Source: Crambe crambe (taxonomy: Eukaryota; Porifera; Demospongiae; Poecilosclerida; Crambeidae). Taken from it: 64,000 bases of DNA. Shown piece by piece: positions 1 through 64,000 of this stretch. The notes beneath the pieces are model-generated. The model was given only the letters and a program-made list of their open reading frames with translations. It did no database searches and was not told where the DNA came from. The DNA lies in assembly GCA_963924555.1 (NCBI GenBank), contig OZ004592.1, positions 5,084,001 to 5,148,000 on the forward strand, in the 5' to 3' direction. The number at the start of each line of letters is the position of its first letter. Position 1 is the first letter of the stretch. Both the position numbers and the translations under genes were made by a program.

Positions 1-3000
1 AGGTGATCTGAATGTTACATGTTCATGTCCTAATAGATGGAAAGGAAATCGATGCCAAATAGGTAATTATTACATGCATGCAATATCTTGTAGCATGGAT
101 TTTGCATGAATGGAGGGACATATATTCTTCCATTGTCCAAATAGATAGAGTGGAAGCAAACAGGTAGCTAAGCTATACTATCACAGATTTGGCCAAATTG
201 GAGGTAGAATATTAATCTGCAATACAGTTATGTGTTTAATTCAGCAATTTTATATAGCAATATGTCGTCGTCGATTTTGCATGAATGGAGGGACCTGTGT
301 TGATCCGAATGTTAGATGCTCATGTCCTGATGGATGGGAAGGAAATCGATGCGAAACAGGTAAAAAGTTCTATTATAGTCATGACACTGGTCATACATGC
401 ATGTAATATCCTGTAGCATTGTGTGAGGATAGATTTTGCATGAATGGAGGGACCTGTGTTGATCCGAATGTTAGATGTTCATGTCCTGATGGATGGGAAG
501 GAAATCGATGCGAAACAGGTAAAAAGTTCTATTATAGTCATGACACTGGTCATACATGCATGTAATATCCTGTAGCATTGTGTGAGGATAGATTTTGCAT
601 GAATGGAGGGACCTGTGTTGATCCGAATGTTAGATGTTCATGTCCTGATGGATGGGAAGGAAATCGATGCGAAACAGGTAAAAGTTCTATTATAGTCATG
701 ACACTGGTCATACATGCATGTAATATCCTGTAGGATTGTGTGAGGATAGATTTTGCATGAATGGAGGGACCTGTGTTGATCCGAATGTTAGATGTTCATG
801 TCCTGATGAATGGGAAGGAAATCAATGCGAAACAGGTAAAAAGTTCTATTATAGTCATGACACTGGTCATACATGCATGTAATATCCTGTAGCATTGTGT
901 GAGGATAGATTTTGCATGAATGGAGGGACCTGTGTTGATCCGAATGTTAGATGTTCATGTCCTGATGGATGGGAAGGAAATCGATGCGAAACAGGTAAAA
1001 GTTCTATTATAGTCATGACACTGGTCATACATGCATGTAATATCCTGTAGCATTGTGTGAGGATAGATTTTGCATGAATGGAGGGACCTGTGTTGATCCG
1101 AATGTTAGATGTTCATGTCCTGATGAATGGGAAGGAAATCAATGCGAAACAGGTAAAAAGTTCTATTATAGTCATGACACTGGTCATACATGCATGTAAT
1201 ATCCTGTAGCATTGTGTGAGGATAGATTTTGCATGAATGGAGGGACCTGTGTTGATCCGAATGTTAGATGTTCATGTCCTGATGGATGGGAAGGAAATCG
1301 ATGCGAAACAGGTAAAAGTTCTATTATAGTCATGACACTGGTCATACATGCATGTAATATCCTGTAGCATTGTGTGAGGATAGATTTTGCATGAATGGAG
1401 GGACCTGTGTTGATCCGAATGTTAGATGTTCATGTCCTGATGAATGGGAAGGAAATCAATGCGAAACAGGTAAAAAGTTCTATTATAGTCATGACACTGG
1501 TCATACATGCATGTAATATCCTGTAGCATTGTGTGAGGATAGATTTTGCATGAATGGAGGGACCTGTGTTGATCCGAATGTTAGATGTTCATGTCCTGAT
1601 GGATGGGAAGGAAATCAATGTGAAACAGGTAAAAAGTTCTATTATAGTCATGACACTGGTCATACATGCATGTAATATCCTGTAGCATTGTGTGAGGATG
1701 AATTTTGCATGAATGGAGGGACCTGTACTTATCCGAATGTCAACTGCTCATGTCCAAATGGATGGGAAGGAAGTCAATGCCAAACAGGTAGCTGAAGCAT
1801 ATGTGTGATGTCTTATTAGGCACTTGTTTTTACATTCAGCAATATGCTATGATGGATCTTGTGAGAATGAGGGAACCTGTTTGCTTCCCAATACTTCCTG
1901 CTCATGTCCCATTGAATGGAAAGGAAATCAATGTCAGATGGGTATGACAGCTACACATTAACTACTATACCTATAGCAGCTGTAAATGATTTCTGATTCA
2001 GTGAATTGTACGGATGAATTTTGTATGAATGAGGGAAACTGCTCATATTATAACAACTGCTCTTGCCCCATTGAATGGAAAGGAGAACAGTGTGAAACAG
2101 CTACTGATAACTTTCATTTTATTAAAAACAATCAATTACTTATTATATTTGCACTTAGTGAATTGCACGGATGGATTTTGTTTGAATGGAGGAAACTGTT
2201 CATATTATAACAACTGCTCATGCCCCATTGAGTGGAAAGGAGAACAGTGTCAGATGGGTCAGTATATTCTCACTGTAGCTGCTACTATAATAATAAATTA
2301 TTTGATACAGTGAATTGCACGGATGGATTTTGTTTGAATGGAGGAAACTGTTCTTATTACAATAACTGCACATGTCCCATTGAGTGGGAAGGAGAACAGT
2401 GTCAGACAGGTATAAATACTTGAAGACTTCCAAGACAGACCCTTTACTGCTTACAGCTTTCTTAAAGAAAAGCATGCAGTGAAGAGTCTGGCCACACGAA
2501 ATGAAACTCATAAGTGATATGCATACTTGTCTGTGATTACATGCAGCTGTTTGTAGTGATGGTTTCTGCAAGAATGGAGGAAAGTGCTTGTACCCTGACA
2601 CAAATTGCTCCTGTATAGGAGAGTGGACAGGTCCTAAATGCTCACTACTAAGTAAGACCAACATCATAAGCATCACTCTTCATTCTATAATTATGGTATG
2701 TTATTTTTGTTAGGTAGATCCATCATACCATACATCAGTGTAGCAGCTGTGGTTCTATTCATTGCTATTATTTTCATAACTATGATGGCTGTAATTCAGT
2801 GCACCAGACGAAGGAAGAGGATGATCAGATCACATGACTTAAGGTAAAGAAATCTTGGTAGAGTTAAATCAAATTTCAATGCTCTCTTCAGTAAGTATAA
2901 GAGTACAAGTTATGCAGTGGAAACTATTTCCAATTATTTCAGAAAAAGAGAAGGAAAACTTCATCATTTGAAAACTCCAGTTACACCGCCATATTCTAGT

Positions 3001-3474
3001 AATGTTCATCGCAACAGATTCACCAAGTCCTCTAAACAGAGTACCAGCTACATACATGAAACGGATTTGTTATTATTACAATCATGAAAAATTGCAGAGT
3101 CACATGATGATGGATTGGATAATGTGGTGATGGATCAAAACACAGCATATGCAAGTCATTCAAGAGCTGGTGAGACAGGAAGTAGAGAAGAGCCGGAGTC
3201 ACATGATGATGGACTAGATGATGTGGTGATGGATCAAAACACGGCATACATAAGTCATTCGGGACAACTTCTCTCGGTTGGTGGGACAGGAAGTGAAGAA
3301 CCTAAGTACTATGAAGTACTACCCATTCGTATGAACGGTGTGAAAGAAATGGCTGAAACAGGAAGCAAAGAAGAGCCCAAGTATTATGAAGTACTACCCA
3401 TTGCAGAGAAAATGGCTCGAACAGGAAGCAAACAAAGAAGACCCCAAGTATTACCAATGACATGCAACAAGTGA
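1..3474 (+). CDS. R1: EGF-array type I receptor, 5' end outside window
   Basis: Predicted single-pass surface receptor; its first exons lie left of the window. EGF exons, each one domain and phase 1-1: 1-62 (partial), 258-359, 417-518, 576-677, 734-835, 893-994, 1051-1152, 1210-1311, 1368-1469, 1527-1628, 1686-1787, 1840-1941, 2002-2100, 2159-2257, 2311-2409, 2547-2651. Typical pattern is C-x5-C-x-NGG-x-C-x6-C-x-C-x2-W-x-G-x2-C. TM exon 2714-2843 encodes a helix starting RSIIPYISVAAVV and a basic stop-transfer CTRRRKR. Tail exons 2943-3040 and 3098-3474 carry two NTAY and two YYEVLP motifs; the 98-nt first tail exon supplies the one base that puts exon 3098 in frame. The exon at 2002-2100 has lost its GT donor (CT follows) and is probably skipped, which keeps the frame. 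The EGF types, last EGF and TM closely match R2. Ligand and function are not recognisable from sequence. Confidence 0.75.
94..163 (+). pseudogene. Degenerate EGF exon in R1
   Basis: The sequence keeps the FCMNGG core of the neighbouring EGF exons and the bordering AG and GT, but the middle of the domain is deleted and the EGF frame runs into TAG. It is a dead exon inside an R1 intron; skipping it does not disturb the phase. Confidence 0.6.
417..1787 (+). repeat. Tandem array of nine EGF exon+intron units
   Basis: Nine near-identical units of 158-159 bp, each a 102-bp EGF exon plus a 56-57 bp intron, start at 417, 576, 734, 893, 1051, 1210, 1368, 1527 and 1686. From 734 the units alternate between a DEWEGNQC type (734, 1051, 1368) and a DGWEGNRC type (893, 1210), giving a 317-bp higher-order unit. 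Introns are as similar as exons, so the copies are recent or homogenised. Confidence 0.9.
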
Positions 3475-3640
3475 ACAGTATGTAAGGAGAGTGATTTTTT
3501 TTTTTTACCTTGGATAAGTTAGTATTATACAACTACAATAATTTCCACTGACAGTTTAAGTATAAAATGCACAGCAGTGTCATTTTTCTCTTCTAGTTTA
3601 TTGTATTTCATTAGTATAGTAAACTACATAGATGATTACT

Positions 3641-4367
3641 TAGCCCCCGCCCGCCATATTATTCCAGCATAATTTTTGAGAATAATAGATCTTTGTAGCA
3701 TAATAGAATAATTCTAGAATAATTGGGGAATAACTAGCTACGTGCAGTACACACTTTGATTTTTACATTGTAAATTGGCTTATTATTTTGTTGGATCATC
3801 TTCACAGGTAATATTTACATGTAGATGATGTAGTAAGCAATTTAGGCAATTATTGCTAGGCTAGTATAGCTGAGCTTGCATAGCTTGGCCTGCTGGATAG
3901 TAGCAATGGCTTCCGAAGATATTCCAGTTCAAGAGCTGTTGTTTGCCTTCTGGACAGATTGAAATGCCCAAGAGAATCTGATTTAACATGTAAAAGAAAG
4001 GTACAAACCAATCCATGTAAGGGAGTCAAGAGAAGTAAAGGTGCTGCTTCTTTTGAATCACAGAATGTTTCTCTCTCATATAGAATTTCCTGATCAGCAT
4101 CTTTCTATCATTAAGGGTGAACTCTTGCAAATTCCTGTCCCTAAAACATGTTGTTTTTTTTTATGGATAAACAAGCATCATGACTATATAGAAACATCTG
4201 TCATGTTACAATAATAACACAACATGTCACAAACACTATAGAATTTGATGGAATAATAGCCTTTCTTGCCGGAATAAGTAGAGGTTTGGGGGGAATAATT
4301 ACCAACTTTTTGAGAATAAAAGAATAGAATAAAAGGGAAGAAATTGGGAATAATATGGCAGGGCCTA
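3641..4367. mobile_element. Non-autonomous DNA element with 9-bp target duplication
   Basis: A 727-bp segment is flanked by the direct repeat ATGATTACT at 3632-3640 and 4368-4376. Its ends are imperfect inverted repeats: left begins TAGCCCCCGCCCGCCATATT and the right end, read on the other strand, begins TAGGCCCTGCCATATTATTC. No coding capacity is seen inside. A 9-bp target duplication is typical of Mutator-like elements, so it is probably a Mutator-type MITE; the superfamily call is inference. Confidence 0.75.
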
Positions 4368-5789
4368 ATGATTACTGCTATTTCATAACTAATCCGTACA
4401 TATTTGCTACGAAGAACAACCACTATGAAAACAACAACCAACTAAGTACTGGCTACAAGAACACTATTCCTTCTTCTGCCCAGAAATACGGTCATTCTGT
4501 GATGGGCTAAGTTAGCCAGACGCAGTAGAAGAGCTACTACTTTGGCTATTTGTATAATTATTAGCATGTAATAGGTACATGGGTTAGTTGTGAATAGCAC
4601 AATTAACCCACCTATTACGTATACGAATCTAAATTTTACTTCATATGAGTGTCTAATTTTATTTCACATGAGTGCGAAGTAAAGACTTGTTATGAAAAAT
4701 TAGCCTCATTCCCAAGAGGATAGCTAAGTATCAGAAAATATTGCCATAGATAGTATATTACCGCCCCGGGATTGGAAACGGAACCAATTCCACGGGCAAT
4801 CCGTGTTATGAAGTCAACGCGCGCGCGCTTAAATCTAATAATTATTACAGAACATACAGTGATAATGTGCAATACATACAGTGCATGCTACTAGTGATGT
4901 GATGGACTCTTCTTCCTCTCCTTATTCATCAGTCGAGAAGGCTACTACACAATAATTGCAGCGAGCGAGCGAAGCGAGTGAGCTGACTCTCAGGTCATGA
5001 CTCATTGAAATTTTAAATATATATATATATATATCTAGGTCTACACTCCAAAATGCCCCAGGCGTACGTACGTACGTACGTACGTGTCGTGCAATAGTAG
5101 CGCCCCTGCGCGTGCATTTATGCGCATGCTCCAGTTGCAATTGCTTGATTGATTTCTACATCGCTTTGTATATAGCATGGTGGATAGTAGGGCTAGGCTT
5201 ATCTAAGTGGATTGTAGGCACTAGACATATCCAAGTGCTTTGTGGTAAGTACTTAGCTTTCTATGCATGCAGCTGCCTGCCACTTAGCTACATAACACAA
5301 CAGCAAAGCACAAATGAACTATCAGCTCAACATTTCTACAGCCTTTTGGGCAGCAGGCACAAGACTGACAAGAGGCTTATCTAAGCGGCTTGTAGGCACT
5401 AGGCTTATCTAAGTGCTTTGAGGTAAGCATGTATGCAGCTGCCTGCCACCACTTACATGACTCTTAACAATATCAAGCACTGAAGCCTATCAGCTACTTT
5501 AATTGCTCACTGTCAAATGCTGCACATTGCTATAGATACTCAACAGCAAATGAAAATCGTTGAAGAATACTTGCTTGCTCGCTCGCTGTCAACTGAATGT
5601 TGAACATTGCCCTAGTTATACTACACAATATAATAATTACTTTCTGGCTCAGATAGATTTGCATGCACAAGTAAGTGATCACAAAAATTGATGCAGAGTT
5701 GCTAATCTATATAATAATGTGCTTGTCAGTGCGTACATACGCACTACGTCACATTATGTCAAGGTATGCATCACAGTTAATAATTGAGA

Positions 5790-5890
5790 AAGAAAAAGAA
5801 AAAAACCTAATTGATTTGGGGCTCGAACCTGAGTCCTCGGACCTCGCCGGCCAACCCACTACTGCATGACTACAACGGCAATGCTATCAA
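5790..5890 (-). mobile_element. tRNA-derived SINE-like unit
   Basis: On the minus strand there is an exact RNA polymerase III B-box (GGTTCGAGCCC, plus-strand 5818-5828), preceded by an A-box-like stretch TGCAGTAGTGG (plus strand about 5855-5865), and followed by runs of T that could terminate pol III. Spacing fits a tRNA-like head, but the region does not fold into an obvious intact tRNA, so I call it SINE-derived, not a tRNA gene. Confidence 0.5.
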
Positions 5891-5907
5891 TATTTGATTT
5901 TTTTAAA

Positions 5908-6265
5908 GGTATTGCAAATCAGATATGCTATTGTTGTTTTTTTGGTATAGTTTTTTGTTTTTGACTGAATTCTGATAAGATAACACCAAAAGAGAAACAA
6001 ATAAGGGACAAACAAAAAACAAAAACAGATCAGATATGCTGGGTTTTTTTTTATTTTTTGTTTTTGATTGAATTCTGATGATCATGATTGTGACCAAAAG
6101 AGGGACAAACAAAAAAACAAGTGAACAGAAACCAAAAGAAAAACAAAATAATTTTGCAGATCAGATATGCTGTTGTTTTTTTGTTGTTTTTTTTTGATTG
6201 AATTCTGATGATATGAAACCAAAAGACAAACAAACAAGGGACAAGCAAAAAACAAGTGAACAAAA
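5908..6265. repeat. Tandem A/T-rich repeat, three units
   Basis: Three degenerate units of about 115-130 bp, each containing CAGATATGCT, a T-run, TTTTTGATTGAATTCTGAT and an A-rich stretch with GGGACAAACAAAAA. The low-complexity reading frames across it are artefacts of this repeat. Confidence 0.7.
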
Positions 6266-6329
6266 ATCAAAAGAAAGATAAAATAAAACAACAAAAACAC
6301 AACAGCAGTAAAATAAAGACCATCCAGTT

Positions 6330-6539
6330 CAGGGGGCAGGGTCGCAGCCATAAACTTGCATTCCCATGCCGAAGAGCAATGGCGACATGCCCGAAAAGGT
6401 GCTTGGTGGACGAGGTGGCATCATCCTCAACGAGGCCACCTAGAGTTTCAGCCACAAGCGGGATAAATTCAACTCCCACAGAGTAGCAAGATGAGAGATG
6501 GGAAGTCAGCTTGTGACGAATGTGCGCATACTTAGACAT
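6330..6539 (-). pseudogene. Retroelement reverse-transcriptase C-terminal remnant
   Basis: The minus-strand frame contains FIPLVAETLGG and, about 20 residues on, HLFGHVAIALRHGNASLWL. This resembles the conserved C-terminal end of reverse-transcriptase-like proteins of invertebrate retroelements (pattern F-[IV]-P-[LF]-V-x-E then R/H-x-x-x-[AS]-[IV]-[AS]-L-x-R-G-N-A). Nothing upstream continues the frame, so it is a fragment. It lies inside the 4745-8151 element and may be a nested insertion. Family assignment is from memory of the motif and moderate at best. Confidence 0.5.
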
Positions 6540-6569
6540 GACTGCGCATGCTCAGATTTAAATACAATG

Positions 6570-6795
6570 GCGCGAAATTCAGGGAGAGAGAGGCAGAGTT
6601 GAAGTTGAGAAACTAGAAGATCAAGAGAGAGAGAGGCAAAGAAGTCAGAGAGCACATTTCACTGAAGATGAAAGAGCAAGGGAGAGAGAGGGAGAGAAGT
6701 CGAAGAACACACTTGACAGAAGATGAAAGAGCAAGAGAAAGAGAGAGGTACAGAGTGAAGGAGAGAAGGGAGAGAGAGAGAGAGAGTATTAGGAG
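6570..6795. repeat. GA-rich low-complexity tract
   Basis: Purine-rich sequence dominated by GAGAGA runs with a loose repeat of about 60 bp (GAAGATGAAAGAGCAAG and variants at 6664 and 6719). Open frames on the opposite strand are serine/leucine-rich artefacts. Confidence 0.8.
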
Positions 6796-8194
6796 AAAAA
6801 TAACAGGGAAGAACAAAGACATATAGGCTAGGTGCTAATGAAACAAGCAGCACCTTGGGCCCATTGTCAAGTTTGAGGTTTGCAAGTGAAGCTCTCAACT
6901 GCTGTCACAATGGACTAGCTACCTCTTACTGATTATCCTTCTGCACTTAAAGAACTGTTTACTGGTTAAAATGAAATTTGGGACAACTTGGAATTGATCA
7001 CTAAAAGGATTTACTCCAGTTGAGAAATGGATTGAGTAACTAGCTAGCTATGTTGCACGTGAGAAAATCAATCCTTATGCAAACACTTGCAACCCTCTAT
7101 TGCAGGTTGTGGTACTTAATACAGTCAGACTCACTACAGATTAATGCATGTGAAAAGGGAGAATAAACTCAAGCGTACAAGTTAAAATCAAAATATTTGC
7201 ACAATTAAATCTCGCTTAAAGTTTGCACATTACAATTAGTGGAATCTGACATGATAATGCCCTTGCAATAGTCTCAAATAGACCTTTACTTGACATGCAT
7301 AACTTGTACCCTTCATATATGTCACTGGTAGCCACTCACTGCCAGTGAGTGGACACACACACATTCCGTGTGTAGAGTTTTTGCGGACGCAGGCATGCGC
7401 AGAGTTTCTGCGGGTACTCGCTAGTAATATAATATTATACCATCAAAATTATCAATGAACTTCAATGCCAAGATGCAGTCATCAGAGTTACCAACACAAT
7501 TTTGCTGGAATCAATCCGGCACAGTTACTAGAGAGACACAGGAGCTGCAATGCTGGAACAATTTTTAGGGTCATGTTGCAATCTATAAATGATACTGACA
7601 CTATTGATCATTTAATACTGGCATGAACTGTGGAGTGACTAGGATATCTGGAATGGAGTGCAGCAGTGGAGGTTACATGACTATTACTTTCTTGTACATA
7701 GCCGATGTTTCCTTCCTCCCATGAGTGCTCTAAGTAATTGGTTTATATTTTCACCATTAATGCAGTAACATGTATCTAATGCCACTCATTCTATAAAAGA
7801 AGGATGACTCTACTCACAAAACTAGATAATAAGCACAAACCTAAGTTATGAAGACTACCATTCCCCCGACAAATTTTCTTCTAGTTTTCTATATCGCTAA
7901 AGTGTGGAATTTAGCCATTATACTAGTAGGAATAATTGAAATTGTGGATGCAAATTATAAATACTAACCGCCGCTTGCAGTTTCCCTGTGAAAGAGCAGC
8001 CACACGCCTCCTAGCGGACCGCTGCAGCCCGTTGCTACCCACGTAACTAGGTAAGTTTCTTGGTCGCAAACCATAACACGGAGTGCCCGCGGAATTTTCA
8101 ATTAGCCTACGCTACCGTTTCCAATCCCGGGGCGGTAATATACTATCTATGATATTGCCAAGGTAGCTACGTAGCTGACCAGACTTTCAAAATG

Positions 8195-8278
8195 TAGAAT
8201 CACTTAGCCATGCAGATGCTACTTTGGAACCTCCAACTGAAGTCAAATGCAAGCAAAACAAGAAATTCCATATTCAGT
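8195..8278 (+). pseudogene. Orphan fragment of receptor tail tA
   Basis: The sequence matches the tA tail at 20409-20494, including the stretch CCTCCAACTGAAGTCAA, and encodes a decayed HAYATLEPP motif (here HADATLEPP). No splice sites, TM exon or further tail lie around it. It is a relic about 10 kb left of the nearest intact copy and just outside the 3.4-kb transposon. Confidence 0.8.
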
Positions 8279-8357
8279 TTAAAATTTTGGGTTATGATTT
8301 AGATTCTACTGGGGCCATTTCCTTTCCCAGTAGTCAGCAAGCTACTGTATATTAAGG

Positions 8358-9222
8358 CATAGATAGTAGACACGGAACAGGATTGGAAACTTAATACTAC
8401 CATGCGCGTGCTATCCGTGTTTGCCGGGAAATTTTGGCGCGAGATATGAATGCATAGTTACCACATAGTTAATGAGTTCTGCAAAAGATATCAGAGTAGA
8501 TATTAGTCTAGTAGCTTAATATTAGCTGGGCTAGAGTGTTTCCATGTTGTGTTTCTATAAAAATAATAAAACTTAATATGATACTAGATCTAGCTAAACA
8601 GTATAAATCTATGAGAGATTCAGTATCTCAAGGATTTTGAAAGATGAAGAGTTTAGTCTTCCTCTCCAGCCATCTATAGATGCCCATTCTTGTGCAGAGA
8701 GCTTTATGGAGTGGATAATAAAACATGATAATGCAAATAAATAATAATAATAACTATTTAACCCATAGTTTAACACTGCAATCAAAAAAAACTAACAGCT
8801 ATGAATCAATATAACATATATCATCCGATAGACAAACTATTATACTACTAAAAGATACCAAATACTTGACTTCTAAATTTATGCGAGTCCTGTTTTAGTC
8901 CCACAAATTGGTAGGCCTATAAAATCTTTAGCAACATATCCTACACCAAGAACAATTACTACATACTTTATTTCAGTCTATTCCAGTAAGAAACTTTACC
9001 TTCCAAACTTCTATAGGATAAAATTGCTAGAAAAGTACTTGCACTCGTAGCTCTAGTCCCACAAAGTCTGTACCTCTCTTCCTCAGAAAATGTATTGCGA
9101 CAATAGGGCTAAATTTTCTATGGTTACAACGCGGATAGCATGCGCGAAATGTATTAGCTTAATGGGCGTGACGTCACATGACGTAGGAAGTTTCCAATCC
9201 TGTTCCGTGTCTAATATCTATG
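8358..9222. mobile_element. 865-bp inverted-repeat element with 7-bp target duplication
   Basis: Terminal inverted repeats of 35 bp with one mismatch, beginning CATAGATAGTAGACACGGAA on the left. ATTAAGG is duplicated at 8351-8357 and 9223-9229. Ends share CATAGATA and the subterminal GGATTGGAAAC with the 3.4-kb element at 4745-8151, so the two belong to one family. No coding sequence is seen; this is a non-autonomous copy. Confidence 0.8.
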
Positions 9223-9229
9223 ATTAAGG

Positions 9230-10020
9230 GGAGCCTAGCAAGCAATTAGCTATATCTCCTGAGATTTGAATGGGTTGCTTAGACTGTGTTCCATTAATTG
9301 AATTGATTCAATAGTTTGTAGTTTGGAAACAAACAAAAAGGGAGATAAAATCATTGAGAATGTGCTATATAGCTAGCACTCTAGCTCTAAGTCGAAGTTA
9401 GTAGAAATGGCAGGTCAAAGGTCATCTCTTCTACCCTTTACTCTACAGGTTCTTAGAAGGCTACAGGGAACTATTACATCTACACAGAAGAGTCAAAAAT
9501 CTCACTAACATAACATAACACTGCCTATAGTGGGGGGAGAATATCCACCTGCTTGTGTGCAGAAAAATTTTCTTGCCACTTTATCTAACCATGTTTTGCA
9601 AAAAATATACAATCAAATGCATTTGGAATAAAGCACTCTCTCTTAGTTACTATTGTTCCATGCATTAACAGTTGTATAGTTATAAAATTAGACATAACAA
9701 CTTAATGGTAGGCTAATTATGCTGGCATAAATAATGAATAGCAGTATAATAAGCTTATAATAAACTGAATACCTACAATACATACCATACAGCTTCTTTT
9801 CGTGGATTTTGCTCAAAACATGTCCCTTGAATAATTTTTTTTTGCCTAAGTAGCCACATGTTGTATGTATACACATGCGCAATGCATAAACTGTAGTACA
9901 GATACTGCACATGTTACATTTCTGCGGCTTTATGTCAATGAACCAAGTGGCTGTTATCCATACCTCTTTAGTCGGATCAAAGTTCCTTTATCACCCGACA
10001 CATAAGCATTGAGATTGGTA
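9230..10020. other. Non-coding spacer
   Basis: No supported gene. A stretch near 9420-9500 (CTCTACAGGTTCT...AGAAGGCTACAG) recurs at about 38955-39000, so it is a dispersed repeat of unknown type. Confidence 0.6.
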
Positions 10021-10026
10021 TCGAAA

Positions 10027-10180
10027 TGCTTATGAGAGTTTGACCAGACCCTTCCCTTCCCTCAGGTTGTTAAAAGCTGTGAGACTAAGTACTTTATTGA
10101 CTGCTCCTGTCTTGGGTCCAGGGTTTAGTTCCACGTCCCCAGACAGAGCAATAGAATACCTAATAGGAACCAGGCTGGTC
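10027..10180 (-). pseudogene. Non-LTR retrotransposon remnant with a 2A-like motif
   Basis: The minus strand encodes SIALSGDVELNPGPKT, a match to the 2A consensus D-[VI]-E-x-N-P-G-P (motif on plus coordinates 10114-10140). 2A peptides cause ribosome skipping between Gly and the final Pro. 2A-like sequences are known near the start of ORFs of APE-type non-LTR retrotransposons of marine invertebrates. The frame closes about 30 codons later at TAA and no endonuclease or reverse transcriptase follows, so this is a decayed 5' fragment. Confidence 0.6.
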
Positions 10181-10886
10181 TTTTCTAGAGCGGTGGTTCC
10201 CTGGTCTTTCCCCCATGGCCACTACTCTCCTCCATAGTCTCATCTTCCTCAAGTGGCCCTGTAAGAAGTCCTTGACAGCCAGAGCACAGGTCTTGTTCAC
10301 CTGCATTACCTGATCAGGTTTGCCTTTTCAACACACTACTGTGTAGTAAAGAAAGCACAGGCCGATCAAGCGAAGTGAAAGAATGGCAAAGACCTGGTCA
10401 TTGATTTTGTTTATTGGCAACACCCTGTGAACACTGCACATGCACATGTCCAATCAAAATGAACGAAAATCAACTATCAGCTAAACAGACAGTAATAATG
10501 ATCACCACAGCTGTATACATAGCTAATTATGCAAAAAGCTGCAGGAGAAAATCATTATGGCTGAAATTGAAGTGTTCTAATCACTACTGGCAGCATGTAC
10601 ACACACAGAGTACTGTAACCCTCGCAAATGGCTGAGGTGACTAATATAAGCAGCTTTCTTTAAAAAAAAAGTTTTTGCACACAAAAAATATTAAAAATCA
10701 TGTAGTAGAGAATGCAGTTGCTATAGCTATGCAGCATAATAACTTGCAGTGCCAAAAAGTTTAGGCATACAATAAAAGTGTCTAATGGTTAATACCCAGT
10801 GAGTTTGGGAGGAGCCAACCTCAGTTCATTAGACTCACCCTAATAAAATAACCATCATATTATAAGTATGTCACTTTAAGTTATAA

Positions 10887-13800
10887 CTATATTAAACATG
10901 CACAAACCATAAGTTCAGGTCTGCTGTGATAAGACGCATGAAACTTCCTTAAGTTTGCCACTTGGGATGGTTCCAGCTGCAGTTCATCACGACCCTGAAT
11001 AATACACAAAATGAACACACATTATACAATCCATCTGATATAAGAGACCAAGACTCACGAGTTTCTTTGATACAGCTAAACTTCGACTTCCAGGAAGATT
11101 CTAGTAATCAGAATGAGACTGTCTACTCCATCACTTCTATGATTATCCAATGACTTACAGTATCCAAATTCATTTGTGAAGAGCGTGTTTTGTGGGCAGC
11201 AGCTTTATTGCAAACCACACAACAGGCGGCAAGGGCCTGGCCACTCAAACCAGAGATGCCCAGGCAGGAGGCATGATACAAGTGACCACAACTATACATG
11301 ACAGTGGGAAAATATTTTAAATATTCAGTCATTGACCATAATTTCTATAGTTAGTTAACTAGCTACCTACCTGAAGACAACTACATCATCTTTTGAGCCG
11401 TCGGCCAAGAATTCTGCTCCTCTGCTGCAGATGACACAAGAATTTGAGTGTGGAGTGACAGCTTTCTGAACGAGGGAGTGAAGATGGGCAAGAGATCCCC
11501 TAACGTCATGCACCATGATGTGGTGGGTGGTCTTCAGCAAAGTCTGAACAAGGAATAAGTAGCTAGCATATAGCTATCATTGAAAGTATTATGATAACTC
11601 TAGGATTCACAGGATATAGTTGCATGCTGTATTCACTACTTCACTATCACTAAGCATCATTACCTCTTCATAATTGTATGTCTCTAGCATGCCCATGATA
11701 AGTTGTTTTATATCCTTGAACTGGTAGGATGGGTCCTGCAAGGAAAACAGTGTTAATGCAATAACTATATAATTATCATTATGTACAGCTTACCTGAATG
11801 ATCTTCTGAAGGATATCAGGCAAACTTATGTAGCCCAGCATACTGTTTAGGACTTCATGAATCATTTCAGTATACACTAGAAGATTAAGTATAATTATTA
11901 TAATACTGTGTCTATAATGAATTTTACTTTCAGTCAAGCGCATGTTAGTTGACTTTTGGTACTTCTTCTGCAAGTTATGAACTTTGTCAAAGATGGGGAA
12001 CCACATTGCCTGCAAATATATAAAGCCATGAGATACATACATAATAAGAGATCCAGAAATGATTTAGGCATCCAATAACCTATCAAAACACTGAAATTTG
12101 GTCAGCTATTTCTTTTAAATGGCTGGAAAATGATCAGTGACTACTTCTAGCTCTGTCTTAGCTCCTCCTACCTGACGTTCCCTCTCTTCCACAGTGTTGG
12201 AGTTCCTCTGGCAGAATTGGAGCAGAGTGTGGAGAATGCCCTCCACATGATTCAACTTCCTTCCCATCTCGATGTCCACACTCTCCTGAATGTAGTAGCG
12301 TTCACTCACACTGTCCATTTCGGCAGTAAAGGTCTAAGGAAAGGGGTGGTGTGGGATGGGGTGGGTGGGGCACATATTATAAGCTATTAATTTAATGGGT
12401 CATTCCTATAACTTTGTTTTTAATAGGATATCCTTCTAAATATGCATACAACTTGGAGATTTTTTAAATAGAAAATGGCCAGTGACATTAAGATTGGGAA
12501 ATAATACTGTATATACTAGTAGTAGTGTATGCATGATGCTATTATACTGACATCAAGGATCAGCTTGAATGCACCCATAGTGTCTCCACTTCTCTCCAAC
12601 AGGTATGCCGTAGCATCTATAAGGCGGGCCTTGCTGCAAACCTATAGTAATACATCACAGGTACATGGTGTAAGCACATTCATGAGAAAGGTTGTATGCT
12701 GGCAGGAAGACTCACATCTAGTGCTTCCTCGAGACGGTAGTTGTCATTGGACTTGAGGAACGTGTAAACCTGTTCTGGTTCGTAGCGACATAGAAGTTCA
12801 ATGTATTTCTCCACCACATGCTGGGGGGGAGCAATTTCCTGCTTGGACTGAAACCTACAGTGGTGGTATAGTGAACAGGGTAATATAAAGCATGATGTGT
12901 GCACTGAAGTACATTTCATAGTAGGTACTATACCTGGTGTCAAATACAACATGCAGGAATTTGAATTGCAGGGGAGGCTCAGTGTGAAGTTTGCACATGA
13001 CCTCAGCCAATTCCAGGGGGAAATCCGTGAGGATAAGACGAGCTGTGGACTCCACATCATGGTCCACCAACACCTGCACGTGTACATGGGTGAGTAAAGA
13101 AATGTGTCATGACAGAATTCAAGGATCATAAAATATGGTAAGGGACAGCCTGGGAACAAGGTACATGTTTAGAGAGATGTACAACATTCAAATTCTGCCT
13201 GTGGGCATCCACATTATGCGATACTGTGGAAATGAATTAAATTCTGACTTTGGGTGCCTATGATTTACATGGTGCAAACGTCTCAAACCTTGAAGTTTTG
13301 GAGTACAGCTCTGGCAACTTCCTCCCTATCAGGTTCTGTGTACAAGTCCTCATTCATCACAGCATGGATATATGAAAAGGACTGTTGCTATTAAATCATA
13401 AATAAAAGGAAAAAAATTAGCTATTGTTTTTTTTTTTTTTTTTTTTGGGGGGGGGGGGGGATATCACAGTATTATGAAAATGTGATATGAACACAGTAAA
13501 TATATTATTTCGTATATATTATTTTTGATGCTTACTCTTCTGTTGGTATCTCGTATGTAGCAGGAAAGGACCTTTGCAAACTGTCTCTTCTTTTCATAAA
13601 GGAGCTCACAGAGACGATAACTGTGAGTACACATCATCAATGAACTGATGGCAACTACCAACTAAGCAAGGAGTGATATAAAATTCTTACAACTTAGCAC
13701 TTTCAGCTTTCATTAAAAGTTTTTCTTCATCAAATTTTCTGAGCACGCCAGCATTCCAAAGCTCCAGGAGTGCCTATCAGTAATACTATCAGTAATAACA

Positions 13801-15884
13801 AGATATGTATGGAAATCTCAAAAGACTTACCTGCTGTCTTTCCTCATTCACGACATCTTCTTCAGCATCAGTGATGTAATCCAATACCTAAACATGAAGT
13901 CAATATCGATATCAGTAACAAAGTCAATAATCTGAATACACTTGGGACTGATTAGTTTCAGCAGTTTTGATACACTAATTTAGGGGTTAATGGGATAGAG
14001 TTATAATGATAAATTGCACTTTATGAGAGTATCACCTGATCATAGATTTGCTCATTCACTCTGATGCTAACACGATGTTTGGCCCCTTGTCGGGCCAAGA
14101 AGGTAAAGAGCGATCCCACTTGAGATGGCTGTACGCATGGGATGATACGGTTACCCCCCATAGTAAAAATAAACAACCACAGTTTAGACTTACAGAGAAT
14201 GAGTTGCTTGCATCATGGACCATCACATTAAGTAAGATGTTGACCACCTCTTGTCGAGTGGGAATACCTTCAGGAGCATTCCTAATAAGACAAGTTTTCC
14301 AAACACAATACTGCAGGGAAAGTTTTTAACTATGACTGTAGAGTACTGTATGGTGCAAAATTTTCATGGGATAGAATTTTTGCTGTTTGGCAAAAATTTA
14401 GTCCTCAAAATTTTGCGCTACATGTGTGGGATATCTTGATACTGCAGGGAAGTTCTTATTACTAAGTGAATTTTGCTCTCTAAAATATCTGCCCTCAGAT
14501 TCCCACAAAAGCTAATTATAATAACAATAACAGTTTTTAGTTCAATTTGAACCCTACTTTCCCCAAAGGATACTCACTCTGCAAAAAGAACAGCATCAAA
14601 ATCAGCTTCTTCAAAAGCCTGGAGAGAATACAAGAATAATTAGAGTTGCATAAATATGTTGGTGATACTCATACGTGTTCATCTTACCAAAGCAATGACA
14701 TTGAGAAAGCCTCTGGTATCAAACTGGAGAAGGGTACGAATGTGAGGGTAGGAGTCTTTGTCTGTTGGATTATGAGTATTAGTGGGTGCCAGAATCACTG
14801 AATACACCTATTAACAAAAAAAAAATTGTGATCAGGGAAACAGTTTTTGATTGAATGATGATGTAGTATCCAACAGTACAATCACAATCAGTACACACAA
14901 ATGAAAGCCAATCTTTTTGGGACTATAGCATATATAGAAAACTAGTCAGTTTACAGTTGTACTAAAAGCTATAATGTTTCCCAAATTTGCTGTTTATGCA
15001 TTAAGGTACAGATAGTCATGATTGATATAGTACACTTCCATTAAATACTCACTGCAACTTTAGCAGGAATGACCATGTTAATTGGAATATTCCCCCTGGG
15101 ATAACCAAGACCAGCCAGGCAACACCTATAAAGTAATATATTAGAAAGAACACAATCATCATTGCATACGATAACATCTAGATATTATTGGACTTGTAAG
15201 TTAGTACCTGATATACACTAGCAATTTGTTTCCAATCGTCACATACACATCTGCAAATCCAATAAAGATTACTATGAACTTAATACTTGGTTAAATTCCT
15301 CCTCACTGCTGACCTGGGATGGCTTTACCCTTTTTGAGTGTGCCCCTTAGTTGTAGGAGGAGTTCCAGAAGGGGTGTGGTGTAGTCATGCATCCCACTGT
15401 TGTACACATGGATCATGGCATCATACAACTGCTGAGACCAGCACATCTCAACAACCTGCAGAACAAAGAGAACGTGTAAACATGGATATGATGATGCCAG
15501 TAAGTACATTACAAACCTGGTGAATGTCCAAGCACTTTGGGTTAAGTTGAAGAATGCAGGATTCCAATAATTTGAACTTTCCAAGCTGTGCATAGTGATC
15601 TGGTGTAGTGGAAATCATAACATAATCTAGGAACTGAATCTTACAACTTAAGCTAGTAGGATACTACAGGCAGTATCTCAGGCTCTTTTGGATCAAAAAT
15701 AATTGACACAGCTATAGCATGCATGATACCAGTCCATATACCTATAAAGTCCTTGGAGATGACAGTACGAATGGAACTGAGCCTGCCAGTTGTGATGTAG
15801 TGGCACAGTTGTTCCAGGAATACTGTCTTACTCAAGTTGTCCTCACCACTGAAAGTGTCGTAGATAGTCCCAAATAATAGGTCT
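10887..15884 (-). CDS. VPS8: VPS8 (CORVET subunit), C-terminal half only
   Basis: VPS8 is the CORVET-specific subunit that tethers early endosomes through Rab5. Minus-strand exons (plus coordinates): 15742-15884, 15517-15633, 15314-15455, 15208-15250, 15053-15125, 14698-14807, 14578-14618, 14194-14281, 14036-14128, 13831-13887, 13691-13773, 13536-13620, 13289-13387, 12934-13073, 12716-12854, 12552-12641, 12172-12333, 11938-12009, 11794-11876, 11664-11735, 11371-11543, 11159-11291, 10887-10994. Family landmarks in order: LLFGTIYDTFS, LYDAMIHVYN, GNKLLVYI, YPHIRTLLQFDTR, PSQVGSLFTFLARQ, YIELLCRYEP, ATAYLLERSGD, then a RING with CVIC, FSCGHLYHASC and CVVC. About 780 codons versus about 1,430 in human; the N-terminal WD propeller is absent. 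All junctions keep phase except 15742/15633, which is unresolved. The first exon has an acceptor (CATACAG), so more 5' exons once existed. Confidence 0.93.
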
Positions 15885-16128
15885 CTGTATGTATGTATGT
15901 ATACATGTGGTATATCAATGATAAACAATCATATGGACTGTATGAATGTTATGATATCATTGACTATTGCTATGATATCATGTATACTAAAAACAAGAGT
16001 CAGTCGTACATGATTATTGCTATTAATACGATTCAAAGCTAGTACAAATCCCACAGTCTGACGATTGACAAATTGTGTAGAAGTATATGTCTACTTTGAC
16101 TAGGTAATGCACGAGAGTTTAGATCCTG
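15885..16128. other. Short divergent spacer between VPS8 and R2
   Basis: About 245 bp separate the last VPS8 exon found from the R2 start codon on the opposite strand. I see no further VPS8 exon here. Confidence 0.6.
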
Positions 16129-19100
16129 ATGATGAAGCCATCCTCTGTTCAGTTAGGAATTTTCTTGCTCATTTTGGTGGGAGTGTACTTTGAAGGTACA
16201 TTGTGTAGCTATAGTTAACTGCACTGTATAGGAGTCATGCAGGTAGAGATTGAATACTGTTAATTACATCACACAGGAATTGCTAGACAATGTACGAAGG
16301 ATTCATGTTATAATGGAGGATTTTGCTCTAATGTGTGTGTTTGTAGAGATGGATGGACAGGAGATACATGCCAAATAGATAATGTATTAGCAGTTAGAAT
16401 GCCCATAGTAAGATTAGATCACTGTAAAACTTAGTCATAGTGACTCCTGAGCCATGAGCAATATGATGTTGATTTCTATGCATGCCATGATGGGAAGTGT
16501 TTGTTTCCCAATGGCTCATGTCCTATTCAATGCAATGCCATATGGGCATGACAGCCACACATTACTCCCTACTATAATACAGTAGCTATGATCAATTGTA
16601 CTGATGGATGATCCACTAAAATTTTGGCTCTTCAATTTACTATTATACCTTAGTGAATTGTACGGATGGATTTTGCTTGAATGGAGGAAACTGTTCCTAT
16701 TATAATAACTGCACATGCCCCATTGAATGGAAAGGAGAACGGTGTCAGACAGGTATGTGGTCAGTAAATTCACCATGCAACTAGCTTATATTATTTTGAT
16801 TAGTGAATTGTACTGATGAATTTTGCTTGAATGGAGGAAACTGTTCCTATTATAATAACTGCTCATGCCCCATTGAGTGGAAAGGAGAACAGTGTCAGAC
16901 AGGTATGTGATCAGTGAATTCACAATGCAACTGGCTTATATTATTCTGATTAGTGAATTGTACTGATAAATTTTGCTTGAATGGAGGAAACTGTTCCTAT
17001 TATAATAACTGCTCATGCCCCATTGAGTGGAAAGGAGAACAGTGTCAGACAGGTATGTGATCAGTGAATTCACAATGCAACTGGCTTATATTATTCTGAT
17101 TAGTGAATTGTACTGATAAATTTTGCTTGAATGGAGGAAACTGTTCCTATTATAACAACTGCTCATGCCCCATTGAGTGGAAAGGAGAACAGTGTCAGAC
17201 AGGTATGTGATCAGTGAATTCACAATGCAACTGGCTTATATTATTCTGATTAGTGAATTGTACTGATAAATTTTGCTTGAATGGAGGAAACTGTTCCTAT
17301 TATAACAACTGCTCTTGCCCCATTGAGTGGAAAGGAGAACAGTGTCAAACGGGTATGTGGTCAGTAAATTCACCATGCAACTAGCTTATGATTATTATAT
17401 TATTTTGATTAGTGAATTGTACTGATGAATTTTGCATGAATGGAGGAAACTGTTCTTATTACAATGACTGCTCATGTCCCATTGAGTGGAAAGGAGAACA
17501 GTGTCAGACAGGTATGCAAGACAGTAGATTCTTCATGTAACAAGCTATGAAAATGATTAGTGAATTGTACGGATGGATTTTGCATGAATGGAGGAAACTG
17601 TTCATATTATAATAACTGCTCATGCCTCATTGAGTGGAAAGGAGAACAATGTCAGGCAGGTATGCAAGTCAGTAAATTCTCCATGTAACTAGCTGGCCAC
17701 TATAATTATGATGATGTACTTAATTAGTGAATTGTACGGATGGATTTTGCTTGAATGGAGGAAACTGTTCATATTACAATAACTGCTCATGCCCCATTGA
17801 GTGGAAAGGAGAACGGTGTCAGACAGGTATGTGGTCAGTCCATGTAACTAGCTGGCCAGTTAACTATAATTATTATTTTATTAGTGAATTGTACTGATGG
17901 ATTTTGTTTGAATGGAGGAAACTGTTCTCATTACAATAACTGCACATGCCCCGTTAAGTGGGAAGGAGAACGATGTCAAACAGGTATAAATACTTGAACC
18001 ATAATCATGCAACCTCTAGCTATAAGCAATATCAAAATAGGATCTTGATGAAATGCATAGCCATACCCTTTCCATTTTCTTCTTGCTGAGAAAAGCAAGA
18101 AAGGGTCTGGCAATATGAAAACTTATATAAGTGATTTGTATATACTTCATTATACAGCTGTTTGTAGGGATGGTTTTTGCAAGAATGGAGGAAAGTGCTT
18201 GTACCCTAACACAAATTGCTCCTGTATAGGAGAGTGGACAGGTCCTAAATGCTCACTGCTAAGTAAGACCAACATCATAAGCATCACTCTTCATTTTATA
18301 ATTATGGTATGTTATTTTTGTTAGGTAGATCCATCATACCATACATCAGTGTAGCAGCTGTGGTTCTATTCATTGCTATTATTTTCATAACTATGATGGC
18401 TGTAATTCAGTGCACCAGACGAAGGAAGAGGATGATCAGATCACATGACTTAAGGTAAAGAAATCTTAGTAGAGTTAAATCAAATTTCAATGCTCTCTTC
18501 AGTAAGTATAAGAGTACAAGTTATGCAGTGGAAACTATTTCCAATTATTTCAGAAAAAGAGAAGGAAAACTTCCTCATTTGAAAACTCCAGTTACACCAT
18601 CGTATTCTAGTAATGTCCATCGCAACAGATTCACTAAGTCCTCTGCAGAAAGTACCAGGTTCACAAACAATAACGATGGAAAACTTCACTATGAAGCCAA
18701 TAAACCACATTCTATAGTGTCATTGGAAATTGACACAAAGAAGCAAGACAGTGCAAAAGTTGAACGAAAAGATAGAAAGGTGCCCATGATGCCTCCTGAG
18801 ATGGCAAATAGAGATGTAGTGGCCATACATCAAATAGAGAAAAATGAGACACCCAAAAAGGAAGAAATCAAGCCAGTAGCACCAAAGCCGGCTAAGCTAT
18901 TATTGCCACTTTCGAAAGCAGCAACAGTAACAGCAGCAGCTCTTCAGTCAAAATCAGATGTGAATGTCACAGAAATATGTAATAAAGTAAAGAAGCAGAG
19001 TGAAGGACAGTGCATAAAGCCAGCAGCATCAAAGCCAGCCAAGCCATTATTGCCACCTTTAAAAGCAGCAACAGCAACAGTTCTTCAGTCAAACTTGGAT

Positions 19101-20873
19101 GCAAATGTCACAGAAACACAGGATAAAGCAAAGAAGCAGAGTGAAGGACAGTGCATAAAGCCAGCAGCATCAAAGCCAGCTAAACCACCTTCAAAAGCAG
19201 CAATGGAAACAGCAGCAGCTCTTCATTCAGAATCAGATGTAAATGTCACAGAAATACATGATAAAGTGAAGAAGCAGAGTGAAAGACAGCACATAAAGCC
19301 ATTATTGCCACCTTCAAAAGCAGCAACAGCAACAGGTCTTCAGTCAAACTCAAATGTAAATGTCACAGAAATATGTGATAAAGTGAAGAAGCAGAGTGAA
19401 GGACAGTGCATAAAGCCACCAGCACCAAAGCCATTATTGCCACCTTCGAAACCAACAGGTCTTCAGTCAAACTCGGATGCAAATATCACAGAAACATGTG
19501 ATAAAGTGAAGAAGCAGAGTGAAGGACAATGCATAAAGCCAGCACTAAGGGAAAAGCCAGCTGGGATACAAACTACTGAGACAAAAGCTCCAAAGAAAGC
19601 ATTGAAACCCCCTATCATACAGGCAAGTGAGAAACTAGCCACACCCACCACAGAACCAGAGAAAGTCTCTAAGCAACCAAAAGAATTATCAGCATTGGTA
19701 CCATCACCATCAACAACAGCACCCACACAGTCTGTGACAAGGGAAGTCAAATTTACCATACCACAACTGCTTTCTGTTGCAAAAGAGAGTAAACTTATTG
19801 ATAATGGAAAGTCTGAAAAATCAAAGCAAAAATGTGAAGAAAAATTACCTAATGATTCTGAAGCAGCTAAGAATGTACAACCAATGGATAATCCTGTATA
19901 TGACGGGTGTAATGTTAAAGTCCTAAAACAACTGCACAACCCTGTTTATGAAGCAAATGAGAACATGGTTCCAACTTGCACTACCTCAGCAACAACCACC
20001 AATAGTAGCAACCACTCAAATAGTTTCCAGGATGAGAGTCATATCTACGATCTTCCAATAACCAGAAAGGAAAAAGAAGAAATCACACACACATATGAAG
20101 AGTTAAGTCTAAAATGTGAAAAGAATCCCCTCAAATCAGATACTCATCATTCTCATACTAAATCAAAGGATAACAAAGTTAAAGGAAACGAAACACCACA
20201 GGCTAAAAACACATCTGATGAGTTCACTTCTGCTGCCAGCTGCAAGCAACCAATGACGTCTCAAGGCAAAAAGACAGCACAGGTCCGAAAACAGCCCATG
20301 ATGCCCCCAGTGAAGAAAACAGCAAATAATCTTACTACAAATAAAGAGGTTTCCTTACACTATGCTGTATCTATACTAAATACTCCTCAGGTAACTGGAG
20401 TTGTAGAACCACTTAGCCATGCATATGCTACTTTGGAACCTCCAACTGAAGTCAAGGAAGAAATGAAAAAACTTTCAGAATTTCCATGTTCAGTGCAAGA
20501 TGATATATCTTCACAAGTCTCCGAGACAGAATCACAAAAAGAGTCATACAGTCATGCATATGCCACTCTTGAGAATCCGACTGAAAATGGAAGAGTTACA
20601 GAAGCTCATGACATGATTTCGACAGAGAAAGAGTTGCTAAACCATGCATATGCTACTCTTGAGGCTCCAGAAGGAGAAACAGACACACATTCTGAAGTTT
20701 CATGCTTGGTGCAAGAAGACAACCAGCTCAACGACCATGCTTATGCAATTCTTGAGAAACCAGAAGAAGTTACAGGAAAGGGGAGGAGACTTATCAGAGC
20801 ACAAAATCTCAAAGTACACTTTATTGACCAAGATAGCCCAGCAAGCAAAGCAGACACTTCAGAGGACCACTAA
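16129..20873 (+). CDS. R2: EGF-array type I receptor with long tail tA
   Basis: Signal-peptide exon 16129-16195 (MMKPSSVQLGIFLLILVGVY). EGF exons: 16277-16378, 16654-16752, 16804-16902, 16954-17052, 17104-17202, 17254-17352, 17413-17511, 17561-17659, 17728-17826, 17885-17983, 18158-18262. TM exon 18325-18454. Tail exon tA 18554-20873 starts at KREGKLPHLK. Exon lengths sum to 1,205 codons. The tail (about 770 residues) is Lys/Pro/Ala-rich, has five KKQSEGQ-IKP repeats, two NPVY motifs (PTB-type), HIYDLP, and four HAYATLE-type YxxL motifs. The first EGF exon has AT in place of GT at its donor and may be skipped without frame change. The apparent Met at 18528 is intronic. TM and last EGF are near-identical to R1. 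Role in signalling is inference. Confidence 0.8.
16654..17352 (+). repeat. 150-bp EGF exon+intron tandem repeat
   Basis: Five units start at 16654, 16804, 16954, 17104 and 17254, exactly 150 bp apart, each a 99-bp EGF exon (VNCTD-FCLNGGNC type) plus a 51-bp intron. Four further, more diverged units follow to 17983. Confidence 0.9.
18867..19550 (+). repeat. Coding repeats in tail tA
   Basis: Five copies of a 38-46 residue unit containing VKKQSEGQCIKP, KPAKPLLPPSKAAT and LQSNSDANVTE. The units vary in length by whole codons, so the repeat expands in frame. The Lys/Pro-rich composition suggests an extended spacer between membrane and the tyrosine motifs. Confidence 0.8.
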
Positions 20874-20931
20874 GTTTTTGTATCATGAGCTGCACATACA
20901 AGTAGCAAACTCTTCAAACTAATTGATATAA

Positions 20932-20937
20932 AATAAA
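20932..20937 (+). terminator. Polyadenylation signal after tA
   Basis: AATAAA lies 59 bp after the tA stop codon. It supports tA being a terminal exon, so use of tB1/tB2 would need skipping of tA. The equivalent site in the second copy (near 31250) reads CATAAA. Confidence 0.5.
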
Positions 20938-21288
20938 CTGCACTGTTGTTATTATTATGGCAAAAGGATTTTAAAAGGATTTTCTTCCCAATTAGTAACC
21001 AAGACAATATATTGCAACTGGATGCAGATAAGGAATTAATAATTGACTCACATTTTGGGAACGAATAGCTAGAAAGAAACATGTGCATGCATGGGGCAAC
21101 CCAGCAGTTATAAGCTACCCAAAGCTTTCATTGCTATAGTGGCAGGCTATCATGCATCTATGGCTTTCCATATTATATGCATGCATGCATGGAAACCTTT
21201 GGCCTATATAATATCATATACACACAATGATTATATTCATCACACTATACGTCTCTGCATGCTATAGTATACTATTTGTATCATGCAG

Positions 21289-21414
21289 GGTGGCACAAAG
21301 ACCAGCAAAGGACATAGTGATGGAAGATAACGTAGCCTATGAAACAGTAGCAGCCAGCAGCATACAACCAAACATCTCCTATGGAGTAGTAGGGACAAAA
21401 AAGATTGATAAGAG
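21289..21414 (+). CDS. Tail exon tB1, alternative R2 tail module
   Basis: Acceptor ATCATGCAG at 21280-21288, donor GTATTAC at 21415. The exon starts with one base and ends with two, so it fits after the R2 TM exon (which ends on AG) and passes the same phase on. It encodes RVAQRPAKDIVMEDNVAY and NISYGVVG, that is two N-x-[AS]-Y tyrosine motifs like those in R1 and tE. There is no signal peptide or TM of its own. It is best explained as an alternative cytoplasmic exon of R2; splicing is inferred. Confidence 0.6.
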
Positions 21415-21576
21415 GTATTACTACCACATGCATACTAAAGGGTAAAGTGGTTGGATGCATGCGAATAGAAAACCTATACATGCATACAGTTATAGCCTGT
21501 ATATAATATCTGTATAAAATAACAACTCCAAGATTTACAAAGTGAACATGAACAAAATTATCTGTTATTTTTGCAG

Positions 21577-22036
21577 AATTGTAGACACAAAAACGGAAAT
21601 GCTACATGAAAATGGTGATCCCGAAACCATTAAGGGAGTGGCTAATGTTTCCTATGGAATAACTGTACCAAGAGAATCTGAAACAGCCCGGGGAAAAAAT
21701 CCTGTACAGCCATATGAAATAGTGAACCTTGTATTTGATAAGTCACCTGATAAGAATAAAACACTTGGGAACAAGCAAGGACAATCTGAAACAACGGGAG
21801 CAAAGAATACAGCACAGCCTTATGAGATTGCAAACCCTGTGTCTGATAAGCCACCCAAGCCACTCAACAAGTTATGGAAGAGAAAAACTGATGGAAACAA
21901 GCAAGAAAAATCTGAAAATGTGGGAGCAAAAAATACAGTGCAACCATACGAGGTTGTAAATCTTGTACATGATAGCTATACTGAAGAGCAAAAGTCTGAG
22001 ACTCTTCTTGAAGAATATGAGGACATATTATTTTGA
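21577..22036 (+). CDS. Tail exon tB2, alternative terminal exon
   Basis: The acceptor TTTTTGCAG precedes a one-base start completing AG|A (Arg), followed by IVDTKTEMLHENG and about 150 residues. It contains NVSYGI, three evenly spaced QPYE[IV][VA]N motifs (SH2-type YExV) and ends EEYEDILF with TGA at 22034. It can follow tB1 or a TM exon directly without frame change. Four copies exist in the window, and the repeated part stays open in all of them, suggesting retained coding function. Confidence 0.65.
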
Positions 22037-22589
22037 TTTTGCAAAGTCCTTTTTGGTTACACTGGTAGCTATACACTGACATAGCAAGTAGTCTAGTGAA
22101 TGTGTTTAAAAAAAATTTTTTTTTGTTTTTACATTGTGTCCCACTCAAAGAAGTTTAGGTCTCACGAAATGAACGTGTTTAGTATAAATAGCCAACTGGT
22201 ATTCCAAAGTACTTGACCACAGCTGCAGTCCCATAATTATTATGAGCAAGGTTGTGTTATTATTCATCTAGTATTGTAATTCCAAATCTCTCCCATTGTG
22301 CAGCTTATGTGTGTACATATAACTATTGGAGTAGTGCATTGTATGGTATGAATATAGTATACTTTTCAATTTATCAAAGTAAAGACTGTTAGTTTTGGGT
22401 TTATTCGGATAAGTACACTAAAGTGCTTGGAACAAAGAGTGACTACCTTGGACCAAAAAAATATACTTATAAAAACTTGGGATCTTGGTGTATGAAGATG
22501 AAAGTGAAAGTATTAGAGACTGAAATAAAAATTGGGATTTATGCATAAATCTTAGTACGAGACAGTTAAGATTAGATTTACATGAGTGG
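22037..22589. other. Spacer between tB2 and R3
   Basis: 3' flank with an A/T run near 22108 and AATAAA at 22524. It is duplicated almost unchanged at 32338-32894. No gene is seen. Confidence 0.6.
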
Positions 22590-24015
22590 ATGATGGGTCA
22601 TGTACCAAATAGCATTATTTTCACTGCAGTGTTACTCTATTCTGTTTATCAGTCTTCGCTTTCACAAACCAGTAAGTCGTGGCAGCTAATTTACTTAGTG
22701 AGAATATATCCTCTGACTGCATGAATGGAGGTGGACCTGAAGGATGGGAAGGAGAAAACTGCACAAGAGGTAATTATTATATTCTTGATTCACAATACTG
22801 ATGACAAATCTCTTCTTGTAGCTATCTGCAATCAGACATGTGGCAATGGTTTTTGTGTAGCACCAGGGATGTGCATGTGCACAGAAGGATGGGAAGGAGA
22901 AAACTGCATGAGAGGTAATTTGAGTTATTATATTCTTAATTCACTATACTGATGACAACTCTCTTCTTGTAGCTATCTGCAATCAGATGTGTGCCAATGG
23001 GGGTATTTGTGTAGCACCAGGGATGTGCATGTGTCCAGAAAGACAGTGGCAAGGACATGATTGTACACAAGGTATGAACATGCGCAAATAGCACTTGTCA
23101 ATGATACGATATAATTGCAGATATTTATTGCATGGCATTCATATATAAGATCTGTACACTATCAACAGGGTTTATTTCAAGGAGGGGTGAGGGGGAAAAG
23201 CCCCTCTGAATGATTGCTTGCCCCCCTAATGAGATTATTATAGAATTCCATATGCACGTACTGGTTTGTAGTTGCCCCTCCTCAAATCTTTTCACTAGGC
23301 ATTTGACCCCCCTTGAGCAAAATTCTGAATCAAACCATGATCATTTTCCCCCAGCTCTATGTGATGATGATTTCTGTTTAAATGGAGGAAGCTGCTCATT
23401 CCCAAATACTCGATGTCACTGTCCCAAGGGATGGACAGGGAATAGGTGTCAAAATGGTATGATGAGATCAAAATTATGCCAGGCATGATATTATATTCTC
23501 CACATGCAGAAGTGCTCAACTACTATGCAGTATTGGCACCTACTGCAGCTGTTCTGCTGGTGATACTCATCCTTGTACTAATAGCCATCATATCCATGGT
23601 GCAGTGCATCAAAAGAAAAAACTCGTACAAAACCACTATACAGTCAAGGTGTTCTGTTTGCTACATACTAACAGTATACATGTAGTGACCATGTACATCT
23701 TATTGGAACATTGATTAACTGTACTAAGTGGAGTCCCAATGTCACTGTTCACTGAATGAAAAAAATCATTAATCTGACAATAGCTAATTATAGTTATTAT
23801 GCCTTTTCTCTTTCAGAAATCAGAGTATGAATCTGGATACTGATGAAGCATACTCTATCAGTAGAAATATAGCTGCGATAGAGAGTGTGTCTAACACTGC
23901 ATATGGAATATTCACAGAAGAAAGAGAGGGAGCAAGAACTGTATATCCATATGAGGTCCATAATAAGTCACCAGCTACAACTGATGAACCCGTATATGAG
24001 GAAATCTCAAAGTGA
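22590..24015 (+). CDS. R3: short EGF type I receptor with tail tD
   Basis: Exons: 22590-22671 (signal peptide, MMGHVPNSIIFTAVLLYSVY), 22822-22914, 22973-23071 and 23355-23456 (three EGF domains), 23510-23648 ([22 protein letters not shown] then CIKRKNSYK), 23817-24015 (tail tD). Total 714 nt, 237 residues, all junctions in phase. Tail motifs: [21 protein letters not shown] and PVYEEIS. The second EGF has the unusual [11 protein letters not shown] ending. An EGF-like exon at 22706-22770 lacks the middle of the domain and is out of phase, so it was left out. Second copy: R5 at 32895. Confidence 0.75.
22706..22770 (+). pseudogene. Degenerate EGF exon in R3
   Basis: It retains DCMNGG and [11 protein letters not shown] but lacks the central cysteines, and its start phase does not fit the signal-peptide exon. 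The same relic sits at about 33011-33075 in R5, so the damage predates that duplication. Confidence 0.6.
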
Positions 24016-24140
24016 CTCTCAACCCGAATATGAGGAAATCTCAAAGTGACTCTCGAAGACCAATATATTACGTGTGTCTATTGTCCCTATAGCTTAATGA
24101 TATTATAATAGTACAAGTGAATGGGAAAAAATTTATGCTA

Positions 24141-24146
24141 AATAAA
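24141..24146 (+). terminator. Polyadenylation signal after tD
   Basis: AATAAA about 125 bp beyond the R3 stop codon, conserved in the R5 and R7 copies. Confidence 0.45.
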
Positions 24147-24330
24147 AAGGCCATGTAGGGTTAGTCTGTACAGCAGTTTCTGTGAACAAATATCAAAATT
24201 ATGCTGCCTTCAATAATAATCCCTACATCACTGCCTCCTGCCAAGCTGCTTTAATTGTTCGTGTCAAAGTGTTCTACTTGGTTCTGATCTGTCTAAATGT
24301 GAAAAGCATTATAACGACAATTTGATTGAT

Positions 24331-24720
24331 TTTTCTTATATGATATCGCATCATATCAACATATGTATTTCAATTAAACATAATCTCGACGTTTCGGCTG
24401 GACTACTCCAGCCTTCATCAGGAGAAAAACAAAATTTGAAATGAAAAATGATACAAAAAAAATAGCCAGAGGACACGCATGCGCATGAGCATGCTAGTTA
24501 AACACTGATGAAACTGCTACTTGTGTAAGTTCAAAAGAGCAGGCCAGCATGGTGGTAGCTAACTCAATTCTAACATCTCTGTTAAAATGATATATCAATG
24601 GAAATGTCGAGATTATGATATTATATTAATTTTGATGTTATATGAGATATAAGAATCAAATCCTTATGTTTTTATTATGTTTAATTGAAATATGTATGTT
24701 GCGATATCGTATAAGAAAAA
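24331..24720. mobile_element. Palindromic element with hammerhead-ribozyme core (copy 1)
   Basis: The minus strand at 24391-24421 reads CTGATGA, a perfect stem-loop (AGGCTGG/CCAGCC), then GAAAC: the hammerhead ribozyme catalytic core. CTC just before CTGATGA and GAG just after GTC could pair as stem I. The motif is flanked by inverted arms: 24331-24390 is largely the reverse complement of 24605-24617 plus 24673-24720. Such CTGATGAAGG...CGAAACGTC sequences are known from the terminal repeats of Penelope-like retroelements. No reverse transcriptase is present. Near-identical copies are at 34643 and 47608. Confidence 0.65.
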
Positions 24721-24941
24721 TATAATGTCAACAGATAGATAAACGAATTTTCACGAAATTTGATTGATGTTTTACCAACTCATTAAAGTGTAGTATACGA
24801 CTATAGACTATTTATATAATTATAATTTCCCCAAATACTCCAATTAATAGCACACAAGAGGAGTTGATATAACTGAATGATGCACATGTACAGCATAATA
24901 TAACTAATTCTACCTACACAGCGAGAAAATCAGTAAGAGAG

Positions 24942-27692
24942 ATGAGTCATACACCACTAGGCATAACTTTCATAGTGGCACTGCTAAATTGGACATACCA
25001 GTTGACTGGTGCTACAGGTAAGTATGTCCTTAGTGGGTTTGAATAAGCATCTTTAAAATTAACCTATTTAAGATTGTAGGGACGACATTTGTTTGGTGGG
25101 GTCTACCCATTATGGTAGACTAGAGTACAACCTTTCTGGGGAGTGGATTAGTGTGTGTGGCAGGCAGTGGAATAACACATTATCAGAGACTGTCTGCAGG
25201 ATTGTATCAGGAAATTTCAATAATGAAGATTGTAAGCCTTTTGAGATAATTAAGTTTACTTCAATGCCTAAATTCCATGTACTATTCAGCAATAATAACA
25301 AGCCATGTGAGTGGTGAAGTGCTGAACAGAAGTGTGCAGTTAATATACATCAGTGGAGAATTACAACCTTCAGACTATAATACAACATTAGAAGAAGACG
25401 CCATGTGGGAAGTAGTTGAATTTGAAGACACTCCATGTCCTGCCATTAATATCACTTGCAAAGGTGTGGTATTATCATCTCCTTTCTCTACCATTTTCAC
25501 TCATTCATTATCATACAGGGTCCTGTACTAGGACAGGTTTCTGCACTTGCACTCCTGGTTTCGGAGGATCCAGATGTAATGATGGTCAGTTAATTCATGT
25601 ACACCATTACATTAATCCATTTGGTGTCTGACTGATAATCATAGCACTGTGTGATGGTGAGCCTTATTGTCCCAATGGAGGTACATGTTCATTTCCTGGG
25701 GTATGCAGCTGTGCAGAAGGCTGGGAGGGGGACAGGTGCAACCAGCGTAAGATGTTGAAGAATTATCACTGCTTTGTTAATATGTATATCTGATAACAGC
25801 TGTGTGCTCCCCTGACTGCATGAATGGAGGAACCTGCATAGAACCTGGAGAGTGCTCATGTGCAACAGGATGGACAGGTGATGGATGTGAAACAGGTATG
25901 CAATACTTCATTAGGGAGTGTAGAATTGAAAGTACAATGATCACAGCTGTGTGTGAGCAAGGGTGTAATAATGGAGGTACTTGCACAGGACCAGGGATGT
26001 GCATGTGCACTGAAGGATGGGAAGGAGATGACTGTACAAGAGGTAATCCATTGTTTTGAGCTGTTTAATTCACTATACTGATGGCAAATCTCTTCTTGTA
26101 GCTATCTGCAATCAGACATGTGCCAATGGGGGTATTTGTGTAGCACCAGGGATGTGCATGTGCACAGAAGGATGGGAAGGAGAAAACTGCACAAGAGGTA
26201 ATCATTATTTTGAGATATGATACTCCTAATTCATGGCAAATCTCAGACATGTGCCAATGGGGTTTTTTGTGTAGCACCAGGGATCTGCATGTGTCTAGAA
26301 AGACAGTGGTAAGAACATGATTGTGCACAAGGTGTACATGCACTATAGTAGTCTGGGCGAGCAGACCTTTCAACCTTGGGGGGGGGGGGGGGGGGGGTGG
26401 GGCAGGAGGAAAAGAAAGATCTGGAGACTCTTGACACTCCAGAAATGCAATTAAAATCAATATCACATGCAAAGAATGCACGTGTGCCCGCGCGCTCACA
26501 CCCACGCACGCACCATAAGGCATAGCTAGCTGCTAGCTATAATTATCTAGCTCCAGCTCGATCGATCAATGAGAGATAAGTGTGTCTGGTAGATTTACCT
26601 ATAGCTAGCAAAAGAAGATCACTTACTAGTTTCACACATGTATTGTGCTCGTACATGCGCGCTTATTATTATCTGTTCATGTGACTACTCGAATCTGATT
26701 GGCCTATCGAAATTCCCACAAAACTGTGTCGAGAGTCTCCAGACCTTTCTTTTCCTCCCGCCCCACCCCCAAAGGTCGAAAGGTCTGTTCGCCCAGACTA
26801 GCACTATAGATCATGAACATTCACAAGGTAATAGCACTTGTCAATGGTATAATTGAGATATTTATCGCATAGCATATTCATATCAGATTTGTACACTTTT
26901 CAACACACACACACATGCACACTTATGTTTATGTTCCAGCTCTATGTGATGATGATTTCTGTTTAAATGGAGGAACCTGCTCATTCCCAAATACTCGATG
27001 TCACTGTCCCAAGGGATGGACAGGGAATAGGTGTCAAAATGGTACACCATGTGTCATATTATGTCAGGCATGATATTATATCCTCCACATGCAGAAGTGC
27101 TCAACTACTATGCAGTATTGGCACCTACTGCAGCTGTTCTGCTGCTGATACTCATCCTTGTACTAATAGCCATTATATCCATGGTGCAATGTATTAAGAG
27201 AAAAAAATCATATGACATCACCACACATTCAAGGTATAATAATTATGTCAAGATGTTTCTCTAAATAAAAATAGTTAGCTATAGTAAATGTTATCCATAT
27301 AGCTATCACATTAACATGACTGTGTACACAAATTAAATACATTTTGTACGTATGTATATCACATACACATACACAGATATCAACACAGCACAGTCCGGTT
27401 GTCACTGTTTAATGAAGAGATCAAGGAAATATCAGGCCCCATCATCAATCCTTTTAGCAGTGGAAATGTTATCAGGATATTGAATCCAACAAAAACACCT
27501 AATGATTTCGTTTTTGATGATCAAAGAAAAGAAGAGAATGCTCCTACATTGAAGTTTATTCTCCCTCCAATTCAGCCAGTTCCTACATTGAAGTTTATCC
27601 TCCCTCCAATTCAGCCAGTTAAGGATAATCAAGGAGTATCGACTGCCTCAGCAAGTCCGATGACACAGACGGACTCTTCTTCAAACAAGTGA
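24942..27692 (+). CDS. R4: SRCR/EGF type I receptor, SRCR exon frameshifted
   Basis: Exons: 24942-25017 (signal peptide [17 protein letters not shown]), 25073-25463 (SRCR-like: [32 protein letters not shown]), EGF 25519-25584, 25645-25746, 25800-25895, 25947-26042, 26102-26197, 26940-27041, TM 27095-27233, tail tC 27389-27692. The SRCR exon is 391 nt, not a multiple of 3: two bases present in R6 and R8 are missing near 25286, giving a TGA at 25315. Skipping this phase 1-1 exon would leave an open EGF-only product of about 358 residues. The tail is cut short at SSSNK by the foldback insertion at 27685, leaving no YHTLEPP motifs. Functional status uncertain. Confidence 0.5.
26240..26331 (+). 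pseudogene. Degenerate EGF exon in R4
   Basis: It matches the [25 protein letters not shown] exon of the paralogues but lacks an acceptor and has TAA replacing a codon at the QW-QG position. Confidence 0.65.
26349..26800. mobile_element. 452-bp element with 9-bp target duplication and known empty site
   Basis: Terminal inverted repeats begin TAGTCTGGGCGA and extend about 75 bp with mismatches and a G-run. GCACTATAG is duplicated at 26340-26348 and 26801-26809. The paralogous introns at 37423-37431, 50082-50090 and 58926-58934 carry a single GCACTATAG: the unoccupied site. The element therefore inserted in R4 after the paralogues separated. A 9-bp duplication suggests a Mutator-type MITE. Confidence 0.85.
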
Positions 27693-28145
27693 GCATAAAA
27701 ATTTTCTTCTAAATAAAAATTGAAGTAGGGATAGCCATAAAATTTAGCTGCATTCCTCTCACTCCTAGCCCTCCTAATATCAATAACCACACCTACAACT
27801 TAAATCCCTACTCTTCACTCCCCCTTCAGCAATAAGTGAGTCAAGTAACCCCTTACCTGTACCCATCATCGAACTCAAGAATCACAGCAATAATATTATT
27901 ACAAAACTATTATTCCTATTTCACTCCTAAGGAGGCCTAGGAGTGAAGTAGGAATAGTAGTTTTGTAATAATATTATTGCTGTGATTCTTGAGTTTGGTG
28001 ATGGGTACGGGTAAGGGGTTACTTGACTCAGTTATTGCTGAAGGGGGAGTGAAGAGTAAGGATTTAAGTAGGTGTGGTTATTGATATTAGGAGGGCTAGG
28101 AGTGATGGTTATCCCTACTTCAAGAAATTTTTTACACTAACTTGT
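27685..28145. mobile_element. Foldback element F1, truncates the R4 tail
   Basis: A 461-bp near-perfect palindrome with ends ACAAGT...ACTTGT and centre near 27935. It contains GAAGTAGGGAT close to both ends. It sits in the tC coding exon right after TCAAACAAG and supplies the stop codon TGA. Related foldbacks are F2-F6 elsewhere in the cluster. Confidence 0.8.
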
Positions 28146-29830
28146 TTTCATTCTTTTTCTTTGTAATTAGCTATATATAGAAAATTCATAATATAAAATC
28201 TTTTTTTTTTATCTTCCTCTTTTAAGAGGATGTGGAAGATTATTAACAAAAAATGTATATTATTCAATAGCTATCAAACTTTATAGTGACAGTATGTAAA
28301 TGACATGTGCATGGCATGACAGAGCCTCCAACCACACTGATACCTCAGTATTTTTACTCCAAATATACTGATATAGTTACACTTTATATAGCATTACTAA
28401 CTGAAATTCATGGTAGCTAAATGGGAGCATTTTAATCAAAGTTCACAGGTTGGAGGTGCACGCACTGACATGGTGAAGTGAGCAGACTAGCTGTACTCAT
28501 CAGTTATCTGCTCAATATCCACAAACACATACACATATAATGTGTGCAGAGGGTTAGCACTTCAGTGCTTTTCATTATAGCACTGCAGATACTCATCCCC
28601 CATACTCTCCTCCCTCAAGCAAGACAACCAAATCTCAGCAGCCATTATATAAATGTAATGCTGGTTATTCTGATCAGATAGTGTTCCACAATATGATGAT
28701 CTATGCTGCAGTCGCTCATTCCTTATAGTACTGTATTGCACAGCAGATACTCATCCTTCAAGGTGGTCATACTCTCCTCCCTCAAGATAATAAAACATTC
28801 TTCAGCCATAGGCTACAAAGAAAAAAAAGATAAATTCATTGCAAAATACCCTGAAAGTGTTCAATGAATTGTCATAACTATCTATTCTGGTCAGATGGCC
28901 ACTCCTCAGTATAGATGCTCATCCTACATGGCTGTATGTATAGTATTAAGTATTTTATTTTGAATAATCTATAAAGCATTCAGTACTGTTGAGCTAGCTA
29001 GCAGTGTCCGTACTACAGACTCCACATTCTCATTTTGAATTATCGCACGTAAAAATATACTGCTTGGAGAACTGCACAGATATGATTAAGCATGCAGGCA
29101 AGACAGCAGCAGTTAGCTAATGCATAAAGCCATCGTACACTTGTAACTAAAGATACTCCAGCTATCTATGAGATTTATGCTGTTGCTCTAATCAACTCAC
29201 CTTGTAGTATTATAGCCTAGATGAAGTAGGTAATGGTCGGCAGTAGAGTGTGCATTATATGGAGTATAGGCTATATAGTACACAACTGGAATTGTGCCAT
29301 TTTTTCTGGAATAAAGCCTTTTTTAAAAAAAATCCACTCAATTTAAACACTTGAGAGTATCGTCTAGACATCGTTAAGAATGAAGTTGAAGCATGGTAAG
29401 CGCTGCTGGGTCTGGAATAGTTATAACAGACACTGTACTGAGTACTACTATAACCCTGGGTTAATTATCTCGCACGTGCAGCTCCCCTGGTGTGCGCATA
29501 GATACATATAGCCTTACGGGGATTGGAAACTCCGTACTTTAGAAATGATAACATCCGTGTTGTCGGTGCGGTGGGCTATGGCGCGTGCGCGTCTACAATT
29601 ATAGGCAAGCTGCAGCACTATAAGCAAGGCAAGTTATACATTTCTATACCTAGCTACTTCATGCAGGTATCAACCAATTGATGCAGGCAACATCACATAA
29701 AGAACAATTTCAAGAAGTGTTATTGTGAAGGAGTGGCAGGAGGGAAAAGATTTTGAGAAAGTATCATAGTTTAAGATCCTCTGAATATCAGAAGACCTTT
29801 TTAAGTTTAGCAGGCTGTGGGACTCCCAAC
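28146..29830. other. Non-coding spacer with repeat fragments
   Basis: No supported gene. It contains a loose repeat (GCAGATACTCATCC...CTCTCCTCCCTCAAG at about 28584 and 28742) that recurs at 39880-40030. A stretch at 28285-28490 is an inverted partner of 39440-39500. GGGATTGGAAAC at about 29518 with ATCCGTGTTG after it is a piece of the 7-bp-TSD element family. Confidence 0.55.
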
Positions 29831-29844
29831 ACATTTTCAACCAA

Positions 29845-31192
29845 TGAAGAAGCAGAGTGAAGGACAACACATAAAGCCAGCACTAAGGGAAAAGCCAGCT
29901 GGGATACAAACTACTGAGACAAAAGCTCCAAAGAAAGCATTGAAACCCCCTATCATACAGGCAAGTGAGAAACTAGCCACACCCACCACAGAACCAGAGA
30001 AAGTCTAAAAGCATTGGTACCATCACCATCAACAACAGCACCCACACAGTCTGTGACAAGGGAAGTCAAATTTACCATATCACAACTGCTTTCTGTTGCA
30101 AAAGAGAGTAAACTTATTGATAATGGAAAGTCTGAAAAATCAAAGCAAAAATGTGAAGAAAAATTACCTAATGATTCTGAAGCAGCTAAGAATGTACAAC
30201 CAATGGATAATCCTGTATATGACGGGTATAATGTTAAAGTCCTAAAACAACTGCACAACCCTGTTTATGAAGCAAATGAGAACATGGTTCCAACTTGCAC
30301 TACCTCAGCAACAACCACCAATAGTAGCAACCACTCAAATAGTTTCCAGGATGAGAGTCATATCTACGATCTTCCAATAACCAGAAAGGAAAAAGAAGAA
30401 ATCACACACACATATGAAGAGTTAAGTCTAAAATGTGAAAAGAATCCCCTCAAATCAGATACTCATCATTCTCATACTAAATCAAAGGATAACAAAGTTA
30501 AAGGAAACAAAACACCACAGGCTAAAATTACATCTGATGAGTTCACTTCTGCTGCCAGCTGCAAGCAACCAATGACGTCTCAAGGCGAAAAGACAGCACA
30601 GGTCCGAAAACAGCCCATGATGCCCCCAGTGAAGAAAACAGCAAATAATCTTACAGAGGTTTCCTTACACTATGCTGTATCTACACTAAATACTCCTCAG
30701 GTAACTGGAGTTGTAGAACCACTTAGCCATGCATATGCTACTTTGGAACCTCCAACTGAAGCCAAGGAAGAAATGAAAGCAAAGAAAAAACTTTCAGAAT
30801 TTCCATGTTCAGTGCAAGACGATATATCTCCACAAGTCTCTGAGACAGAAACACAAAAAGAGTCATACAATCATGCATATGCCATTCTTGAGAATCCAAC
30901 TGAAAATGGAAAAGTTACAGAAGCTCATGACATGATTTCGACAGAGAAAGAGTCGCTAAACCATGCATATGCTACTCTTGAGGCTCCAGAAGGAGAAACA
31001 GACACACATTCTGAAGTTTCATGCTTGGTGCAAGAAGATAACCAGCTCAACGACCATGCTTATGCAATTCTTGAGAAACCAGAAGAAGTTACAGGAAAGG
31101 GGAGGAGACTTATCAGAGCACAAAATCTCAAAGTACACTTTGTTGACCAAGATAGCCCAGCAAGCAATGCAGACACTTCAGAGGACCACTAA
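29845..31192 (+). pseudogene. 5'-truncated tail tA copy
   Basis: It begins inside the KKQSEGQ repeat and then follows tA of R2 to the same SEDH stop. No EGF or TM exons precede it: they were lost at the duplication junction near 29845. About 20 nt are missing near 30006 relative to tA, giving TAA after EKV, so the frame is broken. From 30014 on, 392 codons remain open with both NPVY and four HAYA[TI]LE motifs intact. Confidence 0.8.
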
Positions 31193-31589
31193 GTTTTTGT
31201 ATCATGAGCTGCACATACAAGTAGCAAACTCTTCAAACTAACTGATATAACATAAACTGCACTGTTGTTATTATTATGGCAAAAGGATTTTAAAAGGATT
31301 TTCTTCCCAATTAGCAACCAAGATAATGTGTGCAGATAAGGAATTAACAATTGACTCACATTTTGGGAACGAATAGCTAGAAAGAAACACATGCATGCAT
31401 GGGGCAACCCAGCAGTTATAAGCTACCCAAAACTGTCATTGCTATAGTGGCAGGCTATCATGGATCTATAGCTTTCCATATTATATGAATGCATGCATGG
31501 AAACCTTTGGCCTATATAATATCATATACACACAATGATTATATTTATCACACTATGTCTCTGCATGCTATACTATTTGTATCATGCAG

Positions 31590-31715
31590 GGTGGCACAAA
31601 GACCAGCAAAGGACATAGTGATGAAAGATAACGTAGCCTATGAAACAGTAGCAGCCAGCAGCATACAACCAAACATCTCCTATGGAGTAGTAGGGACAAA
31701 AAAGATTGATAAGAG
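31590..31715 (+). CDS. Tail exon tB1, second copy
   Basis: Same acceptor, donor, phase and length (126 nt) as the exon at 21289, with E to K in IVMKDNVAY. It has no TM gene immediately upstream, because tA here is a headless fragment. Whether it is used is doubtful. Confidence 0.45.
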
Positions 31716-31880
31716 GTATTACTACCACATGCATACTAAAGCCTGGTAAAGTGGTTGGATGTATGCGAATAGAAAACCTATACATGTATACAGTTATAGC
31801 CTGTATATAATATCTGTATAAAATAACAACTCCAAGATTTACAAAGTGAACATGAACTAAATTATTTGTTATTTTTGCAG

Positions 31881-32337
31881 AATTGTAGACACAAAAACGG
31901 AAATGCTACATGAAAATGGTGATCCTGAAACCATTAAGGGAGTGGCTAATGTTTCCTATGGAATAACTGCACCAAGAGAATCTGAAACAGCCTGGGGAAA
32001 AAATCCTGTACAGCCATATGAAATAGTGAACCTTGTATCTGATAAGTCACCTGATAAGAGTGAAACACTTTGGAACAAGCAAGGACAATCTGAAACAACG
32101 GGAGCAAAGAATACAGCACAGCCTTATGAGATTGCAAACCCTGTGTCTGATAAGCCACCCAAGCCACTCAACAAGTTATGGAAGAGAAAAACTGCTGGAA
32201 ACAAGCAAGCAAAATCTGAAAATGTGGGAGCAAAAAATGCAGTGCAACCATACGAGGTTGTAAATCTTGTACATGATAGCTATACTGAAGAGCAAAAGTC
32301 TGAGACTCTTCTTGAAGAATATGAGGACATATTTTGA
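31881..32337 (+). CDS. Tail exon tB2, second copy
   Basis: Acceptor TTTTTGCAG; the frame is fully open to TGA at 32335. It retains all three QPYE[IV][VA]N motifs and NVSYGI. It ends EEYEDIF, one Leu codon shorter than the copy at 21577. Confidence 0.5.
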
Positions 32338-32894
32338 TTTTGCAAAGTCCTTTTTGGTTACACTGGTAGCTATACACTGACATAGCAAGTAGTCTAGTGA
32401 ATGTGTTTAAAAAAAATTTTTTTTTTCGTTTTTACATTGCGTCCCACTCAAAGAAGTTTAGGTCTCACGAAATGAACGTGTTTAGTATAAATAGCCAACT
32501 GGTATTCCAAAGTACTTGACCACAGCTGCAGTCCCATAATTATTATGAGCAAGGTTGTGTTATTATTCATCTTGTATTGTAATTCCAAATCTCTCCCATT
32601 GTGCAGCTTATGTGTGTACATATAACTATTGGAGTAGTGCATTGTATGGTATGAATATAGTATACTTTTCAATTTATCAAAGTAAAGACTGTGTTAGTTT
32701 TGGGTTTATTTGGGTAAGTACACTAAAGTGCTTGGAACGAAGAGTGACTACCTTGGACCAGAAAAATATACTTATAAAAACTTGGGATCTTGGTGCATGG
32801 AGATGAAAGTGAAAGTATTAGAGACTGAAATAAAAATTGGGATTTATGCATAAATCTTAGTACGAGACAGTTAAGATTAGATTTACATGAGTGG

Positions 32895-34328
32895 ATGATG
32901 GGTCATGTACCAAATAGCATTATTTTCACTGCAGTGTTACTCTATTCTGTTTATCAGTCTTCGCTTTCACAAACCAGTAAGTCGTGGCAGCTAATTTACT
33001 TAGTGAGAATATATCCTCTGACTGCATGAATGGAGGTGGACCTGAAGGATGGGAAGGAGAAAACTGCACAAGAGGTAATTATTATATTCTTGATTCACAA
33101 TACTGATGACAAATCTCTTCTTGTAGCTATCTACAATCAGACATGTGGCAATGGTTTTTGTGTAGCACCAGGGATGTGCATGTGCACAGAAGGATGGGAA
33201 GGAGAAAACTGCATGAGAGGTAATTTGAGTTATTATATTCTTAATTCACTATACTGATGACAACTTTCTTCTTGTAGCTATCTGCAATCAGATGTGTGCC
33301 AATGGGGGTATTTGTGTAGCACCAGGGATGTGCATGTGTCCAGAAAGACAGTGGCAAGGACATGATTGTACACAAGGTATGAACATGCGCAAATAGCACT
33401 TGTCAATGATACGATATAATTGCAGATATTTATTGCATGGCATTCATATATAAGATCTGTACACTATCAACAGGGTTTATTTCAAGGAGGGGTGAGGGGG
33501 AAAAGCCCCTCTGAATGATTGCTTGCCCCCCTAATGAGATTATTATAGAATTCCATATGCACGTACTGGTTTGTAGTTGCCCATCCTCAAATCTTTTCAC
33601 TAGGCATTTGACCCCCCTTGAGCAAAATTCTGAATCAAACCATGATCATTTTTTCCCAGCTCTATGTGATGATGATTTCTGTTTAAATGGAGGAAGCTGC
33701 TCATTCCCAAATACTCGATGTCACTGTCCCAAGGGATGGACAGGGAATAGGTGTCAAAATGGTATGATGAGATCAAAATTATGCCAGGCATGATATTATA
33801 TTCTCCACATGCAGAAGTGCTCAACTACTATGCAGTATTGGCACCTACTGCAGCTGTTCTGCTGGTGATACTCATCCTTGTACTAATAGCCATCATATCC
33901 ATGGTGCAGTGCATCAAAAGAAAAAACTCGTACAAAACCACTATACAGTCAAGGTGTTCTGTTTGCTACATACTAACAGTATACATGTAGTGACCATGTA
34001 CATCTTATTGGAACATTGATTAACTGTACTAAGTGGAGTCCCAATGTCACTGTTCACTGAATGAAAAAAATCATAACCCAATTAATCTGACAATAGCTAA
34101 TTATAGTTATTATGCCTTTTCTCTTTCAGAAATCAGAGTATGAATCTGGATACTGATGAAGCATACTCTATCAGTAGAAATATAGCTGCGATAGAGAGTG
34201 TGTCTAACACTGCATATGGAATATTCACAGAAGAAAGAGAGGGAGCAAGAACTGTATATCCATATGAGGTCCATAATAGGTCACCAGCTACAACTGATGA
34301 ACCCGAATATGAGGAAATCTCAAAGTGA
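32895..34328 (+). CDS. R5: copy of R3 with a lost EGF cysteine
   Basis: Exons 32895-32976, 33127-33219, 33278-33376, 33660-33761, 33815-33953 and 34130-34328 match R3 one for one and give 237 residues in frame. The first cysteine of the first EGF is Tyr (AIYNQTC where R3 has AICNQTC), which removes one disulphide. The gene is about 10.3 kb downstream of R3 with near-identical introns, so the duplication is recent. Tail tD ends DEPEYEEIS. Confidence 0.7.
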
Positions 34329-34642
34329 CTCTCAACCCGAATATGAGGAAATCTTAAAGTGACTCTCGAAGACCAATATATTACATGTGTCTATTGTCCC
34401 TATAGCTTAATGATATTATAATAGTACAAGTGAATGGGAAAAAATTTATGCTAAATAAAAAGGCCATGTAGGGTTAGTCTGTACAGCAGTTTCTGTGAAC
34501 AAATATCAAAATTATGCTGCCTTCAATAATGATCCCTACATCACTGCCTCCTGCCAAGCTGCTTTAATTGTTCATGTCAAAGTGTTCTACTTGGTTCTGA
34601 TCTGTCTAAATGTGAAAAGCATTATAACGACAATTTGATTGA

Positions 34643-35034
34643 TTTTTCTTATATGATATCGCATCATATCAACATACGTATTTCAATTAAACATAATCTC
34701 GACGTTTCGGCTGGACTACTCCAGCCTTCATCAGGAGAAAAACAAAATTTGAAATGAAAAATGATACAAAAAAAAATAGCCAGAGGACACGCATGCGCAT
34801 GAGCATGCTAGTTAAACACTGATGAAACTGCTACTTGTGTAAGTTCAAAAGAGCAGGCCAGCATGGTGGTAGCTAACTCAATTCTAACATCTCTGTTAAA
34901 ATGATATATCAATGGAAATGTCGAGATTATGATATTATATTAATTTTGATATTATATGAGATATAAGAATCAAATCCTTATGTTTTTATTATATTTAATT
35001 GAAATATGTATGTTGCGATATCGTATAAGAAAAA
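34643..35034. mobile_element. Palindromic element with hammerhead core (copy 2)
   Basis: Same structure as at 24331. The hammerhead core is on the minus strand at 34704-34734 with identical stem II. It was carried along by the 10.3-kb duplication, not an independent insertion. Confidence 0.65.
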
Positions 35035-35255
35035 TATAATGTCAACAGATAGATAAACAAATTTTCACGAAATTTGATTGATGTTTTACCAACTCGTTAA
35101 AGTGTAGTATACGACTATAGACTATTTACATAATTATAATTTCCCCAAATACTCCAATTAATAGCACACAAGAGGAGTTGATATAACTGAATGATGCACA
35201 TGTATAGCATAATATAACTAATTCTACCTACACAGCGAGAAAATCAGTAAGAGAG

Positions 35256-38200
35256 ATGAGTCATACACCACTAGGCATAACTTTCATAGTGGCACTGCTA
35301 AATTGGACATACCAGTCGACTGGTGCTACAGGTAAGTATGTCCTTAGTGGGTTTGAATAAGCATCTTTAAAATTAACCTATTTAAGATTGTAGGGACGAC
35401 ATTTGTTTGGTGGGGTCTACTCATTATGGTAGACTAGAATACAACCTTTCTGGGGAGTGGATTAGTGTGTGTGGCAGGCAGTGGAATAACACATTATCGG
35501 AGACTGTCTGCAGGATTGTATCAGGAAATTTCGATAATGAAGATTGTAAGCCTTTTGAGATAATTAAGTTTACTTCAATGCCTAAATTCCATGTACTATA
35601 TTCAGCAATAATAACAAGCCATGTGAGTGGTGAAGTGCTGAACAGAAGTGTGCAGTTAATATACATCAGTGGAGAACTACAAGAAGTTAGATTAGAAAAT
35701 ACTCCATGTCCTGCCATCAATATCATTTGCAAAGGTGTGGTACTGTCATCTCCTTTTCTACCATTTACACTCATTCACTATCATACAGGGTCCTGTACCG
35801 GGACAGGTTTCTGCACTTGTACTCATGGTTTCGGAGGATCCAGATGTAATGATGGTCAGTTGATTCATGTACACCATTACATTAATCCATTTGGTGTCTG
35901 ACTAATAATCATAGCACTGTGTGATGGTGAGCCTTATTGTCCCAATGGAGGTACATGTTCATTTCCTGGGGTATGCAGCTGTGCAGAAGGATAGGTGCAA
36001 CCAGTGTAAGATGCTGAAGAATTATCACTGCTTTGTTAATATGTATATCTGATAACAGCTGTGTGCTCCCCTGACTGCATGAATGGAGGAACCTGCATGG
36101 AACCTGGAGAGTGCTCATGTGCATCAGGATGGACAGGTGATAGATGTGAAACAGGTATATACCACTTCATTAGTGAATATGTAGAGTTTAACGTGCATAT
36201 GATAACAGCTGTGTGCTCCCCTGACTGTATGAATGGAGGAACCTGCATAGAACCTGGAGAGTGCACATGTGCAGCAGGATGGACAGGGAACAGATGTGAA
36301 AAAGGTACACAACACTTCATTATATGTAGAGTTTAACTATGCTGAATGTACATATGATAACAGCTGTGTGCTCCCCTGACTGCATGAACGGAGGAACCTG
36401 CATAGAACCTGGAGAATGCACATGTGCAGCAGGATGGACAGGGAACAGATGTGAAACAGGTACACAACACTTCATTAGTGAATACGTAGAGTTTAACTAT
36501 GCCGAATGTACATATGATAACAGCTGTGTGCTCCCCTGACTGCATAAACGGAAGAACCTGTATAGAACCTGGAGTGTGCACATGTGCAGCAGGATGGACA
36601 GGGAACAGATGTGAAACAGGTACACAACACTTCATTAATGAGTTTAACTATGCCAAATGTACATATGATAACAGCTGTGTGCTCCCCTGACTGCATGAAC
36701 GGAGGAACCTGCATAGAACCTGGAGAGTGCACATGTGCAGCAGGATGGACAGGGAACAGGTGTGAAACAGGTACACAACACTTCATTAATGAATATGTAG
36801 AGTTTAACTATGCCGAATGTATACATATGATAACAGCTGTGTGCTCCCCCGACTGCATGAACGGAGGAACCTGCATAGAACCTGGAGAGTGCACATGTGC
36901 AGCAGGATGGACAGGGAACAGATGTGAAACAGGTACACAACACTTCACTAGTGAGTCTAGAATTGAAGGATAACCATGCATGTACAATTACCACAGCTGT
37001 GTGTGAACAAGGATGTGATAATGGAGGAACCTGCATAGAACCTGGAGAGTGCTCATGTGCAACAGGATGGACAGGGAACAGATGTGAAGCAGGTACACAA
37101 CACTTCATTAGTGAGTCTAGAGTTGAAATATATATATAACGATGTACAATGACCACAGCTGTGTGTGAGCAAGGATGTAATAATGGAGGTACTTGCACTG
37201 GACCTGGAGAGTGCATGTGCACAGAAGGATGGGAAGGAGATGCCTGTACAAGAGGTAGTCCATTGTTTTGAGTTATTTAATTCACTATACTGATGGCAAA
37301 TCTCTTCTTGTAGCTATCTGCAATCAGATATGTGCCAATGGGGGTATTTGTGTAGCACCAGGGATGTGCATGTGTCCAGAAAGACAGTGGCAAGGACATG
37401 ATTGTACACAAGGTATGTACATGCACTATAGATCATGGTTTAGCACTTCTCAATGATATGATAAAGGAAAAAATATTTATTCTAAATAAAAAAGGCAAGT
37501 AGGAATGGCTAATGTGTATGGTTCAAAAAAGTTCAGCAATAAGAGAGTGAACTTCAGTCAAGTAACCCCTACTTCACTCCCATGATGAGATATAAAGGGA
37601 ATGAAGTAGGAATAGTTAGCTCGTAGTTGGTGATGGGTAAGGGGTTACTTGAGTGAAGTTCACTCTCTTGTTGCTGAACTTTTTTGAACCATACACATTA
37701 GCCATCCCTACTTGCCTTTTTTATTTAGAATAAATATTTTTTCCTTTACTTATTCATCTACTTTTTTGATGTAATTCAGGTAGAGATGAAAGTATGGTGG
37801 AGTCCATCTTTCCAGTTGGCATAAGAATTGAGGCCTGCAGCGTTGGTGACAGTAAATAGATTGATTTGACAGACAAGAAGAAACTCTTAACCAAGATCAC
37901 TATTCGCTCTGCCAACACACGCGGTTCAAAGAATCAACCCTGGGGCGGGGCTGTTTCTATAATAGCGCACTGGGTCGACAATGTCATGTGTACGGGGTGG
38001 GGCATAAAAATGTCTGTCTATAGCTCGTTGTAGGTTGAAAGCTAACAAGTTGGAAATGACGTGCTATTTTTGAATATGTCGAGTTAAAGGTAAAGGATTA
38101 TAGCGCAGTCATTTCTGAGTAGATTGGTATAAGAATTATAGCATTTGAATGAACCATTTCTAAAATAAGTTGTTTGATGATGATGATGATGATGATCAGA

Positions 38201-41036
38201 TGAAAACAGCGATTGTAGAAGTCGCTGTAAAATGATACTGCTTTGTCTTCTGCTCTTCATACTTGAGTCCTAGCACATTGAAGGTGTTCTGTCTTCAAGA
38301 TAGGAGTTGCTGACTGTAGGAGGGAAGTATTCTGGAGTTATGAAAGAAAATATTAAGTACTACTCCAATGGAGGATCCGTGCCATCCCTACTTAGAGAGT
38401 ACTATTGTACTCTCTGATAATTTGCATGTGTTTACTAAACCATAGTGAAGATATTAACCATATATCATATCACTGCATCTTGGAATAAGCACTTTCAACA
38501 CATACACATGCTATTATGTGGCACTTAATGTTTATGTTTTCCAGCTCAATGTGATGATGATTTCTGTTTAAATGGAGGAAGCTGCTCATTCCCAAATAGT
38601 CGATGTCACTGTCCCAAGGGATGGACAGGGAATAGGTGTCAAAATGGTATAGCATGTGTAAGATTAGCTCATGTTATGCCAGGCATGATATTATATTCTC
38701 AACATGCAGAAGTGCTCAACTACTATGCAGTATTGGCACCTACTGCAGCTGTTCTGCTGCTGATACTCATCCTTGTACTAATAGCCATCATATCCATGGC
38801 GCAGTGCATCAAAAGAAAAAAGTCATATGACATCACCACACATTCAAGGTATAACAATTATCAGAGAGTGCGGTAGCACTCTCTAAGTAGGGATGGCAGG
38901 TCAAAGTCCATAGGACAGTATAAACTAAAAACTCTTCTTTCTCTTCTACCCTTACTCTACAGGTTCTCAGAAGGCTACAGTGAATTATTATATCTACAAA
39001 GAAGAGAGGAGAATGTTCAAAAGCCAAAAATTCATTCGCCAACATAAGAAAAAAACGAGTTCTAAAATTGACTTTTCGTTCTTTTTCTTTATAATAAGGA
39101 TAATAATAATAATAATAAGATCGACGTACCGACTTACTGGCTATAGTCATCAAAATTCTGCTTTGGCCATCTGTTAGAGCGGCACCTAGAGGCTGATCTT
39201 TTGCTATTAGTTTGGACTAAGGCTCTACTTCACTATTTGATAGCACTCGGAACACAGCTGCTAATCTTTCTACGCCATTTTGAAGGGGGCGGGGCTTATG
39301 GGCGGAGCCACGTAAGCTTAAGTTTAGCTATAGCCAAGGTCTTCATTCATTATCTGATGATGTTCCAGTCACTCCTTGCTGAATTACAGTACAGATGCTC
39401 ATCCTATAGTAGCATTATAGCCAGTACTTGGCTGTAGTGTAGTCAGCTCACTTCACCATGCCGTGTACATGTCATTTACATTGCTGTTGCTGTAAAGTTT
39501 TATATCAACAAAACTTAAATAGCTAAACAAATTCTTCAACCAGAGACACTGTATGTACCTACAAAAGAGGTTTATGTAGAGCTGGCTTTGTATAGTACTG
39601 TACTGTAGCCTCCCTCATTCAACTTCAAGCACTAAGAAAAAGGATAGAAACAAGTGAGCGTAAAAAATAAAAAGGTTAAGTAGGGATAGCCTAAAATCTA
39701 GCTGGGCTATCTATAATGTGCTGCAGCCTCGTATGAAAACAATCTTCGCGATATTACCTCATAAAAGGGGTGGGGCAATTAATAGCAGTTCTCCTCATAA
39801 CACCTGCACAGGATGTGGCCATTTGATGGCATCCACTATTATGATCACTACACCAAATGCATAAACTCCCCATACTCCTCCCTCAAGCAAGACATACGTA
39901 CCATCTCAATAATTATTTCAGTGATCACATATGTAACAATTAGCTAATGCTGTTCACTTTTTAAAATGTTCACTCCTTTCAGTACTCCATTACACTGCAG
40001 ATGATCATCCTTCAAACTCTCCTCCCTGAACAGAATGAAATACTGATCATTAAATAAATTTAGTTCAATCAAGGAAGCCTTTAGTGTCTATCAATTTTCA
40101 TAATCACAAAGAAAAAGAATGCAAACAAGTGAATGCAAAAAATTTCTTCGAAATAAAAATGTGAAGTAGGGATGCTATTATAACTGCAGCTTCATTATGA
40201 AAACCAAGTACTGCAGCATCGAAGCAGTATGGCCCAAAAATCTAGCTGGAATATGTATTATAACTGCATGCAAGAGAGTGAACTTAGTGAAGTGACCCTT
40301 ACCCATCATCAAGTACAAGATACTATTCCTACTTCACTCCCATGATCAAGGGCCAAGGGAGTGAAGTAGGAATAGTATCTCGTACTTGATGATGGGTAAG
40401 GGTCACTTCACTAAGTTCACTCTCTTGCATGCAGTTATAATACATATTCCAGCTAGATTTTTGGGCCATACTGCTTCGATGCTGCAGTACTTGGTTTTCA
40501 TAATGAAGCTGCAGTTATAATAGCATCCCTACTTCACATTTTTATTTCGAAGAAATTTTTTGCATTCACTTGTATCATATATATCAAGATGTTTCTCTAA
40601 AATAAAAATAGTTAGCTATAGTAAATGTTATCCATATAGCTATCACATTAACATGACTGTGTACACCAAATTAAATACATTTTGCACGTATGTATATCAC
40701 ATACACATACACAGACATCAACACAGTACAGTCCGGTTGTCACAGTTTAATGAAGAAATCAAGGAAATATCAGGCTCTGTTATCAATCCTTTTAGCAGTG
40801 GAAATGCTATCGGGATATTGAATCCAGTAAACGATTTCGTTTTTGATGATCACGAGCCCAGCATTCACGATTTAGTAGAACTTCATGACCAGATCATCAT
40901 ATCTCCAAGAGAAGAAGAGAATGCTCCTACATTGAAGTTTATCCCCCCTCCAATTCAGCCAGCTAAGGATAATCAAGGAGTATCGACCACCTCAGCAAGT
41001 CCAATGACACAGACGGACTCTTCTTCAAACAAGTAA
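35256..41036 (+). CDS. R6: SRCR/EGF type I receptor with shortened tail tC
   Basis: Exons: 35256-35331 (signal peptide), 35387-35734 (SRCR-like, 348 nt, open), EGF 35789-35854, 36059-36154, 36209-36304, 36364-36459, 36524-36619, 36675-36770, 36837-36932, 36997-37092, 37159-37254, 37314-37412, 38545-38646, TM 38710-38848, tail tC 40727-41036. The sum is 636 codons. The EGF exon at 35915-36005 has an 11-nt deletion and a TAG and must be skipped. Two insertions enlarge the gene: about 950 bp from 37462 and about 1.7 kb within the TM-to-tail intron. The tail stops at SSSNK through foldback F4, so the long YHTLEPP part is lost. Downstream tB2 (43094) is in a compatible phase. Confidence 0.65.
35915..36005 (+). 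pseudogene. Frameshifted EGF exon in R6
   Basis: Compared with 25645-25746, 11 nt between GAAGG and AGGTGCAACC are gone, so GAAGGATAG introduces a stop. The borders and GTAAG donor are intact. Confidence 0.75.
37462..38417. mobile_element. Composite insertion containing foldback F2
   Basis: Paralogous introns in R7 (near 46515) and R9 (near 58965) run straight from CAATGATATGAT into AATTT, so about 950 bp was inserted here. The left part, 37462-37748, is a foldback with TAAAGGAAAAAATATTTATT ends. The rest is a non-coding repeat whose middle (AGCGCAGTCATTTCTGAG, then a GAT-triplet run) recurs at 41710-41850. The same composite is in R8 at 50121-51077. Confidence 0.7.
38849..40134. other. Inserted repeat-rich DNA in the R6 tail intron
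   Basis: The equivalent intron in R4 and R8 is about 155-165 bp. Here it is interrupted after ATAACAATTAT and resumes at ATCATATATATC (40573). The material includes fragments shared with 9420-9500 and with 28285-28800. No gene is supported. Confidence 0.6.
40135..40573. mobile_element. Foldback element F3
   Basis: A 439-bp palindrome with ends ACAAGTGAATGC...GCATTCACTTGT and centre near 40350. It is almost perfect over its full arms. Confidence 0.85.
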
Positions 41037-41338
41037 AGGAAAAAATATTTATTCTAAATAAAAAAGAGATGTAGGGATGGCTGTGTGCGGTTCAAAAAAG
41101 TTCAGCAACAAGAGAGTGAACTTCGTCAAGTAACCCTTACCCATCACCAACTACGAGCCAACTATTCCTACTTCACTCCCTTTATATCTCATCACGGGAG
41201 TGAAGTAGGAATAGTTGGTGATGGGTAAGGGGTTACTTGACTGAAGTTCACTCTCTTGTTGCTGAACTTTTTTGAACTGCACACAGCCATCCCTACTTCT
41301 CTTTTTTATTTAGAATAAATATTTTTTCCTTTACTTGT
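41029..41338. mobile_element. Foldback element F4, ends the R6 tail
   Basis: A 310-bp palindrome, ends ACAAGTAAAGG...CCTTTACTTGT. It is inserted in the tC exon at the same TCAAACAAG position as F1 in R4 and donates the TAA stop. About 500 bp of further inserted repeat follows to 41854, where tC coding sequence resumes. Confidence 0.8.
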
Positions 41339-41854
41339 TCAGCATCTTTTTTGATGTAATGCTCTATTTATAGGCAACTGGATGCTGTGATTCTGCTATC
41401 AAAGTTAAAGTTTAGCTATGTAGTTCATTGGAGGTTTCGTCATAATATTGTATGAGCCTGATCTGGAAGGACTAATGCATTTATAATGAGATTGCCATTG
41501 ACCTAAGGCCTTTACTGATATGTACCTGTATCAAAGCTTGATTCATAACCAGACTAGTGCCTAGGGTGAGACCGATCGAAATCAAGAGAGTGAAAGCTAA
41601 TGATAGATTTGCTACAGTTGCGAGGTCAAGGTCCTTGAATCATGTGCATGGAATGGGGCATAAAATATAAGCTACAAGTTCGAAAATGACGTGCTATTTT
41701 GAACATGTCGAGTTAGATTATAGCGCAGTCATTTCTGAGTAGATTGGTATAAGAATTATAGCATTTGAATGAACCATTTCTGAAATAAGTTGTTTAATGA
41801 TGATGATGAACGACCAGATGAAAACGATTTTTGAAGTTGCTGTAAAATGATACT

Positions 41855-42822
41855 CATCAACACCAGATTCAAGTCACATGATTGAGTTACCAAGTCTTAA
41901 AACTGGGTTACCAAAAGCTGACTTACCAAGTCATGTCAGGCCTGTACCCAGAAATAAAATTTTTGCCTGGCCACGCCCACTTTTACCTGACCACACCCAT
42001 TTTGATAGGCTGTTGCAGCTGTTAACTGTAGGCAGTCAGGGAGTAGCTGATGAAGATATCTTCTACCTGCACAGTTTTACAGTAAGACTTGGATACAAGC
42101 TGAACTTAGCAGAGCTAATAGCTTCAGGCACCATAGATCTATAGCTGTTTTAAATTCAGTAGCCTAGGGGTGGGTTATAGCTAGCTAATAACTGACCTTT
42201 TCTGGACAATAAGCTTTGCTAGACTCGTTCTCTTTCTCTCTGCTTCGAGCTAGCTCATGCACATGAACGAACTAAAATGATTTTTAATGACACGCGCATT
42301 TAAAATTCATTTTGAAAAGGGAGTTCGATCGAACCGCTTGGTACGGGTTTGCATGTGACCAAACTACCACAGAAAAAGACTCGAGATTCTAACCTCCCTA
42401 GGCACGAATAAAAAATCCAAAAAGAGAATGACAAATTACCCTTAAATGCACAGGGTCGTGCAATGGTAGAACAACCTGAAATGCTTGGTTCCAGCAACAA
42501 AAGTCACATTTCCAGCAATAAAAATCATGCTTCCAGTAGCAAGAGAATTTCTGAGTTACCAGGTCATGTGACCAAACTACCGCAAAAAAAAATTTGAGAT
42601 CCTAACCTCCCTCGACATGAACAAAAAGTTCGAAAAGAGGATGAAAAAAACCCTTAAATGCACAGGGTCATGCAATGGTAGAACAACCACCTAAACAAGA
42701 AATGCTTGAACATAACGCTGATCCCAGCAACAAAAGTAACATTTCTAATAGTGAAAATCAAGCTAGTACTGGAGGTCACAGTGAGAACTTGAATATCAAT
42801 GATCCCAAGAAAGTAGGCACAG
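41855..42822 (+). pseudogene. Decayed continuation of tail tC (R6)
   Basis: It resumes with [17 protein letters not shown] and continues in pieces ([38 protein letters not shown]) that align to the R9 tail around 59890-60435. It is interrupted by a 415-bp insertion at 41937-42351 and carries several stops (for example CACGAATAA near 42405). At 42822 it is joined directly to tB1 sequence without a splice site. Confidence 0.8.
41937..42351. mobile_element. 415-bp insertion with 5-bp target duplication
   Basis: CATGT is duplicated at 41932-41936 and 42352-42356; R9 has a single CATGT at the same codon position. Ends are imperfect inverted repeats, CAGGCCTGTACC and CAAACCCGTACC. The same insertion is in R8 (52706-53121), so it predates that duplication. 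Superfamily not recognised. Confidence 0.75.
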
Positions 42823-42947
42823 TGGCACAAAGACCAGCAAAGGACATAGTGATGAAAGATAACATTAGCCTATGAAACAGTAGCAGCCAGCAGCATACAA
42901 CCAAACATCTCCTATGGAGTAGTAGGGACAAAAAAGATTGATAAGAG
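42822..42947 (+). pseudogene. tB1, third copy, fused to tC and frameshifted
   Basis: The normal acceptor is replaced by tC sequence, and one extra base in GATAACATTAGCC (GATAACGTAGCC in the intact exon) leads to an early TGA. Confidence 0.8.
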
Positions 42948-43093
42948 GTATTACTACCACATGCATACTAAAGCCTGGTTGGATGTATGTGAATACAATA
43001 CAGCTATAGCCTGTATATAATAACTGTATAAAATAACAACTCCAAGATTTACAAAGTGAACATGAACTAAGTTATTATTTGTTACTTTTGCAG

Positions 43094-43550
43094 AATTGTA
43101 GACACAAAAATGGAAATACTACATGAAAATGGTGATCCCGAAGCCATTAAGGGAGTGGCTAATGTTTCCTATGGAATAACTGCACTAAGAGAATCTGAAA
43201 CAGCCCGGGGAAAAAATCCTGTACAGCCATATGAAATAGTGAACCTTGTATCTGATAAGTCACCTGATAAGAGTGAAACACTTGGGAACAAGCAAGGACA
43301 ATCTGAAACAATGGGAGCAAAAAACACAGCACAGCCTTATGAGATTGTAAACCCTGTGTCTGATAAGCCACCCAAGCCATTCAACAAGTTATGGAAGAGA
43401 AAAACTGCTGGAAACAAGCAAGAAAATTTTGAAAATGTGGGAGCAAACAATACAGTACAACCATACGAGGTTGTAGATCTTGTACATGATAGCTATACTG
43501 AAGAGCAAAAGTCTGAGACTCTTCTTGAAGAATACGAGGACATATTTTGA
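43094..43550 (+). CDS. Tail exon tB2, third copy
   Basis: Open frame with acceptor CTTTTGCAG and TGA at 43548. It encodes RIVDTKMEILHENG, NVSYGI and three QPYE[IV]V-[ND] motifs. Its phase would let it replace the truncated tC tail of R6; this use is inference. Confidence 0.5.
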
Positions 43551-44862
43551 TTTTGCAAAGTTACACTGGTAGCTATACACTGTCAGCAAGTAGTGTGTTG
43601 TTTTTTTTGAAAAAAATTTTTTAAAAGTTTTTACATCGTTTAGGTTTCATGAAATGAATGTGTTTCCAATGGTGTAGTGTATGTTAGCTTCAATAGCTGG
43701 TTGCTGCTAACAGTGCCATCTTCAATTCCTCCAGCAGCTGAAGTGGTGGAGTTATTCTCAAAAGCTTATAGAAATCATGCTTTCCTGATTTAGCAACACA
43801 TTTTAGATAGATCAGGTCACCACACGACTCACACTAAAGTGCTTGCTGCACATCTTTAGCATTCTAGTAGATGGTTGATTCGAAAAGCTGACTGGAGACC
43901 TGTCACTCCATTGGCAGAACAGGTGTGGCCTGGCGACAGGTTGGGCAAGTAAGGAAGAGTTTTCCCTGCTGGTCTTTCCCACTAAGATAGGAGAAGCTTA
44001 GGGTCAGTGTAAATACCAAGACAGAGAGAAACTAACCTTGCAAGGCTACTTACTTGGTAAGGCAGTGCACTTTCATGTGCGACCTTATTTGGTGATGTTA
44101 GTTTTTTTGACAGTACACTCTAGAAATGAAAGTACATGTGTACTACATTCTAAGGAATGCACTCTGTAAACAGTATAAACTGTATACCTTTACTCTGTAA
44201 ACAGTATAAACTGTATACCTTTACTCTTGTAAACTGTTTACAGGGAGCATTCCTTTGGTAAAAAGTCATGGTATTTACCAGTGCAATATGGGTGACATAT
44301 ACACATGGTATTTACCAGTGCAACATTTAACTACACCATAAGTAATAATGTTCACAGATGGCTTTCTTCTTTCTTTCGTGTATGTCTGACTGGTGTGGAG
44401 TCATGTGTGATTATCCTATTGCACTATTGCACTTACACTACTGAGCTGTGTATATGTGAAAATGGCACTCATGTTGCACTGGTAAATACCATGTGTATAT
44501 GTGAAAATGGCACCCATGTTGCACTGGTAAATACCATGTGTATATGTGAGAGAAAATGCATGTCCTCCACTTAGAGTTATGCAAACATATAAGTAATTGG
44601 TTAGCTATGATGTTATGGAAAGTTTCTTGCAGTGGAGCAATACACTTACTCGTTTCTGCTTCCAAAGAAAATAACCAATCAAAACTCTTGATTGATGTTT
44701 TACAAACTCATTAAAGTGTAGAGTATATACGACTATAGACCGTTTACATTTCCCAAATATTCCAAATGATAGCACACAAGAGGAGTTGATATAACTGACT
44801 GATGCACATATATTGCATAATTCTACCTACACAGCGAGAAAATCAGTAAGAGAGCAAGAGAG
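43551..44862. other. Spacer between tB2 and R7
   Basis: Non-coding. It has a tandem duplication at 44163-44220 (CTCTGTAAACAGTATAAACTG twice) and copies of TTTACCAGTGCAA in both orientations between 44275 and 44545. The segment about 44340-44480 is inverted relative to the paralogous spacer at 55100-55220. AGCACACAAGAGGAGTTGAT at about 44771 is kept upstream of all five SRCR genes and could belong to their promoter. Confidence 0.6.
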
Positions 44863-47294
44863 ATGAGTCATACACCACTAGGCATAACTTTCATAGTGGT
44901 ACTGCTAAATTGGACATACCAGTCGACTGGTGCTACAGGTAAGTATGTCCTTAGTGGGTTTGAATAAGCATCTTTCACATTAGCCTATTTAAGATTGTAG
45001 GGACGACATTTGTTTGGTGGGGTCTACCCATTATGGTAGACTAGAGTACAACCTTTCTGGGGAGTGGATTAGTGTGTGTGGCAGGCAGTGGAATAACACA
45101 TTATCAGAGACTGTCTGCAGGATTGTATCAGGAAATTTCAATAATGAAGATTGTAAGCCTTTTGAGATAATTAAGTTTACTTCAATGCCTAAATTCCATG
45201 TACTATTCAGCAATAATAACAAGTCATGTGAATGGTGAAGTGCTGAACAGAAGTGTGCAGTTAATATACATCAGAGGCCTAGAATTACAACCTTTAGACT
45301 ATAATACAACATTAGAAGAAGACGCCATGTGGGAAGTAGTTGAATTTGAAGACACTCCATGTCCTGCCATTAATATCACTTGCAAAGGTGTGGTATTATC
45401 ATCTCCTTTTCTCTACCATTTTCACTCATTCATTATCATACAGGGTCCTGTACCAGGACAGATTTCTGCACTTGCACTCCTGGTTTTGGAGGATCCAGAT
45501 GTAATGATGGTCAGTTGATTCATGTACACCATTATATTAATCCATTTGGTGTCTGATTGGTAATTATAGCACTGTGTGATGGTGAGCCTTATTGTCCCAA
45601 TGGAGGAACATGTTCATTTCCTGGGGTATGCAGCTGTGCGGAAGGCTGGGAGGGGGACAGGTGTAACCAATGTAAGATGCTGAAGAATTATCACTGCTTT
45701 GTTAATATGTATATATGATAACAGCTGTGTGCTCCCCTGACTGCATGAATGGAGGAACCTGCATAGAACCTGGAGAGTGCACATGTGCAGCAGGATGGAC
45801 AGGGAACAGATGTGAAACAGGTACACAACACTTCATTAATGAATATGTAGAGTTTAACTATGCCGAATGTATACATATGATAACAGCTGTGTGCTCCCCT
45901 GACTGCATGAACGGAGGAATCTGCATAGAACTTGGAGTGTGCACATGTGTAACAGGATGGACAGGGAACAGATGTGAAACAGGTACACAACACTTCACTA
46001 GTGAGTCTAGAATTGAAGGATAACCATGCATGTACAATTACCACAGCTGTGTGTGAACAAGGATGTGATAATGGAGGAACCTGCATAGAACCTGGAGAGT
46101 GCTCATGTGCAACAGGATGGACAGGGAACAGATGTGAAGCAGGTACACAACACTACTTCATTAGTGAGTCTAGAATTGAAATATATATATAACGATGTAC
46201 AATGACCACAGCTGTGTGTGAGCAAGGATGTAATAATGGAGGTACTTGCACTGGACCTGGAGAGTGCATGTGCACAGAAAGATGGGAAGGAGATGCCTGT
46301 ACAAGAGGTAATCCATTGTTTTGAGTTATTTAATTCACTATACTGATGGCAAATCTCTTCTTGTAGCTATCTGCAATCAGACATGTGCCAATGGGGGTTT
46401 TTGTGTAGCACCAGGGATCTGCATGTGTCCAGAAAGACAGTGGCAAGGACATGATTGTACACAAGGTATGTACATGCACAATAGATCATGGTTTAGCACT
46501 TATCAATGATATGATAATTTGCATGTATTTACTAAACTATCAATCATAAATTATATCACATCACTACATCTTGGAATAAGCACTTTCAACATACACACAT
46601 GCTATTATGTGGCACTTATTTTATGTTTTCCAGCTCTATGTGATGATGATTTCTGTTTAAATGGAGGACGCTGCTCATTCCCAAATACTCGATGTCACTG
46701 TCCCAAGGGATGGACAGGGAATAGGTGTCAAAATGGTATATGTGTAAGATTAGCTCGTATTATGCCAGGCATGATATTATATTCTCCACATGCAGAAGTG
46801 CTCAACTACTATGCAGTATTGGCACCTACTGCAGCTGTTCTGCTGCTGATACTCATCCTTGTACTAATAGCCATCATATCCATGGTGCAGTGCATCAAAA
46901 GAAAAAACTCGTACAAAACTACTATACAGTCAAGGTGTTCTGTTTGCTACATACTAACAGTATACATGTAGTGACCACGTACATCTTATTGGAACATTGA
47001 TTAACTGTACTAAGTGGAGTCCCAATGTCACTGTTCACTGAAAATCATTAATCTGACAATAGCTAATTATAGTTATTATGCCTTTTCTCTTTCAGAAATC
47101 AGAGTATGAATCTGGATACTGATGAAGCATACTCTATCAGTAGAAATATAGCTGCGATAGAGAGTGTGTCTAACACTGCATATGGAATATTCACAGAAGA
47201 AAGAGAGGGAGCAAGAACTGTATATCCATATGAGGTCCATAATAGGTCACCAGCTACAACTGATGAACCCGAATATGAGGAAATCTCAAAGTGA
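44863..47294 (+). CDS. R7: hybrid receptor, SRCR/EGF ectodomain with R3-type tail tD
   Basis: Exons: 44863-44938 (signal peptide), 44994-45387 (SRCR-like), EGF 45444-45509, 45570-45671, 45725-45820, 45887-45982, 46047-46142, 46212-46307, 46367-46465, 46634-46735, TM 46796-46934, tail tD 47096-47294. The N-terminal part matches R4/R6; the end of the TM exon ([11 protein letters not shown]) and tail match R3/R5. The SRCR exon is 394 nt and lacks the same two bases as R4, giving a stop; skipping it leaves an open product of about 388 residues. Tail motifs are AYSI, NTAYGIF, PYEVHN and EYEEIS. Confidence 0.6.
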
Positions 47295-47607
47295 CTCTCA
47301 ACCCGAATATGAGGAAATCTCAAAGTGACTCTCGAAGACCAATATATTACGTGTGTCTATTGTCCCTATAGCTTAATGATATTATAATAGTACAAGTGAA
47401 TGGGAAAAAAATTATGCTAAATAAAAAGGCCATGTAGGGTTAGTCTGTACAGCAGTTTCTGTGAACAAATATCAAAATTATGCTGCCTTCAATAATAATC
47501 CCTACATCACTGCCTCCTGCCAAGCTGCTTTAATTGTTCATGTCAAAGTGTTCTACTTGGTTCTGATCTGTCTAAATGTAAAAGCATTATAACGACAATT
47601 TGATTGA

Positions 47608-48000
47608 TTTTTCTTATATGATATCACATCATATCAACATACGTATTTCAATTAAACATAATCTCGACGTTTCGGCTGGACTACTCCAGCCTTCATCAGG
47701 AGAAAAACAAAATTTGAAATGAAAAATGATACAAAAAAAAAATAGCCAGAGGACACGCATGCGCATGAGCATGCTAGTTAAACACTGATGAAACTGCTAC
47801 TTGTGTAAGTTCAAAAGAGCAGGCCAGCATGGTGGTAGCTAACTCAATTCTAACATCTCTGTTAAAATGATATATCAATGGAAATGTCGAGATTATGATA
47901 TTATATTAATTTTGATGTTATATGAGATATAAGAATCAAATCCTTATGTTTTTATTATGTTTAATTGAAATATGTATGTTGCGATATCGTATAAGAAAAA
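47608..48000. mobile_element. Palindromic element with hammerhead core (copy 3)
   Basis: Core on the minus strand at 47669-47699, identical stem II to the copies at 24391 and 34704. It follows tD as in R3 and R5, so it was duplicated together with the tail. Confidence 0.65.
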
Positions 48001-48880
48001 TATAATGTCAACAGATAGATAAACAAATTTTCACGAGATTTGATTGATGTTTTACCAACTCGTTAAAGTGTAGTATACGACTATAGACTATTTACATAAT
48101 TATAATTTCCCCAAATACTCCAATTAATAGCACACAAGAGGAGTTGATATAACTGAATGATGCACATGTATAGCATAATATAACTAATTCTACCTACACA
48201 GCGAGAAAATCAGTAAGAGAGATGAGTCATACACCACTAGGCATAACTTTCATAGTGGCACTGCTAAATTGGACATACCAGTCGACTGGTGCTACAGGTA
48301 AGTATGTCCTTAGTGGGTTTGAATAAGCATCTTTAAAATTAACCTATTTAAGATTGTAGGGACGACATTTGTTCGGTGGGGTCTACCCATTATGGTAGAC
48401 TAGAGTACAACCTTTCTGGGGAGTGGATTAGTGTGTGTGGCAGGCAGTGGAATAACACATTATCGGAGACTGTCTGCAGGATTGTATCAGGAAATTTCAA
48501 TAATGAAGATTGTAAGCCTTTTGAGATAATTAAGTTTACTTCAATGCCTAAATTCCATGTACTATATTCAGCAATAATAACAAGCCATGTGAGTGGTGAA
48601 GTGCTGAACAGAAGTGTGCAGTTAATATACATCAGTGGAGAACTACAAGAAGTTAGATTAGAAAATACTCCATGTCCTGCCATCAATATCATTTGCAAAG
48701 GTGTGGTACTGTCATCTCCTTTTCTACCATTTACACTCATTCACTATCATACAGGGTCCTGTACCGGGACAGGTTTCTGCACTTGTACTCCTGGTTTCGG
48801 AGGATCCAGATGTAATGATGGTCAGTTGATTCATGTACACCATTACATTAATCCATTTGGTGTCTGACTAATAATCATAG

Positions 48881-48970
48881 CACTGTGTGATGGTGAGCCT
48901 TATTGTCCCAATGGAGGTACATGTTCATTTCCTGGGGTATGCAGCTGTGCAGGTGATAGATGTGAAACAG
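48881..48970 (+). other. Chimeric EGF exon in R8
   Basis: The first 70 or so bases match the [14 protein letters not shown] exon and the last 20 match the end of the next EGF exon (GATAGATGTGAAACAG). The exon and intron between them were deleted. The result is 90 nt, still phase 1-1, but lacks the W-x-G loop. Confidence 0.75.
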
Positions 48971-50120
48971 GTATATACCATTTCATTAGTGAATATGTAG
49001 AGTTTAACGTGCATATGATAACAGCTGTGTGCTCCCCTGACTGTATGAATGGAGGAACCTGCATAGAACCTGGAGAGTGCACATGTGCAGCAGGATGGAC
49101 AGGGAACAGATGTGAAACAGGTACACAACACTTCATTAATGAATATGTAGAATTTAACTATGCCGAATGTACATGTGATAACAGCTGTGTGCTCCCCTGA
49201 CTGCATGAACAGAGGAACCTGCATAGAACCTGGAGTGTGCACATGTGCAGCAGGATGGACAGGGAACAAGATGTGAAACAGGTACACAACACTTCATTAA
49301 TGAGTTTAACTATGCCAAATGTACATATGATAACAGCTGTGTGCTCCCCCGACTGCATGAACGGAGGAACCTGCATAGAACCTGGAGAGTGCACATGTGC
49401 AGCAGGATGGACAGGGAACAGATGTGAAACAGGTACACAACACTTCATTAATGAATATGTAGAGTTTAACTATGCTGAATGTATATATGATAACAGCTGC
49501 GTGCTCCCCTGACTGCATGAACGGAGGAATTTGCATAGAACTTGGAGTGTGCACATGTGTAACAGGATGGACAGGGAACAGATGTGAAACAGGTACACAA
49601 CACTTCACTAGTGAGTCTAGAATTGAAGGATAACCATGTATGTACAATTACCACAGCTGTGTGAACAAGGATGTGATAATGGAGGAACCTGCATAGAACC
49701 TGGAGAGTGCTCATGTGCAACAGGATGGACAGGGAACAGATGTGAAGCAGGTACACAACACTACTTCATTAGTGAGTCTAGAATTGAAATATATATAACG
49801 ATGTACAATGACCACAGCTGTGTGTGAGCAAGGATGTAATAATGGAGGTACTTGCACTGGACCTGGAGAGTGCATGTGCACAGAAGGATGGGAAGGAGAT
49901 GCCTGTACAAGAGGTAATCCATTGTTTTGAGTTATTTAATTCACTATACTGATGGCAAATCTCTTCTTGTAGCTATCTGCAATCAGATATGTGCCAATGG
50001 GGGTATTTGTGTAGCACCAGGAATCTGCATGTGTCCAGAAAGACAGTGGCAAGGACATGATTGTACACAAGGTATGTACATGCACTATAGATCATGGTTT
50101 AGCACTTGTCAATGATATGA

Positions 50121-51077
50121 TAAAGGAAAAAAATATTTATTCTAAATAAAAAAGGCAAGTAGGAATGGCTAATGTGTATGGTTCAAAAAAGTTCAGCAAT
50201 AAGAGAGTGAACTTCAGTCAAGTAACCCCTACTTCACTCCCATGATGAGATATAAAGGGAATGAAGTAGGAATAGTTAGCTCGTAGTTGGTGATGGGTAA
50301 GGGGTTACTTGAGTGAAGTTCACTCTCTTGTTGCTGAACTTTTTTGAACCATACACATTAGCCATCCCTACTTGCTTTTTTTATTTAGAATAAATATTTT
50401 TTCCTTTACTTGTTCATCTACTTTTTTGATGTAATTCAGGTAGAGATGAAAGTATGGTGGAGTCCATCTTTCCAGTTGGCATAAGAATTGAGGCCTGCAG
50501 CGTTGGTGACAGTAAATAGATTGATTTGACAGACAAGAAGAAACTCTTAACCAAGATCACTATTCGCTCTGCCAACACACGCGGTTCAAAGAATCAACCC
50601 TGGGGCGGGGCTGTTTCTATAATAGCGCACTGGGTCGACAATGTCATGTGTATGGGGTGGGGCATAAAAATGTCTGTCTATAGCTCGTTGTAGGTTGAAA
50701 GCTAACAAGTTGGAAATGACGTGCTATTTTTGAATATGTCGAGTTAAAGGTAAAGGATTATAGCGCAGTCATTTCTGAGTAGATTGGTATAAGAATTATA
50801 GCATTTGAATGAACCATTTCTAAAATAAGTTGTTTGATGATGATGATGATGATGACCAGATGAAAACAGCGACTGTAGAAGTTGCTGTAAAATGATACTG
50901 CTTTGTCTTCTGCTCTTCATACTTGAGTCCTAGCACATTGAAGGTGTTCTGTCTTCAAGATAGGAGTTGCTGACTGTAGGAGGGAAGTATTCTGGAGTTA
51001 TGAAAGAAAATATTAAGTACTACTCCAATGGAGGATCCGTGCCATCCCTACTTAGAGAGTACTATTGTACTCTCTGA
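50121..51077. mobile_element. Composite insertion containing foldback F5
   Basis: R8 copy of the insertion at 37462-38417; the foldback part is 50121-50408. Confidence 0.7.
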
Positions 51078-51795
51078 TAATTTGCATGTGTTTACTAAAC
51101 CATAGTGAAGATATTAACCATATATCATATCACTGCATCTTGGAATAAGCACTTTCAACACATACACATGCTATTATGTGGCACTTAATGTTTATGTTTT
51201 CCAGCTCTATGTGATGATGATTTCTGTTTAAATGGAGGAAGCTGCTCATTCCCAAATAGTCGATGTCACTGTCCCAAGGGATGGACAGGGAATAGGTGTC
51301 AAAATGGTATAGCATGTGTAAGATTAGCTCATGTTATGCCAGGCATGATATTATATTCTCAACATGCAGAAGTGCTCAACTACTATGCAGTATTGGCACC
51401 TACTGCAGCTGTTCTGCTGGTGATACTCATCCTTGTACTAATAGCCATCATATCCATGGCGCAGTGCATCAAAAGAAAAAAGTCATATGACATCACCACA
51501 CATTCAAGGTATAACAATTATATCATATATATCAAGATGTTTCTCTAAATAAAAATAGTTAGCTATAGTAAATGTCATCCATATAGCTATCACATTAACA
51601 TGACTGTGTACACCTAATTAAATACATTTTGCACGTATGTATATCACATACACATACACAGACATCAACACAGCACAGTCCGGTTGTCACTGTTTAATGA
51701 AGGAAATATCAGGCTCTGTTATCAATCCTTTTAGCAGTGGAAATGCTATCGGGATATTGAATCCAGTAAACGATTTCGTTTTTGATAATCACGAG

Positions 51796-52100
51796 TAAAG
51801 GAAAAAATATTTATTCTAAATAAAAAAGAGAAGTAGGGATGGCTGTGTGTGGTTCAAAAAAGTTCAGCAACAAGAGAGTGAACTTCGTCAAGTAACTCTT
51901 ACCCATCACCAACTACGAGCCAACTATTCCTACTTCACTCCCTTTATATCTCATCACGGGAGTGAAGTATGAATAGTTGGTGATGGGTAAGGGGTTACTT
52001 GACTGAAGTTCACTCTCTTGTTGCTGAACTTTTTTGAACTGCACACAGCCATCCCTACTTCTCTTTTTTATTTAGAATAAATATTTTTTCCTTTACTTGT
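51796..52100. mobile_element. Foldback element F6 in the R8 tail
   Basis: Arms as in F4 (TAAAGGAAAAAATATTTATT). Here the left end abuts GATAATCACGAG: the tC coding sequence between CACGAG and the F4-type insertion point has been deleted. Further inserted repeat continues to about 52623. Confidence 0.75.
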
Positions 52101-52623
52101 TCAGCATCTTTTTTGATGTAATGCTCTATTTATAGGCAACTGGATGCTGTGATTCTGCTATCAAAGTTAAAGTTTAGCTATGTAGTTCATTGGAGGTTTC
52201 ATCATAATATTGTATGAGCTGAAATGAATCTGATCTGGAAGGACTAATGCATTTATAATGAGATTGCCATTGACCTAAGGCCTTTACTGATATGTACCTG
52301 TATCAAAGCTTGATTCATAACCAGACTAGTGCCTAGGGTGAGACCGATCGAAATCAAGAGAGTGAAAGCTAATGATAGATTTGCTACAGTTGCGAGGTCA
52401 AGGTCCTTGAATCATGTGTATGGAATGGGGCATAAAATATAAGCTACAAGTTCGAAAATGACGTGCTATTTTGAACATGTCGAGTTAGATTATAGCGCAG
52501 TCATTTCTGAGTAGATTGGTATAAGAATTATAGCATTTGAATGAACCATTTCTGAAATAAGTTGTTTAATGATGATGATGAACGACCAGATGAAAACGAT
52601 TTTTGAAGTTGCTGTAAAATGAT

Positions 52624-53592
52624 ACTCAACACCAGATTCAAGTCACATGATTGAGTTACCAAGTCTTAAAAATGGGTTACCAAAAGCTGACTTACCAAGT
52701 CATGTCAGGCCTGTACCCAGAAATAAACTTTTTGCCTGGCCACGCCCACTTTTACCTGATCACACCCATTTTTGATAGGCTGTTGCAGCTGTTAACTGTA
52801 GGCAGTCAGGGAGTAGCTGATGAAGATATCTTCTACCTGCACAGTTTTACAGTAAGACTTGGATACAAGCTGAACTTAGCAGAGCTAATAGCTTCAGGCA
52901 CCATAGATCTATAGCTGTTTTAAATTCAGTAGCCTAGGGGTGGGTTATAGCTAGCTAATAACTGACCTTTTCTGGACAATAAGCTTTGCTAGACTCGTTC
53001 TCTTTCTCTCTGCTTCGAGCTAGCTCATGCACATGAACGAACTAAAATGATTTTTAATGACACACGCATTTAAGATTCAATTTGAAAAGGGAGTTCGATC
53101 GAACCGCTTGGTACGGGTCTGCATGTGACCAAACTACCACAGAAAAAGACTCGAGATTCTAACCTCCCTAAGCACGAATAAAAAATCCAAAAAGAGAATG
53201 ACAAATTACCCTTAAATGCACAGGGTTGTGCAATGGTAGAACAACCTGAAATGCTTGGTTCCAGCAACAAAAGTCACATTTCCAGCAATAAAAATCATGC
53301 TTCCAGTAGCAAGAGAATTTCTGAGTTACCAGGTCATGTGACCAAACTACCACAAAAAAATATTCGAGATCCTAACCTCCCTCGACATGAACAAAAAGTT
53401 CGAAAAGAGGATGAAAAAAACCCTTAAATGCACAGGGTCATGCAATGGTAGAACAACCACCTAAACAAGAAATGCTTGAACATAACGTTGATCCCAGCAA
53501 CAAAAGTAACATTTCTAATAGTGAAAATCAAGCTAGTACTGGAGGTCACAGTGAGAACTTGAATATCAATGATCCCAAGAAAGTAGGCACAG
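52624..53592 (+). pseudogene. Decayed continuation of tail tC (R8)
   Basis: A close copy of 41855-42822 with the same 415-bp-type insertion (52706-53121, CATGT duplicated), the same stop-containing HE* region and the same fusion to tB1 at 53592. The damage is shared, so it predates the R6/R8 duplication. Confidence 0.8.
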
Positions 53593-53717
53593 TGGCACAA
53601 AGACCAGCAAAGGACATAGTGATGGAAGATAACATTAGCCTATGAAACAGTAGCAGCCAGCAGCATACAACCAAACATCTCCTATGGAGTAGTAGGGACA
53701 AAAAAGATTGATAAGAG
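53592..53717 (+). pseudogene. tB1, fourth copy, fused and frameshifted
   Basis: It carries the same junction and extra-base frameshift as the copy at 42822. Confidence 0.8.
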
Positions 53718-53863
53718 GTATTACTACCACATGCATACTAAAGCCTGGTTGGATGTATGTGAATACAATACAGCTATAGCCTGTATATAATAACTGTATA
53801 AAATAACAACTCCAAGATTTACAAAGTGAACATGAACTAAGTTATTATTTGTTACTTTTGCAG

Positions 53864-54320
53864 AATTGTAGACACAAAAATGGAAATACTACATGAAAAT
53901 GGTGATCCCGAAGCCATTAAGGGAGTGGCTAATGTTTCCTATGGAATAACTGCACTAAAAGAATCTGAAACAGCCCGGGGGAAAAATCCTGTACAGCCAT
54001 ATGAAATAGTGAACCTTGTATCTGATAAGTCACCTGATAAGAGTGAAACACTTGGGAACAAGCAAGGACAATCTGAAACAATGGGAACAAAAAACACAGC
54101 ACAGCCTTATGAGATTGCAAACCCTGTGTCTGATAAGCCACCCAAGCCATTCAACAAGTTATGGAAGAGAAAAACTGCTGGAAACAAGCAAGAAAATTTT
54201 GAAAATGTGGGAGCAAACAATACAGTGCAACCATACGAGGTTGTAGATCTTGTACATGATAGCTATACTGAAGAGCAAAAGTCTGAGACTCTTCTTGAAG
54301 AATACGAGGACATATTTTGA
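53864..54320 (+). CDS. Tail exon tB2, fourth copy
   Basis: Open from the acceptor CTTTTGCAG to TGA at 54318, with NVSYGI and three QPYE motifs retained. It is phase-compatible with the R8 TM exon 2.4 kb upstream. Confidence 0.5.
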
Positions 54321-55535
54321 TTTTGCAAAGTTACACTGATAGCTATACACTGTCATAGCAAGTAGTGTGTTTTTTTTTGAAAAATTTTTTTAAAAAGTTT
54401 TTACATCGTGTCCCACTCAAAGAAGTTTAGGTTTCATGAAATGAATGTGTTTCCAATGGTGTAGTGTATGTTAGCTTCAATAGCTGGTTGCTGCTAACAG
54501 TGCCATCTTCAATTCCTCCAGCAGCTGAAGTGGTGGAGTTATTCTCAAAAGCTTATAGAAATCATGCTTTCCTGATTTAGCAACACATTTTAGATAGATC
54601 AGGTCACCACACGACTCACACTAAAGTGCTTGCTGCACATCTTTAGCATTCTAGTAGATGGTTGATTCGAAAAGCTGACTGGAGACCTGTCACTCCATTG
54701 GCAGAACAGGTGTGGCCTGGCGACAGGTTGGGCAAGTAAGGAAGAGTTTTCCCTGCTGGTCTTTCCCACTAAGATAGGAGAAGCTTAGGGTCAGTGTAAA
54801 TACCAAGACAGAGAGAAACTAACCTTGCAAGGCTACTTACTTGGTAAGGCAGTGCACTTTCATGTGCGACCTTATTTGGTGATGTTAGTTTTTTTGACAG
54901 TACACTCTAGAAATGAAAGTACATGTGTACTACATTCTAAGGAATGCACTCTGTAAACAGTATAAACTGTATACCTTTACTCTGTAAACTGTTTACAGGG
55001 AGCATTCCTTTGGTAAAAAGTACCACATTCTTATTTTAAATAAGACCGATGCATGGTATACTACATGGTATTTACCAGTGCAACATGGGTGCCATTTTCA
55101 CATATACACAGCTCAGTAGTGAAGTGCAATAGTGCAATAGGATAATCACACATAACTCCACACCAGTCAGACATACACAAAAGAAAGACGAAAGCCATCT
55201 GTGAACATTATTATTTATGGTGTAGTTAAGAGAAAATGCATGTTCTCCACTTAGAGTTATGCAAACCTATACATATAAGTAGTTGGTTAGCTATAATGTT
55301 ATGGAAAGTTTCTTGCAGTGGAGCTCATTTTTGCTTCCCAAGAAAATAACCAATCAAAACTCTTGATTGATGTTTTACAAACTCAGTAGTGTATATACGA
55401 CTATAGATTATTTAGTTTTCCCAAATACTCCAAATAATAGCACACAAGAGGAGTCGATATAACTGACTGATGCGCATGTATAGCATAATTAATATAACTA
55501 ATTCTACCTACACAGCGAGAAAATCAGTAAGAGAG
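54321..55535. other. Spacer between tB2 and R9
   Basis: Paralogue of 43551-44862, with the segment 55100-55220 in the opposite orientation. No gene is seen. AGCACACAAGAGGAGTCGAT lies about 100 bp before the R9 start. Confidence 0.6.
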
Positions 55536-58500
55536 ATGAGTCACACACCACTAGGCATAACTTTCATAGTGGTACTGCTAAATTGGACATACCAATCGAC
55601 TGGTGCTACAGGTAAGTATGTCCTTAGTGGGTTTGAATAAGCATCTTTCACATTAGCCTATTTAAGATTGTAGGGACGATATTTGTTTGGTGGGGTCTAC
55701 CCATTATGGTAGACTAGAGTACAACCTTTCTGGGGAGTGGATTAGTGTGTGTGGCAGGCAGTGGAATAACACATTATCAGAGACTGTCTGCAGGATTGTA
55801 TCAGGAAATTTCGATAATGAAGATTGTAAGCCTTTTGAGATAATTAAGTTACTTCAATGCCTAAATTCCATGTACTATTCAGCAATAATAACAAGTCATG
55901 TGAATGGTGAAGTGCTGAACAGAAGTGTGCAGTTAATATACATCAGTGGAGAACTACAAGAAGTTAGATTAGAAAATACTCCATGTCCTGCCATCAATAT
56001 CATTTGCAAAGGTGTGGTACTGTCATCTCCTTTTCTACCATTTTCACTCATTCACTATCATACAGGGTCCTGTACCGGGACAGGTTTCTGCACTTGTTCT
56101 CCTGGTTTTGGAGGATCCAGATGTAATGATGGTCAGTTGATTCATGTACACCATTACATTAATCCATTTGGTGTCTGACTAATAATCATAGCATTGTGTG
56201 ATGGTGAGCCTTATTGTCCCAATGGAGGTACATGTTCATTTCCTGGGGTATGCAGCTGTGCAGAAGGCTGGGAGGGGGATAGGTGTAACCAATGTAAGAT
56301 GCTGAAGAATTATCACTGCTTTGTTAATATGTATATATGATAACAGCTGTGTGCTCCCCTGACTGCATGAATGGAGGAACCTGCATAGAACCTGGAGAGT
56401 GCACATGTGCAGCAAGATGGACAGGGAACAGATGTGAAACAGGTACACAACACTTCATTAATGAGTTTAACTATGCTGAATGTACATATGATAACAGCTG
56501 TGTGCTCCCCTGACTGCATGAACGGAGGAACCTGCATAGAACCTGGAGAGTGCACATGTGCAGCAGGATGGACAGGGAACAGATGTGAAACAGGTACACA
56601 ACACTTCATTAATGAGTTTAACTATGCCAAATGTACATATGATAACAGCTGTGTGCTCCCCTGACTGCATGAACGGAGGAACCTGCATAGAACCTGGAGA
56701 GTGCACATGTGCAGCAGGATGGACAGGGAACAGATGTGAAACAGGTACACAACACTTCATTATATGTAGAGTTTAACTATGCTGAATGTACATATGATAA
56801 CAGCTGTGTGCTCCCCCGACTGCATGAACGGAGGAACCTGCATAGAACCTGGAGAGTGCACATGTGCAGCAGGATGGACAGGGAACAGATGTGAAACAGG
56901 TACACAACACTTCATTATATGTAGAGTTTAACTATGCTGAATGTACATATGATAACAGCTGTGTGCTCCCCTGACTGCATGAACGGAGGAACCTGCATAG
57001 AACCTGGAGAGTGCACATGTGCAGCAGGATGGACAGGGAACAGATGTGAAACAGGTACACAACACTTCATTAATGAGTTTAACTATGCCAAATGTACATA
57101 TGATAACAGCTGTGTGCTCCCCTGACTGCATGAACGGAGGAACCTGCATAGAACCTGGAGAGTGCACATGTGCAGCAGGATGGACAGGGAACAGATGTGA
57201 AACAGGTACACAACACTTCATTATATGTAGAGTTTAACTATGCTGAATGTACATATGATAACAGCTGTGTGCTCCCCTGACTGCATGAACGGAGGAACCT
57301 GCATAGAACCTGGAGTGTGCACATGTGCAGCAGGATGGACAGGGAACAGATGTGAAACAGGTACACAACACTTCATTAATGAGTTTAACTATGCCAAATG
57401 TACATATGATAACAGCTGTGTGCTCCCCTGACTGCATGAACGGAGGAACCTGCATAGAACCTGGAGAGTGCACATGTGCAGCAGGATGGACAGGGAACAG
57501 ATGTGAAACAGGTACACAACACTTCATTATATGTAGAGTTTAACTATGCTGAATGTACATATGATAACAGCTGTGTGCTCCCCCGACTGCATGAACGGAG
57601 GAACCTGCATAGAACCTGGAGAGTGCACATGTGCAGCAGGATGGACAGGGAACAGATGTGAAACAGGTACACAACACTTCATTATATGTAGAGTTTAACT
57701 ATGCTGAATGTACATATGATAACAGCTGTGTGCTCCCCTGACTGCATGAACGGAGGAACCTGCATAGAACCTGGAGAGTGCACATGTGCAGCAGGATGGA
57801 CAGGGAACAGATGTGAAACAGGTACACAACACTTCATTAATGAGTTTAACTATGCCAAATGTACATATGATAACAGCTGTGTGCTCCCCTGACTGCATGA
57901 ACGGAGGAACCTGCATAGAACCTGGAGAGTGCACATGTGCAGCAGGATGGACAGGGAACAGATGTGAAACAGGTACACAACACTTCATTATATGTAGAGT
58001 TTAACTATGCTGAATGTACATATGATAACAGCTGTGTGCTCCCCTGACTGCATGAACGGAGGAACCTGCATAGAACCTGGAGTGTGCACATGTGCAGCAG
58101 GATGGACAGGGAACAGATGTGAAACAGGTACACAACACTTCATTAATGAGTTTAACTATGCCAAATGTACATATGATAACAGCTGTGTGCTCCCCTGACT
58201 GCATGAACGGAGGAACCTGCATAGAACCTGGAGAGTGCACATGTGCAGCAGGATGGACAGGGAACAGATGTGAAACAGGTACACAACACTTCATTATATG
58301 TAGAGTTTAACTATGCTGAATGTACATATGATAACAGCTGTGTGCTCCCCTGACTGCATGAATGGAGGAACCTGCATAGAACCTGGAGAGTGCACATGTG
58401 CAGCAGGATGGACAGGGAACAGATGTGAAACAGGTACACAACACTTACCTAGTGAGTCTAGAATTGAAGGATAACCATGCATGTACAATTACCACAGCTG

Positions 58501-61500
58501 TGTGTGAACAAGGATGTGATAATGGAGGAACCTGCATAGAACCTGGAGAGTGCTCATGTGCAACAGGATGGACAGGGAACAGATGTGAAGCAGGTACACA
58601 ACACTTCATTAGTGAGTCTAGAATTGCAATATATATATATAACGATGTACAATGACCACAGCTGTGTGTGAGCAAGGATGTAATAATGGAGGTACTTGCA
58701 CTGGACCTGGAGAGTGCATGTGCACAGAAGGATGGGAAGGAGATGCCTGTACAAGAGGTAATCCATTGTTTTGAGTTATTTAATTCACTATACTGATGGC
58801 AGATCTCTTCTTGTAGCTATCTGCAACCAGATATGTGTCAATGGGGGTATTTGTGTAGCACCAGGGATGTGCATGTGTCCAGAAAGACAGTGGCAAGGAC
58901 ATGATTGTACACAAGGTATGAACATGCACTATAGATCATGGTTTAGCACTTGTCAATGATATGATAATTTTCCTGTGTTTACTAAACAATAGTGAAGATA
59001 TTAATCATATCACTGCATCTGGAATAAGCACTTTCAACACACACATACACATGCTATTATGTGGCATTTAAATGTTTATGCTTTCCAGCTCTATGTGATG
59101 ATGATTTCTGTTTAAATGGAGGAAGCTGCTCATTCCCAAATACTCGATGTCACTGTCCCAAGGGATGGACAGGGAATAGGTGTCAAAATGGTATGATTAG
59201 ATCAAAATTATGCCAGGCACGATATTATATTCTCCACATGCAGAAGTGCTCAACTACTATGCAGTATTGGCACCTACTGCAGCTGTTCTGCTGGTGATAC
59301 TCATCCTTGTACTAATAGCCATCATATCCATGGTACAGTGTATTAAGAGAAAAAAATCATATGACATCACCACACATTCAAGGTATAATAATTATGTCAA
59401 GATGTTTCTCTAAATAAAAATAGTTAGCTATAGTAAATGTCATCCATATAGCTATCACATTAACATGACTGTGTACACCAAATTAAATACATTTTGCACA
59501 TATGTATATCACATACACATACACAGACATCAACACAGTACAGTCCGGTTGTCACTGTTTAATGAAGAGATCAAGGAAATATCAGGCCCTATTATCAATC
59601 CTTTTAGCAGTGGAAATGCTATCAGGATATTGAATCCAGTAAAAACACCTAATGATTTCGTTTTTGATGATCATGAGCCCAGCATTCATGAAAAAGATGA
59701 TTTAGTAGAACTTCATGACCAGATCATCATGTCTCCAAAAGAAGAAGAGAATGCTCCTACATTGAAGTTTATCCTCCCTCCAATTCAGCCAGCTAAGGAT
59801 AATCAAGCCGCCTCAACAAGTCCAGTGACACAGACGGACTCTTCTTCAAATAAACAGATTAGTGCCAAAATAGAAGCAACAATGTCATCAACACCAGATT
59901 CAAGTCATATCGAGTTACCAAGTCTTAAAACTGGGTTACCAAAAGCTGACTTACCAGGTCATGTGACCAAACTACCACAGAAAAAGACTCGAGATCTTAA
60001 CCTCCCTAGGCATGAACAAAAAATCCAAAAAGAGAATGACAAATCACCCTTAGATGCACAGGGTCATGCAACAGTAGAACCTGAAATGCTTGGTTCCAGC
60101 AACAAAAGTCACATTTCCAGCAATACTTCCAATAGCAAGAGAAAAACTGAGTTACCAGGTCATGTGACTGAACTACCACAGAAAAAGACTCGAGATCCTA
60201 AACATGAACAGAAAGTCCGAAAAGAGGATGAACAATCACCCTTAAATGCACAGGGTCATGCAATGGTAGAACAGCCACCCAAACAAGAAATGCTTGAACA
60301 TAAAATTGATCCTAGCAACAAAAGTAACATTTCTAAGAGTAAAAATCAAGCTTCCAGTAGCAAGAGTAGAACCAGCACAACCAGTATCGGAGGTCACAGT
60401 CAGAACTTGCATATCAATGATCCCAAAAAAGTAGACACAGGAACTGATTCGGAAAAAATTGCTAATGAATTTGATAAAACTATACTTCAAATGCAAGAGG
60501 TCCTGAAATCACTTGAGAAATCACCACCACAAAATGTTGGTAAACTTGGTAAGCTTCAAGATACAACAAAATCACCACCCAAACCAAAACAGTCGTTGCT
60601 TGAAAAGGAGCCAATATACATACCACCATTATCAGTATCACCTCAATATGCAAGTACAGATCCAAAACCTAAGGTAAAATCTATGAAGATAGTGAAGTCG
60701 GAACCCACTATAACAACAAAAGGTTCCAAGTCAAGACCGAATGCTTATGATACTTTGGAGCCCATCATTCCTTATGTTAAACCTGATCCTAGTACGGCCA
60801 AAACCACAATGCCAAATACCAAACCTGTTCATCAATATGCTGCAATAGATGAACCCAGGAATGTGAAATTGAAACCCAGAGTGCCAGAATCCATCACAGA
60901 TTATCAATCATCAACCATTGAGGAAGTCGTTTATGATAGTTTACAACCTGTGATACCTCAAACAAAATCTGATCACAGCAATGGTAAGAGTATGACTTCT
61001 ACCACTGCTATATCACGGAAAAAATCACCCAAATCTTCCATTACAGAGCCAGCTGCCTATTTGGAACCCATTACCACTCGAGTGAAATCTGATCATGGTA
61101 CTATAAAAAGTACAATACCTAACACTGAAGCAATTCATCAATATGCTTTATTAGAGGAACCAAGGAAGATGAAATCGAAAATGAAAATGGAATCAATGAG
61201 ATCAGAGCCCACTACTGTCACAGAATCTTCCAAACTTTCGGAAGCTGTATATCACACTTTAGAGCCAGTGGTCACTCCAGTGAAAATTGATCATACCACT
61301 GCCAAAAGCACACTTCCCAATGCTGAAATGATCCATCAATATGCTCAATTAGAGGAATCAAAGAAATTGAAGCCAAAATCCAAAACTGGAATAAAATCTA
61401 AAGAAAAAATGAGTACTTCGCAGAAGGCTCCTTCTCAAACTACAGCTACTTCTCAAATACCAGTTGTGGAGAGTGGAAAAGCAAACATTAATAATGGCAT

Positions 61501-62164
61501 GGAACCAAACAGTCTTTATGCAACTGTTAAATCGAAGCCAAAACTGGCATCAACACAATGCCATGATGATCTGACCTCTCGTCATTACGATGCACCAGTA
61601 ATGAAGCCAAATAGCACCACTTCATCACTCACTGTTACTGGTACTGGTATAGATCACCAATATGCCACACTAGAGCCTCCCATGATACCTAACACACCAA
61701 ATCCAGGGAAGACACAGAGAGCTGTGGTGAATTCTTCCTCTGAAGTAGACCTTGCAAAGGTCTATTCCAAGCAAGAACATTCCACAAGAGAACCCCAAAG
61801 TACAGTAAAGAAATCACCTCATGCCCTTCAAAAGCCCACAATGCCAGAGAGAGCTGGGCATGATGGTAGTCCTGTTTATCATACTCTAGAACCACCAGTG
61901 TATGCTAAGCCTAAACTGAAAGGACTTGGGAAATCCACAAAAACATCACCTGATGTCTCTATAATTAGAGCAGACAAAACTGCAGTAGACAGTCATGAAT
62001 ATCACACACTTGAACCACCAACAAAGTCATCCAGTGAAACTGAACAAGAGGATGATAACCACAGAAACCTTAATGAGACAAAGACCCACACTGGAAGCTC
62101 TCGTGAATACCACACACTGGAACCACCAACAAGTATATCAAAAAAATCCCTTTCTACAAATTGA
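55536..62164 (+). CDS. R9: complete SRCR/20-EGF/TM receptor with long tail tC
   Basis: Exons: 55536-55611 (signal peptide), 55667-56011 (SRCR-like), EGF 56066-56131, 56192-56293, fourteen 96-nt exons starting at 56347, 56498, 56649, 56804, 56959, 57110, 57265, 57416, 57571, 57726, 57877, 58032, 58183, 58338, then 58498-58593, 58662-58757, 58817-58915, 59089-59190; TM 59244-59382; tail tC 59539-62164. The sum is 1,697 codons with every junction in phase. The tail (about 875 residues) is Lys/Pro/Ser/Thr-rich with over a dozen tyrosine motifs: [70 protein letters not shown], and HQYA[LQ]LEE variants. These are YxxL/V SH2-type sites. The Met-initiated frame from 59465 is intronic before 59539. 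Confidence 0.85.
56347..58433 (+). repeat. Fourteen-unit EGF exon array with 767-bp higher-order repeat
   Basis: Each unit is a 96-bp exon ([18 protein letters not shown] type) with a 55- or 59-bp intron, giving periods of 151 or 155 bp. The spacing series 155-155-151-155-151 occurs twice, so five-exon blocks of 767 bp are duplicated: exons with CCCCGACTGC at 56804 and 57571, and exons with GGAGTGTGC at 57265 and 58032, are exactly 767 bp apart. Confidence 0.92.
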
Positions 62165-62493
62165 GTAGAAGGAAACACACACACCAGACTATTCATTAAA
62201 AAAAACACTACTAATATTATTAGTTTGTACTGTACCTGCACTATTATGTAAGTAGCTTTGCCATATTAATTAGTGTGTTGTGTACATTAAATATTTCCCA
62301 AGAGTTCACTGTTATCAAAACAATACAACTTGTTGATAGTGGAAATCTTAAAGAAGAAGAAAAGTTACACATATAAATGCTTATATTTACAATTAGATGG
62401 CTTATGCAAGTTTATTTTGTATATGATAGCTATCTATACAGACATAAAAACATGTTTGTTGTTTTTATATTGACTGCACATGAAAACTTGCAG

Positions 62494-63058
62494 AGAGTCA
62501 CATGATGATGGATTGGATAATGTGCAAAACACAGCATATGGAAGTCATGCAGGAGAGATTCTCTCTCAGGAAGTGGCTGGTGAGACAGGAAGCAGAGAAG
62601 AGTATGATGATGGATTGGATAATGTAATGATGGATCAAAACACAGCATATCATACAAGAGATTCAGGAGATCTTTTCTCTCAGGAAGTGCCTGGTGGGAG
62701 AGGAAGCAGAGAAGAGCCAGATGATGGATTGGATAACGTGGTAATGGATCAAAATACAGCATACATAAGTCATTCGGGACAGCTTCTCTCTCAGGAAGTG
62801 GCTGGGACAGGAAGTAAAGAACCTAAGTATTATGAAGTACGACCTAATTGCAAAGAGAGAGCACAGGAAGTGGCTGGAGGAACAGGAAGCAAAGAGCCCA
62901 AGTATTATGAAGTACTACCTATTTGTAAGAATGGTGTGGAGGAAGTGGCTGGAGGAACAGAAAGCAAAGAGCCCAAGTATTATGAAGTACTACCTATTCA
63001 TAAGAATGGTGCAGAAGAGATGGCTGGAACAGGAAGCAAAGAAGAGCCCAAGTACTAA
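62494..63058 (+). CDS. Tail exon tE, downstream alternative tail
   Basis: Acceptor CTTGCAG at 62487-62493; the exon starts with one base (A) completing AG|A and runs 188 codons to TAA. It contains repeated DDGLDN-V and DQNTAY blocks (three NTAY) followed by four YYEV[LR]P motifs separated by GTGSKEP-type spacers. It resembles the R1 tail at 3098-3474. It has no signal peptide or TM, and lies 330 bp after the R9 stop. It is most likely an alternative last exon of R9; splicing is inferred. Confidence 0.6.
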
Positions 63059-63625
63059 GAAAAGTGCTATCAATGACATGCACCAAGTGAACATTACGCC
63101 ATGAGAGTGATCCTACTTTGCATAAAAATCCAATTAGAACATACAACTAATATTAATCCATACTCACACTTTCTACCACAAACATGCATGCACGTTTTAA
63201 ATACATATTAATACTATCTGTATACTATAGGGTTACATAAGTATATGAAAGAATGTATGTTGAAGTAAACATGGGCCTGCTAGTTATACAGTAACTGTAA
63301 GGAATAATGCACAAGTTGGGACTGAAAGTTATTCCAATAACTTTGTGGAAAGTTTAAATAAGATAATAAGTAAACTAGCCATGTCATTCCTATAGCATAA
63401 CAGTTTTCTTACTTCAATTTCATCATAGCTTTAGCTCTATGGAGTGTCTTGATCGAGTCACTCATCAGTAACTAATTGTTATGAAAAATTAGCTGCATTC
63501 CCAAAAAGTCTGAAGGAAATTTTTAAACGTCTGCCAATAGCTATCTAGCTTCAGTCCAGTATGATAAGCTCATAACCGCCAGTATTTCAAGAACAGTATA
63601 CTCAATTAAAGAGGTTGTTGTACTG
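63059..63625. other. Spacer between tE and R10
   Basis: Non-coding. TTGTTATGAAAAATTAGC at about 63476 also occurs at about 4688, downstream of the R1 tail, so R1 once had the same 3' neighbourhood as R9/tE. Confidence 0.6.
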
Positions 63626-63958
63626 ATGTTGGAAAATATTAATGCAGCTGTGAGTGGATTAGGAATGAAGTTCATAGTGATACTACTCAGCATTGGATAC
63701 ATGGTCACTGACTCACAAGGCACAAGTAAGAGTGAATATTTCACTTAATATGTAGCCATTCATTAGAATCATGCATGGCATTAGGTTGTAATGGTAGCAG
63801 TATTGATGATATTCGGCTAGTGGAAGGAGATGGATATCAAGGCTTAGTAGAGATATGCACTAGACATGGATGGACAAGTATCTGTGGGAGTAGGTGGAGC
63901 AATGCTGAGGCTAGACTTGCTTGTCGACTGTTGGGATTACCACATATGAATGCTACAG
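63626..63958 (+). CDS. R10: start of another SRCR receptor, 3' end outside window
   Basis: Signal-peptide exon 63626-63725 (MLENINAAVSG, hydrophobic core MKFIVILLSIGYMV) and SRCR exon 63785-63958, in phase. The SRCR part is canonical: DDIRLVEGDGYQGLVEI, WTSICGSRW, ARLACRLLGL. It is closer to the SRCR consensus than the R4-R9 domains, and diverged from them. The exon ends at a GTTAAT donor and the gene continues past 64000. Confidence 0.75.
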
Positions 63959-64000
63959 GTTAATATCCATAGTAGAGAAATGATTATGAAATTAATGTTG

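Follow-up and report, generated by a model that had tools for sequence, protein, structure and literature searches.

A tandem array of EGF/SRCR-type receptor genes with putatively exchangeable tails in the sponge Crambe crambe

Can one kind of extracellular receptor be connected to different intracellular tails, and would the change be made in the DNA, in the transcript or in both? The question is raised by a stretch of 64,000 nucleotides (the window) from the demosponge Crambe crambe, probably on chromosome 12. An earlier note had described there nine signal-peptide-bearing receptor genes, all on the plus strand, with six interchangeable tail exons behind their transmembrane (TM) exons. Nine signal-peptide exons with phase-1 donors were found on that strand (at 16129, 22590, 24942, 32895, 35256, 44863, 48222, 55536 and 63626 or 63665), but the span assigned to the nine genes holds only eight TM exons. 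Phase-2 TM exon ends, searched for as AG/GT only and with exon bounds examined for seven, lie on the plus strand at 2843, 18454, 23648, 27233, 33953, 38848, 46934, 51508 and 59382. The first is part of an upstream gene, G0 (2843–3474, plus strand), in which a short beginning of a tA-like tail follows, along with a tE-like open reading frame whose phase does not fit the TM exon; the TM exon of the ninth gene, G9, ends at 64955, beyond the window.

Layout of the array

Judged from its exons, the locus is a tandem array of predicted type I receptors of EGF/SRCR type, in which a signal peptide and a run of EGF modules are followed by a TM exon that leads into a phase-2 last exon, usually tyrosine-rich. 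The ectodomain exons were confirmed as symmetric phase 1-1 arrays with one EGF module per exon (both scans sought only phase 1-1 exons), and such one-exon modules allow the run to lengthen or shorten in frame. All genes described in this section lie on the plus strand.

G1 has its ectodomain and TM exon at 16129–18454 (signal peptide 16129–16195, 11 EGF exons at 16277–18262, TM end 18454 at AG/GT). Its first tail, tA (18554–20873), has an acceptor scoring 9.5 and encodes 772 residues up to its own stop, with two NPxY and repeated HAYATLE motifs; all four matches to tA in the sponge's own genome fall within the window. Then comes tB1 (21289–21414), a symmetric phase 2-2 exon that carries MEDNVAYETV and ends AG/GTATTA, and after it tB2 (21577–22036), a terminal exon of 152 residues that is open in four of four copies. 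Since tB1 is an internal exon leading into tB2, the proposed six tail types reduce to five.

Three genes have a single tail each, tD. G2 (22590–23648) consists of a signal peptide (22590–22671), three EGF exons and a TM exon (23510–23648), with a 65-residue tD at 23817–24015. G4 (32895–34328) has a signal peptide, three EGF exons (the first lacking a cysteine), a TM exon at 33815–33953 and tD at 34130–34328, and G6 (44863–47294) a signal peptide, an SRCR-like region, eight EGF exons, a TM exon at 46796–46934 and tD at 47096–47294.

G3, G5, G7 and G8 are associated with tC. In G3 (24942–27233) the signal peptide (24942–25017) precedes an SRCR-like region from 25073, six EGF exons and a TM exon (27095–27233); the SRCR-like regions of G3 and G6 each have an uncompensated 2-base deletion. 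The tC of G3 (27389–27692) is truncated to about 100 residues and, by count, has zero tyrosines. A second tA copy (29845–31192) is a relic, truncated at the 5′ end, shortened by a net 19-base deletion and lacking a TM exon ahead of it, and a copy of tB1 plus tB2 lies at 31590–32337, behind the G3 TM exon. G5 (35256–38848) has a signal peptide, an SRCR-like exon from 35387, about 11 EGF exons and a TM exon at 38710–38848; its tail region (40572–43550) holds a truncated tC (to 41036) which, translated from the tC start, has no tyrosine, followed by insertions, a remnant of a tC–tB1 fusion (around 42822) and an open tB2 (43094–43550). G7 (48222–51508) has a signal peptide, an SRCR-like exon, about nine EGF exons plus one broken, a TM exon at 51370–51508 and a tail region (51670–54320) with a disrupted tC, a dead tB1 copy and an open tB2 (53864–54320). 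G8 (55536–59382) comprises a signal peptide, an SRCR-like exon with compensated −1/−2 shifts, 20 EGF exons that include an array of 14 near-identical units, a mosaic intron and a TM exon at 59244–59382. Its tC (59539–62164) is intact, with 874 residues counted from 59539 (the exact acceptor is uncertain) and 19 tyrosines, and a second tail, tE (62494–63058), encodes 187 residues with YYEVLP-type repeats. The start of G9 (63626–63958) supplies a signal-peptide exon and the N-terminal half of a true SRCR domain.

The earlier note had also seen a shared feature in the splice junctions, every TM exon ending on a split AG that each tail completes. Phase 2 is shared by the TM exons, but the AG is uninformative and was rejected as a special code: 28 of the 39 other donors listed also end in AG, and the TM exon of a paralog, C19, is of phase 2 yet ends in TT. 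Likewise tA, tB, tD and tE begin in phase 2, but AG gives a sense codon whichever base follows it, so what the observation really shows is the shared phase.

Blocks of 0.8 kb and 2.6 kb with identities as high as 97.7% and 97.3%, respectively, are what might lead one to suspect that the array is an assembly duplication of a single gene, the outcome named beforehand as fatal to the proposal. The probability of this is negligible, given that noncoding sequence differs by 1.2–16.3% in six block pairs, that EGF numbers and tails differ, and that the C. crambe assembly was built on HiFi reads at 459-fold coverage.

Exchange of tails at the last EGF–TM hinge

In all 21 pairs among G2–G8 the last EGF exon is 97–100% identical, and the TM exon minus its last 50 bases 98–100%. 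The near-invariant hinge thus comprises the last EGF exon together with the TM exon as far as base 89; on either side of it the flanks split into distinct types. For G6, the 150 bases 5′ of the last EGF exon show 75–80% identity to G5, G7 and G8 and 41–42% to G2, G3 and G4, whereas the 200 bases 3′ of the TM exon are 93% identical to G2 and 84% to G4, and 20–32% to G3, G5, G7 and G8. G6 is therefore read as a mosaic, G5/G7/G8-like upstream and G2/G4-like downstream. By the same kind of comparison G8 is also a mosaic: the intron ahead of its TM exon is 96% identical to those of G2 and G4 (72–77% to G3, G5, G6 and G7), and its 3′ flank is of the tC type, at 97% to G3 and 87% to G7. A nearly invariant hinge with mosaic flanks indicates that recombination or gene conversion at this point has joined closely related receptors to different tails.

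In seven of seven genes the 3′ end of the TM exon and the tail are matched, one 10-residue type occurring with tD (G2, G4 and G6) and the other with tC (G3, G5, G7 and G8). The proposal of modular tails behind a constant TM exon therefore survives mainly as DNA exchange among paralogs and not as free combination of six tails; six interchangeable tails were rejected, because tB1 leads directly into tB2 and a given TM 3′ end is tied to one tail type. What emerges looks more like a choice between two tails in a gene.

Two last exons behind one TM exon

The clearest case for two tails comes from G9–G11, the sister genes immediately downstream, in each of which a single TM exon has two complete last exons, t1 and t2, behind it. 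The t1 acceptors were placed by alignment at 65088, 69998, 74259 and 83409, and the tests of selection, donors, acceptors and motifs use these positions. By simple pairwise counts, omega is 0.43–0.62 for t1 (six pairs of four genes) and 0.40–0.53 for t2 (three pairs). Between G10 and G11, frameshifting indels number 0 of 6 in t1 and 0 of 7 in t2, against 10 of 12 in noncoding sequence (Fisher p = 2e-5), although substitutions are no scarcer in the tails (0.074 and 0.079) than in noncoding sequence (0.058). When the t1 of G13 is compared with those of G10 and G11, there are 5 and 1 indels, none of them frameshifting, whereas 7 of 8 and 6 of 7 noncoding indels are; substitutions amount to 0.07–0.08 in t1 and 0.17–0.19 in noncoding sequence. 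As these counts indicate, both t1 and t2 of G9–G11 are kept as coding sequence under purifying selection, which implies alternative terminal exons. The splicing machinery would take either the first or the second acceptor, giving two mutually exclusive ends, and the same choice would probably be made in G1 (tA or tB) and in G8 (tC or tE).

A different use of the same exons would make t1 and t2 consecutive parts of one long spliced tail, the stop of t1 belonging to a retained-intron form. Both exons begin in phase 2 and could be joined in frame, tB1 and tB2 are a real pair of consecutive phase-2 exons, and the t1–t2 fusions of G12 and G16 stay open in the t1 frame. However, no good phase-2 donor was found within the full t1 of G9, G10, G11 or G13 (best scores 1.6–1.8, where known donors have a median of 10.3 and a lowest tenth of 4.7), nor a strong one in tC (2.7); the best tA donor scores 4.3, below that lowest tenth, and the t1 frame is conserved right up to its stop. 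We regard consecutive use as very improbable.

Weak t1 acceptors lower our confidence in the two-tail reading slightly. Those of G9–G13 and G16 score from −6.1 to 1.7, and the acceptors of t2, tD, tE and, for tB2, three of the four copies from 1.3 to 5.0, under the lowest tenth (5.3) of a possibly biased yardstick of 34 known acceptors (median 9.4), most of which belong to related EGF exons. Of five poly(A) hexamers sought, none occurs in the G9–G11 sequence that separates t1 from t2. G1 and G8 differ from these genes in having two and four such hexamers, respectively, between their two tails, one of them an AATAAA between tA and tB1.

Within the window, the evidence for two tails is weaker than in G9–G11. 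tC is intact in G8 only, shortened in G3 and G5 and disrupted in G7, and is thus broken in three of four copies; at the tC start given above, its acceptor scores 1.1 in G3 and −4.0 in G8 against the known median of 9.4, and the next candidate, 12 bases upstream, scores no better. Two of the four tB1 copies are dead (at 42.8 and 53.6 kb). With one intact copy each of tA and tC, the selection comparisons cover tB2 and tD. Along 1370 aligned sites of tB2 no indel shifts the frame, against 34 that do so along 8599 noncoding sites (p = 0.011; the blocks partly overlap), and tB2 has an omega of 0.40–2.79 over six pairs by simple pairwise counts, with few changes. tD differs by 0–1%, against 6–7% in noncoding sequence (two comparisons with G6).

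This state of the tails is also what would be seen if each TM exon had one dedicated tail, second tails being relics of duplication, deletion and unequal exchange, with no alternative splicing. The TM 3′ end matches the nearest tail type in all seven genes, truncation or breakage affects many of the window's tails, the tE-like frame of G0 is out of phase, and G2, G4 and G6 have one tail each, as does the C19 paralog, a scan of which gave one convincing tyrosine-rich tail and not two. Purifying selection on both t1 and t2 of G9–G11, with frame kept, and a tB2 free of frameshifts across four copies stand against it, and we consider dedicated tails unlikely. To the reading in which tails recombined at the hinge, alternative terminal exons and tyrosine docking would together give one ectodomain different outputs, we assign a probability of roughly 60%. 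A more tentative version, which we think will sooner prove wrong than right, makes the TM exon a double hub, at which recombination re-pairs heads and tails and splicing picks the tail, with opposing or distinct tyrosine outputs.

Tyrosine motifs, ectodomains and possible roles

In seven tails, Yxx[LIVM] occurs 38 times where 14.3 are expected, a number reached by none of 2000 shuffles, and NPxY occurs twice, in tA only. Enrichment of the ITIM-like [ILVST]xYxx[LIV] is not clear (7 versus 4.2, a count attained in 244 of 2000 shuffles), that of YxN and YxxP in the tails is not significant, and 11 tails contain one ITAM-like spacing (t2 of G9, outside the window) and no hemITAM, so the motifs do not reveal whether the tails activate or inhibit. 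After tyrosine phosphorylation, the Yxx[LIVM] repeats and the NPxY of tA may dock SH2 or PTB proteins; the tails would equally fit YxxPhi endocytic sorting. The same ectodomain would thereby be linked to different outputs, most plausibly in the recognition and uptake of microbes or debris.

The ectodomains were taken in the earlier note for those of a fast-evolving recognition receptor family of EGF/SRCR type, possibly immune or allorecognition. G9 does exceed the Pfam SRCR cut-off (33.2 bits against 26.1), but the G5-type head falls just under it at 25.8 bits, and the models of G1, G2 and G4 have no SRCR exon. The Pfam scan placed EGF_2, EGF_TEN and EGF above their cut-offs and a PEAR1-like EGF below its own (31.5 against 37.5 bits); no EMI match was obtained with the queries used, a shortened G8/G5-type composite and a shortened G1. 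A diversified recognition surface is not apparent in the ectodomain: the EGF units within G1 and within G8 are near-unchanged repeats (diversification was judged only from this near-unchanged repetition), and the SRCR-like head of G5 is matched at 98% identity by that of G7 and at 91% by that of G8. The five EGF-exon indels in the block comparisons are all frameshifting and reflect broken exons or array misalignment.

Little diversification in EGF units and SRCR-like head, together with the EGF-repeat architecture and NPxY and Yxx[LIVM] tails, would suit the same structure in a non-immune role, in cell or debris clearance, adhesion or patterning in the style of CED-1, Draper and MEGF10/11. Local array growth, tail turnover and the SRCR-bearing sisters recall expanded immune receptor families instead, and the queries scanned gave no EMI match; we place a non-immune role somewhat below even odds.

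The earlier note knew of no family with this architecture. Titles and abstract openings found in a literature search named no work on the exact combination, but its elements have precedents in modular EGF exons or in tail swapping by splicing, as in MEGF11 and Botryllus FcoR. A passage of PMC7335077 describes MEGF11 splicing that gives modular EGF numbers, five cytoplasmic domains and a choice of ITAM or ITIM. Like MEGF10/MEGF11, Draper and CED-1, the sponge genes have EGF modules mostly one per exon and tails with tyrosine motifs. Unlike them, they form a tandem multigene array with an SRCR-like or SRCR head and without EMI in the queries scanned, their tails have also been exchanged by recombination, and complete alternative last exons are predicted behind one TM exon. 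The passages on SRCR expansions in Amphimedon and Halichondria (PMC10855680, PMC8242945) describe similar tandem arrays, SRCR plus EGF domains and large expansion; these passages report no tail-exon modularity, and the G1, G2 and G4 models differ in lacking an SRCR exon. Botryllus FcoR, too, are type I receptors from a multigene family, many of whose members share one locus; their tails carry ITIM, hemITAM or a core Yxx[ILV] motif. Their ectodomains consist of Ig and sushi domains, absent from the sponge genes where EGF and SRCR-like domains were found instead, and the FcoR genes are paired with fester genes and studied for a role in allorecognition.

Vertebrate paired receptors (KIR, LILR, CEACAM and Siglec) carry near-identical ectodomains on different tyrosine tails through duplication and recombination. 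The sponge receptors have different domains and no readable tail polarity. If spliced as predicted, they would combine a constant sensor with a switchable output, the tails also being re-paired by recombination, and would give an early-branching animal lineage the same-head, different-tail logic of vertebrate paired receptors and Botryllus FcoR. A double hub, if real, would add a built-in output switch to paired-receptor logic in a sponge.

A proximal motif, [DEQ][DEQ]N[VIT][SA]Y, also recurs in tails. Across six frames of 264 kb it has 10 matches, every one of them on the plus strand and within a tail exon or a tail-like open reading frame, against a mean of 0.20 and a maximum of 1 in 20 shuffles, some of the copies being duplicates of one another.

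Exchange of tails at the last EGF and transmembrane exons

Across the receptor genes G2–G8, the last EGF exon is 97–100% identical in all 21 pairs, and the transmembrane (TM) exon minus its last 50 bases is 98–100% identical, again in 21 of 21. By contrast, the final 50 bases of that exon and the 200 that follow fall into two types, tD and tC; over the latter 200, G5, which has an insertion there, is only 34–43% identical to the remaining tC genes. Two genes have mosaic flanks. G6 resembles G5, G7 and G8 upstream (75–80%) and G2 and G4 downstream (93% and 84%), and G8 is like G5, G6 and G7 upstream (80%), of the G2/G4 type in the intron (96%) and of the tC type downstream. These mosaics need recombination breakpoints inside the cassette formed by the last EGF and TM exons. 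Selection alone could hold the exons similar, but it could not create mosaic flanks.

We examined the window (C15:5084001–5148000) with 100 kb of flank on each side, and searched the genome at large (143,139,886 bases in 119 contigs). The earlier note counted nine TM exons ending on a split AG codon. Nine in the window do end AG/GT in phase 2, although only eight lie within the span it gave (16129–63958), and the AG is not a special feature, being the usual donor context here (28 of the 39 other donors listed). Elsewhere, one TM exon of a paralogous cluster on contig C19 leaves phase 2 with the donor TT/GT, and one on C20 leaves phase 2 with AG/GT. Judged from these two further examples, receptors of this genome may generally leave their TM exon in phase 2.

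Genes with two candidate tails

The clearest two-tail case lies outside the window, in the SRCR/EGF sister genes G9, G10 and G11 immediately downstream, where the TM exon is followed by two open reading frames (t1, then t2), each with its own stop and readable from an acceptor in phase 2. In G13, t1 is accompanied by no more than a fragment of t2; in G12 and G16 the two frames are fused and open. Omega in pairs with G9 is 0.43–0.53 for t1 and 0.40–0.44 for t2, and in closer gene pairs 0.44–0.62 and 0.53. Between G10 and G11, none of the six indels in t1 and none of the seven in t2 shifts the frame, whereas 10 of the 12 noncoding indels are frameshifting (p 2e-5). Substitutions are no rarer in these tails (0.074 and 0.079) than in noncoding sequence (0.058), whilst t1 of G13 differs from those of G10 and G11 by 0.07–0.08, against 0.17–0.19 for noncoding sequence.

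Donor scoring found no good phase-2 donor within t1, and none of the five poly(A) hexamers searched for occurs between t1 and t2 in G9–G11; after t2, AATAAA is present in G10 and G11, but only AATACA in G9. The simplest reading is that the 3′ region is shared and its two acceptors are used mutually exclusively, giving t1 or t2. Against such use count the poor scores of the t1 acceptors (−6.1 to 1.7, with t2 at 3.7–5.0 and the lowest tenth of known acceptors at 5.3), on a yardstick for which related EGF exons were the main source. The two-tail layout recurs within the window in G1 (tA, then tB) and G8 (tC, then tE). Unlike G9–G11, these two genes have poly(A)-like hexamers between their tails, two in G1 and four in G8, as would suit alternative last exons that each have an end of their own.

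Whilst six tails had been proposed for the window, tB1 and tB2 proved to be consecutive exons of a single tail. Intact long reading frames, counted from the acceptors used, are tA of G1 (772 aa) and tC of G8 (874 aa); tD is carried by G2, G4 and G6, and G3 has a short tail without tyrosine. Broken forms comprise tC in G3, G5 and G7, a tA copy at 29.8 kb, tE of the upstream gene G0, and tB1 near 42.8 kb and 53.6 kb. Insertions at 41036–42350 (the G5 tail region) and 51791–53120 (G7) split or disrupt tC, and palindromic inverted repeats in the tail regions, at 27759–28105 (93%) and 40125–40573 (98%), are possibly mobile-element remnants. Whole-genome matches to tA (four), tB2 (four) and tE (three) are confined to the window. 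Evidence of constraint among the window tails is limited to two of them. In two comparisons with G6, tD differs by 0–1% and noncoding sequence by 6–7%, and tB2 has no frameshifts in 1370 aligned sites, compared with 34 in 8599 noncoding sites (p 0.011, the alignments partly overlapping); the omega range of tB2, 0.40 to 2.79 on few changes, counts against constraint.

In the set of seven tails (tA, tB, tC, tD, tE and both G9 tails), Yxx[LIVM] occurs 38 times with 14.3 expected, a count reached in none of 2000 shuffles. ITIM-like motifs are not significant in this set (7 with 4.2 expected; 244 of 2000 shuffles reach this), and NPxY occurs twice, both times in tA. The proximal motif [DEQ][DEQ]N[VIT][SA]Y has 10 matches in six frames of the 264 kb, all on the plus strand and confined to tail exons or the tail-like reading frame of G0; 20 shuffles gave an average of 0.20 and a maximum of 1. 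A related motif, [KM][DG]N[LI][AT][YH]E, opens all six t1 copies. Together, these motifs suggest a common origin for tail exons of different kinds.

Ectodomains, likely role and genome setting

Nine plus-strand signal-peptide exons were found, as the earlier note had it, starting at 16129, 22590, 24942, 32895, 35256, 44863, 48222, 55536 and 63626 or 63665. The EGF exons between signal peptide and TM exon are likewise phase 1-1, the only phase for which the scripts looked, and skipping of such symmetric exons would be tolerated. They measure ∼65–105 bases, with array introns of ∼50–65 bases. From G1 to G8, the chains contain 11, 3, 6, 3, ∼11, 8, ∼9 and 20 EGF exons, omitting the low-score exons at 23121, 26630 and 33426 and the broken exon at 49185, and counting merged pairs as split. 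EGF units recur almost without change in G1 and G8. The G8 array (56329–58611) has higher-order periods of 155, 306 and 461 bases (95–96% match), which suggests recent growth by one to three exons at a time; a period of 159 (97% matches) in the G0 array (273–1790) likewise suggests recent expansion.

An SRCR-like module heads G3 and G5–G8, its G5 form scoring 25.8 bits and so falling short of the 26.1 that Pfam requires; G9 contains half of a true SRCR domain (33.2 bits). Compared with the G5 module, identity is 98% for G7 and 91% for G8. The modules of G3 and G6 have an uncompensated 2-base deletion, and in G8 deletions of 1 and 2 bases restore the frame. Since all five EGF exon indels counted are also frameshifting, some genes may be defective or differently spliced.

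The heads are little diversified, whilst neck length and tails vary. A single sensor coupled to different outputs fits this pattern better than a diversified repertoire for recognition does; another possible explanation is recent duplication. Our best guess at the role is uptake or innate recognition. MEGF11 is described as having one-exon EGF repeats and splicing to five cytoplasmic domains (PMC7335077). Botryllus FcoR are reported as type I receptors whose tails bear ITIM, hemITAM or a core Yxx[ILV] motif, these motifs being swapped via splicing at oligomorphic loci (PMC12065747). In the literature searched, we have not seen described a tandem receptor array that combines a TM-exon hinge for DNA exchange with paired last exons that are both conserved. 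Among sponges, SRCR genes are reported as expanded in Amphimedon, about half in tandem (PMC10855680), and receptor expression as individual-specific in Halichondria (PMC8242945).

Between G0 and G1 lies a minus-strand VPS8-like gene (11123–15928; TPR_Vps8 47.3 bits, with a weaker RING match), and a segment covering its 5′ part and the start of G1 (14817–16384) has a second copy upstream of the window (95.6%). The array continues for ∼34 kb (window coordinates 64000–98400) as a second receptor subfamily with SRCR and EGF domains and other TM types, two genes of which have short tails with YENIDHLQ or YESIDK at the end. Genome-wide there are at least 175 SRCR matches; among the matches listed, dense clusters lie on contigs C3, C9, C18 and C20.
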